A stretch of DNA of 50,564 bases from Bacteroidia bacterium (GTDB lineage Bacteria > Bacteroidota > Bacteroidia > Bacteroidales > VadinHA17): NCBI GenBank assembly GCA_026391555.1, contig JAPLEB010000121.1, forward strand, positions 1-50,564, written 5' to 3'. The stretch's first letter is position 1, and each line of letters starts with the position of its first letter. This document shows, piece after piece, positions 1 through 50,564 of this stretch. The notes under the pieces were generated by a model, which was not told where the DNA came from, made no database searches, and saw only the letters and a list, made by a program, of their open reading frames with translations. A program made the position numbers and the translations under genes.

Positions 1-61
1 ATTAACAGATTTGCAATATTATAGCCTCAAATTGTTAATAACCACGCAAAAATCTACTTCT

Positions 62-154
62 ATGAAAAAAGGACTGTTAATAACCCTTACAAATTTGTTA
101 ATAGCCTATCAGTTTTTTATTTCTTCGTGCGTTGACCCTGAGGGGGGAAAGTAA
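62..154 (+). pseudogene. Truncated lipoprotein stub, paralogue of the next gene
   Basis: A 30-codon reading frame starting MKKGLLITL. It has a hydrophobic signal segment, a lipobox-like FISSC and then VDPEGGK before the stop. This matches the start of the adjacent collagen-like lipoprotein (signal, NSC, then GPEGP), so it looks like the first part of a paralogue whose GPx and C-terminal parts are lost. It could instead be a real small lipoprotein. Nothing shows which. Confidence 0.35.
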
Positions 155-180
155 AATTAGGTTTTTCGAAAACAAAACAG

Positions 181-188
181 TATATTTG
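181..188 (+). promoter_or_regulatory. Possible -7 element (TATATTTG)
   Basis: TATATTTG matches the Bacteroidota -7 consensus TAnnTTTG and lies 58 bases before the start codon of the collagen-like lipoprotein. I see no clear TTTG at the usual 19-23 base spacing upstream, so support is partial. Confidence 0.28.
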
Positions 189-245
189 TTTTATACAACT
201 ATACCAAAAAAAATAGTATTTAGAGGTGCCCTAAATTAAACAATT

Positions 246-1010
246 ATGAAAAGGAAAATTTTTCTAATCGGAATCACAATCATTATTTTTCTCGTCTTTA
301 ATTCTTGTGAAAGTGCCGGACCGGAAGGACCATTAGGACCTGCCGGACCAGCAGGGCCTTCTTTAAAAGGAACCGTGTTAGGTTTTGTTACTTTATATGA
401 TGAATTTGGTGTATTGTTAGATGACAAAAGTGGAGTTATGGTCTCGGCTGATGGTTCTGACCCTTCATTAAGCGCAACAACAAATAGTGTCGGTAAGTAT
501 CAGATTGATAGTTTACAGACAGGGATTTATAACCTCATTTTTTCAAAAACCGGTTATGCTACTCGTAGAAACCTTGGATTTTCTTTTGTTGGAGGAGTTG
601 AGCCGGCTATTTATAGTACAAGTTTATCGCAAAAGACAACCACATTAATAACGGATTTGACTTTAATTGCAAATCCCGTTAATCTGAATCAAATGATAAT
701 AACCTGTACTGTTTCACCAACTCCCGCAACAGGTTTTACCAGATATTTCAGATTTTATTATGGTAAAACCGCTTCAGTATCGAGTACAAATTATTTTCAA
801 TCTTCACAGTATGGAACATCATCACCTACTACATATAGTTCTACTCAAACAATAAATAAAGTGTACTATCCAAGTGGCACAACTTTATATATCATTGCTT
901 ATGGAGATTTATATAACTATTATAGTTATCCTGATTTGACAACAGGATTAGCTCATTATTCAACAATTAGTACAACCGGATCTGGCAGGGTCAGCATGGT
1001 AGTCCCATAA
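246..1010 (+). CDS. Collagen-like (GPx) lipoprotein with regulatory-like beta domain
   Basis: This 254-residue protein has a lipoprotein signal peptide ending at FNSC (Cys about residue 20). A short run of Gly-Pro-X triplets follows (GPEGPLGPAGPAGP, about residues 25-38). Residues 41-115 resemble a carboxypeptidase-regulatory-like/Cna-B beta-sandwich that opens with GTVLGFVTLYDEFG and has a typical GKYQIDSL strand. The C-terminal half is rich in Ser, Thr and Tyr with no domain I recognise. It is probably a surface-exposed, lipid-anchored protein. GPx repeats occur in many Bacteroidota lipoproteins, often as short spacers behind the lipidated Cys. No enzymatic residues are visible and the function is unknown. 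It stands alone, preceded by a paralogous stub. Confidence 0.8.
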   Translation: MKRKIFLIGITIIIFLVFNSCESAGPEGPLGPAGPAGPSLKGTVLGFVTLYDEFGVLLDDKSGVMVSADGSDPSLSATTNSVGKYQIDSLQTGIYNLIFSKTGYATRRNLGFSFVGGVEPAIYSTSLSQKTTTLITDLTLIANPVNLNQMIITCTVSPTPATGFTRYFRFYYGKTASVSSTNYFQSSQYGTSSPTTYSSTQTINKVYYPSGTTLYIIAYGDLYNYYSYPDLTTGLAHYSTISTTGSGRVSMVVP

Positions 1011-1177
1011 TTTCAAAATTCAATTTAAAGTCAAAAAGAGGCAGGTTCCCGGGATTCATTTTTTAAAATATTAAACTGGCCAATAAGAAATTTAAACATT
1101 TTCCATGGTTCTTATTTAAAAATAATTTCTTAACTTGTAGGGATAATTTTCTTATCTGTAATTAAACAAGTTTAAAA

Positions 1178-1687
1178 ATGAAAATTCTGATTATTGGGTT
1201 TGTTGTATTTGTGATCTGGTCGTTCTTTTCCACATGGCTTTATGTTGATAAGATATTGCCTGCGATGAAAGAGCCGGTTGCTGTACTTACAATCCCCGAA
1301 CCACAAACGAATGCGGCAGACTCTCTTGCGCAACTTTACGCGTCAATGCCAAAGGACCTGATGATCTATTTTGAATTTGACAAATTAAAATTCAAAACGG
1401 ATCCGCAAACTGACATCAGCATTGCTGAATTTAAAAGTTGGCTTGATAAGTATCCGGTATCAATTCTTACAGTTACCGGGCACACTGATTTGGTTGGAAC
1501 GCCGGATTATAATCAGCCTCTCGGGCTCAAAAGGGCACAGATAATTCAGAAATACCTTGAAGAAAAGGGAATCCCTTCAACAAGGGTTATTTCTGACTCA
1601 AAAGGGGAGGATCAACCTTTGGGCGATTACCTTACCGAAGAGGGAAGAGCAAAGAACAGAAGAACAGAAATATCAATTAAAAAATAA
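1178..1687 (+). CDS. OmpA-family peptidoglycan-binding protein
   Basis: A 169-residue protein with one N-terminal membrane segment (residues 1-23, no lipobox) and a C-terminal OmpA domain (about 60-169). The domain is recognisable from FEFDK, TGHTD at 100-104, LGLKRA at 115-120 and the terminal NRR at 160-162; the Asp and Arg are the usual diaminopimelate-binding residues of the family. It should anchor the inner membrane or periplasm to peptidoglycan. There is no beta-barrel, so this is a membrane-tethered OmpA domain and not a porin. The next gene starts 12 bases downstream, so the two are probably co-transcribed. Confidence 0.85.
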   Translation: MKILIIGFVVFVIWSFFSTWLYVDKILPAMKEPVAVLTIPEPQTNAADSLAQLYASMPKDLMIYFEFDKLKFKTDPQTDISIAEFKSWLDKYPVSILTVTGHTDLVGTPDYNQPLGLKRAQIIQKYLEEKGIPSTRVISDSKGEDQPLGDYLTEEGRAKNRRTEISIKK

Positions 1688-1699
1688 AAATATAATTAT

Positions 1700-2011
1700 A
1701 TGAAAACATTATTTATAATACTTGCACAATCAAATACCGGGGCTGTAATTCTTATACTCGCGTTGCTCCTCGTTGCAGCAATAATCGGGTATTTAACCGC
1801 CTGGTTTTATGCAAAGTCAGTTTATACTCCGATAATAAAAGGTCTTGAGGCAGAAAAAGCTGATCTTCTTAAACAGGTTACCGGTTTAAAGGATGATTTA
1901 AATAAACTGAACGGCAAGGTTGATAAACTAAATGAAAAAATAGGGAAACTTGAAGAGGAGATAGCTGAAAAGGATAAAGAAATTAAACACCTTAAAAAGT
2001 CAAAGAAATAG
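1700..2011 (+). CDS. Membrane-anchored coiled-coil protein
   Basis: A small 103-residue protein. Residues 14-38 form one transmembrane helix (AVILILALLLVAAIIGYLTAW). From about residue 48 to the end it is a highly charged heptad-type coiled coil with alternating Lys/Glu and regularly spaced Leu, ending in KKSKK. The pattern suggests a cytoplasmic or periplasmic rod-like oligomer tethered to the membrane. It lies 12 bases after the OmpA-domain gene and probably shares its transcript, so a joint envelope-structuring role is plausible. I recognise no named family. Confidence 0.7.
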   Translation: MKTLFIILAQSNTGAVILILALLLVAAIIGYLTAWFYAKSVYTPIIKGLEAEKADLLKQVTGLKDDLNKLNGKVDKLNEKIGKLEEEIAEKDKEIKHLKKSKK

Positions 2012-2196
2012 TTTAAAATTGTTTGCCGGCTTTAGTTTGCCAAATTCACGTTTTGAGTAATCATTTCCTTAATGTCAGGGAATTTTATTATTTTCATCTT
2101 ACGAAAATAGTGGCATTCCCATTATATTTTAATTTGACTTATTTGTATTTGATTTACAATTAATTGATCCAAAGAATGAGGCCATTTTCCATAGAT

Positions 2197-2223
2197 AATA
2201 ACATAATAACATAATAACATAAT
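2197..2223. repeat. Short tandem repeat (AATAACAT x3.4)
   Basis: An 8-base unit AATAACAT is repeated three times plus a partial copy, 50 bases before the start of the sugar isomerase-like gene. A repeat of this size in a leader could vary by slippage. No promoter element is clearly embedded in it. Confidence 0.6.
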
Positions 2224-2274
2224 TTACAAACCTGAAAATATTAGTAACTAAATCACATCTAATCAGTCAAATTC

Positions 2275-3183
2275 ATGAAAACCTCAAGGAGAACATTTGT
2301 TAAAACAGGTGCATTGGCTGCTTTAGGAACAGCTATAATTCCCGGGTCAGTTTTTAGTTGCACAAGTCCAAAAGGAATGGTTGGCCTGCAATTGTATTCT
2401 GTACGGGAAGATATGTTAAAGGATCCTCTCGGATCGTTGACTCGACTGGCTAAAATGGGCTATGTTTATGTAGAACATGCCAATTACATTAACAGGAAGT
2501 TTTATGGCTATTCAGCACACGAATTAAAGAAAGTTTTGGACAGTCTGGGCCTGAAAATGGTCAGCGGTCATACTGTAATGGGCAGGCAGCACTGGGACGA
2601 AACAAAGAAAGATTTCTCTGACAGTTGGAAGCTGACAGTAGAAGATGCAGGTACACTTCATCAGCAGTATGTTGTTAGTCCTTCAATGGATGGGAGTATG
2701 AGAAAAACCTATGACGATTTTATGCGTTATATGGAAGTTTTTAACAAATGTGGAGAATTATGTAAAAAGCAGGGGATGAAATTTGGTTACCACAACCACG
2801 ATTTTGAATTCAGCGAAAAACTTAACGGTGAAAAATTATTTGATATTATGATGAAGAGCATTGATCCTGAACTGGTAGTAATCCAGTTAGATATCGGTAA
2901 TCTGTATAATGGAGGAGCAGTTGCCATTGATGTTGTTAATCAATATCCCGGCAGATTCGAGAATATCCATGTAAAGGATGAAATAATGGCTGAAAGCGGG
3001 GCGGCACAATATGAAAGTACAATTATCGGAGAAGGGATAGTTAATACCAGACAAGTTGTGGATCAGGCTACAAAAACAGGAGGGACAACCTGCTATATCA
3101 TTGAACAGGAATCTTATCAAGGTAAGACACCCATGGAGTGCGTTAAATCAGATCTTGAAATTATGAAAAAATGGGGGTATTAA
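2275..3183 (+). CDS. Secreted xylose isomerase-like TIM-barrel protein
   Basis: This 302-residue member of the AP-endonuclease-2/xylose isomerase-like TIM-barrel superfamily begins with a twin-arginine-like leader (SRRTF at 4-8), a hydrophobic stretch and a lipobox-like VFSC at 26-29. It may therefore be exported folded and possibly lipidated. Barrel signatures are VGLQLYSVRED (36-46), GYHNHDFEF (171-179), QLDIGN (204-209) and IHVKDE; their His, Glu and Asp residues form the metal site in sugar epimerases of this family. The substrate cannot be read from the sequence. Its stop overlaps the stop of convergent carB by four bases. Confidence 0.8.
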   Translation: MKTSRRTFVKTGALAALGTAIIPGSVFSCTSPKGMVGLQLYSVREDMLKDPLGSLTRLAKMGYVYVEHANYINRKFYGYSAHELKKVLDSLGLKMVSGHTVMGRQHWDETKKDFSDSWKLTVEDAGTLHQQYVVSPSMDGSMRKTYDDFMRYMEVFNKCGELCKKQGMKFGYHNHDFEFSEKLNGEKLFDIMMKSIDPELVVIQLDIGNLYNGGAVAIDVVNQYPGRFENIHVKDEIMAESGAAQYESTIIGEGIVNTRQVVDQATKTGGTTCYIIEQESYQGKTPMECVKSDLEIMKKWGY

Positions 3184-6100
3184 TCTTCAATAGCAGAATG
3201 ATAATCTTGTAACGATCTGACTTTATACTCACCGTTCTGTCTCTCCTTAATACCCAGGCTTGAAGAAAGTGCAGCTGATGTAGTCGTTATATAAGGTATC
3301 TTGTATTTGATAGCATTCTTTCTGATATAAGAATCATCGTATTCACTGAGTCTGCCGGCCGGCGTATTTACCACCAGGTTTATTTCCCCGTTCTTGATTG
3401 CATCAACGATATTAGGTCTGCCTTCATGAACTTTCAGGATCAGGTTAGCTGCAATACCGTGTTTTTCAAGAAACAATTTGGTTCCACCCGTTGATAATAT
3501 GGAAAAGCCCATATCCCTGAAGTTCTGTGCGGTTTCGATGATACGATCCTTATCACGGTCAGCAATTGTTATTAAAACGGTTCCATAAACAGGCAAAGGA
3601 GTTTGTGTTGCCTCCTGTGCCTTAAAAAACGCCATACCGTACGAATCAGCCATGCCAAGCACTTCACCGGTTGAGCGCATTTCAGGACCCAGAAGAGGAT
3701 CAATTGCCGGGAACATATTAAAGGGGAATACAGCTTCTTTTACCCCGTAATGCTTTATAGTTCTATTCTTCAGATTAAAGTCAGAAAGTTTTTGTCCCAG
3801 CAATATCTGTGTGGCAATTCTGGCCATTGAAATATTGCAGACTTTTGAAACCAGTGGCACTGTGCGTGAAGCCCGTGGATTAGCTTCAAGAATGTAAACA
3901 GTATCTTCATAAATGGCATACTGTATATTCATCAAGCCAACCACTTTCAGTTCAATTGCTATCCGCCGGGTATAATCATAAATTGTTTTCTTATGATCTT
4001 TCTGAATTATCACAGGTGGAATAACGCAGGCTGAATCACCTGAATGGATCCCTGCATATTCGATATGCTGCATCACTACAGGTACAAAAGCATCAACGCC
4101 ATCCGATATTGCATCAGCTTCTGCTTCAATAGCATCCTCAAGAAACTTGTCCAGAAGCAGAGGTCTGTAAGGAGATATGCCAACCGCTTTTGTAACATAT
4201 TCTTCAAGCATCTCTTCATCGAGAATTATTTTCATCGCCCTGCCTCCAAGCACATAAGAGGGTCTGATCATCATAGGATAACCGATTCTTTCAGCAATTG
4301 CAAGAGCCTGTTCCAGGTTGCTCGCCATTCCTGATTCCGGCTGGGGAATTCCCAGTTTGGTAATAACATGCCGGAAACGGTCGCGATCTTCAGCAAGATC
4401 GATAGTTTCGGGGGTGGTGCCTAAAATTTTCACGCCTGCTTCAGCAAGTTCTTTTGCAAGGTTCAATGGTGTTTGTCCTCCAAACTGAACAATTACACCT
4501 TCAGGTTTTTCCTTGTTATAGATGCTTAAGACATCTTCGGCTGTGAGAGGCTCGAAATATAACTTATCGGAAGTATCATAATCTGTCGATACTGTTTCGG
4601 GGTTGCAGTTTACCATTATGGATTCATATCCTGCATCGCGTATCGCGAAAGCTGCATGAACGCAGCAGTAGTCAAATTCAATACCCTGGCCAATCCTGTT
4701 ATGCCCGCCGCCCAGGACCATGATCTTTTTCCTGTTGCTTACTGCCACCTTATCGGGAGCATTATAGGTAGAGAAGTAATAAGCAGCATTCTCGACACCG
4801 CTTACAGGTACCGGTTCCCATGCCTCATTAAGTCCGAGCGATATCCGTTTCTCCCGGATCTCCTTTTCAGGAATACCTGATAACTTTGCTAAATATTTAT
4901 CAGCGAATCCATTCTTTTTTGCCTGAAGAAATATCTCGTCGGGCGGAATCATCCCTTTGTAAGCAAGTATTGTTTCTTCCTCCTCAACCAGTTCTTTCAT
5001 CTGTGAAATGAACCATGACTTGATATGGGTTTTTTTATGAAGCTCCTCTATATCAGCGCCTTTACGTAATGCTTCGTACATTATGAATTGCCTTTCGCTT
5101 GAAGGATGCTTAAGCATATTCATCAGCTCGTCGAGAGGTTTTTTGTTAAAATCTTTTGCAAACCCCAGTCCGTAGCGCCCGATCTCCAATGAGCGTATAG
5201 CTTTCTGCAGAGCTTCTTTATATGTTTTACCGATACTCATAACCTCGCCAACGGCCAGCATCTGGGTGCCAAGCTTATCTTCGAGACCATCGAATTTCTC
5301 AAAAGCCCACCGCGCGAACTTCACAACCACATAATCGCCGGAGGGGGTGTATTTATCGAGAGTCCCGTCGCGCCAATAGGGTATTTCATCGAGAGTTAAG
5401 CCACCGGCAAGAAGAGAAGATACAAATGCAATAGGGAATCCTGTTGCCTTTGAGGCAAGAGCTGATGAGCGTGAGGTGCGCGGGTTTATTTCTATTACAA
5501 CTACCCTGCCGGTTTCAGGATCGTGAGCAAATTGCACATTTGTACCGCCGATAACTTCAATAGCTTCAACAATATCATAAGAATATTTCTGAAGGCGTTT
5601 CTGAAGTTCCGGATCGATCGTCAGCATGGGAGCCGTGCAGAATGAATCACCTGTATGAACGCCCATTGCATCGACATTCTCGATGAAGCAGACTGTAATC
5701 ATCTGATTTTTAGTATCTCTTACAACTTCCAGTTCAAGCTCTTCCCAGCCTAAAACAGACTCTTCAATAAGTACCTGGTTTACAATGCTTGCCGATAGTC
5801 CCCTGCTGGCGATTGTCCGTAGTTCCTCCACATTATATACCAGTCCGCCGCCGGTGCCTCCCATTGTATATGCAGGACGGATAACAACCGGGTATCCCAG
5901 TTCTTCTGCTGCTTTTTCAGCATCTTCAACTGTATTAACTGCTTTGCTCTGAGGCATTTCGATGCCAAGACGGTTCATGGTTTTCTTGAAAGCTATCCTG
6001 TCTTCGCCCCGTTCAATGGCATCAATATTCACGCCGATAACTTCAACATTATATTTAGACAGGATGCCTTTTTTGGCGAGGAGAGAGGAGAGGTTAAGGC

Positions 6101-6383
6101 CTGTCTGACCGCCCAGGTTTGGAAGAAGGGCATCGGGGCGTTCCTTTTTTATTATTTCGGTGAGGGCATATTCGTTGAGCGGCTCTATATAGGTTGAATC
6201 CGCTATTTCAGGGTCGGTCATTATTGTAGCCGGGTTTGAATTGACCAGTACAATTTTATAGCCTAATGAGCGTAATGCTTTGCAGGCCTGAGTTCCCGAA
6301 TAATCGAATTCGCAGGCTTGTCCGATGATGATGGGCCCTGAGCCGATGATTAATACTTTTTTAATATCCTCCCGTCGTGGCAT
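3180..6383 (-). CDS. carB: Carbamoyl-phosphate synthase large subunit
   Basis: CarB makes carbamoyl phosphate from bicarbonate, ammonia (from glutamine via CarA) and two ATP, for pyrimidine and arginine synthesis. The 1067-residue length is normal. The N-terminal half starts KVLIIGSGPIIIGQACEFDYSG, and the same motif recurs near residue 560 as VLGGGHNRIGQGIEFDY; these mark the two duplicated ATP-grasp halves. The last 130 residues form the MGS-like allosteric domain (FSILSTGGTKLFLEKHG, VVNTPAG). carA is not in the window, so the two subunits are not adjacent here. The gene is convergent with, and overlaps by four bases, the isomerase-like gene. Confidence 0.97.
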   Translation of the reverse strand: MPRREDIKKVLIIGSGPIIIGQACEFDYSGTQACKALRSLGYKIVLVNSNPATIMTDPEIADSTYIEPLNEYALTEIIKKERPDALLPNLGGQTGLNLSSLLAKKGILSKYNVEVIGVNIDAIERGEDRIAFKKTMNRLGIEMPQSKAVNTVEDAEKAAEELGYPVVIRPAYTMGGTGGGLVYNVEELRTIASRGLSASIVNQVLIEESVLGWEELELEVVRDTKNQMITVCFIENVDAMGVHTGDSFCTAPMLTIDPELQKRLQKYSYDIVEAIEVIGGTNVQFAHDPETGRVVVIEINPRTSRSSALASKATGFPIAFVSSLLAGGLTLDEIPYWRDGTLDKYTPSGDYVVVKFARWAFEKFDGLEDKLGTQMLAVGEVMSIGKTYKEALQKAIRSLEIGRYGLGFAKDFNKKPLDELMNMLKHPSSERQFIMYEALRKGADIEELHKKTHIKSWFISQMKELVEEEETILAYKGMIPPDEIFLQAKKNGFADKYLAKLSGIPEKEIREKRISLGLNEAWEPVPVSGVENAAYYFSTYNAPDKVAVSNRKKIMVLGGGHNRIGQGIEFDYCCVHAAFAIRDAGYESIMVNCNPETVSTDYDTSDKLYFEPLTAEDVLSIYNKEKPEGVIVQFGGQTPLNLAKELAEAGVKILGTTPETIDLAEDRDRFRHVITKLGIPQPESGMASNLEQALAIAERIGYPMMIRPSYVLGGRAMKIILDEEMLEEYVTKAVGISPYRPLLLDKFLEDAIEAEADAISDGVDAFVPVVMQHIEYAGIHSGDSACVIPPVIIQKDHKKTIYDYTRRIAIELKVVGLMNIQYAIYEDTVYILEANPRASRTVPLVSKVCNISMARIATQILLGQKLSDFNLKNRTIKHYGVKEAVFPFNMFPAIDPLLGPEMRSTGEVLGMADSYGMAFFKAQEATQTPLPVYGTVLITIADRDKDRIIETAQNFRDMGFSILSTGGTKLFLEKHGIAANLILKVHEGRPNIVDAIKNGEINLVVNTPAGRLSEYDDSYIRKNAIKYKIPYITTTSAALSSSLGIKERQNGEYKVRSLQDYHSAIED

Positions 6384-6790
6384 AATATTTAAGGTGGTTT
6401 ATTGATTTAAGGTGAAATACATAAATCTTATTAACGCTTACAATATAAAAAATCAATTTGGAAAGGTGAGTATCAGAAGCGTGAAATCGATCAGAAAGAT
6501 ATAAACCGGATTATTGTGAATCCCCGCGAGCGCATTGGCTTCGCCGAGCTCGTAAACTCAGTTCTCCGTTGCTTGCTGCGAAGAGCTTCAATTCAGGTTG
6601 GTACTTGAAAATTTAATTAAGTTGCATTTTGTTTAATCAAATCGTAAATTTGATAAAATTCAAATTAGAATAATATAAACATATCATAATTCCATATGAA
6701 ACCCACATGTTATGCTAACACAAACACTTATAAAAATATTTTTTATCAACATGTGCGGTTCCATCATACCTTAAAAATCAAAATTATATT
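6384..6790. other. Intergenic region between carB and FISUMP gene
   Basis: No reading frame I can support. The segment at about 6520-6600 is visibly more GC-rich than its surroundings and holds no recognisable RNA gene. The right half carries the candidate promoter at 6621-6652 and the leader of the FISUMP gene. Confidence 0.5.
6621..6652 (+). promoter_or_regulatory. Candidate Bacteroidota promoter for FISUMP lipoprotein
   Basis: GTTG (6621-6624), 20 bases, then TAAATTTG (6645-6652). This fits TTTG-N19-23-TAnnTTTG with one mismatch in the -33 box. The predicted leader is about 130 bases. Confidence 0.4.
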
Positions 6791-7804
6791 ATGATGAAAA
6801 ATATATATAGAATTTCTGGAGTAATCCTGGTGATCCTATCAATCTTTCTAATTTATTCCTGTAAGAAAAAAGAGAAACTTATGCCCCCTGCTCTTATAAC
6901 CACAGCTGTGAATGAAATTTCTTTTACAACTGCTACTTCCGGAGGAGATATTACAGATATAGGAGGAGCTTATGTAACTGCCAGGGGTGTCTGCTGGAAT
7001 ACATCTGTTGAACCAACGATTGATAACAATAAGACAACTGAGAGTGGTGGATTGGGAGCTTTTACAAGTAGTTTAACCCAGCTTGCGCCGGGCACAAAAT
7101 ATTATGTAAGAGCCTATGGTACCAACGTTGCCGGTACAGGTTATGGGAATGAAATTATGTTTACTACACAAAGTAGTCCGATAATATTTAATCCTAATTT
7201 GACTTATGGAACAGTAACCGACATTGACGGGAATGTATACAAAACCATTATTATTGGTACGCAAACATGGATGGCAGAAAACCTGAGAACAACCAAATAC
7301 AAAGAAGGTACGGCCATCCCATTGCTTACAGATAATACGGCATGGGCAAATTTGATAACGCCCAGTTATTGTTGGTATAGTAATAATGCAACAACATATA
7401 AAAATACGTATGGGGCATTATACAATTGGTACTCAGTAAACACGGGCAACCTTTGCCCAACGGGTTGGCACGTACCAAGTTATGATGAATGGACAACCCT
7501 GACAACCTATTTGGGTGACGCAATTGTTGCAGGGGGTAAACTAAAAGAAACCGACACAATTCATTGGACAACTCCAAATACCGGAGCTACCAACGAAAGT
7601 GGTTTTACAGCCCTTCCGGGTGGCAACCGTAGTTACGATGGTTCATTCAGCTACATTGGATACTACGGTTACTGGTGGTCTTCTACAGAGTACGCTTTAA
7701 CTTCAGATGCCTACTACCGGTACATTAGCTTCAAATCCAGCAGTATGTCCAAAGGCAACTACCATAGGCGGAGTGGTTTTTCTATTCGTTGCCTCAAGGA
7801 TTAA
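6791..7804 (+). CDS. FISUMP-domain lipoprotein
   Basis: A 337-residue lipoprotein with signal peptide ending IYSC (Cys about residue 24). Residues 35-127 form a fibronectin-III-like module typical of these proteins (GVCWNTS, LAPGTKYYVRAYGTN). The C-terminal 200 residues are a Fibrobacter-succinogenes-major-paralogous (FISUMP) domain, recognisable from TIIIGTQTWMAENLRTTKY, YGALYNWYSV, CPTGWHVPSYDEW, GYYGYWWSSTEY and the terminal GFSIRCLKD. The domain has a C-type-lectin/FGE-like fold and is usually on the cell surface; ligands are unknown. The last 192 coding bases (7601-7792) are duplicated at 9454-9645 with two mismatches. A second ATG three bases inside is an alternative start. Confidence 0.88.
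   Translation: MMKNIYRISGVILVILSIFLIYSCKKKEKLMPPALITTAVNEISFTTATSGGDITDIGGAYVTARGVCWNTSVEPTIDNNKTTESGGLGAFTSSLTQLAPGTKYYVRAYGTNVAGTGYGNEIMFTTQSSPIIFNPNLTYGTVTDIDGNVYKTIIIGTQTWMAENLRTTKYKEGTAIPLLTDNTAWANLITPSYCWYSNNATTYKNTYGALYNWYSVNTGNLCPTGWHVPSYDEWTTLTTYLGDAIVAGGKLKETDTIHWTTPNTGATNESGFTALPGGNRSYDGSFSYIGYYGYWWSSTEYALTSDAYYRYISFKSSSMSKGNYHRRSGFSIRCLKD
7601..7792 (+). repeat. Direct repeat copy A (FISUMP 3' end)
   Basis: Aligns without gaps to 9454-9645 (offset 1853). By eye the only differences are A7716/G9569 and C7749/A9602. This near-identity over the VR-like end of a lectin-fold domain indicates recent duplication or gene conversion. Confidence 0.9.
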
Positions 7805-8136
7805 GTGTGACCAGAAGCACGGAAACGTATCAAAAAGGTAGGTAAGGGCATTCTTTTCGGAGGATATTTGTTTTGAATTGACAGGAAAGATGCCTGCATA
7901 AACCTTTGCGAAATGGAGTTCTCAGAATCTGAATTTACAATTGATGCTGAATATGCAAAAAAAACTCAGGCAAAAAAGAGAGGTACTTTAAAATGTGACC
8001 AAAACAAAATATAGACATCTTTATAACTATGATTTCAACTTTTGGAATTGTCAATAATATCCATTCAAAGGGTATATTATCTAATTCGTTGACAATGGAA
8101 AGTTTATTCTGAAAGGGATGGTTTATAAGATATATA
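7805..8136. other. Intergenic region after FISUMP gene
   Basis: No supported gene. TGTGACC occurs just after the FISUMP stop and again near 7993. A few in-frame stretches are too short and interrupted to call. The ATPase gene ends at its right edge in convergent orientation. Confidence 0.45.
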
Positions 8137-9312
8137 TCAAATACATTTCTTAATATTTGCTACGGCATCCTTCCAACTGACAACATTACAATCTGATCGT
8201 ATTTGATTTTCAAGACCGCCATATATGAGAAATGAATTTTCCGGATTTGCATTGCCGGAAAGTTTCTGAAAAAATCTGATTCCCTTCAGCCAGTCACCAG
8301 AAATAGTGGTACCAGATTTAATTTCAATAGGGATCAATTTTTGACCGGATTCAATCAGGCAATCAATTTCATTTCCTGAATTATCTCTCCAGAAATAGAG
8401 CGATGGTCTCTGTCCTGTATTGTAAAAAGCTTTTGCCAATTCTGAAATTATAAGGTTTTCAAATAAAGCACCCCTCATAAAATGAATATTCAGTTCATCA
8501 CTGCTCTTAATTCCGAGCAGATTAGATGCCAGACCAGTATCATAGAAATATAGTTTTGAGGTTTTAATGATTCGTTTATTATAGTTTGAGAACCATGGTT
8601 GTAATCTGAAAACTATAAAACTGGCCTCCAGAACAGAGAGCCATTTCTGAACTGTATGGTAGCTTAGTCCAAGTTCATTTCCAATTTGACTGAAATTCAC
8701 CAGTTGACCGATCCTTCCGGCACATATCCTTACAAATCTTTGAAACTGAATCAGATCGCCAACATTTATAATTGTCCTTACATTCCTCTCAATATAGCTT
8801 ACCAGATAATCATCAAGCCATCTTCCAGGGCTTAAATCGTGTTCATATAATCTTGGATAAAATCCCTTGAATATATAATCTATATAATTCTTTAGTTCAA
8901 ATGAGGTGTTTTTAAGTTCCTCCATTGAAAAAGGGAACAGGTGAAGTATTGCGGTTCTGCCAGCCAAAGATTGTGATATTCTTTCAAGTAACAGAAAATT
9001 CTGAGAACCAGTCAATATGAATTTTCTGTCACCCTTCTCGCTATCAACTATTACTTGTACCCATGAAAAGATGTCAGGAACATTCTGAGCTTCATCAATA
9101 ATAAGGTTTCCTTTGTATATTTCAAAAAACAATCGCGGATCTGTAAGAGCAATCTCTTTCTTATCTGTTTCCTCCAGATTAAGATAGGTAAAATCACTAA
9201 AACATTGCTTAACTAAAGTGGTTTTTCCCGATTGCCTTGGACCTGTAAGTGTTATTACAGGCATTTTTTTGATTATACTGATCAGTATTTCAGACAGATA
9301 TCTATTAATCAT
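8137..9312 (-). CDS. AAA+ ATPase with DUF4143 domain
   Basis: A 391-residue ATPase. The N-terminal AAA-14 domain has a Walker A GPRQSGKTT (24-32) and Walker B LIIDEAQ (70-76), followed by a sensor-like LTGSQN. The middle has a winged-helix-like segment, and the C-terminal DUF4143 part ends in a PD-(D/E)xK-like pattern (GNEIDCLIES...IPIEIKSG). The family is widespread, often in multiple copies, and its function is poorly known; a link to mobile or defence functions is often suspected. It is a single-gene unit on the minus strand, lying exactly between the two copies of the FISUMP 3' end. Confidence 0.88.
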   Translation of the reverse strand: MINRYLSEILISIIKKMPVITLTGPRQSGKTTLVKQCFSDFTYLNLEETDKKEIALTDPRLFFEIYKGNLIIDEAQNVPDIFSWVQVIVDSEKGDRKFILTGSQNFLLLERISQSLAGRTAILHLFPFSMEELKNTSFELKNYIDYIFKGFYPRLYEHDLSPGRWLDDYLVSYIERNVRTIINVGDLIQFQRFVRICAGRIGQLVNFSQIGNELGLSYHTVQKWLSVLEASFIVFRLQPWFSNYNKRIIKTSKLYFYDTGLASNLLGIKSSDELNIHFMRGALFENLIISELAKAFYNTGQRPSLYFWRDNSGNEIDCLIESGQKLIPIEIKSGTTISGDWLKGIRFFQKLSGNANPENSFLIYGGLENQIRSDCNVVSWKDAVANIKKCI

Positions 9313-9411
9313 ACTAATTAGAAGTTGAAGTTCTAATTAGCAATATTAATAATTTTCTGATTAAAATACAAAAAAATGCATTTAATATTTACATAAGCTA
9401 TTGTAGGGGTC

Positions 9412-9660
9412 GTGAAAGCTTTACATAATACCTTTAAAGCATTGAAAACAAGCGGTTTTACAGCCCTTCCGGGTGGCAACCGTAGTTACGATGGTTCATT
9501 CAGCTACATTGGATACTACGGTTACTGGTGGTCTTCTACAGAGTACGCTTTAACTTCAGATGCCTACTGCCGGTACATTAGCTTCAAATCCAGCAGTATG
9601 TACAAAGGCAACTACCATAGGCGGAGTGGTTTTTCTATTCGTTGCTTGCGGGACAATTAA
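9412..9660 (+). pseudogene. FISUMP domain 3' fragment
   Basis: This frame opens at a GTG codon and encodes 82 residues. Only the last 68 or so are meaningful: they reproduce the C-terminus of the 6791 FISUMP protein with Tyr/Cys and Ser/Tyr changes and a terminal CLRDN in place of CLKD. It has no signal peptide, no N-terminal FISUMP half and no promoter I can see. It is most likely a truncated duplicate. It could act as a silent donor for gene conversion into the complete gene. Confidence 0.7.
9454..9645 (+). repeat. Direct repeat copy B (FISUMP 3' end)
   Basis: Partner of 7601-7792, with 190 of 192 positions identical by eye. The pair brackets the DUF4143 ATPase gene. Confidence 0.9.
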
Positions 9661-9661
9661 A

Positions 9662-9714
9662 CCAGGTAATAGTTGTTCGGTTATGCTCTTGACAATCCCT
9701 GCCCGTTTACCTGG
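9662..9714. terminator. Possible bidirectional hairpin between convergent genes
   Basis: CCAGGTAA (9662-9669) can pair with TTACCTGG (9707-9714) across a 37-base loop, between the FISUMP fragment and the 3' end of the LacI-family gene. The loop is long and there is no clear T-tract, so a terminator role is weakly supported. Confidence 0.25.
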
Positions 9715-9749
9715 ACTTTGCCACCTTGTTTGTTAAGTTACAAACAATC

Positions 9750-10766
9750 TCAAGTAATTCTTCTAACCGATTTTTTGAATTTCATTTCAGGTTTGAGAAG
9801 AACTTGATTTATTTCATTTTCATTATTGTTTAGCCTTGAAAAAAGAAATTTTATAGCTAATTTACTAATATCACTTACCGGTTGAGCGATACATGAGATC
9901 GGAGTTTCCAAATAATCGAGGTATGGATGTTCATCAAAAGTTATTAATGAAATATCCTCAGGAATCCGAACATTCTTTTCTTTAAGCGCTTTAATACAAC
10001 CCATTGCAATTGTATTGCTAAGAGTAAATATTGCTGTAGGTAATTGTTTTTGTTGTAGTAAAAGTTTTGTTTCCAGAAATCCGTTTTGCACAGTAAAATC
10101 ATCACCAACAACGTTATAACTTCTAATTCCTGCCTCTTCCAAAGCATCTTTAAACCCTTTTACTCTTAACCTGTTTGGTGTTGATTGTTGAATACCCTGG
10201 ATGCAGGTAATCATAGAATGTCCATTTTCAATAAGGTGTTTAGTTGCAGTATAAGCGCCATCATAATTATCTGTTGAAACGTAAGGTATATTCAATTCTT
10301 CGAAATACCGGTCAATACATACTATTGGCAGTCCCTGGTCATGCAACTTTTTAATATGTTCCCATTGGTTTCCGCAGGGAGCTATGATTAATCCTTCAAT
10401 ATTTCTGGAGACCATTTGTTGTAATTCCAATTTCTCAATCTCATGGGTTTCATCGCTGTCCCCAATAATTGTGATATAACCAAATCTCCGCACCTCTGCA
10501 TTTATTTCACTTGCAATACCTGCAAAAAAAGGATTTGTCAATGATGGAACTATCATTGCCACAGTCCTGCTTTTCCCGGATTTCAAATTTGCTGCAAAAT
10601 GATTGGGGACATATTCTAATTCTTCTGCTGCATCCCTGATTTTTTGTTGAGATTTTTTCCCAATCCGGTATTGTTCGGCTTTTCCGCTCAGTACTCTTGA
10701 TACTGTAGTAATTGAAAGCCCTGATTTTTTTGCAATATCAGTAATACTTATTTTTTGTTTAATCAT
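9750..10766 (-). CDS. LacI-family transcriptional repressor
   Basis: From the chosen start (MIKQKISITD) it is a 338-residue regulator. The N-terminal LacI helix-turn-helix covers residues 5-30 (ITDIAKKSGLSITTVSRVLSG), followed by the hinge and a periplasmic-binding-protein-like sensor (VAMIVPSLTNPFFAGIASE, FDEHPYLDYLETPISCIAQP). A start nine codons upstream is possible but would place it inside the TATCTTTG -7 element at 10791-10798, so I prefer the inner ATG. The gene faces away from the sulfatase/ADP-ribosylglycohydrolase array. Its upstream region holds the palindrome ACAAACGTTTGT, which recurs in front of that array, so it is the likely local repressor with a sugar or phosphosugar inducer (inference). 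Confidence 0.93.
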   Translation of the reverse strand: MIKQKISITDIAKKSGLSITTVSRVLSGKAEQYRIGKKSQQKIRDAAEELEYVPNHFAANLKSGKSRTVAMIVPSLTNPFFAGIASEINAEVRRFGYITIIGDSDETHEIEKLELQQMVSRNIEGLIIAPCGNQWEHIKKLHDQGLPIVCIDRYFEELNIPYVSTDNYDGAYTATKHLIENGHSMITCIQGIQQSTPNRLRVKGFKDALEEAGIRSYNVVGDDFTVQNGFLETKLLLQQKQLPTAIFTLSNTIAMGCIKALKEKNVRIPEDISLITFDEHPYLDYLETPISCIAQPVSDISKLAIKFLFSRLNNNENEINQVLLKPEMKFKKSVRRIT

Positions 10767-10829
10767 AACTGTTTTGCACAAATAGTTGAACAAAGATAGC
10801 TAAAATTAGTGAAATTGATATTATGAAGA
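10738..10829. repeat. Direct repeat copy 1 (lacI start and promoter)
   Basis: Aligns to 12981-13072 (offset 2243) with three mismatches over 92 bases by eye. Weaker similarity continues to about 11030 / 13270 and includes operator and promoter. Confidence 0.88.
10791..10798 (-). promoter_or_regulatory. -7 element of the LacI-family gene
   Basis: On the minus strand this reads TATCTTTG, a perfect TAnnTTTG. It lies 24 bases from the chosen start codon, giving a short leader. The same element is conserved in the duplicate at 13034-13041. No clean -33 TTTG is visible. Confidence 0.45.
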
Positions 10830-10955
10830 AATATTTATTAATGAATCCCATATCATTTAATATACTATTCAATAATCATATAATAAGGCATTTAGCCAGG
10901 GAAGCCAATGCAATTTTAAGAATAACATTTATTTCGCCAAAATGAAATTTAAGGC

Positions 10956-10967
10956 ACAAACGTTTGT
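10956..10967. promoter_or_regulatory. LacI-type operator, copy 1
   Basis: ACAAACGTTTGT is a perfect 12-base palindrome with the central CG typical of LacI-family operators. It sits 190 bases upstream of the regulator start. Confidence 0.65.
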
Positions 10968-10994
10968 AAGATTGATTATTATTTTCTATTCTTG
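10963..10994 (+). promoter_or_regulatory. Orphaned copy of the array promoter
   Basis: TTTG (10963-10966), 20 bases, TATTCTTG (10987-10994). Same spacing as the promoter at 13204-13235 but with one mismatch in the -7 box. It points into the antisense strand of the AbiE genes, with no forward gene behind it. Confidence 0.4.
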
Positions 10995-11219
10995 ATTCGA
11001 AATAGTTAATAAATATTATTGAGTATCAGGAATCATGCATATACCCTCATTGATTTTGACTTCGTCGAGTTCCGCTTAGGTTCTTCAAAAACTCGATTGG
11101 CCTAACATTCCAGCCTACCGGCAGGATAGTCTATCCATCGGCATTATACCATAAAAACTGGTGGATTAAATTATAATTCACTTTGGTATAATCGCTTTTC
11201 AAATCTTAATTCGCATATA
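10995..11219. other. Gap between orphan promoter and AbiEii
   Basis: No gene. It contains a small palindrome CCTACCGGCAGG (11114-11125) and an overlapping inverted repeat GGATA-GTC-TATCC (11124-11136). These could fold downstream of the abiEii stop, but neither is followed by a T-tract. Confidence 0.4.
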
Positions 11220-12014
11220 TCAACTAATTTTTGGGATAATATTTTCTATAAGCCAATCAAATGCCTTATCCGGATCATATTTTATTTCCGGGCCTATTAA
11301 CCCTACCATATCACCAAGAAATAACGGAGAAGTTTGTTTCTCCTTCAAATTGATGATAAATTCTTTTCGTGAAGGAGTCTTTTTTGCAACAAACTTCATG
11401 TATTCCAAATAACATTGAATAATTCTGTCCAAATTCAAATCAGCATGTTGGCTGGCATAAAACAGGTCAAATAGGTCTCGTCCTTTTTTGCGCTGATAAA
11501 GTGCCCTTAATTTGGTTCCCAAAAGTTCATCAAGATAATAAGTTGTAATCTCACACTTTCCTGAAAACCAATCATTGTCAACCTGAAATGGCACCAAATT
11601 CAAGCCCAACAGGTTAAAATGCTCCCTGCAATTTATTTCAATTTTGAGTTTCAATCGCTGCACTGGAGCAGATTCTGAAGTGAAACGGTATAATATGGTA
11701 TTATTATTCGTTTTAGGCTTTACTACCCGGGGCTCTTCAAAAAACATAATTTTTTCACCGATTCGCTGTAGTAATGGTCTGATTGGGCCTTCTTTTATCT
11801 GCACCAGATCGATATCTTCAGAATATCTTGGCGCTGGATTCATGTATAATTTATATAAAGCCGTTCCTCCGCGAAATGCCAGGTTTTCGCGTAAAAACTC
11901 ATCCGAGAAGATTTCAACCAGAGCTCTTGAAATAATCAGGTCTTGTTCAACCTGTGCATCCGATCGCCAGGCTACCTGATCTTTCCATTTTGCTGTGTAT
12001 GGTCTTGGTATCAT
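11220..12014 (-). CDS. AbiEii-type nucleotidyltransferase toxin
   Basis: A 264-residue protein of the AbiEii/AbiGii toxin family (DNA polymerase beta-like nucleotidyltransferase fold). The core motif is FRGGTALYKLY with GGT at 49-51, followed by SEDIDL (65-70), which supplies the metal-binding acidic residues. A conserved basic stretch (LGTKLRALYQRKKGRDLFD) follows after residue 165. Characterised members block growth by nucleotidyl transfer, with tRNA as target in known cases. Its start overlaps the end of the antitoxin gene by four bases (ATGA-type), so the two are translationally coupled. The pair is a classic mobile defence/toxin-antitoxin module, here inserted between duplicated regulatory DNA. 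Confidence 0.9.
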   Translation of the reverse strand: MIPRPYTAKWKDQVAWRSDAQVEQDLIISRALVEIFSDEFLRENLAFRGGTALYKLYMNPAPRYSEDIDLVQIKEGPIRPLLQRIGEKIMFFEEPRVVKPKTNNNTILYRFTSESAPVQRLKLKIEINCREHFNLLGLNLVPFQVDNDWFSGKCEITTYYLDELLGTKLRALYQRKKGRDLFDLFYASQHADLNLDRIIQCYLEYMKFVAKKTPSRKEFIINLKEKQTSPLFLGDMVGLIGPEIKYDPDKAFDWLIENIIPKIS

Positions 12015-12805
12015 ATGTCGCTTTCCAGTTCAATGTTAACATCAACTTTCCATATATTGTCTGTGCTGCCTGGTCTTCTGTTTTTGTCAGGGCTAAGCAA
12101 AACCGGGAAATAATTTTCCCCTTTAAGATATTCACTAAAAAGGTTCACGGTAGCAGGATCAGCCTGAAGTTCACTCAAAAGGAAGCAAAGCCTTTGAATT
12201 GAACTGGTATGAGGATACCAACTGAGTAACTCCTGAATATCATTCGTTTTTATTTCCTCCATCAACTCTTCAATAATGGCAAGTATCCGGTTAATTCCTC
12301 CAAGTTTAGATTGATAATGAATCAGATCTATTGCAGTGAGGGCCGGAGAAGAAACGTTAAAATAACCGGCATCTGATTTCTTTTGCAGAATATTTTTTGG
12401 AGGCCAGTAACTGCATGCAAATAAATTTAAAAAAATTACCCCCTTCTTGATATTCCGGATATTCGGGAACTGAGTAATCAGATAGTCCTTTTGTACCTGC
12501 TGATGACTGGCGCCATAAAAAGCAGCAGCAGAATACAACCCAATGTAATAAGGTTTATTTAAGTATTTGAAAAGCTTTTCGGAATATAGTTCCAAAGGAA
12601 CTTTGTGATAACTTCTGTATCTTGGTGGTAGTATCAGGTAAAAACCCTGACGCAGGTTGACAATCTCCCCCTTATTCACTAAACGGGAAAGTTCATTTTT
12701 TAATGCCACATCAGTTTTGAAAGAATCTTTTTTTAATTCTTCCCAGGTAAAGGCATATTCTTCATACTGCAAAGACTTTGAAATATATTCAGCTACTCCT
12801 AACAC
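12011..12805 (-). CDS. AbiEi-type antitoxin / transcriptional regulator
   Basis: A 264-residue partner of AbiEii. The N-terminal 60-70 residues look like the winged-helix DNA-binding antitoxin domain (LKNELSRLVNKGEIVNLRQGFYLILPP), followed by the AbiEi C-terminal domain (YYIGLYSAAAFYGASHQQ). AbiEi proteins usually repress their own operon and neutralise AbiEii without direct binding (type IV in studied cases). The first gene of the two-gene operon; its promoter is not obvious. Confidence 0.85.
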   Translation of the reverse strand: MLGVAEYISKSLQYEEYAFTWEELKKDSFKTDVALKNELSRLVNKGEIVNLRQGFYLILPPRYRSYHKVPLELYSEKLFKYLNKPYYIGLYSAAAFYGASHQQVQKDYLITQFPNIRNIKKGVIFLNLFACSYWPPKNILQKKSDAGYFNVSSPALTAIDLIHYQSKLGGINRILAIIEELMEEIKTNDIQELLSWYPHTSSIQRLCFLLSELQADPATVNLFSEYLKGENYFPVLLSPDKNRRPGSTDNIWKVDVNIELESDI

Positions 12806-12970
12806 ATTAGTAATTTTATGCGAAAGATATTAAAAAATGATATTAAACGCATATAAATACTATAAATATTTTAACTTTTACGAGAGACTATTAAGATAAA
12901 GTAACTCAGATATATTATTATTTCTGATGCTTTTGGGCAGGGTGATTAGGTTTATCCGGAAGTGCTTTCC

Positions 12971-13009
12971 TCAACGGTTTTCAGTTATACTTATTTTTTG
13001 TTTAATCAT
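12971..13009 (-). pseudogene. Stub of a duplicated LacI-family gene
   Basis: On the minus strand an ATG at 13009 encodes MIKQKISIT, identical to the first nine residues of the intact regulator. It then diverges (ENR) and stops. It is the broken end of the 10738 repeat and shows that the duplicated block once included the regulator start. Confidence 0.7.
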
Positions 13010-13072
13010 AGCTGTTTTGCACAAATAGTTGAACAAAGATAGCTAAAATTAGTGAAATTGTTATTATGAAGA
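12981..13072. repeat. Direct repeat copy 2 (lacI start and promoter)
   Basis: Partner of 10738-10829. Together the copies flank the AbiE module. Confidence 0.88.
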
Positions 13073-13196
13073 TTTTTTTTTAGAATTCCATTTTTTAACA
13101 TACTATCCAATATTCATATAATAAGGTATATAGCTAAAGTAACAAAACAGTAAAAAGAATAATACTGATTTTTCTTCATAAAATAAAAAAATATGC

Positions 13197-13208
13197 ACAA
13201 ACGTTTGT
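13197..13208. promoter_or_regulatory. LacI-type operator, copy 2
   Basis: ACAAACGTTTGT, identical to 10956-10967. It overlaps the -33 TTTG of the array promoter, so bound repressor would block transcription. Confidence 0.7.
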
Positions 13209-13235
13209 ACATATAATTTTTATTTCTTATGTTTG
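13204..13235 (+). promoter_or_regulatory. Promoter of the sulfatase/ADP-ribosylglycohydrolase array
   Basis: TTTG (13204-13207), 20 bases, TATGTTTG (13228-13235): an exact fit to the Bacteroidota consensus. It lies inside the duplicated region and is overlapped by the operator. The predicted leader to the first sulfatase is about 280 bases. Confidence 0.6.
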
Positions 13236-13524
13236 TCTGGAATAGCTAATAAATACTAATGAGATACTAATTAATAATATTTATAAACCGTTATTGCACA
13301 GAGCATAATAATCTCATAAGTACCTGTTAAATACAAAAAATGATAAAATCCTGGAAATAGAAAAACAGAAAGGGCAGAAGAATAACATTGCTTGAATAAC
13401 AAAAAAAGAAGCACATTATAATTATACAAACTAAATATCCTATGATAAAAACTTTCAGAAACAGGGATTAGCCACAGATTATGCAAAATGTATTTTATAA
13501 AACTTAAAACAATTAATTATTACA

Positions 13525-15105
13525 GTGAAAATTAAGATATCGAGTTTTAATCTTATGCTTCCGGGTATTTTGATCATAACTTTTCCCGGTTGTAAAGAAC
13601 AACAAACAGTGCGGCCTAATATATTGTTTTGCTTAGCTGATGATGCTTCATTTCCCCACATGGGACAGAATTGCAGATGGATTAATACCCCGGCTTTTGA
13701 CAAGGTTTCCCGCCAGGGTATTTTTTTTGAAAACGCTTATACCCCAAATGCCAAATGTGCTCCTTCGAGAGCTAGTATTTTAACGGGAAGAAATTCCTGG
13801 CAACTTAAAGAAGCAGCTAATATGTTTTGCTACTTTCCTGCTGAGTTTAAAACGTATCCGGAAGCTTTTGCAGAAAATGGATATTATGTAGGGTCTACTG
13901 GCAAAGGATGGTCGCCGGGAGAACCGGGAATGAAAGACGGAAAACTTCGGGAACTTGCTGGTAAAGAATGGAGTAATCTAAAAACAACTCCTCCAACCAA
14001 TAAAATATCAAAAATTGATTACGCAACAAACTTTGAAGAATTTTATAATAACAAACCGCGAGGAAAACCATTTTGCTTTTGGTTTGGAAGCAATGAGCCA
14101 CATAGAGGGTATGAATACGCTTCATCTTTAAAGGCAGGGAAAAAACCCAGCGATGTAGATAATGTGCCTCCATTCCTTCCTGATAATGAAACTGTAAGAA
14201 CAGACCTGTTGGATTATGGATATGAAATTGAATATTTTGATCTGCAGGTGCAGCGCATGTTGGATTTTCTTGAAAAAAACGGGGATCTGGATAATACCAT
14301 TATTATTATCACAGCAGACAATGGGATGCCCTTTCCACGGGCAAAAACTGATGATTATGAATACTCAAATCACATGCCAATGGCAATCATGTGGAAAAAC
14401 GGAATTAAGAAACCTGGTCGTACATTGAAAGACTATGTCAGTTTCATCGATCTGGCCGTAACATTTTTTGATGTTGCGGATATCGACTGGAATAAAAGTG
14501 GTATGCAGTCTTCCCCGGGAAAAAGTTTGTATCCGGTTTTCAAAGATCCAAACCTGAAAGAACCTTTCAGAGATCATGTTCTTATTGGAAAAGAGAGACA
14601 CGGTGTTGGAAGGCCTGATGATTTCGGATATCCTATCAGAGGTATTGTAAAAGATGATTGGTTGTACCTGAAAAATTACAGGAGCGATCTATGGCCTGTA
14701 GGGAATCCCCAAACAGGTTATCCTGACGTGGATGGTAGCCCGACAAAAACTGAGACATTAAACTCCCGGCATCAAACGGGAAAGAGATATTTGTGGGAAT
14801 GGTCATTCGGAAAAAGACCAGCCGAAGAGCTATATTATCTTAAGAATGATCAATATTGTATCCATAACATGGCTGAAATGCCTGAAAATATGGAGATTAA
14901 AGCAAATTTGAAACGTCTGATGGAAGCAGAATTGATCAAGCAATCGGATCCCCGGATGTTTGGTAAAGGTGATATATTTCAGAACTATAAATACTCCAAT
15001 GAGCGTTGGAGAAATGCTTACCAAAGAATTGTTATTAACAAGGAAGATTTGGTTCTTCCCTGGATAAACCCTTCAGATATTGAAAAAGATTTTATCGGGA
15101 AATAA
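13525..15105 (+). CDS. Cys-type sulfatase lipoprotein (N-sulfoglucosamine sulfohydrolase-like)
   Basis: A 526-residue family S1 sulfatase. I place the start at GTG 13525 because it gives a full lipoprotein signal peptide ending FPGC (Cys23); the next ATG is ten codons in and would truncate it. Metal ligands ADD lie at 38-40. The active-site signature KCAPSRASILTGR carries the Cys (78) that must be converted to formylglycine. The sequence style (ADDASFPHMGQ, GKGWSPGEPG) resembles heparan N-sulfatase-like S1_8 members, but I would not fix the substrate. It is first in the forward array, behind the LacI-controlled promoter. An anaerobic sulfatase-maturing enzyme is not in the window. Confidence 0.9.
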   Translation: MKIKISSFNLMLPGILIITFPGCKEQQTVRPNILFCLADDASFPHMGQNCRWINTPAFDKVSRQGIFFENAYTPNAKCAPSRASILTGRNSWQLKEAANMFCYFPAEFKTYPEAFAENGYYVGSTGKGWSPGEPGMKDGKLRELAGKEWSNLKTTPPTNKISKIDYATNFEEFYNNKPRGKPFCFWFGSNEPHRGYEYASSLKAGKKPSDVDNVPPFLPDNETVRTDLLDYGYEIEYFDLQVQRMLDFLEKNGDLDNTIIIITADNGMPFPRAKTDDYEYSNHMPMAIMWKNGIKKPGRTLKDYVSFIDLAVTFFDVADIDWNKSGMQSSPGKSLYPVFKDPNLKEPFRDHVLIGKERHGVGRPDDFGYPIRGIVKDDWLYLKNYRSDLWPVGNPQTGYPDVDGSPTKTETLNSRHQTGKRYLWEWSFGKRPAEELYYLKNDQYCIHNMAEMPENMEIKANLKRLMEAELIKQSDPRMFGKGDIFQNYKYSNERWRNAYQRIVINKEDLVLPWINPSDIEKDFIGK

Positions 15106-15149
15106 CAAATAATTTACAACAATCTCATATAACTTTAATCATTAAAAAA

Positions 15150-17036
15150 ATGCGACAGTTAAGAATGAAATTTCTGTATTCTTCAACAGCCCTGTTTGTT
15201 TTAGGAATCACATCAAGTGTTGTGGCAAGAGAAAGTGAAACTGCCCGGAGGGGAGTGTTACAACAAAAAGATGGCAAACCTAATGTGATCATAGTGATGA
15301 CTGATGATCAGGGCTACGGGGAACTTTCATGCCATGGTAATCCTGTGCTTAAAACTCCGCAGCTTGATAAATTACATGATCGCAGTATCCGGTTTACCGA
15401 CTTTCATGTTGCCCCAATGAGCGCACCTACCCGCGGGCAACTTATAACCGGACTGGATGCGGCACGAAACGGGACAATAAATGTTAGCAGCGGACGCGCC
15501 CTGTTGAGGCCGGAACTAACCACCATGGCTGACATATTTGCATCCAATGGCTACCGGACAGGCATCTTTGGTAAGTGGCATCTCGGCGATAACTACCCTT
15601 TCCGGCCTGAAGACCGTGGATTCCAGGAAACAGTCTGGTTCCCTTCCTCTCATATTAGTTCAGTCCCTGATTTCTGGGGTAATGACTATTTTGATGACAC
15701 CTATATCAGGAATGGGAAACGTGAAAGTTTCAAGGGTTACTGCACCGATATCTTTTTCGACGAGGCTATGGAATTTATCAGTAATTCAGCAAAATCCGGG
15801 AAGCCTTTCTTTACCTACTTGCCTACAAACACGCCTCATGGTCCTCTCATTGCAAAGGATGAGGATAAAAAAGCCATGGCGTTAGCATTTGCTGATTCGC
15901 AGTTTTCTGGTATGAAACCAGCATTAAAGTCCAATTTGATAAACTATTTGGCCATGATCCTCAATATTGATACCAATATAGGCAGGCTTGTCAAATTTCT
16001 TGAAGAAGAGGGCCTTGCTGAAAATACCATATTGATATTCCTTACCGATAATGGTAGTACTCAAGGTCCGTCATATTACAATGCCGGGATGCGTGGCATG
16101 AAAACCGAACTGTGGGAAGGAGGACATCGGGTCCCTCTATTTATCAGCTGGCCTAAGGGTGGATTTACTGCCCCTCGTGATATTGAAGGCCTCACAGAGG
16201 TTCAGGATATCCTGCCTACCCTGGTTGATCTGTGCATACTAAATACTCCGGCCTCAACGAAATTTGATGGGATCAGTTTAGCCCCCGTTTTGCGTGGTAA
16301 GAAAAAGATAGATGATGACAGGATACTGGTAATCAACTATAGCCGGATGCCCTCGGGTTTTAATTACCCGTCGCCTTATTCACAGTCCATCCTGAAGCGT
16401 AACGGTGCGGGTGTGCTTTGGAAACGATGGAGGTTACTTGAGGATCGTGAATTAAATGATCTCACTGCAGATCCGTTACAACAGGTCAATGTCATTGATC
16501 GTTACCCGGAGGTGGCAGAAAAAATGCGAAGTCATCTCAACAAGTGGTGGAATGAGGTTAAGGATATCGCCAATGAATCGCAAAGGGTTGTCATTGGGAA
16601 CGATAGAGAAAATCCCACAATGCTGACAGCCTGCGAATGGATGGATGTTTTTATCGACCAGCAGGGACAGGTCAGACGTGGTCTTAGTGCAAACAGTTAC
16701 TGGGAACTTCTGGTAGATCAACCCGGGGAGTATGAGTTTGAGTTGCGGCGATGGCCTAAAGAGATAGATGTTCCGTTGATGGATAAGAGCTCTGAATTTG
16801 ATACGGCCCTGCCTATTACACAAGCACGGATATTTATTAGCGGCATAAATCATTTGGCGATAGGGGAAAGAAAACCTTATGGATTTGACGGTCTGACGAA
16901 AACTGTCAAGCCTGGTGAAAAATCTGCTGTTTTTACTGTTAAACTTGAAAAGGGACCTATGGCTCTGCATACCTGGTTTGATGCTGCAAAAACTTCTTTA
17001 CATGGTGCCTATTACGTATATGTAAAACGCCTGTGA
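15150..17036 (+). CDS. Ser-type sulfatase
   Basis: A 628-residue family S1 sulfatase with an N-terminal signal segment (to about residue 27) and metal-binding MTDDQGYG (50-57). At the modified-residue position it has Ser91 (codon AGC) in MSAPTRGQLITG, where most relatives have Cys. It is therefore a Ser-type enzyme that needs a maturase able to oxidise serine. About 125 residues after the catalytic domain (from TACEWMDVF) form an extra beta-rich domain seen in some arylsulfatases. A second in-frame ATG five codons downstream is an alternative start. Its stop is 84 bases before the first ADP-ribosylglycohydrolase-like gene. Confidence 0.9.
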   Translation: MRQLRMKFLYSSTALFVLGITSSVVARESETARRGVLQQKDGKPNVIIVMTDDQGYGELSCHGNPVLKTPQLDKLHDRSIRFTDFHVAPMSAPTRGQLITGLDAARNGTINVSSGRALLRPELTTMADIFASNGYRTGIFGKWHLGDNYPFRPEDRGFQETVWFPSSHISSVPDFWGNDYFDDTYIRNGKRESFKGYCTDIFFDEAMEFISNSAKSGKPFFTYLPTNTPHGPLIAKDEDKKAMALAFADSQFSGMKPALKSNLINYLAMILNIDTNIGRLVKFLEEEGLAENTILIFLTDNGSTQGPSYYNAGMRGMKTELWEGGHRVPLFISWPKGGFTAPRDIEGLTEVQDILPTLVDLCILNTPASTKFDGISLAPVLRGKKKIDDDRILVINYSRMPSGFNYPSPYSQSILKRNGAGVLWKRWRLLEDRELNDLTADPLQQVNVIDRYPEVAEKMRSHLNKWWNEVKDIANESQRVVIGNDRENPTMLTACEWMDVFIDQQGQVRRGLSANSYWELLVDQPGEYEFELRRWPKEIDVPLMDKSSEFDTALPITQARIFISGINHLAIGERKPYGFDGLTKTVKPGEKSAVFTVKLEKGPMALHTWFDAAKTSLHGAYYVYVKRL

Positions 17037-17120
17037 ATGAATGTTAATAATCATTTGTGATTTCCTTATATAACATATTTTAAGTTCTGTTAATTATCAC
17101 TAACGTTAAAACAGTAAACT

Positions 17121-18458
17121 ATGAAAGCAAAATTTAAAAGCACATCTTCGATAGTTTTTCTTTTTCTGTGTCTGTTTTTTCTCTCAAACTTATTACCATC
17201 TGCATTATATGCCCAGGGGACAGATAATGCAATTCAGTACCGCCAACTTCCCATGGATGTATATAAGGATAAAGTGGCAGGAGGTTGGCTTGGACAAGCT
17301 ATTGCTGTTCTTTGGGGTCAATGGACAGAGGGTAAATGGCAGACTTCAATTGTGCCCTTCGATCTTGAAGACTGGTATCGGGCCAAAACGCCCCCTAAAG
17401 AAATATCAGATAAAGCTGCTGCCATGGATGATCGCCTGAAACGAAGAGAATTTATGTTGCAGTATTATGGGGACAAGAAAAACTGGGAGATATGGGTACC
17501 TGATAAGATGTCTGATCAGGACGATTTATATATTGAGTTTATGTTTCTGCACTCTATTTTAAAAAACGGTCTTGATGTTACTGCTACTGAGATTGCAGAA
17601 GATTGGGTTAAATATTTAGCTCCAAACAGGATATGGGGAGCCAACAAAGCTTCTTACCTGAATTTCCAGAAAGGTATTTGGCCTCCTATGTCTGGTAATC
17701 CTCGCTATACTCCTCAGGGAGACGCCATTGATTATCAGATTGAAGCAGATTTATTTGGACTGATCAGTCCCGGATTGCCCAGAATCAGCAATGCTTGGGG
17801 TGATAAGGTCGGCCACATTATGAATTATGGTGACGGTGTTTATGGCGGAATGGCTATGTCAGCCATGTATGCTGCGGCATTTTTTGAAAGCGATCCGCGT
17901 AAATTGGCAGAATATAGTTTGAAGGCTATCCCATCGGAAAGTGGTTATGCTAAAATGGTACAAGATATGCTTGATGTTTCACAAAAGTACCCCAATTGGC
18001 AGGATGCATGGAAAGTAATAAAACAAAAATGGGGAATGAAGGACGGAAAACCTGTCCCCGGGCTGGATGTCAGGATTAATGGAGCGTTTGTCTATATGGG
18101 TCTATTATATGGTGGTGGTGATTTCTGGAAAAGCATGAATATATCAATGCGCTGTGGAGTAGATAGTGATTGTAATCCATCAAGTGTTGCAGGTATCCTT
18201 GGTACTGTGATGGGTATGAAGAAGATTCCTGAAAAGTGGGCAATTTTAAGGAATTTGCCAATTGATAATATAGCGATTAAGGATATATTTCCTAATCCTA
18301 TTAAGTGGGATGATATCCTGGATGCAACTGTAGAAGTAGGAAAGTGGAACATACTGCAGAACGGAGGATATTTGAGTGAAGGCGTATTTTTTATACCTTA
18401 TCAAACACCAACATCAGCACCTCTGGAACAAACAATTTGGGTAGAGCAGTCAAAGTAA
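17121..18458 (+). CDS. Secreted ADP-ribosylglycohydrolase-like protein 1
   Basis: A 445-residue protein with a cleavable signal peptide (hydrophobic to about residue 31, LYAQ). It belongs to the ADP-ribosylglycohydrolase (ADPRH/DraG) fold family, all-alpha enzymes with a binuclear Mg site that cleave ribosyl N- or O-glycosidic bonds. Metal-site motifs are SDQDDLY (131-137), DAIDYQIEAD and RCGVDSDCNPSS (DSDCN at 348-352). The Gln before DD and the Cys in DSDCN are shared with the two relatives at 20887 and 24214, so this is a distinct secreted subfamily. Export makes an intracellular de-ADP-ribosylation role unlikely; cleavage of an extracellular ribosyl conjugate is my inference. Confidence 0.85.
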   Translation: MKAKFKSTSSIVFLFLCLFFLSNLLPSALYAQGTDNAIQYRQLPMDVYKDKVAGGWLGQAIAVLWGQWTEGKWQTSIVPFDLEDWYRAKTPPKEISDKAAAMDDRLKRREFMLQYYGDKKNWEIWVPDKMSDQDDLYIEFMFLHSILKNGLDVTATEIAEDWVKYLAPNRIWGANKASYLNFQKGIWPPMSGNPRYTPQGDAIDYQIEADLFGLISPGLPRISNAWGDKVGHIMNYGDGVYGGMAMSAMYAAAFFESDPRKLAEYSLKAIPSESGYAKMVQDMLDVSQKYPNWQDAWKVIKQKWGMKDGKPVPGLDVRINGAFVYMGLLYGGGDFWKSMNISMRCGVDSDCNPSSVAGILGTVMGMKKIPEKWAILRNLPIDNIAIKDIFPNPIKWDDILDATVEVGKWNILQNGGYLSEGVFFIPYQTPTSAPLEQTIWVEQSK

Positions 18459-18494
18459 CTGGTATGAAACATTTACAAAGTAAAAAAGATAGTA

Positions 18495-20420
18495 ATGAAT
18501 AGAAATGCAGGCTTGTCAATTTTGAGGATTTTTTTAGCAACAATAGCGCTACTAATTTTTCAAGGTAATACGACTAAAATTAAGTCCGGTGTTGTTGTTA
18601 ACCCTTTAAAATGGGAATCTCTTCAAACAATTGGTGAAGAAGGAGTTGTTGGTGAAAGAGTAAACCTTTGGAGGAACAATAGATTTTGGTTTATCGGAGA
18701 GTCGGGCTATCTGATTGATGGTTTCGAAAAACGTCCTGGCGTGCATCCATGGCAGGGCGAACATCTTGGTAAATGGCTGCATGCAGGAGTAATTGCCTAC
18801 AAAATAACAGGTAATGAAAAGATAAAAAAAGCGATGGACGAAATGGTCAAAAGGGTATTGGCGACTCAACGTGCTGATGGATACATTGGCACTTATGCCG
18901 ATGAATATACTTTTATGGTGGTACCTGAAAGTACAGATCCAAAATCTATCGCTGATGATATCGAAGCAAGTGAAAGAAAAAAATTGGTAGAAACGGGGAA
19001 GAATATCAGGGGGGGATGGGACACCTGGACGTTTCGTTATAATATCTATGGATTACTCACCTATGAAGAGCTTTTCCCGAATGAAAAAATTGTAGAAGCA
19101 TGCAAGAAAATGGCTGACTTGCTGATTGAAGTATATGGAGTAGATAAATATGATTTAACAAAATATGGCACAAGAAAAGGAATTTCTGCTACAACAGTTC
19201 TTGAATCAATTGTGATGCTTTATCAGCGCACAGGAGAGAAAAAATACCTTGATTTTGCCAAAGAAATTGTTGAGATGAGTGAAAACAATCCTGACCTGCG
19301 ATTAATGGGAACCATGCTTGAAAACAAAAGTGTTGTTCATCCTGGCGAAGGAAAAGGATATCAATTAATGTCTAATCTTATTGGTTATTTCAGATTATAT
19401 CAGGTAACTGATAATGAAAAGTATTTACGTACAGTTGTGAATGCTTGGGATGATATTCAAAGAAATCACATTTTGGTTACTGGGGGTCCCTGGTCACAAA
19501 AAGAGGAATACAACGGAAACAGTGAGTGTTTTGCATATACCGATGATTTTAATCCTGAAAAAAGCCATGTTGAAGGTTGCTGTGATGCCACATGGATTCA
19601 GTTATGTACGCAACTGTTTGAACTCACTGGTGATGCAAAATATTATAACGAAGCTGAAATTACTTTATTAAACAGTGTATATGGTCATCAAGAAATTGAG
19701 GGAAAAGAGTGGTGTTATTATATAGCTCCTAATTCTACCAAACCCTACTATCAGGAAAAATTCCATTGCTGTGGATCAAGCGAGCCAAGAGCCTTAGAGA
19801 TTTATTCAGACCATTTTGCAGGAAGTTTTGAAGGTCATCTTTCAGTCAATACGCTGGCACCTTCAACAGTTGCACTTTCAGACCATTTTGGTGGAGGAAT
19901 CATTCAAATTAAAGGAGACTTTCCAAAAGGTTCGGTAACAAATATTGTTTTAGGAAACAAAAAGACAAAATATTTCACTCTTGAATTCAGAGTTCCGGCA
20001 TATACCTCTTTTAATGGTGTAAAAGTAAATGGGAAAAGTGTTGATGCAAAAATCAATAACAGAGGATTTGTTGAGATTGACAAAGAATGGTCGAAAGGCG
20101 ATGTTGTTGCAATTGACATGGAGTTTAAATTGGTAGCAACAGTTCAACCGGGCAAGAATGGACAAAAATGGATTGCATTCAATTACGGACCACTTGCATT
20201 GGCCCAAAAATCGAATGCTGAGAACTTTAAAGTTGAGCCATTTACAAATGTTGAATTTGTGTGGTATGAAACAAACAAAGCTGTAAAAATGCTAAAACCA
20301 GCTCAATCGTCTGTTTCTAATATTGCTTTCTATATTGAAAACTCCGATGTTACTTTAATTCCATTCTATTTAACAGGTTCAAGAACCTCAGGACCTAAGA
20401 CCTATTTTAAGTGTAATTAA
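18495..20420 (+). CDS. GH127-type (DUF1680) furanosidase
   Basis: This 641-residue protein has an N-terminal hydrophobic segment (to about residue 24) and resembles beta-L-arabinofuranosidases of GH127 and relatives (alpha/alpha barrel plus beta-sandwich). In the characterised enzyme HypBA1 a Cys nucleophile sits in a Zn site made of one Glu and three Cys. Here EGCC supplies Glu360 with Cys362 and Cys363, and HCCGSSEP supplies Cys425 and Cys426, so the site appears complete. It lies 37 bases after the first ADP-ribosylglycohydrolase-like gene, in the same array. A pentofuranoside substrate is plausible; the exact sugar is not. Confidence 0.85.
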   Translation: MNRNAGLSILRIFLATIALLIFQGNTTKIKSGVVVNPLKWESLQTIGEEGVVGERVNLWRNNRFWFIGESGYLIDGFEKRPGVHPWQGEHLGKWLHAGVIAYKITGNEKIKKAMDEMVKRVLATQRADGYIGTYADEYTFMVVPESTDPKSIADDIEASERKKLVETGKNIRGGWDTWTFRYNIYGLLTYEELFPNEKIVEACKKMADLLIEVYGVDKYDLTKYGTRKGISATTVLESIVMLYQRTGEKKYLDFAKEIVEMSENNPDLRLMGTMLENKSVVHPGEGKGYQLMSNLIGYFRLYQVTDNEKYLRTVVNAWDDIQRNHILVTGGPWSQKEEYNGNSECFAYTDDFNPEKSHVEGCCDATWIQLCTQLFELTGDAKYYNEAEITLLNSVYGHQEIEGKEWCYYIAPNSTKPYYQEKFHCCGSSEPRALEIYSDHFAGSFEGHLSVNTLAPSTVALSDHFGGGIIQIKGDFPKGSVTNIVLGNKKTKYFTLEFRVPAYTSFNGVKVNGKSVDAKINNRGFVEIDKEWSKGDVVAIDMEFKLVATVQPGKNGQKWIAFNYGPLALAQKSNAENFKVEPFTNVEFVWYETNKAVKMLKPAQSSVSNIAFYIENSDVTLIPFYLTGSRTSGPKTYFKCN

Positions 20421-20468
20421 TATTGAACTTTAAATAAAAATTATTCTAAATGTGGATAAAAAGATGAG

Positions 20469-20651
20469 ATGGTTGTTAAAAAAAAAGGAATTGTTCCTAA
20501 ATGGATAAAGAAAACTGATATTAAAAAAACGGAGGAATTAACGGAAAAGTTACATCAGTGGCGTGAAAAAGTGGGAGCTAAAATGATGGAACCAAATCCT
20601 GACTATGATCCTTCCGTAAAAGCATATGAGTTTTATAAATATAAGAATTAG
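20469..20651 (+). pseudogene. Sulfatase C-terminal remnant
   Basis: A 60-codon frame whose second half (EELTEKLHQWREKVGAKMMEPN) matches the C-terminus of the sulfatase at 22600 (ELRTKLHQWRAKINAQMMEPN). The catalytic domain is absent and the first 20 codons are Lys-rich without similarity. It is the tail of a deleted sulfatase gene. Confidence 0.72.
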
Positions 20652-20683
20652 AAAAATTTATTAATCATTAAAATTATAATTTG

Positions 20684-20818
20684 ATGAAAGCATTGAAATT
20701 GAGTCTATTATCAATAATTATATTATTTGCATTCAGTATAAATGCTAATAATACGACTAAAGTTCCCAATGAATTTAAAATATCGAAAACAGAGCTACTT
20801 AATAAAATCTCGGATTAG
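20684..20818 (+). pseudogene. ADP-ribosylglycohydrolase N-terminal remnant
   Basis: A 44-codon frame with a signal peptide followed by EFKISKTELLNKISD and a stop. The intact paralogue at 20887 starts the same way (VKISKAELMNKIKGGW) and continues into the catalytic domain. It begins 32 bases after the sulfatase remnant, so the two are the surviving junction of a deleted sulfatase/ADP-ribosylglycohydrolase pair. Confidence 0.7.
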
Positions 20819-20820
20819 AT

Positions 20821-20846
20821 CCTGCCTGCTTTTTGGTACAGGTAGG
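20821..20846. repeat. Small hairpin
   Basis: CCTGCCTG (20821-20828) pairs with CAGGTAGG (20839-20846) with one G-T wobble and a 10-base loop. No T-tract follows. It lies between the remnant and the intact ADP-ribosylglycohydrolase-like gene and could be a processing or partial termination site. Confidence 0.4.
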
Positions 20847-20886
20847 AAGGTATTTTAATGAACAACAAAAAGTAAAAATTTAGAAA

Positions 20887-22464
20887 ATGAAAGTTCTTAA
20901 TATAGCTACACTTATTTTATTGACTATCTTTTTGAATTGCTCTGGTACAGAAATCATTGAAGTGAAAATTTCAAAGGCCGAGTTAATGAACAAGATCAAA
21001 GGTGGTTGGATTGGGAAGGCCTACGGTGTTTCATTTGGTGGACCAACAGAGTTTAGATCCCAAGGAAAAATAATTCAAGGACCTTTGCAACTCGATCCTA
21101 AAGGGCTGGAGAGGCTAAAAGCTCAGGATGATATGTATGTAAATATGGCCCTCCTTAAAGCACTTGTAGATAATGGAATCGGAGCTACCAGTGAAGATTT
21201 TGCCAAAGAATTTGCATACGGTGAATTTCTTCTGTGGCATGCAAATGGCCAGGGGCGTCAGAATATTTTGGAGGGAATTCCCCCTGAAATATCCGGACAT
21301 CCGTTTTATAATCCACATGCTGAGGATATTGATTTTCAGATTGAATGTGACTTTATTGGGCTGGTGTGTCCGGGGCTGCCACAAGTGGCTATGGATATCT
21401 CTGATCGCGCAGGAAGTCTTATGAACTATGGAGATGGTATTTATGGAGGATACTTTGTAACCTCTATGTATGCAGCTGCATTTATCTACGACGATGTGCA
21501 AACTATTGTTGAAGCGGGTTGGCAAGCACTTCCTGAGGGAAGTCGTTACAAAAGGATTATTACCGATCTCCTGAAGTGGCACAAACAATATCCTGACGAT
21601 TGGACAAAAACATGGCAAAAACTCGAAGATAATTATAATGATGATCTTTGTCCCTGGGGAGTGCACAGCAAATTTAACATTCAGGCAAGTTTAAATGGAG
21701 CTTACATTGCACTTGGACTGCTTTATGGGGAAGGAGATTTAGAAAAAACAGTTGAAATCTCAACCCGTTGTGGACAGGATTCCGATTGTAATCCATCTAA
21801 TGCAGGTGGTATTATTGGTACAATTTTGGGAATAAACAATATTCCCGAAAAAATTACCTCTGCAATGAAGCCTCATATGAATACCGATTTTAATTTTACG
21901 TCATTCTCAGTTAATTCAGCATCAGATAAATGCTTAAAACTTGCCTTGGAAAATATTACAACTCATGGAGGGGATGTATCGAACGAGAATGTTACAATCA
22001 AAACCCAGTCGTTTAAGAATACAGATGAAGCTGACATTGCGTTCCCAACCCTTCAACCACTCGATCGATTTTATGTAACAGACGAACGCTTAAATTGGGT
22101 AGGAAGTTGGGACTCAATACCTAACAAAAAAACTACGAACCTTTTGCGCAGTTCGTCTCAAAAAGGCGATTTTCTTGAAGTAGAATTCATTGGAAATGTA
22201 GTGTTTGTTCAAGGTAGTATCCGTTTTGATCAAGGGATTCTTAAATATTTTATTGATGGTAAATTGATGGGTGCAAGAGATATGTATTTGCCCAAAAAAT
22301 GGGAAAAAGCCATTCAATCTAAAGCTGTATGGATTACAGGATTACCTGATGGAAAACATACTTTAAAAATAGAAGTAACAGGAGAAAAGAATGAAAAGAG
22401 TGAAGGCACCACTATTACTTTGGGGAAAGTAGTGACTTATTCTGGTAAAGTTGCTAATCTGTAA
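20887..22464 (+). CDS. Secreted ADP-ribosylglycohydrolase-like protein 2 with C-terminal module
   Basis: A 525-residue lipoprotein (signal ending FLNC, Cys about residue 18). The ADPRH catalytic domain spans about residues 28-330, with metal-site motifs QDDMY (80-84), HAEDIDFQIECD and RCGQDSDCNPSN (D298). The remaining 190 residues form a beta-rich module (VGSWDSIP, GDFLEVEFIGNVVFVQG, GLPDGKHTLKIEVTGEK) that looks like a jelly-roll carbohydrate-binding domain. A similar tail is present in the 24214 protein but not in the 17121 one. It is probably tethered to the outer membrane and acts on a ribosyl-type linkage in a glycan or conjugate (inference). Confidence 0.85.
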   Translation: MKVLNIATLILLTIFLNCSGTEIIEVKISKAELMNKIKGGWIGKAYGVSFGGPTEFRSQGKIIQGPLQLDPKGLERLKAQDDMYVNMALLKALVDNGIGATSEDFAKEFAYGEFLLWHANGQGRQNILEGIPPEISGHPFYNPHAEDIDFQIECDFIGLVCPGLPQVAMDISDRAGSLMNYGDGIYGGYFVTSMYAAAFIYDDVQTIVEAGWQALPEGSRYKRIITDLLKWHKQYPDDWTKTWQKLEDNYNDDLCPWGVHSKFNIQASLNGAYIALGLLYGEGDLEKTVEISTRCGQDSDCNPSNAGGIIGTILGINNIPEKITSAMKPHMNTDFNFTSFSVNSASDKCLKLALENITTHGGDVSNENVTIKTQSFKNTDEADIAFPTLQPLDRFYVTDERLNWVGSWDSIPNKKTTNLLRSSSQKGDFLEVEFIGNVVFVQGSIRFDQGILKYFIDGKLMGARDMYLPKKWEKAIQSKAVWITGLPDGKHTLKIEVTGEKNEKSEGTTITLGKVVTYSGKVANL

Positions 22465-22599
22465 GTATAAAATTCAATATTATTTTGAAATAGTATCAAT
22501 CTGCAATGTAAGTAACAAATTATTTGTAGATAATTCATGAATATGATTAACGCATTTTAAATGTAATTAATTGATTATTAATATAGTATAAAATTAATT

Positions 22600-24198
22600 A
22601 TGAAGAAGAATACAATTGGTTTATACTTGGGTGTAGGACTGACCAGCCTGGTTCATCTCGCCATTGCCGGAAGTCATACCGGCAGTGAAGAGAAAAAACC
22701 CAATGTGGTATTTTTTCTGGTCGATGACCTGGGTTGGACGGATGTAGGTTGCTACGGGAGCAAATTTTACGAAACACCAAATATCGATCGCCTGGCTAAG
22801 GAAGGTGTGCGTTTTACAAATGCATATGCGGCCTGTCATGTTTGTTCCCCAACACGGGCCAGTATCCTGACAGGGAAATATCCGGCCACCCTTCATCTGA
22901 CCGACTGGTTGCCCGGACGCGAGGATTTTCCTTTTCAGAAGCTAAAGAATGCTGTGATCAACCAGAATTTGCCTCCTGAAGAGGTTACTATTGCCGAAAC
23001 ATTGAAAGAACTAGGCTATGAAACTGCTCTGTTTGGAAAATGGCATCTTGGTAGCAAAACAGATCCAACTGAACATGGATTTGATTTGCATACTCCATAT
23101 TCTGTTAATGCAAATCTTGGAAGAAGAGGTTATCTTAATGCCGCAGAAATCCCGGGTTTTGAAGGCAGTAAGGAGGGTGATTATGTAACCGATAGATTAA
23201 CAGATCAGGCAGTTGACTATATCGAAAAAAATAAAGATAAACTATTTTTTGCTTATGTTTCTCATTTTGCAGTGCACGACCCAATTCAGGGACGAAAAGA
23301 TTTGGTTGAAAAATACAGAAAGAAGTTGCAAAACCATCCACCACCAGAAGGCCCTGATTTTATATTGGAAGGCAATCCCGATAATCCAAACAATCCCACT
23401 AGAGAGAATTTAGATGAATTGATAAAACTTCCCGAATATGCTAATACATATAAATCATATCCAAACGATCTGGTAAAGATTAAGCAAAAGCAAAATAATA
23501 TTGAATTTGCGGCAATGGTCGAGAGTGTTGATGAAAGTTTGGGACGAATTTTGGATAAAATTAAAGAGCTTGGTATAGAGGATAACACAATAGTTTTCTT
23601 TTTCTCCGACAATGGAGGAATGGCTGCAATGAATGGTACTCCACAACGTGAAAAGAAATTTGATGAATTGGATGGAGCAGTGTCGACTTCCAATTTACCT
23701 TTGAGAGGAGCTAAAGGATGGCTCTATGAGGGTGGAATTCGTGAGCCTCTTATTGTAAAATGGCCGGGCAAAGGTAAAAAAGGTATTGAGTGTAATGAAC
23801 CGGTTATCAGTATCGATTTTTTCTCTACTATTTTGGAAATGATTGGCGAATCGGATAAAGTGGGCAAAGATGTAGAAGGGAAAAGTTTTGTTCCTTTAGT
23901 AAAAGGTAAAAAAATGGAGAGAGGCCCGATTTATTGGCACTTTCCACACTACAGTAATCACGGGATGCAAAGTCCCGGTGGTGGAATTCGTGACGGAGAT
24001 TACAAATTACTGGAATACTTCGAAAACAACACAGTACAACTATTTAATCTTAAGGAGGACTTGGGCGAGCAAAACAATATTTCAGCCTCCAATCCGGAAA
24101 AGGTTAATGAGCTCCGGACAAAACTTCACCAATGGAGGGCGAAGATTAATGCACAAATGATGGAACCTAATCTGAATTATGTGGGAGATAAATACTAA
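22600..24198 (+). CDS. Cys-type sulfatase (arylsulfatase A-like)
   Basis: A 532-residue family S1 sulfatase with a signal peptide (to about residue 24). Metal-binding VDDLGWTD lies at 41-48 and the active-site signature HVCSPTRASILTG has the formylglycine precursor Cys82. The following TLHLTDWLPG is typical of arylsulfatase-A-like S1_16 members. FGKWHLG and FSDNGG supply other conserved residues. It is followed after 15 bases by an ADP-ribosylglycohydrolase-like gene, repeating the sulfatase/ADPRH pairing seen at 15150-18458. Its C-terminus is the closest local relative of the remnant at 20469. Confidence 0.92.
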   Translation: MKKNTIGLYLGVGLTSLVHLAIAGSHTGSEEKKPNVVFFLVDDLGWTDVGCYGSKFYETPNIDRLAKEGVRFTNAYAACHVCSPTRASILTGKYPATLHLTDWLPGREDFPFQKLKNAVINQNLPPEEVTIAETLKELGYETALFGKWHLGSKTDPTEHGFDLHTPYSVNANLGRRGYLNAAEIPGFEGSKEGDYVTDRLTDQAVDYIEKNKDKLFFAYVSHFAVHDPIQGRKDLVEKYRKKLQNHPPPEGPDFILEGNPDNPNNPTRENLDELIKLPEYANTYKSYPNDLVKIKQKQNNIEFAAMVESVDESLGRILDKIKELGIEDNTIVFFFSDNGGMAAMNGTPQREKKFDELDGAVSTSNLPLRGAKGWLYEGGIREPLIVKWPGKGKKGIECNEPVISIDFFSTILEMIGESDKVGKDVEGKSFVPLVKGKKMERGPIYWHFPHYSNHGMQSPGGGIRDGDYKLLEYFENNTVQLFNLKEDLGEQNNISASNPEKVNELRTKLHQWRAKINAQMMEPNLNYVGDKY

Positions 24199-24213
24199 AC
24201 TAAATACTTTATT

Positions 24214-25833
24214 ATGAAAAGATTATTATTACCGAAAATGTTAATTCTGTTCTTATTAACATCATTATCATGCAAGAACTCGTCAGATGAGTTCAGGACT
24301 ATTAAAAAAGAAGTTCTGAAAGATAAAATTGCCGGCGGTTGGGCAGGCAAGATGATTGGAGTAACTTATGGCGCACCTACCGAATTCAGAGCCCAGGGGA
24401 AGATCTTTACTGATACAATAAAGTGGAAGCCTGCTGATGTAAAAGGAAGTATGTGGCAGGATGATATTTATGTCCAGCTTACATTTATGATGACAATGGA
24501 TAAATATGGGATTGATGCTCCTGCTAAAAAATTCCAGGAAATGTTTGCCAAAGCGGGTTATCGCCTATGGCATGCAAATGTTCAGTCAAGAAAAAATTAT
24601 TATGATTCAATTTTTGCGCCGGAGTCAGGGAGACCGGAGAATAATTTTCACGCTGATGATATTGATTTCCAGATAGAAGCTGATTATATAGGATTTATGT
24701 CGCCGGGAATGCCTCAGACCGCAGCCAGAATTGCAGATAAGATTGGACATATTATGAATTATGGAGATGGTGTTTACGGCGGGATCTTTGTGGGAGCTCT
24801 TTATTCACAGGCTTTCTTCAGGAACGATATCCCGGGAATAATTGATTACGCACTGAAATCTATCCCTTCAGAAAGCGACTATCATAAAATCATTGAGGAT
24901 GTTATAAAGCTTCATCAGCATTATCCAACCGACTGGCAGGCTGCCTGGAAAAAGATTGAAGCTAAATGGGGAGATGTACATATTTGTGGTGCGGGTTCAA
25001 CATTCAATATTGATGCAAAACTAAATGGAGCTTACATAGTTATGGGGCTTCTTTATGGAGATGGCGATCCTGTAAAAACAATGGAAATAACCACAAGGTG
25101 TGGTCAGGATTCTGACTGCAACCCCTCGAATGCCATGGCAGTTCTGGGAGTAATAAACGGCTTCAAAAAGCTTCCGCAGGCTCTTACGAAAGGTGTTATT
25201 GAATACAAAGATTCAATCTTTATTAATACAAACTACTCATTTAACAAGGCAGTAGAAAACACATATAATTATGCGTTGGGCCTGATAAAAAGTGAATCAG
25301 GCAGTGTTTCAGGAAACAGGATAAAAATTAAAGTTCAGAATCCTGTCGCACCTGCATTGGAGGTCTCTTTCCCAAAGGTTGTCTTTGACAAAAAGATCTC
25401 TGTGTTTGAAAAGGGTCCCTGGAAATTCAAAGGCAAATGGCAGACTGTTACAAGGGAACCAAAAAATGGGGACGAGATAATAAAAGTATCTCAATTTGCT
25501 GAAAAGAAAGGAGATAAGGTGGAATTTACATTTAACGGTACCGGTGTGTCACTGACAGGATCATGGAATAAGGAAGGTGGCAAGGCCGAGATATTCGTTG
25601 ACGATAAATTTGACCGCACAATTGATACATATTTCAATTATAACGGGCAGCAATATGGTAATACAAGCATCTGGCATAAATTCAACCTTACTCCGGGGAT
25701 TCACAAGATAAGAGTAGAGCCCAGGGGCGAAAAACGGGCTGAAGCGGAAGGGACAAAGATCAATATCATTGAGGCTCTTACCTTTATTACTGCGCCTAAG
25801 AAAAATGAAAATGTGAAACTCACATTTGAATAG
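24214..25833 (+). CDS. Secreted ADP-ribosylglycohydrolase-like protein 3 with C-terminal module
   Basis: A 539-residue lipoprotein with signal ending SLSC (Cys about residue 20). The ADPRH domain has QDDIY (82-86), HADDIDFQIEAD, IMNYGDGVYGG and RCGQDSDCNPSN (D299). From about residue 385 a beta-rich, jelly-roll-like module follows (GPWKFKGKWQTV, GDKVEFTFNGTGVSLTGSW, HKFNLTPGIHKIRVEPRGEK), resembling sugar-binding modules that hang behind catalytic domains. Architecture and motifs match the 20887 protein, so they are paralogues. It is 15 bases behind the sulfatase and probably translated from the same message. The next gene is 120 bases on, encoding a sugar permease. Confidence 0.87.
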   Translation: MKRLLLPKMLILFLLTSLSCKNSSDEFRTIKKEVLKDKIAGGWAGKMIGVTYGAPTEFRAQGKIFTDTIKWKPADVKGSMWQDDIYVQLTFMMTMDKYGIDAPAKKFQEMFAKAGYRLWHANVQSRKNYYDSIFAPESGRPENNFHADDIDFQIEADYIGFMSPGMPQTAARIADKIGHIMNYGDGVYGGIFVGALYSQAFFRNDIPGIIDYALKSIPSESDYHKIIEDVIKLHQHYPTDWQAAWKKIEAKWGDVHICGAGSTFNIDAKLNGAYIVMGLLYGDGDPVKTMEITTRCGQDSDCNPSNAMAVLGVINGFKKLPQALTKGVIEYKDSIFINTNYSFNKAVENTYNYALGLIKSESGSVSGNRIKIKVQNPVAPALEVSFPKVVFDKKISVFEKGPWKFKGKWQTVTREPKNGDEIIKVSQFAEKKGDKVEFTFNGTGVSLTGSWNKEGGKAEIFVDDKFDRTIDTYFNYNGQQYGNTSIWHKFNLTPGIHKIRVEPRGEKRAEAEGTKINIIEALTFITAPKKNENVKLTFE

Positions 25834-25953
25834 GATATAACAGGTTTCTTATCAGGAAATTCTGAAAATTCTTTCTCACGGGTTTTACAGGCTCTATAAC
25901 ATTTTAACAAACAGAATACAAAATATAATATTAATCTCTAAAAATTTCATACT

Positions 25954-26955
25954 ATGTTTATTCCACAAAGTTATTCACTGGCAATTATCCTGTGCATCGT
26001 AACCATGCTGTGCTGGGGTTCATGGGGTAACACCCAAAAACTTGCAGGTAAAACCTGGCGTTTTGAATTATTCTACTGGGATTATGTAATAGGGATTCTC
26101 CTCTTTTCCCTTTTGCTTGGATTCACACTTGGCAGTAACGGAGAAAATGGCCGGGGATTTATTGAAGATATCAGGCAGGCAGAAAGGGGGAACATCCTGA
26201 ATGCAATGGTTGGAGGTGTGATCTTCAATGCTTCCAACATTCTTCTTGTAGCAGCGATGGCAATTGCAGGAATGGCAGTAGCTTTTCCAGTTGGTGTTGG
26301 GATTGCTCTTGCCCTTGGTGTTATTATTAACTATGTTTTTGCACCACAAGGAAATGCCACCTGGCTTTTCGGAGGAGTTGCGCTTATTGTAGCTGCCATA
26401 ATTATTGATGCAATCGCATACAAAAAACATAGCGCCTCATTACAAAAGGTTTCGGGCAAAGGAATACTCTTATCAGTTTCAGCAGGAGTGTTGATGGCTT
26501 TGTTTTATCGCTTTGTTGCCAGTTCGATGGTCACGAGTTTCGAGTTGCCTGAATCAGGGAAATTAACCCCATATTCAGCAATATTCTTTTTTTCAATAGG
26601 TGTGCTGGTCAGCAATCTCCTTTTCAACTATTTAATCATGAAAAGACCCTTTGAAGGTGAACCACTTTCATTCAAAGATTATGCAAAAGGAAGTTTTAGC
26701 GTTCATCTCACAGGTATTCTGGGAGGTGTTATCTGGAACATCGGAATGGCAATGAGCATCATCGCATCGGGGAAAGCAGGATTTGCAATCTCCTACGGAC
26801 TGGGACAGGGAGCAACAATGATTGCAGCAATATGGGGTGTCTTTATATGGAAAGAATTTAAAAATGCTCCGAAGGGTACCAATACATTAATTGGCTTGAT
26901 GTTCCTCTTATTTCTGGCCGGATTAACTTTAATAATAATGGCAAAAAACGTATAA
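25954..26955 (+). CDS. GRP/RhaT-type sugar permease (candidate ribose importer)
   Basis: A 333-residue integral membrane protein with about ten hydrophobic helices, beginning LAIILCIVTMLCWGSWGNTQK. This pattern is typical of the glucose/ribose porter and L-rhamnose permease branch of the drug/metabolite transporter superfamily. GMAVAFPVGVGIALALG and AISYGLGQGATMIAAIWGVF are conserved helix motifs. Ribokinase follows nine bases downstream and two nucleoside hydrolase-like genes after that, so D-ribose or a related pentose is the most likely substrate (inference from context). A permease of this type also sits with ribokinase and nucleoside hydrolase in the ribose-utilisation locus of Bacteroides thetaiotaomicron, as far as I recall. 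Confidence 0.8.
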   Translation: MFIPQSYSLAIILCIVTMLCWGSWGNTQKLAGKTWRFELFYWDYVIGILLFSLLLGFTLGSNGENGRGFIEDIRQAERGNILNAMVGGVIFNASNILLVAAMAIAGMAVAFPVGVGIALALGVIINYVFAPQGNATWLFGGVALIVAAIIIDAIAYKKHSASLQKVSGKGILLSVSAGVLMALFYRFVASSMVTSFELPESGKLTPYSAIFFFSIGVLVSNLLFNYLIMKRPFEGEPLSFKDYAKGSFSVHLTGILGGVIWNIGMAMSIIASGKAGFAISYGLGQGATMIAAIWGVFIWKEFKNAPKGTNTLIGLMFLLFLAGLTLIIMAKNV

Positions 26956-26964
26956 AAATTTGAC

Positions 26965-27879
26965 ATGGGAAAAATTGTGGTAATAGGGAGCAGTAATACC
27001 GATATGGTGGTTACCGCGCCAAAAATACCTGTCCCTGGTGAGACTATTTTGGGAAATGAATTCAATATAATTGCCGGCGGGAAAGGCGCTAACCAGGCTG
27101 TTGCTGCTGCCCGGGCAGGTGGCATAGTAACTTTTATCGCAAAAGTGGGAGACGATGACTTTGGGGAAAATGCGGTAGCAGGTTATAAAGCCGACAATAT
27201 CAATACGGATTATATTTTTATAGACCCTGACAGACCATCAGGTATTGCTATTATTATTGTTGAAGAAGGATCCGGTCAAAACTCCATTGTTGTTGCAGGC
27301 GGTGCAAATAAAAGTCTTTCGATTGATGATATTAAATCAGCAGAAAAGCTGATATCAGAATCTGATGTTGTTTTGATTCAATTGGAAATACCATTGGAGG
27401 TGGTTGAATTTTCTTTGAAACTTGCCAAAAAATATGGGGTTAAAACTATTTTAAATCCCGCGCCGGCACAGCCTTTAAGTGAAGAAATTTTAAGTCTGGT
27501 AGATATTATAACACCCAACGAATCCGAAATGCAAATCCTGACCGGATTAAACCCGGAAAATGACGGGGACGTGGAAAAGGCTGCAGCTAAACTATTAGAA
27601 AAAGTAAATGAAACAGTATTGGTTACACTTGGTAGTAAAGGTGTTTACTTTATTTCTAAGAGTGGCGAAAATGGTTTTGTACCAACAATCAAAGTAGAGG
27701 CCGTTGATACAACAGCTGCCGGTGATGTGTTTAATGGATATCTTGCAGCAGCAATAGCTGATGGGGAAAGTTATTTAGAAGCAATTTCTATTTCGAATAA
27801 AGCAGCTACTATTTCAGTAACAAGAAAAGGGGCTCAGCCGTCAATTCCTAAAATAAATGAATTAATTAAAAAGAGATGA
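26965..27879 (+). CDS. rbsK: Ribokinase
   Basis: A 304-residue PfkB-family kinase, which phosphorylates D-ribose at C5 with ATP to feed the pentose phosphate pathway. N-terminal signature GSSNTDMVV (8-16), substrate-binding GGKGANQAVAAARAGG (38-53), and the C-terminal DTTAAGDVFNGYL (248-260) whose Asp254 is the catalytic base. Length and motifs are those of ribokinase more than of fructokinase or adenosine kinase. It is cytoplasmic, placed between the permease and the secreted nucleoside hydrolases. The stop is one base before the next start codon, so coupling is tight. An RbsD-type pyranase is encoded separately at 42124. Confidence 0.92.
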   Translation: MGKIVVIGSSNTDMVVTAPKIPVPGETILGNEFNIIAGGKGANQAVAAARAGGIVTFIAKVGDDDFGENAVAGYKADNINTDYIFIDPDRPSGIAIIIVEEGSGQNSIVVAGGANKSLSIDDIKSAEKLISESDVVLIQLEIPLEVVEFSLKLAKKYGVKTILNPAPAQPLSEEILSLVDIITPNESEMQILTGLNPENDGDVEKAAAKLLEKVNETVLVTLGSKGVYFISKSGENGFVPTIKVEAVDTTAAGDVFNGYLAAAIADGESYLEAISISNKAATISVTRKGAQPSIPKINELIKKR

Positions 27880-27880
27880 G

Positions 27881-28888
27881 ATGAAAAAAAAATTAGTAAG
27901 TCTTATTTCAGCTTGCGCCATTTTGATTTTTGCATGCAACTACCAGGGGCAAAAGGAAAATAACACATTGAATAAATTGCCGGTTATTTTAGACACAGAT
28001 GCAAATAACGAGCTCGACGACCAACACGGGTTGGCCTACCTGTTCTTTAATAGTAGCACTTTTAATATTAAAGCAATTACAGTTAACGCAACTCGAAATG
28101 GCGGTAATATTGACGGACATTATGCTGAAGCAGAACGTGTAATGAAACTTTGTAAGGTAGTGGATAAAATTCCTCTTTTGAAGGGTGCAAATGGATCATT
28201 TACTGAGATTGAGAGTGATTTAACTAATGCTAAGTTTGATGGATTTGAGGCAGTTGATTTTATTATTGCTGAAGCCCAAAAACACACCAACGAAAAGTTA
28301 ATTATTATTGCAGTGGGTAAACTTACAAATATAGCCCTGGCTTTAAAAAAGGAGCCGGCAATAGCTAAGAATATTCGTTTGGTATGGTTGGGTGCAAACT
28401 ATCCGGAGCCTGGGGAGTATAATTTAGCTAACGATATTCCTTCGATGAATTACATTCTAAAAACAAATATCGATTTCGAAATGGTTACCGTACGCTACGG
28501 AACGCCTTCAGGTACCGATGCAGTTCGTATTACCAAAGATGAAGTATTAAAAAATATGCCTGGTGTGGGGCCAAAAATTACAACGCCTATAGTTGGAAGG
28601 CATGGAGGTGAATTCTACAATTTTGGCGATTATTCTGTAAATCTTTTTGAACACATACAATATCATGGTGATCCTCCTTCACGTGCTTTATTTGATATGG
28701 CTGCTGTTGCAATCGTTAAAAATCCGAAGTGGGCTGAATCCTCCCTTTTACCCTGTCCAATAATGATTGATGAGAAATGGGTTGAGCAACCCGGGAATAG
28801 CAGGAAGATTACCATTTGGGGAAATTTTGATAAAGAAGGTATTGTGAATGATTTCTACCAGATAATGAAGAATAGTAATTTACCTTAA
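27881..28888 (+). CDS. Lipoprotein nucleoside hydrolase-like protein 1
   Basis: A 335-residue member of the inosine-uridine preferring nucleoside hydrolase (IUNH) family, which splits N-ribosides into base and ribose. A lipoprotein signal ends IFAC (Cys19). The Ca-binding cluster DTDANNELDD (38-47) is conserved in this family, and GAYL-equivalent and C-terminal GDPPSRALFDMAAVA supply the remaining metal Asp. Being exported, it would act in the periplasm or at the surface and liberate ribose for the adjacent permease and kinase. The nucleobase preference cannot be read from the sequence. Confidence 0.87.
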   Translation: MKKKLVSLISACAILIFACNYQGQKENNTLNKLPVILDTDANNELDDQHGLAYLFFNSSTFNIKAITVNATRNGGNIDGHYAEAERVMKLCKVVDKIPLLKGANGSFTEIESDLTNAKFDGFEAVDFIIAEAQKHTNEKLIIIAVGKLTNIALALKKEPAIAKNIRLVWLGANYPEPGEYNLANDIPSMNYILKTNIDFEMVTVRYGTPSGTDAVRITKDEVLKNMPGVGPKITTPIVGRHGGEFYNFGDYSVNLFEHIQYHGDPPSRALFDMAAVAIVKNPKWAESSLLPCPIMIDEKWVEQPGNSRKITIWGNFDKEGIVNDFYQIMKNSNLP

Positions 28889-28962
28889 TATGATTAATTT
28901 TTAATACAGTATTAGAGAAGTTATTCTACATGATATGTTAAATTAATTAAAGTAGAGGGGGA

Positions 28963-29907
28963 ATGAAAAGTTATAAACCTTTGGTAAAAACAATAATTAT
29001 TCTTTTTTTGATTATCATCCTGTTGCCAACTCAAATTTTTGCCCAGGGGAAACAACAGAAGAAAATAATCTATGATACTGATATGTGCCTCGACGTGGAT
29101 GATGTTGGTGCGATGGCTCTCTTACATGCCCTGGAAAATAAAGGAGAATCAAAACTTTTGGCCGTTGTTTTCAATGAAGTCCATTCCAGCGGGGCACCTG
29201 CCATTGACGCTATCAATACCTGGTATGGTCGCGGCAACATACCCATTGGGATCTATAAGGATAGTTTAAGTAAACCCGACATATCACCATATCTGGAAGC
29301 GGTAGCTAAGTTTCCCCATGATCTGGAAACAGCTAATGCTCCAAGTGCTTTGGATGTTTATCGCAAGGCGCTGAGAGGGCAACCAGATGGTTCAGTAACT
29401 ATAATCAGTGTGGGTTTCTTAAATAATCTAAATGATCTTTTAATCGCAGAACCGGAACTGGTAGCTAAAAAGGTAAAAGAGCTGGTGATCATGGCCGGGC
29501 TCAATAATGATGGATTCAACCTAACCCGACATAATTTAACAGAAATTTCAAAACATGTTATTGACAATTGGCCGACTCCTTTGGTAATCAGTCATAATGG
29601 TGGGAGTATTCGTACAGGTGAGATATTGAAGGACGCTCCTGAAGCAAATCCTGTTCGTGAAGGGTTCTATAAATACTTCAAGGATTCATTTAAGGGGCGT
29701 TCAAGCTGGGATGAGCTGGCTGTTTTATATGGAGTACGCGGGGTTGGGACTGTATTTAATGAGATTACCATCGGCACGGGTTCTCTTCCCAACGGTTATG
29801 TCTGGAATATGAAGCCTGGCTTCCGGTCACATCTTGAACATAAGATCTCTGATGCTGACTTTGTAAAGATTATTGAGGATCTGATGCTGGAAGATCCTCA
29901 AAAGTAA
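28963..29907 (+). CDS. Secreted nucleoside hydrolase-like protein 2
   Basis: A 314-residue IUNH-fold protein with a cleavable signal peptide (hydrophobic to about residue 26, IFAQ). The Asp cluster is DTDMCLDVDD (38-47), with a different spacer from classical nucleoside hydrolases. The later segment GRSSWDELAVLYGVRG carries the C-terminal metal Asp. It belongs to a divergent subfamily common in Bacteroidota glycan loci, where riboside cleavage is assumed and not shown. It follows the first nucleoside hydrolase by 74 bases and should be part of the same array. Confidence 0.8.
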   Translation: MKSYKPLVKTIIILFLIIILLPTQIFAQGKQQKKIIYDTDMCLDVDDVGAMALLHALENKGESKLLAVVFNEVHSSGAPAIDAINTWYGRGNIPIGIYKDSLSKPDISPYLEAVAKFPHDLETANAPSALDVYRKALRGQPDGSVTIISVGFLNNLNDLLIAEPELVAKKVKELVIMAGLNNDGFNLTRHNLTEISKHVIDNWPTPLVISHNGGSIRTGEILKDAPEANPVREGFYKYFKDSFKGRSSWDELAVLYGVRGVGTVFNEITIGTGSLPNGYVWNMKPGFRSHLEHKISDADFVKIIEDLMLEDPQK

Positions 29908-30059
29908 CTAATGAGAGAAGGAAATTCAAAATTTAATATTTTCAATTATAATAAAATTTTATTCAAAACGATGAAACGGGCCATGAGAAAACCTTGTACA
30001 CAAAGAGGGATGATTGTAGGGAGTTCCATCGGGCAAATACAATACAATACAATAAACAT

Positions 30060-31391
30060 ATGAAAGTTATTTTTGTAATAGTTTTATTTTTTGCAGGCAG
30101 CATTATAAAAATTAATGCGCAAACTGAAATTTTAGTGAACACCAACAGCGTAATTGCAACCGGGGTAAGTAATAAGTATGGGATTAATTTAAATGCAGGG
30201 ATGGATGCAGATGCTAACCGTCCGGATGCACGTCCATTGTATCAGGCATTACAGGAATTGGGGGTAAAACATTTGCGTTACCCTGGAGGCAAAAAATCGT
30301 TGTATTATTCTTTCGCTGCGGCTCCCTATAACGACCCAACAACACAATTTTGGACAGGTTACTATAAAGATGATGCTTTAAATTATTCATTGAATTTTGA
30401 CCAATTCATGACTATATGCAATCAAACAGGAGCTTCACCACATATAAATGTGGCCTACAATCCTGGTGCCGGTTTTGGTCCTGATTTGGCTGCCGCATGG
30501 GTTAAATATGCAAATGTTACAAAGAAATATGATATTAAATATTGGGAAATAGGAAATGAAATGTTTAAACCCGAATTGGGTTTTACGGTAACTACATTAG
30601 CTGCGGTAGTAAAATTATATTCGAAGTCTATGAAGGCTGTTGATCCAACAATTAAAATTGGTGTATCCTGGAGCAATACAAAGAATATTATTAATGCATG
30701 TGGCACTGATATTGATTTTGTTACTTGTAGTAATTATGAGTGGGAGTTGGGCAATAGTGCTTTATCTTCATATAATACTTATGCCACAACCAATGACGTT
30801 AATTTAGTCAAGGTTGATGCTACTGCTACTTTACAAAGTGTCGTATCAGAGTATAATTCAATTACCTGGAATGGAACACCATGGGATCTTACCAATAATA
30901 CTGGGAAAGGGCTGATTAATTTCGACCATACAGGCCAATTTTTAAAAAATGCGAAAGTTGATTATGCTAATTTTTGGAATACCCGTTGGTACAACAATAC
31001 GAAGCCAATAAACAATGCTTTAGATGATAAAAACGACCTGACTCCTGTAGCAAAATCATTAACCTTATGGGCTAAGTTTATTAAGGACAAATTAGTTAGC
31101 ACTACCGGAAGCACATCTATTGTAACTTATGCTGCTTATGATTCAAATACCGGCGATTTAAACGTTTTCTTAATAAATAAAGCAACTTCGGCACAAAGCG
31201 TGAATGTCACTGTAACATCTGCAAATAACTACGCTTCCCCTTCTCAGGCGTGGCAATACAAAGGGTCAGGTGATACAGATGAAAATCCAACGGTAAGTAA
31301 TACCGGTACTGTTACAGTAGCAGGTAATAAAATAATAAACATGAGTCTGCCTGCGGTATCTATTACCACATTACTCTTTGTTATCTATTAA
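30060..31391 (+). CDS. GH51-like clan GH-A glycosidase (candidate arabinofuranosidase)
   Basis: I start at ATG 30060, which gives a 443-residue protein opening with a clean signal peptide (MKVIFVIVLFFAGS...INAQ); an upstream in-frame ATG at 29994 would bury it. HLRYPGGK and YWEIGNEMF (Glu167 as acid/base) are the signatures of clan GH-A, and VVSEYNS supplies the candidate nucleophile Glu264. The order and PGG motif recall GH51/GH79 retaining enzymes. The C-terminal 110 residues form the usual beta-domain (NVFLINKATSAQSVNVTV). With GH127 and the ribosyl hydrolases it points to furanoside substrates. The family assignment is moderately sure; the linkage is not. Confidence 0.75.
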   Translation: MKVIFVIVLFFAGSIIKINAQTEILVNTNSVIATGVSNKYGINLNAGMDADANRPDARPLYQALQELGVKHLRYPGGKKSLYYSFAAAPYNDPTTQFWTGYYKDDALNYSLNFDQFMTICNQTGASPHINVAYNPGAGFGPDLAAAWVKYANVTKKYDIKYWEIGNEMFKPELGFTVTTLAAVVKLYSKSMKAVDPTIKIGVSWSNTKNIINACGTDIDFVTCSNYEWELGNSALSSYNTYATTNDVNLVKVDATATLQSVVSEYNSITWNGTPWDLTNNTGKGLINFDHTGQFLKNAKVDYANFWNTRWYNNTKPINNALDDKNDLTPVAKSLTLWAKFIKDKLVSTTGSTSIVTYAAYDSNTGDLNVFLINKATSAQSVNVTVTSANNYASPSQAWQYKGSGDTDENPTVSNTGTVTVAGNKIINMSLPAVSITTLLFVIY

Positions 31392-31433
31392 AGCCTTGAA
31401 CTACAACACTATACTAATGCAAAAAGGAATTAT

Positions 31434-32603
31434 ATGAAGACAGATTTCAATATAAGATTAGAAAAACTTAACGAGGATTATAAAAAACTTATATCCAGAA
31501 AAAATGAAAGGATTGAGCCGGGGAACGGTATCTTTCACAGATATAAGTATCCTGTATTAACAGGAGACCATGCACCTTTATTCTGGAAATATGATCTGGA
31601 TCCGAAAACAAATCCATACCTCATGGAGCGGATTGGAATACACGCTGCTTTTAATGCCGGAGCAATGAAGTTAAATGGGAAATATGTACTCGCCGTTCGT
31701 GTTGAAGGAAATGACAGAAAGTCTTTTTTTGCCATTGCAGAAAGTCCCAATGGTATTGATAATTTCAAGTTCTGGGACTTCCCTTTAACGATGCCTGAAA
31801 CAGACAATCCTGACACAAATGTATATGACATGCGTCTCACAAAACATGAAGACGGCTGGATTTACGGGATTTTCTGCTCTGAACGGAAAGACCCGTCAGC
31901 TCCTGCCGGAGATCTCTCATCAGCTGTAGCCGCCGCAGGTATTGCCCGAACATACGATCTGTTAAAATGGGAGAGGTTACCCGACCTTAAGGCCAGAAGT
32001 CAGCAACGAAATGTTGTACTTCATCCGGAATTTGTAAACGGCAAATATGCTCTGTATACGCGCCCGCAGGACGGATTCATTGACGCCGGTTCGGGAGGAG
32101 GCATTGGCTGGGCTTTGGTGGATAATATGGAACACGCCGAAGTCAAAGGAGAGAAAATCATTAACCTCCGTTATTACCATACAATTAAGGAGCTCAAAAA
32201 CGGGGAGGGTCCGCATCCGATTAAAACTTCTCAGGGATGGCTGCATCTGGCTCATGGGGTAAGAGGATGTGCTGCCGGTCTGCGATATGTTCTTTACCTG
32301 TATATGACTGATATAAAAGATCCTTCAAAAATGATAGCAGAACCTGCCGGTTTTTTTATGGCGACTGAAGGGGAGGAGCGGATTGGTGATGTTTCAAATG
32401 TATTATTTTCAAATGGATGGATAGCTGATGATGACGGAACGGTATTTATCTATTATGCCTCCTCAGATACAAGAATGCATGTGGCAGTATCATCAGTCGA
32501 AAAACTTGTCGATTATTGCCTCAATACTCCCGCTGATGGATTGCGATCAGCTGCTTCCGTTGAATCGCTGAAAAAACTGATTAATAAAAACCTTATTCTA
32601 TGA
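31434..32603 (+). CDS. mgp: GH130 4-O-beta-D-mannosyl-D-glucose phosphorylase
   Basis: A 389-residue cytoplasmic enzyme, matching the length of the Bacteroides fragilis mannosylglucose phosphorylase. It uses phosphate to split mannosyl-beta-1,4-glucose into mannose-1-phosphate and glucose. [15 protein letters not shown] contains the conserved Asp132, aligned to the family's general acid. The N-terminal [14 protein letters not shown] and [18 protein letters not shown] are GH130 subfamily 1 signatures. It has no signal peptide. Its last four bases overlap the transporter start (ATGA), and a cellobiose 2-epimerase follows. This is exactly the set of the intracellular beta-mannan pathway. Confidence 0.92.
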
Positions 32604-34021
32604 CCTCACAAAAGCTAAAACTGAAGGAAAAGATCGGATATGGATTTGGCGACGCGGCCAGCTCCATGTTCTGGAAGCTCTTCTCAATGTACCTGATGTT
32701 CTTTTATACTGACGTTTTCGGCATTTCTGCCGCACTCGTTGGAACAATGTTCCTAATAACCAGGATATGGGATGCCGCTTTTGATCCATTTGTTGGCATA
32801 CTGGGAGACCGCACCGAGACACGCTGGGGTAAATTCAGGCCTTATCTTCTATGGGTGGCAATCCCGTTTGGAATAATTGGAGTACTCACCTTTACAACAC
32901 CGTCATTTGCACAGCAGGGTAAAGTAATCTATGCGTTCGTCACCTATTCACTGATGATGATGATATACTCCATGATAAATGTACCATACGCTTCTCTGAT
33001 GGGGGTGATGACTTCGGATGGAAAAGAGAGGACTGCCCTGGCTACCTTCAGATTTATTTTTGCTTTTGGAGGAAGCCTTCTTGTACTTGCCCTGGCTGAA
33101 CCATTGGTTGATATCTTCAGTAAACTTGGCAAAGGGGGGGTAAACCTTCAACTGGGGTGGCAGCTTGCTGCTGTAGTTTTTGCATTAATTGCAATTGTAT
33201 TTTTCCTGTTCACATTCTTATGGACCCGTGAACGGGTTAAGCCTGCAACTGTAAAGACATCACTAAAAAAAGATCTGAAAGACCTTATGAATAATTCACC
33301 CTGGTTTATACTGCTCGGTGCAGGTATCGCTGCTATATTCTTCAATTCTATCCGCGATGGTGCAGCTATCTACTATTTCAAATACTACATCCAGGGGCAA
33401 AGTGCTTTTTCAATTAATGCCATTAATACTACAATAACCTTCAGCAGCCTATACTTTGTACTCGGACAAGCTGCCAATATTGTTGGGGTTATTCTTGCCA
33501 AACCTGTTTCTGACAGGATAGGAAAGAAATATACTTTTATGTATGCTATGCTTTTTGCTACAGTTTTCAGTATCGCCTTTTACTGGCTCGACAGGAACAG
33601 CATTAGCCTCATATTTGTTTTCCAGTTCTTAATCAGTGTAAGTGCAGGTATCATCTTCCCATTAGTCTGGTCAATGTATGCAGATGCTGCCGACTATTCT
33701 GAATGGAAAACCGGACGACGTGCAACAGGCCTTGTATTCTCAGCATCATCAATGTCTCAGAAATTCGGATGGACTTTGGGTGGTGCACTCGCAGGCTGGC
33801 TGCTGGGGTATTATGGTTTTAAGGCAAATGTTGTTCAGACCGATGAAGCGCAGACAGGTATTAAAATGATGCTGAGTTTCTTTCCGGCTATTGGAACAAT
33901 GATAGGTGCATTCTTTATGTTTATTTATCCGTTAAGCGAGAAGAAGATGGAAACGATTAGTGCAGAGCTTACTGTAAGAAGAGATTCTGTAAAAAATGAG
34001 CAGTCAGAATCAATTAATTAA
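32600..34021 (+). CDS. GPH-family glycoside/cation symporter (MFS)
   Basis: A 473-residue major facilitator protein of the glycoside-pentoside-hexuronide:cation symporter type. The N-terminal [15 protein letters not shown] and the loop [31 protein letters not shown] (start shown up to position 75) are hallmark sequences of the MelB-like branch; about 12 hydrophobic segments are visible. Placed between mannosylglucose phosphorylase and cellobiose 2-epimerase, it most likely imports mannobiose or short beta-mannooligosaccharides. It is translationally coupled to the upstream gene by a four-base overlap and is followed six bases later by the epimerase. Confidence 0.88.
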
Positions 34022-34027
34022 AATAAG

Positions 34028-35230
34028 ATGCAACCTAATAAACTTAATACATTAAAAACTGAAGTTGAGTCAGAACTATGTCTTAATATTCTTCCATTCT
34101 GGATGTCAAAGATGATCGATTCAGAAAATGGCGGATTTGTCGGAAGGATTGATGGCACAGGCCAGGTATACCCAGGTGCTGATAAGGGATGCGTATTAAA
34201 TGCAAGGATACTATGGACCTTTTCATCTGCTTACAGGGTCCTGAAAAATCCCGATTACCTCAAAACTGCTGAGAGATCAAAAGATTATCTGCTTAAGTAT
34301 TTCTTTGATAAGAAGAATGGCGGAGTCTTCTGGCTTCTCGATTATGAAGGCAATATGAAAGATGGCAAAAAACAAATTTATGCCCAGGCTTTTGCAATAT
34401 ACGCCCTGGTAGAATATTACCGTATTTCAAAAGACACAACATGTCTTAATAATGCAATTGACCTTTTCAGATTGATTGAGAAGTATAGTTTTGACGATAA
34501 GCTTGATGGGTATTTTGAAGCGTTCAGTATAGAATGGGGTATCATTGACGACCTGCGACTCAGCGCAAAAGATGCAAATGAAAAGAAGACCATGAATACT
34601 CATCTTCATGTTCTTGAAGCTTATACAAATCTTTACAGGGTATGGAAAGACGACTTTTTAAAAAAGCAACTGGGCAGCCTTTTACGGGTATTCACAGGTA
34701 AAATAGTTAATAGTCAGACATTTAATCTCAACATGTTCTTCGATGAAAACTGGAACGATAAAACTGACCTGATCTCTTACGGACATAATATCGAAGCATC
34801 CTGGCTACTTTATGAAGCTGCACTTATTCTCGGCGATGAATTACTTATTCAGGATGTCAGGGGAATTTCCCTCAGGATTGCAGATGTATCAAAGGAGGGA
34901 GTCATGCCCGATGGTAGCATGATTTACGAAAAGTTTTTTCAACCCCGGCATATTGATTTTGACAGGCACTGGTGGGTTCAGGCTGAGTCAGTCGTAGGGT
35001 TTTTAATTGCTTTTTCCTTATCCGGCAAAGAAGAATACCTTGATATGGGTCTGGCAGCCTGGAAGTTTATATCTGCTCATCTTGTCGACAGGAAAAACGG
35101 TGAATGGTACTGGAGTGTTGACAATGATCTGCAGCCAAATCTGAGAGAAGACAAGGCAGGATTCTGGAAATGCCCATACCATAATTCCCGTATGTGCCTG
35201 GAAATAATTGAAAGATATAATTTTGCATAA
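34028..35230 (+). CDS. Cellobiose 2-epimerase (AGE family)
   Basis: A 400-residue AGE-family alpha/alpha barrel enzyme that converts beta-1,4-mannobiose to mannosyl-glucose (and cellobiose to glucosyl-mannose), making the substrate of the phosphorylase two genes upstream. Conserved histidines appear in NTHLHVLEAY (His192 and His194), SYGHNIEASWLL (His253) and WKCPYHNSRMCLE (His385), matching the catalytic pair of characterised cellobiose epimerases. No signal peptide, so it acts in the cytoplasm. It is the last gene of the forward array. No beta-mannanase is present nearby. Confidence 0.9.
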   Translation: MQPNKLNTLKTEVESELCLNILPFWMSKMIDSENGGFVGRIDGTGQVYPGADKGCVLNARILWTFSSAYRVLKNPDYLKTAERSKDYLLKYFFDKKNGGVFWLLDYEGNMKDGKKQIYAQAFAIYALVEYYRISKDTTCLNNAIDLFRLIEKYSFDDKLDGYFEAFSIEWGIIDDLRLSAKDANEKKTMNTHLHVLEAYTNLYRVWKDDFLKKQLGSLLRVFTGKIVNSQTFNLNMFFDENWNDKTDLISYGHNIEASWLLYEAALILGDELLIQDVRGISLRIADVSKEGVMPDGSMIYEKFFQPRHIDFDRHWWVQAESVVGFLIAFSLSGKEEYLDMGLAAWKFISAHLVDRKNGEWYWSVDNDLQPNLREDKAGFWKCPYHNSRMCLEIIERYNFA

Positions 35231-35259
35231 TTCAATAAATACAATGGTTCCTTAAACTT

Positions 35260-35500
35260 TTGTACTGTTTTTATCCATTCATGGGCGTATTAACTTCTTA
35301 CAGCTTGCTCGTGATGGGAAATAATATACCGGGCTCAACGATTCCCAGGCACGAAGTGAAAATAAATTGCACTTCCAGTTTAATGTCTCTCTGACTTCTA
35401 TAAACGTTGCAAGGGTCATCCATTGGTTAAGCCTACCCAAAGAAGAAAGAAAAGCATTCTCAATGTCGGGGATTAAAACCATGAACCACATCACTATATA
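35260..35500 (+). pseudogene. Decayed DDE transposase C-terminal fragment
   Basis: One forward frame reads INFLQLARDGK, a stop, then YTGLNDSQARSENKLHFQF and NVSLTSINVARVIHWLSLP before another stop. The RDGK...GLNDSQARSENKL...FNVSLT pattern is the C-terminal part of an IS4-like DDE transposase common in Bacteroidota. The N-terminal catalytic part is missing and stops interrupt the frame, so this is only a relic. No terminal inverted repeats could be found. Confidence 0.6.
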
Positions 35501-35679
35501 AAAAAAAGAAACATAGACATCAAACTGGTAACTATCTGTTAACAATCCCAAGCCTTGACAGTCCAGGTATTCCTGGACAACTTAAACCGGACTTCTCCAT
35601 GATAATTGTGAACTTTCCAACGCAAGACTTGAATTATACGTACTAAAACATTATCTTTGTACGGACAAATTAAACATCC
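35501..35679. other. Gap after transposase relic
   Basis: No gene. It holds the upstream region and promoter of the small antitoxin-like gene that follows. Confidence 0.4.
35628..35659 (+). promoter_or_regulatory. Promoter of the small RHH gene
   Basis: CTTG (35628-35631), 20 bases, TATCTTTG (35652-35659): one mismatch from TTTG-N20-TAnnTTTG. The start codon is 21 bases downstream. Confidence 0.45.
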
Positions 35680-35823
35680 ATGGATACAAAATTGACCATT
35701 AAATTTGATGATGATGTTATTACGCGAGCAAAAAGATACGCGAAACATCGAAAGAAGAGTCTTTCAAGGATGATTGAATCTTATCTCGATTCTGTGACAA
35801 AACCCAATTCTAAAAAAAAATGA
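35680..35823 (+). CDS. Orphan ribbon-helix-helix antitoxin-like protein
   Basis: A 47-residue basic protein beginning MDTKLTIKFDDDVI and continuing RAKRYAKHRKKSLSRMIE SYLD. A short beta strand followed by two helices is the ribbon-helix-helix DNA-binding fold of DUF6364/VapB-type antitoxins. Such genes are normally followed by a PIN-domain toxin. Here the stop overlaps an ATG (ATGA) that opens only a 17-codon frame before a stop, so the toxin appears lost. A promoter sits directly upstream, so the gene may still be expressed. Confidence 0.65.
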   Translation: MDTKLTIKFDDDVITRAKRYAKHRKKSLSRMIESYLDSVTKPNSKKK

Positions 35824-35873
35824 AAATAAACGTATTATCCAGTTTTTTTATTAGATTTGAAAACAATAAATAG
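35820..35873 (+). pseudogene. Possible stub of the missing toxin gene
   Basis: A 17-codon frame (MKINVLSSFFIRFENNK) overlaps the antitoxin-like stop by four bases, as a coupled toxin gene would. It ends before any PIN motif could appear. It may be chance. Confidence 0.25.
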
Positions 35874-35884
35874 CACAGGCCTCC

Positions 35885-37402
35885 TTAAAACGGTTTACGG
35901 CGGACAATCCTGAAAACGTAAGCATGTTCACAAGGCTTCGTTTTCGGAGTTTCAATACTCAGGCCATCCAAGGTCATCTCCCATTTGAGTTCCTTATTGT
36001 CACCAAGCATTGTAACGGATGCTATTTCAGACGGATACAACCCAGCCCAGGTATCCCCTTTGGGGGCCAGACTCTTGATGAGCACCTTTTCGCCGGGCCA
36101 AGCGAGAGCCGTAGCATACAGGTTATTGCCATTAACGGTGAAACGTATATCCTGTCCTGTGTACTTAAGAGAATTCTTCTCGTTGAACCCGCGAACACTT
36201 CCTGCCCCGAGCTGGGCTATCTTTGTTGGACCCTCTCCCGCTACTTCCCATGCTGTTGTTCCATATATTGCCTCGCCGTTTATCTTAAGCCAATTCCCCA
36301 TACCAAGCAGCAGCTCTCTGGCAACCTCGGGAATTGTACCATCGGCTTTTGGGCCTACGTTTAACAACAGATACCCGTTCTTGCTGACCCGGTCAACGAG
36401 GTTATCAATAAGATTGTCAAGGGACTTATAGCCTATCCCATTTACATACCCCCATGCTCCGATGCTATCTATCGAGGAATCTGTGATCCATTCGTAATAT
36501 GTCAATTCGGCTTCCTGCCCCAGTTCCAAGTCGAGAAGGCCGGCTCCCGGAGGCAAATCATGGCCTTTATACGTCACAACAACTTCTTTATTTTCAGCTG
36601 CCGCATGGTTATAGAAATAAGCAAGGACCTCCTGCTTATAACTATCTGTGACCAACCTTAAACCAAAGTCGAACCAGATGAAATCGGGATCGTACTTGTC
36701 GATGACCTCTACGATCTTGCCCTTCCACTGGTCAAGAAATGCTTTGTCGGGATTGGCCCCTCTCTGATGGATCGGACCGTAAAGACCTGAGTATTTTGGG
36801 TTACTACAGTCTAAAGTTGAGTCCCAGGTTGGAAAATAGAACCAGTTTTCTGCATGATGGAAAGCGGTGACAAACTTCATGCCTCGCTTTTTGATGGCTG
36901 TCGCCAGTTCACCGACTATATCCCGTTTTGGTCCCATTTTGGCCGCATTATACTCATCCCACTTCGTGTCCCACATGGCAAAACCGTCGTGGTGTTCAGC
37001 CACAGGTCCGGCAAAACGGGCGCCTGACTTTTGAAACAAGTCGGCCCAATCATCGGCGTTGAATTTTTCAGCTTTAAACATGGGTACGATATCTTGATAA
37101 CCGAAATTTTCAAGAGGACCGTAAGTTTTCACCCACCATTTTCTCGCTTCGGAATTTGGTTTCATGTAAACGGAATTAGCAACCCAGGTCGCGTTTCCAC
37201 CATGGGCCAAAACCGAATAGAGACCCCAATGGGTGTAGATACCAAACTTGCCGTCCTTGAGCCACTGCGGCGTGGAATGGTTCTTCAAGGAATTCCAGGA
37301 AGGCTTATAAGGAGCCTGCGCTTTTTTTTGAGCAGTCGCCACAATTGCCAATTGTAGCATTAATAATAAAACAAACAATACGAAAACATTTTTCTTTTTC
37401 AT
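35885..37402 (-). CDS. GH29 alpha-L-fucosidase
   Basis: A 505-residue secreted fucosidase with a cleavable signal peptide (to about residue 24, ATAQ). GH29 signatures are FGIYTHWGLYSV (53-64), AEHHDGFAMWDTKW (135-148) and DFIWFDFGL, whose Asp245 aligns with the retaining nucleophile. The last 100 residues form a beta-sandwich. It should remove terminal alpha-L-fucose from glycans outside the cytoplasm. It is the last gene of the minus-strand group; the mutarotase gene upstream suggests that released sugar is handled at once. Confidence 0.92.
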   Translation of the reverse strand: MKKKNVFVLFVLLLMLQLAIVATAQKKAQAPYKPSWNSLKNHSTPQWLKDGKFGIYTHWGLYSVLAHGGNATWVANSVYMKPNSEARKWWVKTYGPLENFGYQDIVPMFKAEKFNADDWADLFQKSGARFAGPVAEHHDGFAMWDTKWDEYNAAKMGPKRDIVGELATAIKKRGMKFVTAFHHAENWFYFPTWDSTLDCSNPKYSGLYGPIHQRGANPDKAFLDQWKGKIVEVIDKYDPDFIWFDFGLRLVTDSYKQEVLAYFYNHAAAENKEVVVTYKGHDLPPGAGLLDLELGQEAELTYYEWITDSSIDSIGAWGYVNGIGYKSLDNLIDNLVDRVSKNGYLLLNVGPKADGTIPEVARELLLGMGNWLKINGEAIYGTTAWEVAGEGPTKIAQLGAGSVRGFNEKNSLKYTGQDIRFTVNGNNLYATALAWPGEKVLIKSLAPKGDTWAGLYPSEIASVTMLGDNKELKWEMTLDGLSIETPKTKPCEHAYVFRIVRRKPF

Positions 37403-37469
37403 CTGGATATAATTTAGCTAATAATCGATAATTATCAAATTGTTGCGATTTTTTGTCATGTGCTAAGTG

Positions 37470-37931
37470 CTATTTATTAAAATAAATTTGTTTCATTTTT
37501 TTCCAAGAGGTTTCTCCTTTTAATGGGATTTGCATAGGATCACATATTTTTAACCATTCCTTATTTCTGGGTTCAGCATCTAAGGCAGCCATATCAGCTT
37601 CATAATTGTTGCCCTTATATTCATAATAGCCAAACTCATAATAGTTCCCATCTTCTAACTGTGTCATGAAAATGGAGAAATTTTTCAAATTGTATTTTTC
37701 AAGAAGATCGCGAACCCCGGGATTAGGATCAGCATGGAGGGTAAGATATTCTTTTATTCTCAAAGAATCTATTTTAATTACCATGCCGATTCTCATAACG
37801 TCAGGGTTTAATTTGCTATCATTATTCCCCTTGTTTTTTTGTTGATTTCCGGGATGACATGAGGAAAAAGCAAAAAAGCAAACAGCAATTACTATTCCCA
37901 AGAAACTTTTAAAAAGATGCTTGTTGTTCAT
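37470..37931 (-). CDS. Lipoprotein L-rhamnose mutarotase-like protein
   Basis: I take the ATG at 37931 as start, giving 153 residues with a lipoprotein signal (FSSC, Cys25). A start 18 codons upstream would overlap the preceding gene and spoil the signal. After a charged spacer the domain RIGMVIKIDSLRIKEYLTLHA...NFSIFM...YYEFGYYEY matches the dimeric ferredoxin-like L-rhamnose mutarotase (RhaM, DUF718) family, which interconverts alpha and beta anomers. Family members are normally cytoplasmic, so a lipid-anchored copy is noteworthy. It lies between the Fe-alcohol dehydrogenase and the fucosidase. L-fucose anomers are a plausible substrate. Confidence 0.78.
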   Translation of the reverse strand: MNNKHLFKSFLGIVIAVCFFAFSSCHPGNQQKNKGNNDSKLNPDVMRIGMVIKIDSLRIKEYLTLHADPNPGVRDLLEKYNLKNFSIFMTQLEDGNYYEFGYYEYKGNNYEADMAALDAEPRNKEWLKICDPMQIPLKGETSWKKMKQIYFNK

Positions 37932-37959
37932 ATTTGTTAATTTTAAATGTTTATACATA

Positions 37960-39126
37960 TTAATACGATTGTTTGACGAGATCAATCATTTCTTCATCCG
38001 TGGCAACTCTCGGATTTCCTTTATAATCAGGAAGTACCATACATTGTTTTGCCAGAGCTTCAATTTCATTTTCCGGCATATTGACATCTTTCAGAGTTTT
38101 GTTCAGCCCTATAATCTTCAGGAATTTAATAATCTGATCCGGGCTCTCTGAAGCCGCTTCTTTGTCAGAAACAGAATTCAGTTCAGGTTTCAGAATCCTT
38201 GCAATTTTAGCAAACTGTGATATAGAAGCCTTCCAAGTAAACTCTGCAAAGGCAGGATATACTATAGCTAAAGCTTCTCCATGCGCTACATGAGGGTACA
38301 TTCCACCGATTGCCATTCCCATGCCATGTGGCAGAGTTACGCCTGCATTCGCAATACATAATCCGGCTAAGATGTCTGCCCATGCCATTTTTTCTCTGAA
38401 CCCGATATTATTTAAATCGGCAAGTACTTTTGGAAGGTATTCAGCCACAATGAAGATTGCTTCCCATGCTAATAAATCAACATAAGCACCGGTACCGGGA
38501 TTGATTGTGCTTTCAAAGGCATGGCATAATACATCGAACCCGGTAGTGGCAGTTACAAATTTGGGAACGCTTAACATTAAATCAGGATCTACAATACATA
38601 TTTGGGGATATAAAATATTATTGTATAATGCCGATTTATCCCTTTTTGCAGTGTTTGTAACAACAGCAACCTGAGTTACCTGCGACCCGGTTCCTGAGGT
38701 TGTAGAAATGGCAATAACTGGCAATAATTTCTTTTTATCAGGTTGAGGGGTTTTATAAAATAAATAATCCCAGCTTGTGCCGGGGTGAGTGGCTTCCACA
38801 GAAATAGCTTTGGCAGTGTCCATGCTTGAACCGCCCCCAAGGCCTATAATCAATTGAGCTCCGGATTCTTTGGCCATTTTTGCCCCGGAGGAGATAGTTT
38901 CCACAGTTGGATTAGGGATAACTCCATCGTAATGAGCAACTTCAATGCCTTTATCAGTTAATATTTTTTTTACTTTATTATATTGTTCTTGAAGAGCAGG
39001 TATTGTAGCAGGAGTTGTGACAAGCAATACTTTTTCCCCATGCGACAATACAACTTCTGCCAGTTCGTTTATACGCCCTCTTCCGAAGATAATCTTTGTT
39101 GACTGGTGAAAATTAAAATTTTTCAT
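37960..39126 (-). CDS. Iron-dependent alcohol dehydrogenase (lactaldehyde reductase-like)
   Basis: Start chosen at ATG 39126 (388 residues, MKNFNFHQSTKIIFGRG), typical of group III Fe-dependent alcohol dehydrogenases. An upstream start would add 19 unrelated residues. GLGGGSSMDTAKAIS binds the nucleotide, and NAGVTLPHGMGMAIGGMYPHVAHGEALAI (first part shown) carries the iron-binding His residues. In fucose and rhamnose breakdown such enzymes reduce lactaldehyde to 1,2-propanediol, which would fit the fucosidase and mutarotase next to it (inference). The sequence alone does not set substrate or direction. Confidence 0.85.
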   Translation of the reverse strand: MKNFNFHQSTKIIFGRGRINELAEVVLSHGEKVLLVTTPATIPALQEQYNKVKKILTDKGIEVAHYDGVIPNPTVETISSGAKMAKESGAQLIIGLGGGSSMDTAKAISVEATHPGTSWDYLFYKTPQPDKKKLLPVIAISTTSGTGSQVTQVAVVTNTAKRDKSALYNNILYPQICIVDPDLMLSVPKFVTATTGFDVLCHAFESTINPGTGAYVDLLAWEAIFIVAEYLPKVLADLNNIGFREKMAWADILAGLCIANAGVTLPHGMGMAIGGMYPHVAHGEALAIVYPAFAEFTWKASISQFAKIARILKPELNSVSDKEAASESPDQIIKFLKIIGLNKTLKDVNMPENEIEALAKQCMVLPDYKGNPRVATDEEMIDLVKQSY

Positions 39127-39314
39127 ATTGCTTTTTAGAAAATATTCTGTGTAAGTTTTGGCGTAGCACCTTTTTGAGTACATTCATAAGCTGTTATTAA
39201 AGATTTTATGGAATGTTCAGATTCAGGATTACGCTTTTAAGTTCAATCCCAAAAACATCCCACATCAATTCTCCTATACCGGCTACAACAGGTCTATTCT
39301 TCATCGCCATATAA

Positions 39315-40337
39315 TTAAAGTTCGATCATTACTTTCATGCTCCTGTCTCCTTGTTCTTCTATGAACTTATAAGCATCCAGGTATTGACTAAAAGGGAAGC
39401 TCCTGGAAATAAGTGGTGTGGTGATAATTTTCCCGGAAGCAATCATTTCAACGGCAGCTTCATAATCCTCATGACGGTACATCATGGAACCAAAAACATT
39501 CAGTTCATGTTCACCAAGATAAAACATATTGACAACAGGATTTTGGGAATATACTCCAAGAATCACAATTTCCCCGCCCTTTTCGACAAATTGCATCAGA
39601 ACATCCAAGGATGCCTGAACACCTGCCGCTTCAAATCCAACCTGAAAGCCCTTATTGCCAAAGTAAGATTTAACCTCTTCTTCAAAATGAGTATCTTTTA
39701 CATTAAGAGTTCCTTCGATACCACATTGGCGGGCAATATTTAACCGGTAATCACTTATGTCGGTTATAAGAACCTTAGCTGCCCCTCTGGCTTTAGCAAA
39801 CTGGGCAACCAGATTTCCTATTGTTCCTGCTCCGGCAACCACAACATTTTTCCCATTCAAACCTGAAACCCTGTTAGTCGAATGAGCTCCAACAGCTGCA
39901 GGCTCAATCATTGCACCCTGTTCAAATGTCATGCTGTCGGAAAATGCAATTATCCTGTCTTCAGGCACAACAAACAGATCCTGGGCAACACCTGGCGCCT
40001 GGAAGCCCTGTACTTTCAGTTTCTGGCAGGCATTATACTGCCCTCTTTTGCAGGGACCACATTCTCCGCAAACAAGTTGCGGTCTTGCTGTGGCTCTCAT
40101 ACCCGGTTTAACTTTGGTAACTTTATGTCCCACTGCCTCAACTACGGCAGAGTATTCATGACCCTGCACTACAGGATAGGGAGTAGCCGGATGTTTTCCA
40201 TGAAAAACATGAATATCAGATCCGCAAACACCTATTCTTGCAATTCTCAATAAGATCTCATTATCTTTTAATTTCCCGGGTTCAGGTATTTCCCTCTGTT
40301 CAATCACACCTGGAGAAGTCATAATTGCCTGTCTCAT
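39315..40337 (-). CDS. Zinc-dependent medium-chain alcohol/polyol dehydrogenase
   Basis: A 340-residue MDR-family dehydrogenase. Catalytic-zinc ligands are Cys38 (GVCGSD) and His60-Glu61 (QGHEY). The structural-zinc lobe is CGECGPCKRGQYNAC with Cys90, 93, 96 and 104. The Rossmann motif is VAGAGTIGNLVAQFAKARGA. The best fit is a sorbitol/L-threonine dehydrogenase-like sugar-alcohol oxidoreductase. It lies between the sodium/solute symporter and the Fe-dependent dehydrogenase, so the imported sugar may enter by an oxidative step. Spacing to both neighbours (64 and 188 bases) fits a shared transcript with possible internal promoters. Confidence 0.88.
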   Translation of the reverse strand: MRQAIMTSPGVIEQREIPEPGKLKDNEILLRIARIGVCGSDIHVFHGKHPATPYPVVQGHEYSAVVEAVGHKVTKVKPGMRATARPQLVCGECGPCKRGQYNACQKLKVQGFQAPGVAQDLFVVPEDRIIAFSDSMTFEQGAMIEPAAVGAHSTNRVSGLNGKNVVVAGAGTIGNLVAQFAKARGAAKVLITDISDYRLNIARQCGIEGTLNVKDTHFEEEVKSYFGNKGFQVGFEAAGVQASLDVLMQFVEKGGEIVILGVYSQNPVVNMFYLGEHELNVFGSMMYRHEDYEAAVEMIASGKIITTPLISRSFPFSQYLDAYKFIEEQGDRSMKVMIEL

Positions 40338-40401
40338 AATTAATTAATAAATATTGATTTGCTACTAATGTTAATTGATTATTAATCAAATACTTAACAA
40401 C

Positions 40402-42051
40402 CTAACCAAAGATTGCATATAAAATAACCATGACGAGTAAGAGTACGCCTGCTAAAATCCTTACATCAGTTATGCCCTTAAGTTTACCTTCTGTAATAAC
40501 AGCAAGAGGACTTTTCCATGTACATTCTGCAATTACAGCAGGATCTGGTTTAGGAGTAAGATAACTTACCGCATAGTAAATAACACAGCATAGACAGAAT
40601 AGCCACCATGCCTGCATCATAAATGGAATTCCAAGTCCGTCGGTTATATACATTTTACCGCTGATCGGAACGAAATCAAGACAGAATGAAACAACTCCAA
40701 GAAGGAATCCAATACAAAGAGTTACTATAGAAGCTTGTTTTGTGCCCCGTTTACTGAAGACACCAAGTAAAAATACAGTTGTGATCGGAGGAGCCATTGC
40801 AGCAGCTATTTTGTTTATAGCTTCGAAAATACTGGTGAATTTTCCTCCCTGTGTTGACCATAACATAGCTATAATCATAATTACTACTGCCGCGATACGG
40901 CCAATAAGAACCTGACCTTTATCGGTTGTTGACGGCCTTAACCGCTTCACAATATCCACTGATACAAGCGTAGCTGAACTATTAAGCGCCGCGGCAAGAA
41001 CACTCATTAAGGCAGCGAGCAAAGCCGCGGAGACTATACCCTTTAAACCTATAGGCAACAATTGTTTTATAAGAATAGGAAAGGTCTGGTTTGCGTCGGC
41101 ACCTATAAGGTCTTTAAACAAGACATATCCAATTACACCAGGCAGAACCAGGATAAAAACAGGAAGGATTTTCAATACACCTGCAAACAATGAGCCTTTC
41201 TGGGCATCGTCTATTGTGCGGGCGCTTAATACGCGCTGCACATGTGTCTGGTCGGTACACCAGTACCAGATTCCCATAACAGGATAACCTAAAAGTACTG
41301 CATACCATGTTAATCCTGTACTTGCTGCAGTCTGGCTGAGTGTTTTTAAGGAGCTTGTAGTATGCAACATGCTTAATTGTCCTTCTTTCGCTGCTGCTTT
41401 GAATGCCGCGAATGTGGTAATACCATGCTCAGGTAAGGCAAGTATCCCAAAAACTGTTACCAGTATTGCGCCGACAATGAGAATTATTGTTTGTACCGAC
41501 TCTGTCACCATCACTGCTTTTAGTCCTCCAACAACAGTATAAATTGTTGTTATAACAGAAATTATGATGATAGAATTTATAACGCTTATACCGAAGAAAG
41601 ATTCGAACACCACTGCTCCGGCATAAAGGCTCATACCCATGTGAATAAACAATGCAGCAAGTATCCCCATAAATGCAAGGAAAGTCCGGGATGCAGGCCC
41701 ATAGCGTTTTTCAAGGAATTCCGGAAGGGTTGCAATTCTGGTTTTAATATAAAACGGTGCAAAAATCAGTCCTAACAAAATTAGGGTAAAAACTGCCATC
41801 CACTCAAAATTACCCCAAACCAAACCATCGTTATATCCCGAAGCAGCTAGTCCAACCATGTGTATCGTGGAAATGTTTGAAGCAAACAGGGCTGCACCTA
41901 CAATCAGCCATTTTAAACCCCGGCCTGCTAAAAAGTAGTTGTCGCTTGTCATTTTACTTTTCCTTACAGACCACAATCCAATAAAAAGAATACCTATTAT
42001 ATATACAATAATTATGATCAGGTCAATTGTGTCTATTTTTATGTTATTCAT
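40402..42051 (-). CDS. Sodium/solute symporter (SSS family), sugar type
   Basis: A 549-residue membrane protein with about 13-14 hydrophobic segments. TSDNYFLAGRGLKWLIVGAALFASNIST and the long loop WYWCTDQTHVQRVLSART are strongly characteristic of SGLT-like sodium:sugar symporters (first 20 residues of each motif are diagnostic). It lies between the RbsD-type pyranase gene and the zinc dehydrogenase. The sugar is therefore a pentose or deoxyhexose by context; ribose (RbsD) or fucose (GH29) are both possible. The start follows MNNIKIDTID with the first helix at residue 9. Confidence 0.9.
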   Translation of the reverse strand: MNNIKIDTIDLIIIIVYIIGILFIGLWSVRKSKMTSDNYFLAGRGLKWLIVGAALFASNISTIHMVGLAASGYNDGLVWGNFEWMAVFTLILLGLIFAPFYIKTRIATLPEFLEKRYGPASRTFLAFMGILAALFIHMGMSLYAGAVVFESFFGISVINSIIIISVITTIYTVVGGLKAVMVTESVQTIILIVGAILVTVFGILALPEHGITTFAAFKAAAKEGQLSMLHTTSSLKTLSQTAASTGLTWYAVLLGYPVMGIWYWCTDQTHVQRVLSARTIDDAQKGSLFAGVLKILPVFILVLPGVIGYVLFKDLIGADANQTFPILIKQLLPIGLKGIVSAALLAALMSVLAAALNSSATLVSVDIVKRLRPSTTDKGQVLIGRIAAVVIMIIAMLWSTQGGKFTSIFEAINKIAAAMAPPITTVFLLGVFSKRGTKQASIVTLCIGFLLGVVSFCLDFVPISGKMYITDGLGIPFMMQAWWLFCLCCVIYYAVSYLTPKPDPAVIAECTWKSPLAVITEGKLKGITDVRILAGVLLLVMVILYAIFG

Positions 42052-42123
42052 ATTATAATATTACTTGCGACGATTAATAAATTATTCATGAATGTCTTAT
42101 TCTATTCTGAAAACTGGTAAAAA

Positions 42124-42546
42124 TCAACCTGGTTTTTCGACTTTCCACCTATTCCCTGCACCGGAAACCAGAATCACATTGCCGTAAGCAGTAAAATCAC
42201 CTGTGCGAATCACTGTTTTTACAGATTTACTCATCTCCCTGATAGATGATTGATCAAAAGTTTCAACAGGAACTCCTTCTCCAAAAGCTTTGGAAATATT
42301 TGCGAACAGGGTCGGACTAACATTTTTGGTCTGGTTGGCCATAATCAGTTTTTCAACTGAAAAGAATTTTTTTAATTCTTCAAGAACTTCCGGTACTGTA
42401 GGCTTATTCTCCCCGAGTGAAATATCTATTACTTCAACACCGTTTGGTATAGCAAATCCTGCATCAACTACCATTAATAAATCTGTATGACCTTGTTTTG
42501 TAATAGCCGCGGCTATTTCTCTATTAATAATTCCAGCCTCTTTCAT
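42124..42546 (-). CDS. rbsD: RbsD-type D-ribose pyranase
   Basis: A 140-residue RbsD/FucU-family protein that speeds exchange between pyranose and furanose forms. GIINREIAAAITKQGHTD has the catalytic His20. The following DAGFAIP and the C-terminal VIRTGDFTAYGNVILVSG match RbsD better than FucU. Ribokinase prefers the furanose, so this gene complements the ribokinase at 26965, although it lies 15 kb away in another operon. It is the first gene of the minus-strand group, 72 bases upstream of the symporter. Fucose mutarotation is the alternative reading. Confidence 0.82.
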   Translation of the reverse strand: MKEAGIINREIAAAITKQGHTDLLMVVDAGFAIPNGVEVIDISLGENKPTVPEVLEELKKFFSVEKLIMANQTKNVSPTLFANISKAFGEGVPVETFDQSSIREMSKSVKTVIRTGDFTAYGNVILVSGAGNRWKVEKPG

Positions 42547-42883
42547 TTTACTTAATCTATTCTATTATAATTTTTGAAAAGAAAACACCTCTGTTATTTC
42601 GAGTTGAGCCTGATAAAATTAATTTAAGGATATTATGTTATTAATTATATGCAAATATGAAGCATTTTTACAGTATATGCAAACAATTTAATATTATATT
42701 ATAATGCATTAAAAACTTTCGTTTTCACACGTATTTATAAAAATATGTCATGGGGTTCTTTGGATTCACACGGATTATTTTTGGTAATTATTTGGCAGAA
42801 TATGCTGTAAATACCAGCATGATAGTTATTGACAACTCTGCCCTGCATCAAGTGAAATATGGGGAATGATAGATTATTTGATT
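42547..42883. other. Intergenic region between rbsD-like and ROK genes
   Basis: Very AT-rich; no gene or known riboswitch fold seen. A small hairpin ATGCTG-N7-CAGCAT (42802-42820) lies about 65 bases past the ROK stop and could weakly terminate it. The rbsD promoter is presumably here, but I could not find a clean TAnnTTTG pair on the minus strand. Confidence 0.4.
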
Positions 42884-44110
42884 TTAGCGAAGAGATTCAA
42901 ACCGGATAATTTTGTTAACTACGAGGGAAAAAGCTCCTATAAGTGTTGCGTAATCAGCAAATGTTACAGGTTTAATATCAAGTATTCTATTCCTGGAAAT
43001 TAAATACTTCTGGATAGCTTTTATAAGTGGTTCAAAAAATATATCACCATTAGAAGAGACTCCTCCTCCCATGAAAATTACTTCGGGATCCAAAAGATTC
43101 ACAAGACTGGCTATTCCAATGCCAAGGTAATTTGTTACTGTCTCCAGAATTTCATTTGCATCCTTATCACCTGATCGGGCAGCCTCAAAAATTAACTTTG
43201 CATCAATTAAATTGGGATCGTTCTTGCAAAGTTTTGCCAATTTCTGTGATTTTTTTCTTTCAAAAAGTTCTTTCCCAAGGACTGCGATACGTCTTCCTGA
43301 AGCCAGAGCTTCAAGGCAACCATAAGCTCCACATTTACATTTGACATTGCTATTTGGATCAACTATAATATGACCAAATTCTCCGGCTTTCCCTTGAAAA
43401 CCAAATACTGTTTTGCCATCGACCACAATTCCGGATGCAATTCCGTATCCCATATTTATAACAACAAAATTTCCGTAATTCTTTCCAAGCCCATAGTTCA
43501 ATTCTCCAAGGGCCATTAGTCTGGTTGAATTATCAAAGAAAAATGGAAGATTAATTCTCTGCTTTAGACTATTTTGAATATTCACGGCTTCCCAGCCAAA
43601 GTCAGGCGAAAAGTCAATCATTCCTTTCTTTAGGTTAACCAACCCTGCTATGCCAATACCAACACCTAAGACTTTAACTCTGTTCAGACCTCTTTTATTT
43701 AATAAGCGCTCAACAATATTTACTACATCGTCTATAATCGATTCATAGCCCTTTTCCAATAATGTGGGGACTTGCATTTCCATTAGCATGTTGTTATTCA
43801 AATCTGACAATACTCCCCTGATTAAAGTAGCTCCAAGATCAATCTCAATCACATAGTTTTCATCCCCATTAAAGGAGACCATAACAGGAGGCCTGCCTCC
43901 ATTAGAATCACCAACTCCAGTATATTTTACCAAACAATCGTGGTTAATGAGTTGCTCAACAATTCTCGATACAGTTGGAGGCGTCAATCCGGTAATCTTG
44001 ACAATATCAGCTCTGGAAATGGTTTTTCTATCATGAATAATGCTCAGAACCTGAACTTTATTCATCTTATTCATAACTGTTGAATCAACTTTTTTATAGC
44101 TTAAGGGCAT
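42884..44110 (-). CDS. ROK-family transcriptional regulator
   Basis: A 408-residue NagC/XylR-like regulator. Residues about 14-65 form a winged helix-turn-helix (SRADIVKITGLTPPTVSRIVEQL). The ROK sugar-kinase-like domain follows, with IEIDLGATLIRGVL, a catalytic-type DNSTRLMALGE, GHIIVD and a zinc site CKCGAYGCLE. It sits between the divergent susC operon and the co-oriented rbsD/symporter/fucosidase group and could control either or both. The effector is probably a free sugar or sugar phosphate. The annotated start includes 12 residues before an MNKMNKVQ that may be the true N-terminus. Confidence 0.9.
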   Translation of the reverse strand: MPLSYKKVDSTVMNKMNKVQVLSIIHDRKTISRADIVKITGLTPPTVSRIVEQLINHDCLVKYTGVGDSNGGRPPVMVSFNGDENYVIEIDLGATLIRGVLSDLNNNMLMEMQVPTLLEKGYESIIDDVVNIVERLLNKRGLNRVKVLGVGIGIAGLVNLKKGMIDFSPDFGWEAVNIQNSLKQRINLPFFFDNSTRLMALGELNYGLGKNYGNFVVINMGYGIASGIVVDGKTVFGFQGKAGEFGHIIVDPNSNVKCKCGAYGCLEALASGRRIAVLGKELFERKKSQKLAKLCKNDPNLIDAKLIFEAARSGDKDANEILETVTNYLGIGIASLVNLLDPEVIFMGGGVSSNGDIFFEPLIKAIQKYLISRNRILDIKPVTFADYATLIGAFSLVVNKIIRFESLR

Positions 44111-44296
44111 AAGTGATATTTTATATACTTAAATAAACAAGACATTACTTGATTCAATAATTATTTTTTCGAGTACAAATTTAGAAAAGAATTTTAAATT
44201 CGATACCAAAGATATCCTTTTATTATTAAATAGAATATTATATAAATTAAAATGTTTATAATTAAATGTTAATATCATTTGTATAATTGAAATTTA

Positions 44297-44329
44297 TTTG
44301 TATTCTTGCATCAAGAAGTATGATCTTTG
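44297..44329 (+). promoter_or_regulatory. Candidate promoter of the susC operon
   Basis: TTTG (44297-44300), 21 bases, GATCTTTG (44322-44329), close to TTTG-N19-23-TAnnTTTG with one mismatch at the first base of the -7 box. It lies 30 bases before the susC start codon. Confidence 0.42.
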
Positions 44330-44358
44330 TATGTTAATGTTAAAATTATTTAAAATGC

Positions 44359-47300
44359 ATGAAAAAATTTAACGACAAGCGGTTGCTCCCTATAAGCAGT
44401 CGTTTCCTAAAACTAACGATTATGACGAAATTGTGCGTTTTGTTATTAATCTGCATGATGACAACAGTCGCTGCAGGTACGGCCCACAGGCCAGTGTCAG
44501 GTATCTCCGGCATGGAGTTTTCTCTGAAAGGATCTAATGATGATCAGCAAGGTACCGTAACAGGTACAATTAAAGATGCTAGCACCGGTGAAGCCATTGC
44601 AGGTGTTACAATACTTGTAAAAGGTACAACAATCGGTCAGATATCTGACATAAACGGTAAGTTCTCAATCGGGCTACCTGAAAGGGACGCTGTTCTTCAG
44701 TTCTCATTCATTGGTTTCACTCCGCAGGAGATAAGAGTACAACAGGGATCTGTTGTTAACGTCTCTTTGGTGACACAGACCACACAGATAGATGAGGTTG
44801 TAATTGTCGGATACGGTACACAGAAGAAAGAGAGCGTTGTCGGAGCTATTTCCACCGCCAAAGGTTCTGACCTTGTTAAAGCCGGTGCTGTGACTAACAT
44901 TTCAAGTGCTCTTACCGGTCTGATTCCCGGAGTTTTAACTATGAATGTTAAGGGTAAACCAGGTGAAGATGACGCTGAAATCCTGATTCGCGGTAAATCA
45001 ACATGGAATAATTCCTCTCCGCTTATACTGGTAGACGGTATTGAAAGAGAAATGAATGATATTGATGTGAGTGAAGTCGAAAGTATTTCCGTACTGAAAG
45101 ATGCCTCTTCAACCGCAGTTTTTGGTGTAAGGGGTGCCAATGGTGTAATCCTTATTACTACCAAACGTGGAAAATCGGGTGAAGCTGTTTTTAAGTTAGG
45201 TGTCAGTACCACATTGAAGATGATTTCCAAGATGCCAACCTATGCAAATGCATATGAAAGCCGCTGGATGAGGAACGAGGCTATTGAAATTCAGACTCCT
45301 GCAAATCCACCTTCATGGAGCTATTATACGCCTTATGATATTCTGATGCATTATAAGAATCAGGATTTGCCTTACCTTTTCCCCGACGTAGACTGGAGAA
45401 AGGAAACAGTACGAAACAGTACATGGTCTCACAAATACAATATGGAAGTTTCGGGTGGAACAGATTTCGTCAAATATTTTGCGGCTGTTTCTTACCTGTA
45501 TGATAGTGATATAATTAAAATCCAGGATTTTGGCCAAGGCTACCTTCCTGATAACAATTTCAAAAGGTTGAATTTCCGTACAAACCTCGATTTTCATCCG
45601 ACGAAAACAACCACTTTCAGTGTAGACATTGATGGGTCACAGGGAAAAGTTAATTCATTTACTTCCGGAGGAGGCATAAGCGACAAAATTTGGGATGGGC
45701 TTTACGGTAAAGCACCCGACCTATACCCGGTAAGGTACGAAGATGGGACTTTCGCATGGAGTGTCGTCCTTGATGAAAGACAAATGAACCCGGTCTGGGC
45801 TTATAACTTCAATGGGATGCAATCATCTACAACCAATGACATCAATACAACTTTCAGGCTGGATCAGAAACTTGATATAATCACAAAAGGACTGTCATTT
45901 AAGGCCATCGGATCATTTCAATCTGTATATTCTACCGATGGTCCGGGACAGAGCGGGAACCCCAGTGAGCTTAAATATATTGATCCCTACACCGGACAAG
46001 TGGATATCACATATCCGAAGGAATATGTCGATTTGAAAAATGGGTTCAATTATGTGCCTCTCATTTCAACAGCATCAGCAGAAAATATTTCAGGAGCAGG
46101 TTCGCGGAATTTAATGTACCAGGCATCACTGAATTATAACCGCAGTTTTGGTAACCATGTAGTCGGAGGACTGGTAAATTTCAAGCGTCAGCAGAGAACA
46201 TCGGGAAGCAACTTTACCTATTACCGTGAAGAGTGGGCAGGTCGTCTGACTTACGATTATGATAACCGTTACCTTTTGGAAACAAATATCGGATACAATG
46301 GTTCGGAGCAGTTTGGTCCCGGCTACAAATTTGGTTTTTTCCCATCCTATGCACTCGGATGGAATCTTGGAAATGAAGAATTCTTTCAAGACAAGGTTAA
46401 ATTCATGAACAAATTTAAGTTCAGGTTCTCAACCGGAACAGTAGGTAATGATAATGCAGGTGGTTCCAGATGGTTATATCTTTCATCCTGGGCATACGGG
46501 GGTAGCATTCCCTTTGGAAATGTAAATGCATCCAATTCACCATACGTTACGGTATCAGAAGAAAATATAGGAAATCCAAGCATCAGATGGGAAACCGCGG
46601 TGAAGAATGATTTTGCGATAGAAACAGCTTTCTTTCAAAACCTGGTTACTTTTAACCTTGACTATTTCTGGGGACACAGGAAAGATATTTTCATGTCGGC
46701 TGCCCAGAGAAACATACCTCCATGGTTTGGAGCTAATCCCGTAGCCGCTAACCTTGGTGAAACAAAAGACCATGGATGGGAAATTGAAACCGGAATTAAC
46801 AAGACAACAAGCTACGGATTAAGGTTATACGCTAATATAAGCCTTTCTATTGCCAAAAATGAAATTTTATATATGGAAGACCCGGAACTGACACCAGATT
46901 ACATGAAGGCCGCAGGTTTCCCTATCGGCCAGGCCAGGGTGACTCCTTACTCAGAACTCATAAAAAACTGGGATGAGATATACACCGGTGTGATGAGCAA
47001 TGTGAATAATATGCGTTTACCGGGAGATTTCAGATTTGTTGACTATAATGCGAATGGCATTATAGATGTGAATGATGCAGTGCCATACGGGTATTCCAAC
47101 CATTCCCAGATAATTAATAACTACACATTAGGTGCGGATTATAAAGGATTCAGTGTCATGCTCCAGTTTTACAGTACCCGGAATAGTACGCTCAATCAGG
47201 AGTTAATAATGTGGGGAGGAGTTTATATGAATCAGAGCATTGACCGCATTATACTCGATAATGCCTGGATTCCCGAAAGAGAAAATAGTGCAACCTACAT

Positions 47301-47583
47301 GCGCCCTAACTGGAACTTTGCTGGTTCCCCCGGTGATGGCCAGTATGATCTGGCAGATGGAACATTGTGGCGGTTAAAATCAGCTGAAATGGCCTATGCT
47401 TTTACAGGGGGCTCCCTCAAAAGAATCGGCATAAAAAATATGCGGATTTATGTGAATGGCAATAATTTGTGGTTATGGTCTCATCTGAATGAAGACCGCG
47501 AAACAGGTGGCATACGCAATGTTGGTTTTGATAAATATCCTCTGCCTAAAAGGATCAATTTTGGAATGAATATCACATTCTGA
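44359..47583 (+). CDS. SusC/RagA-type TonB-dependent receptor
   Basis: This 1074-residue outer-membrane glycan importer has an extended signal region, then a carboxypeptidase-regulatory-like domain (VTGTIKDASTGEAIAGVTILVKG, about residues 68-140). A TonB box-like EVVIVGYGTQKK follows, then the plug (LVDGIEREMNDIDVSEVESISVLKDASSTAVFGVRGANGVILITTKRG region) and the 22-strand barrel ending NFGMNITF. Ends and motifs are intact. The SusD partner follows after 25 bases. Substrate cannot be told from sequence. It starts divergently from the ROK regulator, which may control it. No sigma/anti-sigma gene is present. Confidence 0.95.
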   Translation: MKKFNDKRLLPISSRFLKLTIMTKLCVLLLICMMTTVAAGTAHRPVSGISGMEFSLKGSNDDQQGTVTGTIKDASTGEAIAGVTILVKGTTIGQISDINGKFSIGLPERDAVLQFSFIGFTPQEIRVQQGSVVNVSLVTQTTQIDEVVIVGYGTQKKESVVGAISTAKGSDLVKAGAVTNISSALTGLIPGVLTMNVKGKPGEDDAEILIRGKSTWNNSSPLILVDGIEREMNDIDVSEVESISVLKDASSTAVFGVRGANGVILITTKRGKSGEAVFKLGVSTTLKMISKMPTYANAYESRWMRNEAIEIQTPANPPSWSYYTPYDILMHYKNQDLPYLFPDVDWRKETVRNSTWSHKYNMEVSGGTDFVKYFAAVSYLYDSDIIKIQDFGQGYLPDNNFKRLNFRTNLDFHPTKTTTFSVDIDGSQGKVNSFTSGGGISDKIWDGLYGKAPDLYPVRYEDGTFAWSVVLDERQMNPVWAYNFNGMQSSTTNDINTTFRLDQKLDIITKGLSFKAIGSFQSVYSTDGPGQSGNPSELKYIDPYTGQVDITYPKEYVDLKNGFNYVPLISTASAENISGAGSRNLMYQASLNYNRSFGNHVVGGLVNFKRQQRTSGSNFTYYREEWAGRLTYDYDNRYLLETNIGYNGSEQFGPGYKFGFFPSYALGWNLGNEEFFQDKVKFMNKFKFRFSTGTVGNDNAGGSRWLYLSSWAYGGSIPFGNVNASNSPYVTVSEENIGNPSIRWETAVKNDFAIETAFFQNLVTFNLDYFWGHRKDIFMSAAQRNIPPWFGANPVAANLGETKDHGWEIETGINKTTSYGLRLYANISLSIAKNEILYMEDPELTPDYMKAAGFPIGQARVTPYSELIKNWDEIYTGVMSNVNNMRLPGDFRFVDYNANGIIDVNDAVPYGYSNHSQIINNYTLGADYKGFSVMLQFYSTRNSTLNQELIMWGGVYMNQSIDRIILDNAWIPERENSATYMRPNWNFAGSPGDGQYDLADGTLWRLKSAEMAYAFTGGSLKRIGIKNMRIYVNGNNLWLWSHLNEDRETGGIRNVGFDKYPLPKRINFGMNITF

Positions 47584-47608
47584 TAACAATCAGTGATTGA
47601 TTTTAAAA

Positions 47609-49489
47609 ATGAAAAATAATATAGAAATGAAAAAATCAATAATAAAAATATTATTCGGGGCGATATTACTTTTAACCTCATGCGAAGATTACCTCGAAAG
47701 AACTCCGGCTTCAGATATAAACGATGAAGAGGTTTTCGGAACCTATCACAGTTTCCAGGGGTTTGTAGATGTTTTATATTCTAATGGTTTGATGCCATAT
47801 TTTTGGAAATATGGATCTTCTCTTGATTGCGGTGATGATGTTTTGGGTAGACAGGCGCAGTTGTTAAGTCTCCAATTTACAATGGGAAACTACTGGCATG
47901 CATGGAATCAACGCAGTACTTTTTACAGCGTGACGGGAACTGCGGGCAATTATAGTGCTTTGGGCTTTTGGGATGGTGGCTGGTTAACCATCCACATGGC
48001 AAACCTTGGACTTGCCAATTTTGACAAACTGGGTATTGCCACCGAAGAAGAAAAAAATCTCTTACTGGGACAGATGTATTTCTTCAGGGCATGGTGTCAT
48101 TTCGAAATAGCACGCTCGTGGGGAGGGATACCCTACGTGGATCAACTACTTGAACCTGACGATAATATGAAGCTGCCCCGTTTGTCACTTGAAGAAACAT
48201 TCCTTAAGATTGCCGCAGATTTTGACAGAGCAGCAAAATTGCTTCCCTGGGATTGGGACGAAACTGTACAGGGACAGGCCGCTCCAGGCAAAAACTGGGG
48301 ACGCATTTCAAAGGGCGTAGCATTGGCTATGAAGGCAAAAACCTATCTTTATGCTGCAAGTCCATGGATTGAAGGATTAAAGAACGGTACCGAGAATAAG
48401 TATAACCTGGCATATTGCGACTCGGCAGCACGGACAGCGGCTCTTGTAATTAACAGTAACAGGTATGAATTAGTGCCGTGGAATGAATACAACAATAATT
48501 TCGCCAGAAATAACACCGGTGATAATGTCATTTGGACAAAAGAAACTATTTTTTCAACAATCAGACTTGAAACAGGTGTAACCTGGGTGAGTAATATCTT
48601 AGGCCGGCTTCATATGAGCAAGAGGACCCTTGCGGGTACCAACGCTAATGGAATTTGTAATTCACCTACCCTGAATTTCATAAATCTTTATGAAACTGCC
48701 AACGGGCTGGCAATCGGTGATGATCCTGCCTACAATCCTGCAAGCCCATGGGTCAACCGCGATCCCAGGTTCCTTAAAACCATTCTTATAGATGGCGTAA
48801 AGTGGTCGAGCAAAGCCTCTCCCATGGTAATACAACTATACTCTGAAGGAGGCACTGGCAATGGAGCCGGGCTGGACATGGTCCCAAATTCGGGCGGTTC
48901 CATATCAGGTTTTTTGATCAGGAAATATACCTGTTTTGGTGTGAATGGTGATGATAAAAACTGGAATAGCTTCCGCTGCAGTCTGCCTTATATTCGTCTG
49001 GCCGAAATGTACCTGATTTATGCCGAAGCCGTTAATGAGATCGATGGACCGAATGGTACAATTTCCGAATCTTCTTTGACAGCGCTGGAGGCAGTCAATA
49101 TTATCAGAAGGAGAGTTAAACTACCTGTAAATGAAGACATCACATTGCCATTTGAACTTCAGACCTATGGTTCGGTTTCTCTTCCCGATGTTAATCCCAT
49201 GTATACCGGTTCAAAGGAGACTTTCAGGGGAAGAATCCGGAATGAACGCAGCATTGAGCTGGCTTTTGAAGCGAACCGCTGGTACGATATCCGCAGATGG
49301 TATGTTGCACATAAGCCTGAATATTTACAGCCGGCAATGGGGTTGGCATTTTCCAAAGACCATACCAGCTTCAGACCTTTTGTGATGCAAAATAGAATTT
49401 TCATAAATCCCCAGCATTATTTTCTTCCGTTCAGGACTTCAGATACCTATTTATATGAGGGTTTTAAACAAAATCCGGGATGGGAGTAG
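47609..49489 (+). CDS. SusD/RagB-type glycan-binding lipoprotein
   Basis: A 626-residue surface lipoprotein partner of SusC. A lipidation signal ends LLTSC, and EDYLERTPASDIND is a typical SusD N-terminus. The body has TPR-like helices (LLGQMYFFRAWCHFEIARSWGGIPYV) and the usual C-terminal GRIRNERSIELAFEANRWYDIRRW. I place the start at ATG 47609; ATG 47627 (MKKSII) gives a shorter signal and is equally possible, while a TTG further upstream is unlikely. It lies 25 bases behind susC and 25 bases before another susC-like gene. Confidence 0.93.
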   Translation: MKNNIEMKKSIIKILFGAILLLTSCEDYLERTPASDINDEEVFGTYHSFQGFVDVLYSNGLMPYFWKYGSSLDCGDDVLGRQAQLLSLQFTMGNYWHAWNQRSTFYSVTGTAGNYSALGFWDGGWLTIHMANLGLANFDKLGIATEEEKNLLLGQMYFFRAWCHFEIARSWGGIPYVDQLLEPDDNMKLPRLSLEETFLKIAADFDRAAKLLPWDWDETVQGQAAPGKNWGRISKGVALAMKAKTYLYAASPWIEGLKNGTENKYNLAYCDSAARTAALVINSNRYELVPWNEYNNNFARNNTGDNVIWTKETIFSTIRLETGVTWVSNILGRLHMSKRTLAGTNANGICNSPTLNFINLYETANGLAIGDDPAYNPASPWVNRDPRFLKTILIDGVKWSSKASPMVIQLYSEGGTGNGAGLDMVPNSGGSISGFLIRKYTCFGVNGDDKNWNSFRCSLPYIRLAEMYLIYAEAVNEIDGPNGTISESSLTALEAVNIIRRRVKLPVNEDITLPFELQTYGSVSLPDVNPMYTGSKETFRGRIRNERSIELAFEANRWYDIRRWYVAHKPEYLQPAMGLAFSKDHTSFRPFVMQNRIFINPQHYFLPFRTSDTYLYEGFKQNPGWE

Positions 49490-49514
49490 TCATTAATTTA
49501 ACAACTAAACTGCT

Positions 49515-50564
49515 ATGAAATATATAACAACCATAATCCTGATTTTATCCTTCGTCCTTTTTCAGGTAAACAGACTGGAGGCACAACAAAAAAGCACGCT
49601 TATTGAGGTGCAATCCATTATATTGGATAATGACGGAAATCCGATCCCTGAGGCAGTTGTCAATACCCAGGGAGGAAAATACTATGCAAAAACCGACAAT
49701 TCTGGCTCATTCTCAATAAGATGCAACCCTGATGCAATATTTTTCATTGAAGCAAAAGGGTTCAAATCTTCAGTTGTAGCGGCCAGGACCGTTGCTCAGA
49801 ATATTACACTGGAAAGGATGCCTTTTCAGATGAGCGAAAATGATGCTGTAAATCTGCCTTTCGGTACTCTATACAAGCGGCAGATAGTAGGTGCAGTGAG
49901 TACCTTACATCCTGAAGATTTTGAAGGTTTTGATGCAACACAAAGTTTTTCCACTGCCCTGGCCTCCCGGGCACTTGGATTATTCGGAGGGAAAGATATC
50001 AGGGGAATGGGGTATACGGTTATTGTTGACGGTATGAAAAGAGGCGGAAACCTTGATCTTGAAACCTACAGTAACATGCTCAATCTTCAGGAGATATCTG
50101 AAATATCGATCCTTAAGGATGCAACTTCCAGGGCTCTTTACGGGTCACATGCTGAAAAGGGTATCATACTTATCACGACAAAAAGGGGTGAGGCAAACAA
50201 ACGCAGGATCACAGTAAATGCTGAAACAGGAATGGGTTATCCTATCAGCTTGCCAAAATTTCTGAACAGTGCCGATTATATGGAGCTGTTTAATGAAGCC
50301 CTGGCAAATGATGGTCTGGCACCCAAATATGATCAGACCACTATCAGTAAAAGCCGCAGTGGAATGGATATGTATAAATATCCGAATCAGAATTTTTATA
50401 CCTCTGAATTTCTGAAGCCTTTCAAGCCTTTTGAAAAGGTGATTACTGAATTTTCAGGTGGTGATTCCAGAAACAGGTATTATCTGAATTTAGGTTTTAA
50501 CAGAAGTGGCAGCCTGCTGAAAATCGGTGAAGGAGCGAATGAGAATGATAACCAGATAAATATA
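49515..50564 (+). CDS. Second SusC-like TonB-dependent receptor (partial at window end)
   Basis: 350 codons run open to the end of the window with no stop. A signal peptide (MKYITTIILILSFVLFQ... to about residue 22) is followed by a carboxypeptidase-regulatory-like domain (IPEAVVNTQGGKYYAKTDNSGSF) and a TonB plug (VIVDGMKRGGNLD, ISEISILKDATSRALYGSHAEKGIILITTKRGE in the middle). The TonB-box region reads FGTLYKRQIVGAVSTL, more divergent than in the first SusC. It starts 25 bases after susD, giving a SusC-SusD-SusC order that often means a second SusD lies beyond the window. Confidence 0.88.
   Translation, partial: MKYITTIILILSFVLFQVNRLEAQQKSTLIEVQSIILDNDGNPIPEAVVNTQGGKYYAKTDNSGSFSIRCNPDAIFFIEAKGFKSSVVAARTVAQNITLERMPFQMSENDAVNLPFGTLYKRQIVGAVSTLHPEDFEGFDATQSFSTALASRALGLFGGKDIRGMGYTVIVDGMKRGGNLDLETYSNMLNLQEISEISILKDATSRALYGSHAEKGIILITTKRGEANKRRITVNAETGMGYPISLPKFLNSADYMELFNEALANDGLAPKYDQTTISKSRSGMDMYKYPNQNFYTSEFLKPFKPFEKVITEFSGGDSRNRYYLNLGFNRSGSLLKIGEGANENDNQINI

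Follow-up and report, generated by a model that had tools for sequence, protein, structure and literature searches.

A probable ribose-type operon with sulfatases and exported ADP-ribosylhydrolase-fold proteins in a member of Bacteroidales

The studied stretch of 50,564 nucleotides (further referred to as the window) is contig C99 of a 3.5-Mb genome assembled in 164 contigs. Twelve forward genes in the window probably, on balance, form a ribose-utilization (RUS) type operon modified for a sulfated substrate, whose products would remove first sulfate and then a pentofuranose from a glycan. The arguments for this reading include an operator that is unique to the regulator and the operon and common to a sister locus, the co-occurrence of the core genes in other genomes, and a CBM35-like domain. 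The arguments against it include the rarity of sulfatases near this protein subfamily, the abundance of sulfatases in the genome, the lack of SusC/D in the operon, a terminator-like site within it, and the lack of an ADP-ribosylhydrolase-fold protein in the part of the Rus gene listing that was available.

Gene content of the operon

Further in this study, ADPRH denotes an ADP-ribosylhydrolase-fold protein, IUNH, the nucleoside-hydrolase fold (PF01156), and GRP, a GRP-type permease. Signal and lipoprotein leaders were called by eye, and "exported" means predicted to be so.

The forward run of sulfatases, ADPRHs, IUNHs, GH127 and GH51-like furanosidases, permease and ribokinase described in the earlier note was confirmed by coordinates and profile matches. 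All gene types named there were found in place, as a single run of 12 genes in the order sulfatase, sulfatase, ADPRH, GH127, ADPRH, sulfatase, ADPRH, permease, ribokinase, two nucleoside hydrolases, GH51-like (Table 1). Pfam matches of the sulfatases, ADPRHs, the PF01156 pair, GH127, permease and PfkB are all above the cut-off. The GH51-like gene has no Pfam match, and its product matches solved GH51-type arabinofuranosidases at 1.1e-11 in phmmer; its reading frame is listed from TTG 29994, and ATG 30060 is by eye the likelier start.

Table 1. Features of the regulator gene, the operators and the operon.
Feature	Coordinates	Strand	Evidence
LacI-family regulator, RbsR-like	9750..10793	-	Pfam LacI/Peripla_BP; best NCBIfam match NF047341 RbsR, 258.7 bits (below cut-off 382)
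Operator palindrome ACAAACGTTTGT before LacI gene	10956..10967	.	Exact-pattern search
Operator palindrome ACAAACGTTTGT before operon	13197..13208	.	Exact-pattern search
S1 sulfatase, CAPSR motif, lipoprotein-like leader	13525..15105	+	PF00884 121.3 bits
S1 sulfatase, Ser-type SAPTR motif	15150..17036	+	PF00884 181.8 bits
Exported ADPRH-fold protein without C-terminal domain	17121..18458	+	PF03747 98.2 bits; alignment
GH127-like beta-L-arabinofuranosidase-type enzyme	18495..20420	+	PF07944 151.4 bits; nearest solved 5mqo, 3.3e-20
Remnants: sulfatase C-terminus and ADPRH N-terminus	20505..20810	+	Similarity to 22600 and 20887 genes
Exported ADPRH-fold protein, C-terminal CBM35-like domain	20887..22464	+	PF03747 127.6 bits; model of domain
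S1 sulfatase, CSPTR motif	22600..24198	+	PF00884 191.5 bits; nearest solved S1_16
Exported ADPRH-fold protein with C-terminal domain	24214..25833	+	PF03747 106.4 bits
GRP/ureide-permease-type sugar permease	25954..26955	+	PF07168 76.5, PF06800 37.8 bits
Ribokinase	26965..27879	+	PfkB; TIGR02152 367.7 bits, cut-off 299.65
Exported nucleoside-hydrolase-fold protein, DTDxxxxxDD	27881..28888	+	PF01156 76.1 bits; motif
Exported nucleoside-hydrolase-fold protein, divergent	28963..29907	+	PF01156 40.4 bits
GH51-like exported glycosidase, WEIGNE	30060..31391	+	phmmer to 3s2c arabinofuranosidase, 1.1e-11

The three sulfatases combine PF00884 with variants of C/S-x-P-x-R, which we take to be the formylglycine motif pattern, and the genome encodes an anaerobic sulfatase-maturating enzyme (495.2 bits, cut-off 349.45), as expected for S1 formylglycine sulfatases. 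The nearest solved relative of the 22600 sulfatase is the kappa-carrageenan sulfatase 9fo1 of S1_16 (5.6e-137). In the GH127 protein, which exceeds the PF07944 cut-off, the Zn-Cys site known from HypBA1 is matched by E360, C362 and CC425-426. The kinase is above the NCBIfam equivalog cut-off for ribokinase, and the permease is above the cut-offs of both PF07168 and PF06800, ribose being its predicted substrate. The divergent IUNH at 28963 has four non-self matches at 1e-50 in 393 genomes of the order, all in one locus, L154, which itself is an ADPRH-ribokinase-permease locus.

The forward run continues beyond 31391: GH130, MFS_2 and AGE genes follow on the same strand 42 bp on, and a terminator scan of the window (22 terminator-like sites in all versus 11.9 in shuffles) gave no + strand site between 31391 and 31434. 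The downstream GH130 gene matches mannosylglucose phosphorylase (6.6e-203), and the three genes are, as predicted from sequence, a beta-mannan-type cassette. A terminator-like site was found at 20825–20846, inside the 466-bp gap 20421–20886, and therefore a single transcript for the operon is not certain. The remnants lie in the same gap; the sulfatase fragment is 53% identical to the 22600 sulfatase over 34 aa, and the ADPRH fragment shares 40% with the 20887 ADPRH over 42 columns.

Operator and regulator

The LacI-type operator proposed before the operon proved real. The palindrome occurs exactly twice in the whole genome, and its other copy precedes the RbsR-like LacI gene; the control, the palindrome pattern read backwards, occurs once. 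Allowing at most one mismatch, there are two matches in the window versus a mean of 0.17 in shuffles. The product of the LacI gene is likely the repressor of the operon.

The stretches of approximately 290 bp around the two palindrome copies are duplicates of each other (78%), and an AbiEi/AbiEii pair sits between the copies. In the sister locus L107 the LacI gene directly adjoins the operon in divergent orientation, with one copy of the same palindrome between LacI and SusC. The simplest reading would be that insertion of the AbiEi/AbiEii toxin-antitoxin pair separated the operon from its regulator and duplicated the regulatory stretch, the operon keeping an operator.

ADPRH-fold proteins

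The ADPRHs of the operon have the PF03747 fold and profile; those at 24214 and 20887 are 37% identical over 528 columns. No solved structure is near them by sequence, the best match scoring 25.8 bits. Solved ADP-ribosylhydrolase members carry TDD and DxDS. In 169 subfamily frames the residue before DD is Q (80), Y (63), F (14), E (8) or N (4), the Thr of TDD being replaced in all of them, and in the second motif, read in 160 frames, the residue that follows DxD is Cys in all but one, which has Ser. The T/S-D-D and D-x-D-T/S metal-ligand motifs of ARH/DraG are thus not those of the subfamily in the 169 frames read, and we place it in the same superfamily without filing it as a canonical ADP-ribosylhydrolase. 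Compared with ARH3/DraG, the differences are these replacements (Thr to Gln, Tyr, Phe, Glu or Asn; Ser/Thr of DxD(S/T) to Cys), the predicted export and the CBM35-like domain, seen at the C-terminus of the modelled ADPRH in the predicted structure. The domain and the altered metal-site residues suggest that the substrate may be a glycan rather than ADP-ribose.

The family is large, with at least 557 relatives among at least 587 pattern matches. The subfamily was found in 7 of 296 genomes of a phylum-wide draw (own genome included), 50 of 393 genomes of the order draw, and 23 of 41 genomes of the relatives draw (under a looser limit and with the own genome included). Elsewhere in the genome, the ADPRHs on contigs C146 and C95 belong to another subfamily (DDTDCT); the one on C63 belongs to the same subfamily, adjoins an alpha-galactosidase-like gene (identified by eye) and is followed, at a distance of 4 to 6 kb, by two sulfatases. 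We tentatively propose that the exported (Q/Y/F)DD...DSDCNP subfamily with the CBM35-like domain could be a new glycoside hydrolase family, acting on polysaccharides decorated with esters or sulfate and cleaving the O-glycosidic bonds of ribofuranose (or another pentofuranose) in them, the present operon being its version for a sulfated substrate.

Conservation of the core

The suggestion of a ribose-type locus is supported by the operator and the RbsR-like LacI regulator that belong to it, and by a core (ADPRH, ribokinase, GRP and nucleoside hydrolase) that is kept together in other genomes. The relatives search yielded 27 stretches, 24 of them from the same genus: ribokinase was found in 17, permease in 13, nucleoside hydrolase in 10 and sulfatase in one, the respective numbers for the same genus being 16, 12, 10 and zero. 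The 53 order-level loci contain ribokinase (22), permease (21), SusC (17), nucleoside hydrolase (10), sulfatase (5) and GH127 (2). For the best 80 of at least 557 relatives the counts are ribokinase 31, permease 29, nucleoside hydrolase 19 and sulfatase 6 (7 with a more sensitive profile); among these 80 the core also occurs in one record from Acidobacteria (L018) and one from Verrucomicrobia (L060), and many Acidobacteria records have an ADPRH without the core. In ten of the 53 order-level loci ribokinase and SusC are followed by three tandem ADPRHs, nine of these loci also having the permease. Relatives of the 13525 sulfatase served as a control, and no ribokinase, GRP, IUNH or ADPRH was found in the 15 stretches that surround them (L213–L227). 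Given the recurrence in the samples and the empty control stretches, the core is a real and widespread unit, to which sulfatases, among other genes, are optionally added.

Ester removal, as predicted from gene content, is a recurrent companion, given two carboxylesterases in L107, one PF00756 esterase in L169 and two that follow the ADPRHs in L135, the single triple-ADPRH locus scanned. The combination is less new than was claimed, since tandem ADPRHs recur and ribose loci of this type have already been described; the sulfatases are an uncommon addition.

Sulfatases near ADPRH genes

Sulfatases were found near the ADPRH subfamily in 7 of 80, 1 of 27, 5 of 53 and 1 of 6 loci of four samples, that is, in 14 of 166 rows. 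These are raw counts, and the samples are not independent, as 11 loci are shared between the 80, which are the best by score, and the other three. The stretches covered approximately 10 kb or less on each side and were often ended by contig ends. At most three first-look candidates per genome were scored in the order-level searches (at most five in one, for the 28963 IUNH), so the counts are lower bounds. The expected co-occurrence of the subfamily with S1 sulfatases thus exists in a minority of loci and is absent from the same-genus stretches. Sulfatase linkage as a general rule was rejected, most ADPRH loci having no sulfatase. Moreover, with 117 sulfatase places in the genome, a sulfatase near any gene is unsurprising.

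Nor, however, is the link mere chance: in L012, L033, L035 and L169 an ADPRH is immediately preceded by a sulfatase on the same strand. No sulfatase lies directly downstream among 184 ADPRH genes scoring at least 250 bits, not all of which are independent. In the window the 22600 sulfatase and the 24214 ADPRH are 15 bp apart, and the remnants at 20505–20810 represent a decayed sulfatase-ADPRH pair. The best matches of the 13525 and 22600 sulfatases in the 393 genomes of the order are both in L169. Five of the 14 sulfatase loci also have ribokinase and GRP (L018, L033, L109, L162, L169), and nine lack ribokinase; L162 and L109, from the family of genome G620, have sulfatase, GH127, permease, ribokinase and ADPRH together.

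Relatives of the 13525 and 22600 sulfatases also occur away from such loci. In 28 genomes of the G620 family, close matches of the 22600 sulfatase occupy five places besides the window: the first borders an ADPRH, the second is separated from one by 8.8 kb with unrelated genes, the third is 12 kb off, and no ADPRH was found in the stretch examined around G719:C519 (cut by the contig end) and G710:C20. Of the 393 genomes of the order, 19 have relatives of the 13525 sulfatase, at 38 places in all; of the 36 places other than the window and G620:C45, 15 were examined over wide stretches, and no ADPRH was found in any of these. No paper describing ADPRHs with sulfatases in such loci was apparent in the literature searched, which excludes most subscription papers.

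The abundance of sulfatases in the genome, the presence of two nucleoside-hydrolase-fold proteins in the operon, and the greater frequency of core loci that lack sulfatases would all fit an ordinary RUS-like locus that scavenges nucleosides, nucleotides or ADP-ribose, with the sulfatases, GH127 and GH51-like genes as passengers acting on other glycans. We consider such scavenging unlikely, although a serious alternative, as it does not account for the sulfatase directly upstream of the ADPRH in four loci and the window, the CBM35-like domain, or the loss of the TDD threonine in all 169 frames read.

Comparison with known and related loci

The Rus locus of Bacteroides thetaiotaomicron may, as the earlier note has it, include an ADPRH-like protein. 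According to the available parts of the sources, the Rus PUL BT2803–BT2809 joins ribokinase, nucleoside hydrolase and permease, for ribose (PMC12596196, PMC10434189), and the part of its gene listing that was available names a DUF4969 protein and no ADPRH (PMC12596196). As far as these parts go, both loci encode these three kinds of protein, and the window operon differs in lacking SusC/D and in adding three sulfatases, GH127, the GH51-like gene and three ADPRHs. The window has the ribokinase and the nucleoside hydrolase and/or ADPRH of a RUS locus. No SusC/SusD pair was found by Pfam between 13525 and 35230, and the nearest pair (44359–49489) has no operator; since SusC/D is absent from the operon, we regard it as a RUS-like variant and not a standard RUS member. 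L107, L169 and the majority of the triple-ADPRH loci do have SusC/D.

L107 (G018:C407, same genus) shares with the window the operator, LacI (82%), the 17121 ADPRH (82% identical to 14603–15949 of L107), GRP (91%) and ribokinase (83%). Unlike the window operon it has SusC/D and the two carboxylesterases; it also has another ADPRH and a GH127 distant from that of the window (28%), and no sulfatase, nucleoside hydrolase or GH51-like gene was recognized in it. L169 (G620:C45, from another family of the order) has the order SusC-SusD-repeat protein-esterase-two sulfatases-ADPRH-ribokinase-GRP. Its two sulfatases, 59% (the best match of the 13525 sulfatase) and 57% identical to those of the window, adjoin the ADPRH, ribokinase and GRP; unlike the window, it has SusC/D, the esterase and the repeat protein, and only one ADPRH. 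No nucleoside hydrolase or GH127 was recognized in L169.

In L162, GH127, a PF13204 apiosidase-like gene and a rhamnosidase gene stand beside the core, and this locus, together with the GH127 and GH51-like genes of the window operon and a weak NCBIfam match to aceric acid hydrolase (98.7 bits versus the cut-off of 950), would agree with release of another furanose (L- or D-arabinofuranose, apiose or aceric acid), the kinase and permease serving a related pentose. We find this improbable: the kinase is above the ribokinase equivalog cut-off, RbsR is the top regulator match, though below its cut-off, and Pfam recognized no arabinose or apiose catabolic gene in the operon.

Proposed function

The remnant-bearing gap with its terminator-like site might separate a sulfated-glycan unit (13525–20420) from a ribose unit (20887–31391), each with its own promoter, but this is very improbable, as ADPRHs and sulfatases lie on either side of the gap and L107 joins the first-part ADPRH with the second-part permease and kinase in one forward run under one operator.

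For the RUS-type operon modified for a sulfated substrate we infer release of ribose from a sulfated conjugate. Regulator, operator and gene content are read directly from the sequence, and each catalytic step is a prediction. The sulfatases would remove sulfate esters, and the GH127 and GH51-like enzymes would take off arabinofuranose-type neighbors. The CBM35-like domain on two of the ADPRHs could hold the glycan, while the ADPRH-fold and nucleoside-hydrolase-fold proteins would break a pentofuranosyl linkage, ribofuranosyl being the likeliest. The freed sugar would be imported by the GRP permease and converted by ribokinase to ribose-5-phosphate, and ribose or its phosphate might relieve the repressor. 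Ribose is favored as the sugar because of the ribokinase and the RbsR-like regulator.

Polysaccharide loci are hardly known to target ribose. Members of the ADPRH subfamily recur beside a ribokinase and a permease, some of these loci also having esterases or sulfatases. The ribose core is of a known kind, and the pairing with sulfatases and putatively glycan-binding ADPRH-fold enzymes is a hint that these may represent a class of sugar-cleaving enzymes not yet described. The enzyme subfamily is the most interesting feature of the locus: a single assay might assign a function to a large uncharacterized family, and could also point to an unrecognized ribose-bearing, sulfated glycan.

Regulatory region and flanking genes

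The 5' end of the RbsR-like lacI gene, together with the promoter and operator, is present in two copies of approximately 290 bp with 78% identity, and the AbiEi/AbiEii toxin-antitoxin pair lies between them (see the table). Since the regulator adjoins the operon in L107, the sister locus from the same genus, the pair looks like an insertion that separated the regulator from the ribose operon in the window.

The genes immediately following the ribose operon form a beta-mannan-type cassette. Further downstream, a fucose-type operon is accompanied by a ROK regulator, and its RbsD/FucU protein scores 105.7 as a D-ribose pyranase, above the cut-off of 93. Relatives of five genes of this operon were also observed in locus L211, along with two sulfatases.

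Features of the window around the ribose operon
Feature	Coordinates	Strand	Content or position
Duplicated stretch with AbiEi/AbiEii pair	10738-13263		two copies flanking the pair
AbiEi/AbiEii pair	11220-12805		
GH130 cassette	31434-35230		GH130 mannosylglucose phosphorylase, MFS_2 transporter, cellobiose-2-epimerase-like gene; 3' of ribose operon
Fucose-type operon	35885-44110	-	GH29, RhaM-like mutarotase, Fe-ADH, Zn-ADH, SSF symporter, RbsD/FucU protein, ROK regulator

Loci in other genomes

The order ribokinase-SusC(-SusD)-ADPRH-ADPRH-ADPRH is conserved in L135, L136, L137, L140, L144, L148, L155, L157, L164 and L166, nine of these ten loci containing a GRP permease. The first ADPRH is divergent and 666-679 aa long in the three translated frames (L135, L148, L157). 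At L154 (G601:C10), five nucleoside-hydrolase-fold genes, one of them fused to PKD domains, surround an ADPRH, a ribokinase and a permease.

In L033, L169 and L209, the sulfatases and ADPRHs have recurrent neighbours: exported proteins, 361 to 482 aa long, that resemble one another at the N-terminus. One protein from L033 and one from L169 were compared with Pfam, yielding no match. Judged by eye, the proteins are beta-helix-like, and they possibly represent an endo-acting enzyme for the substrate.
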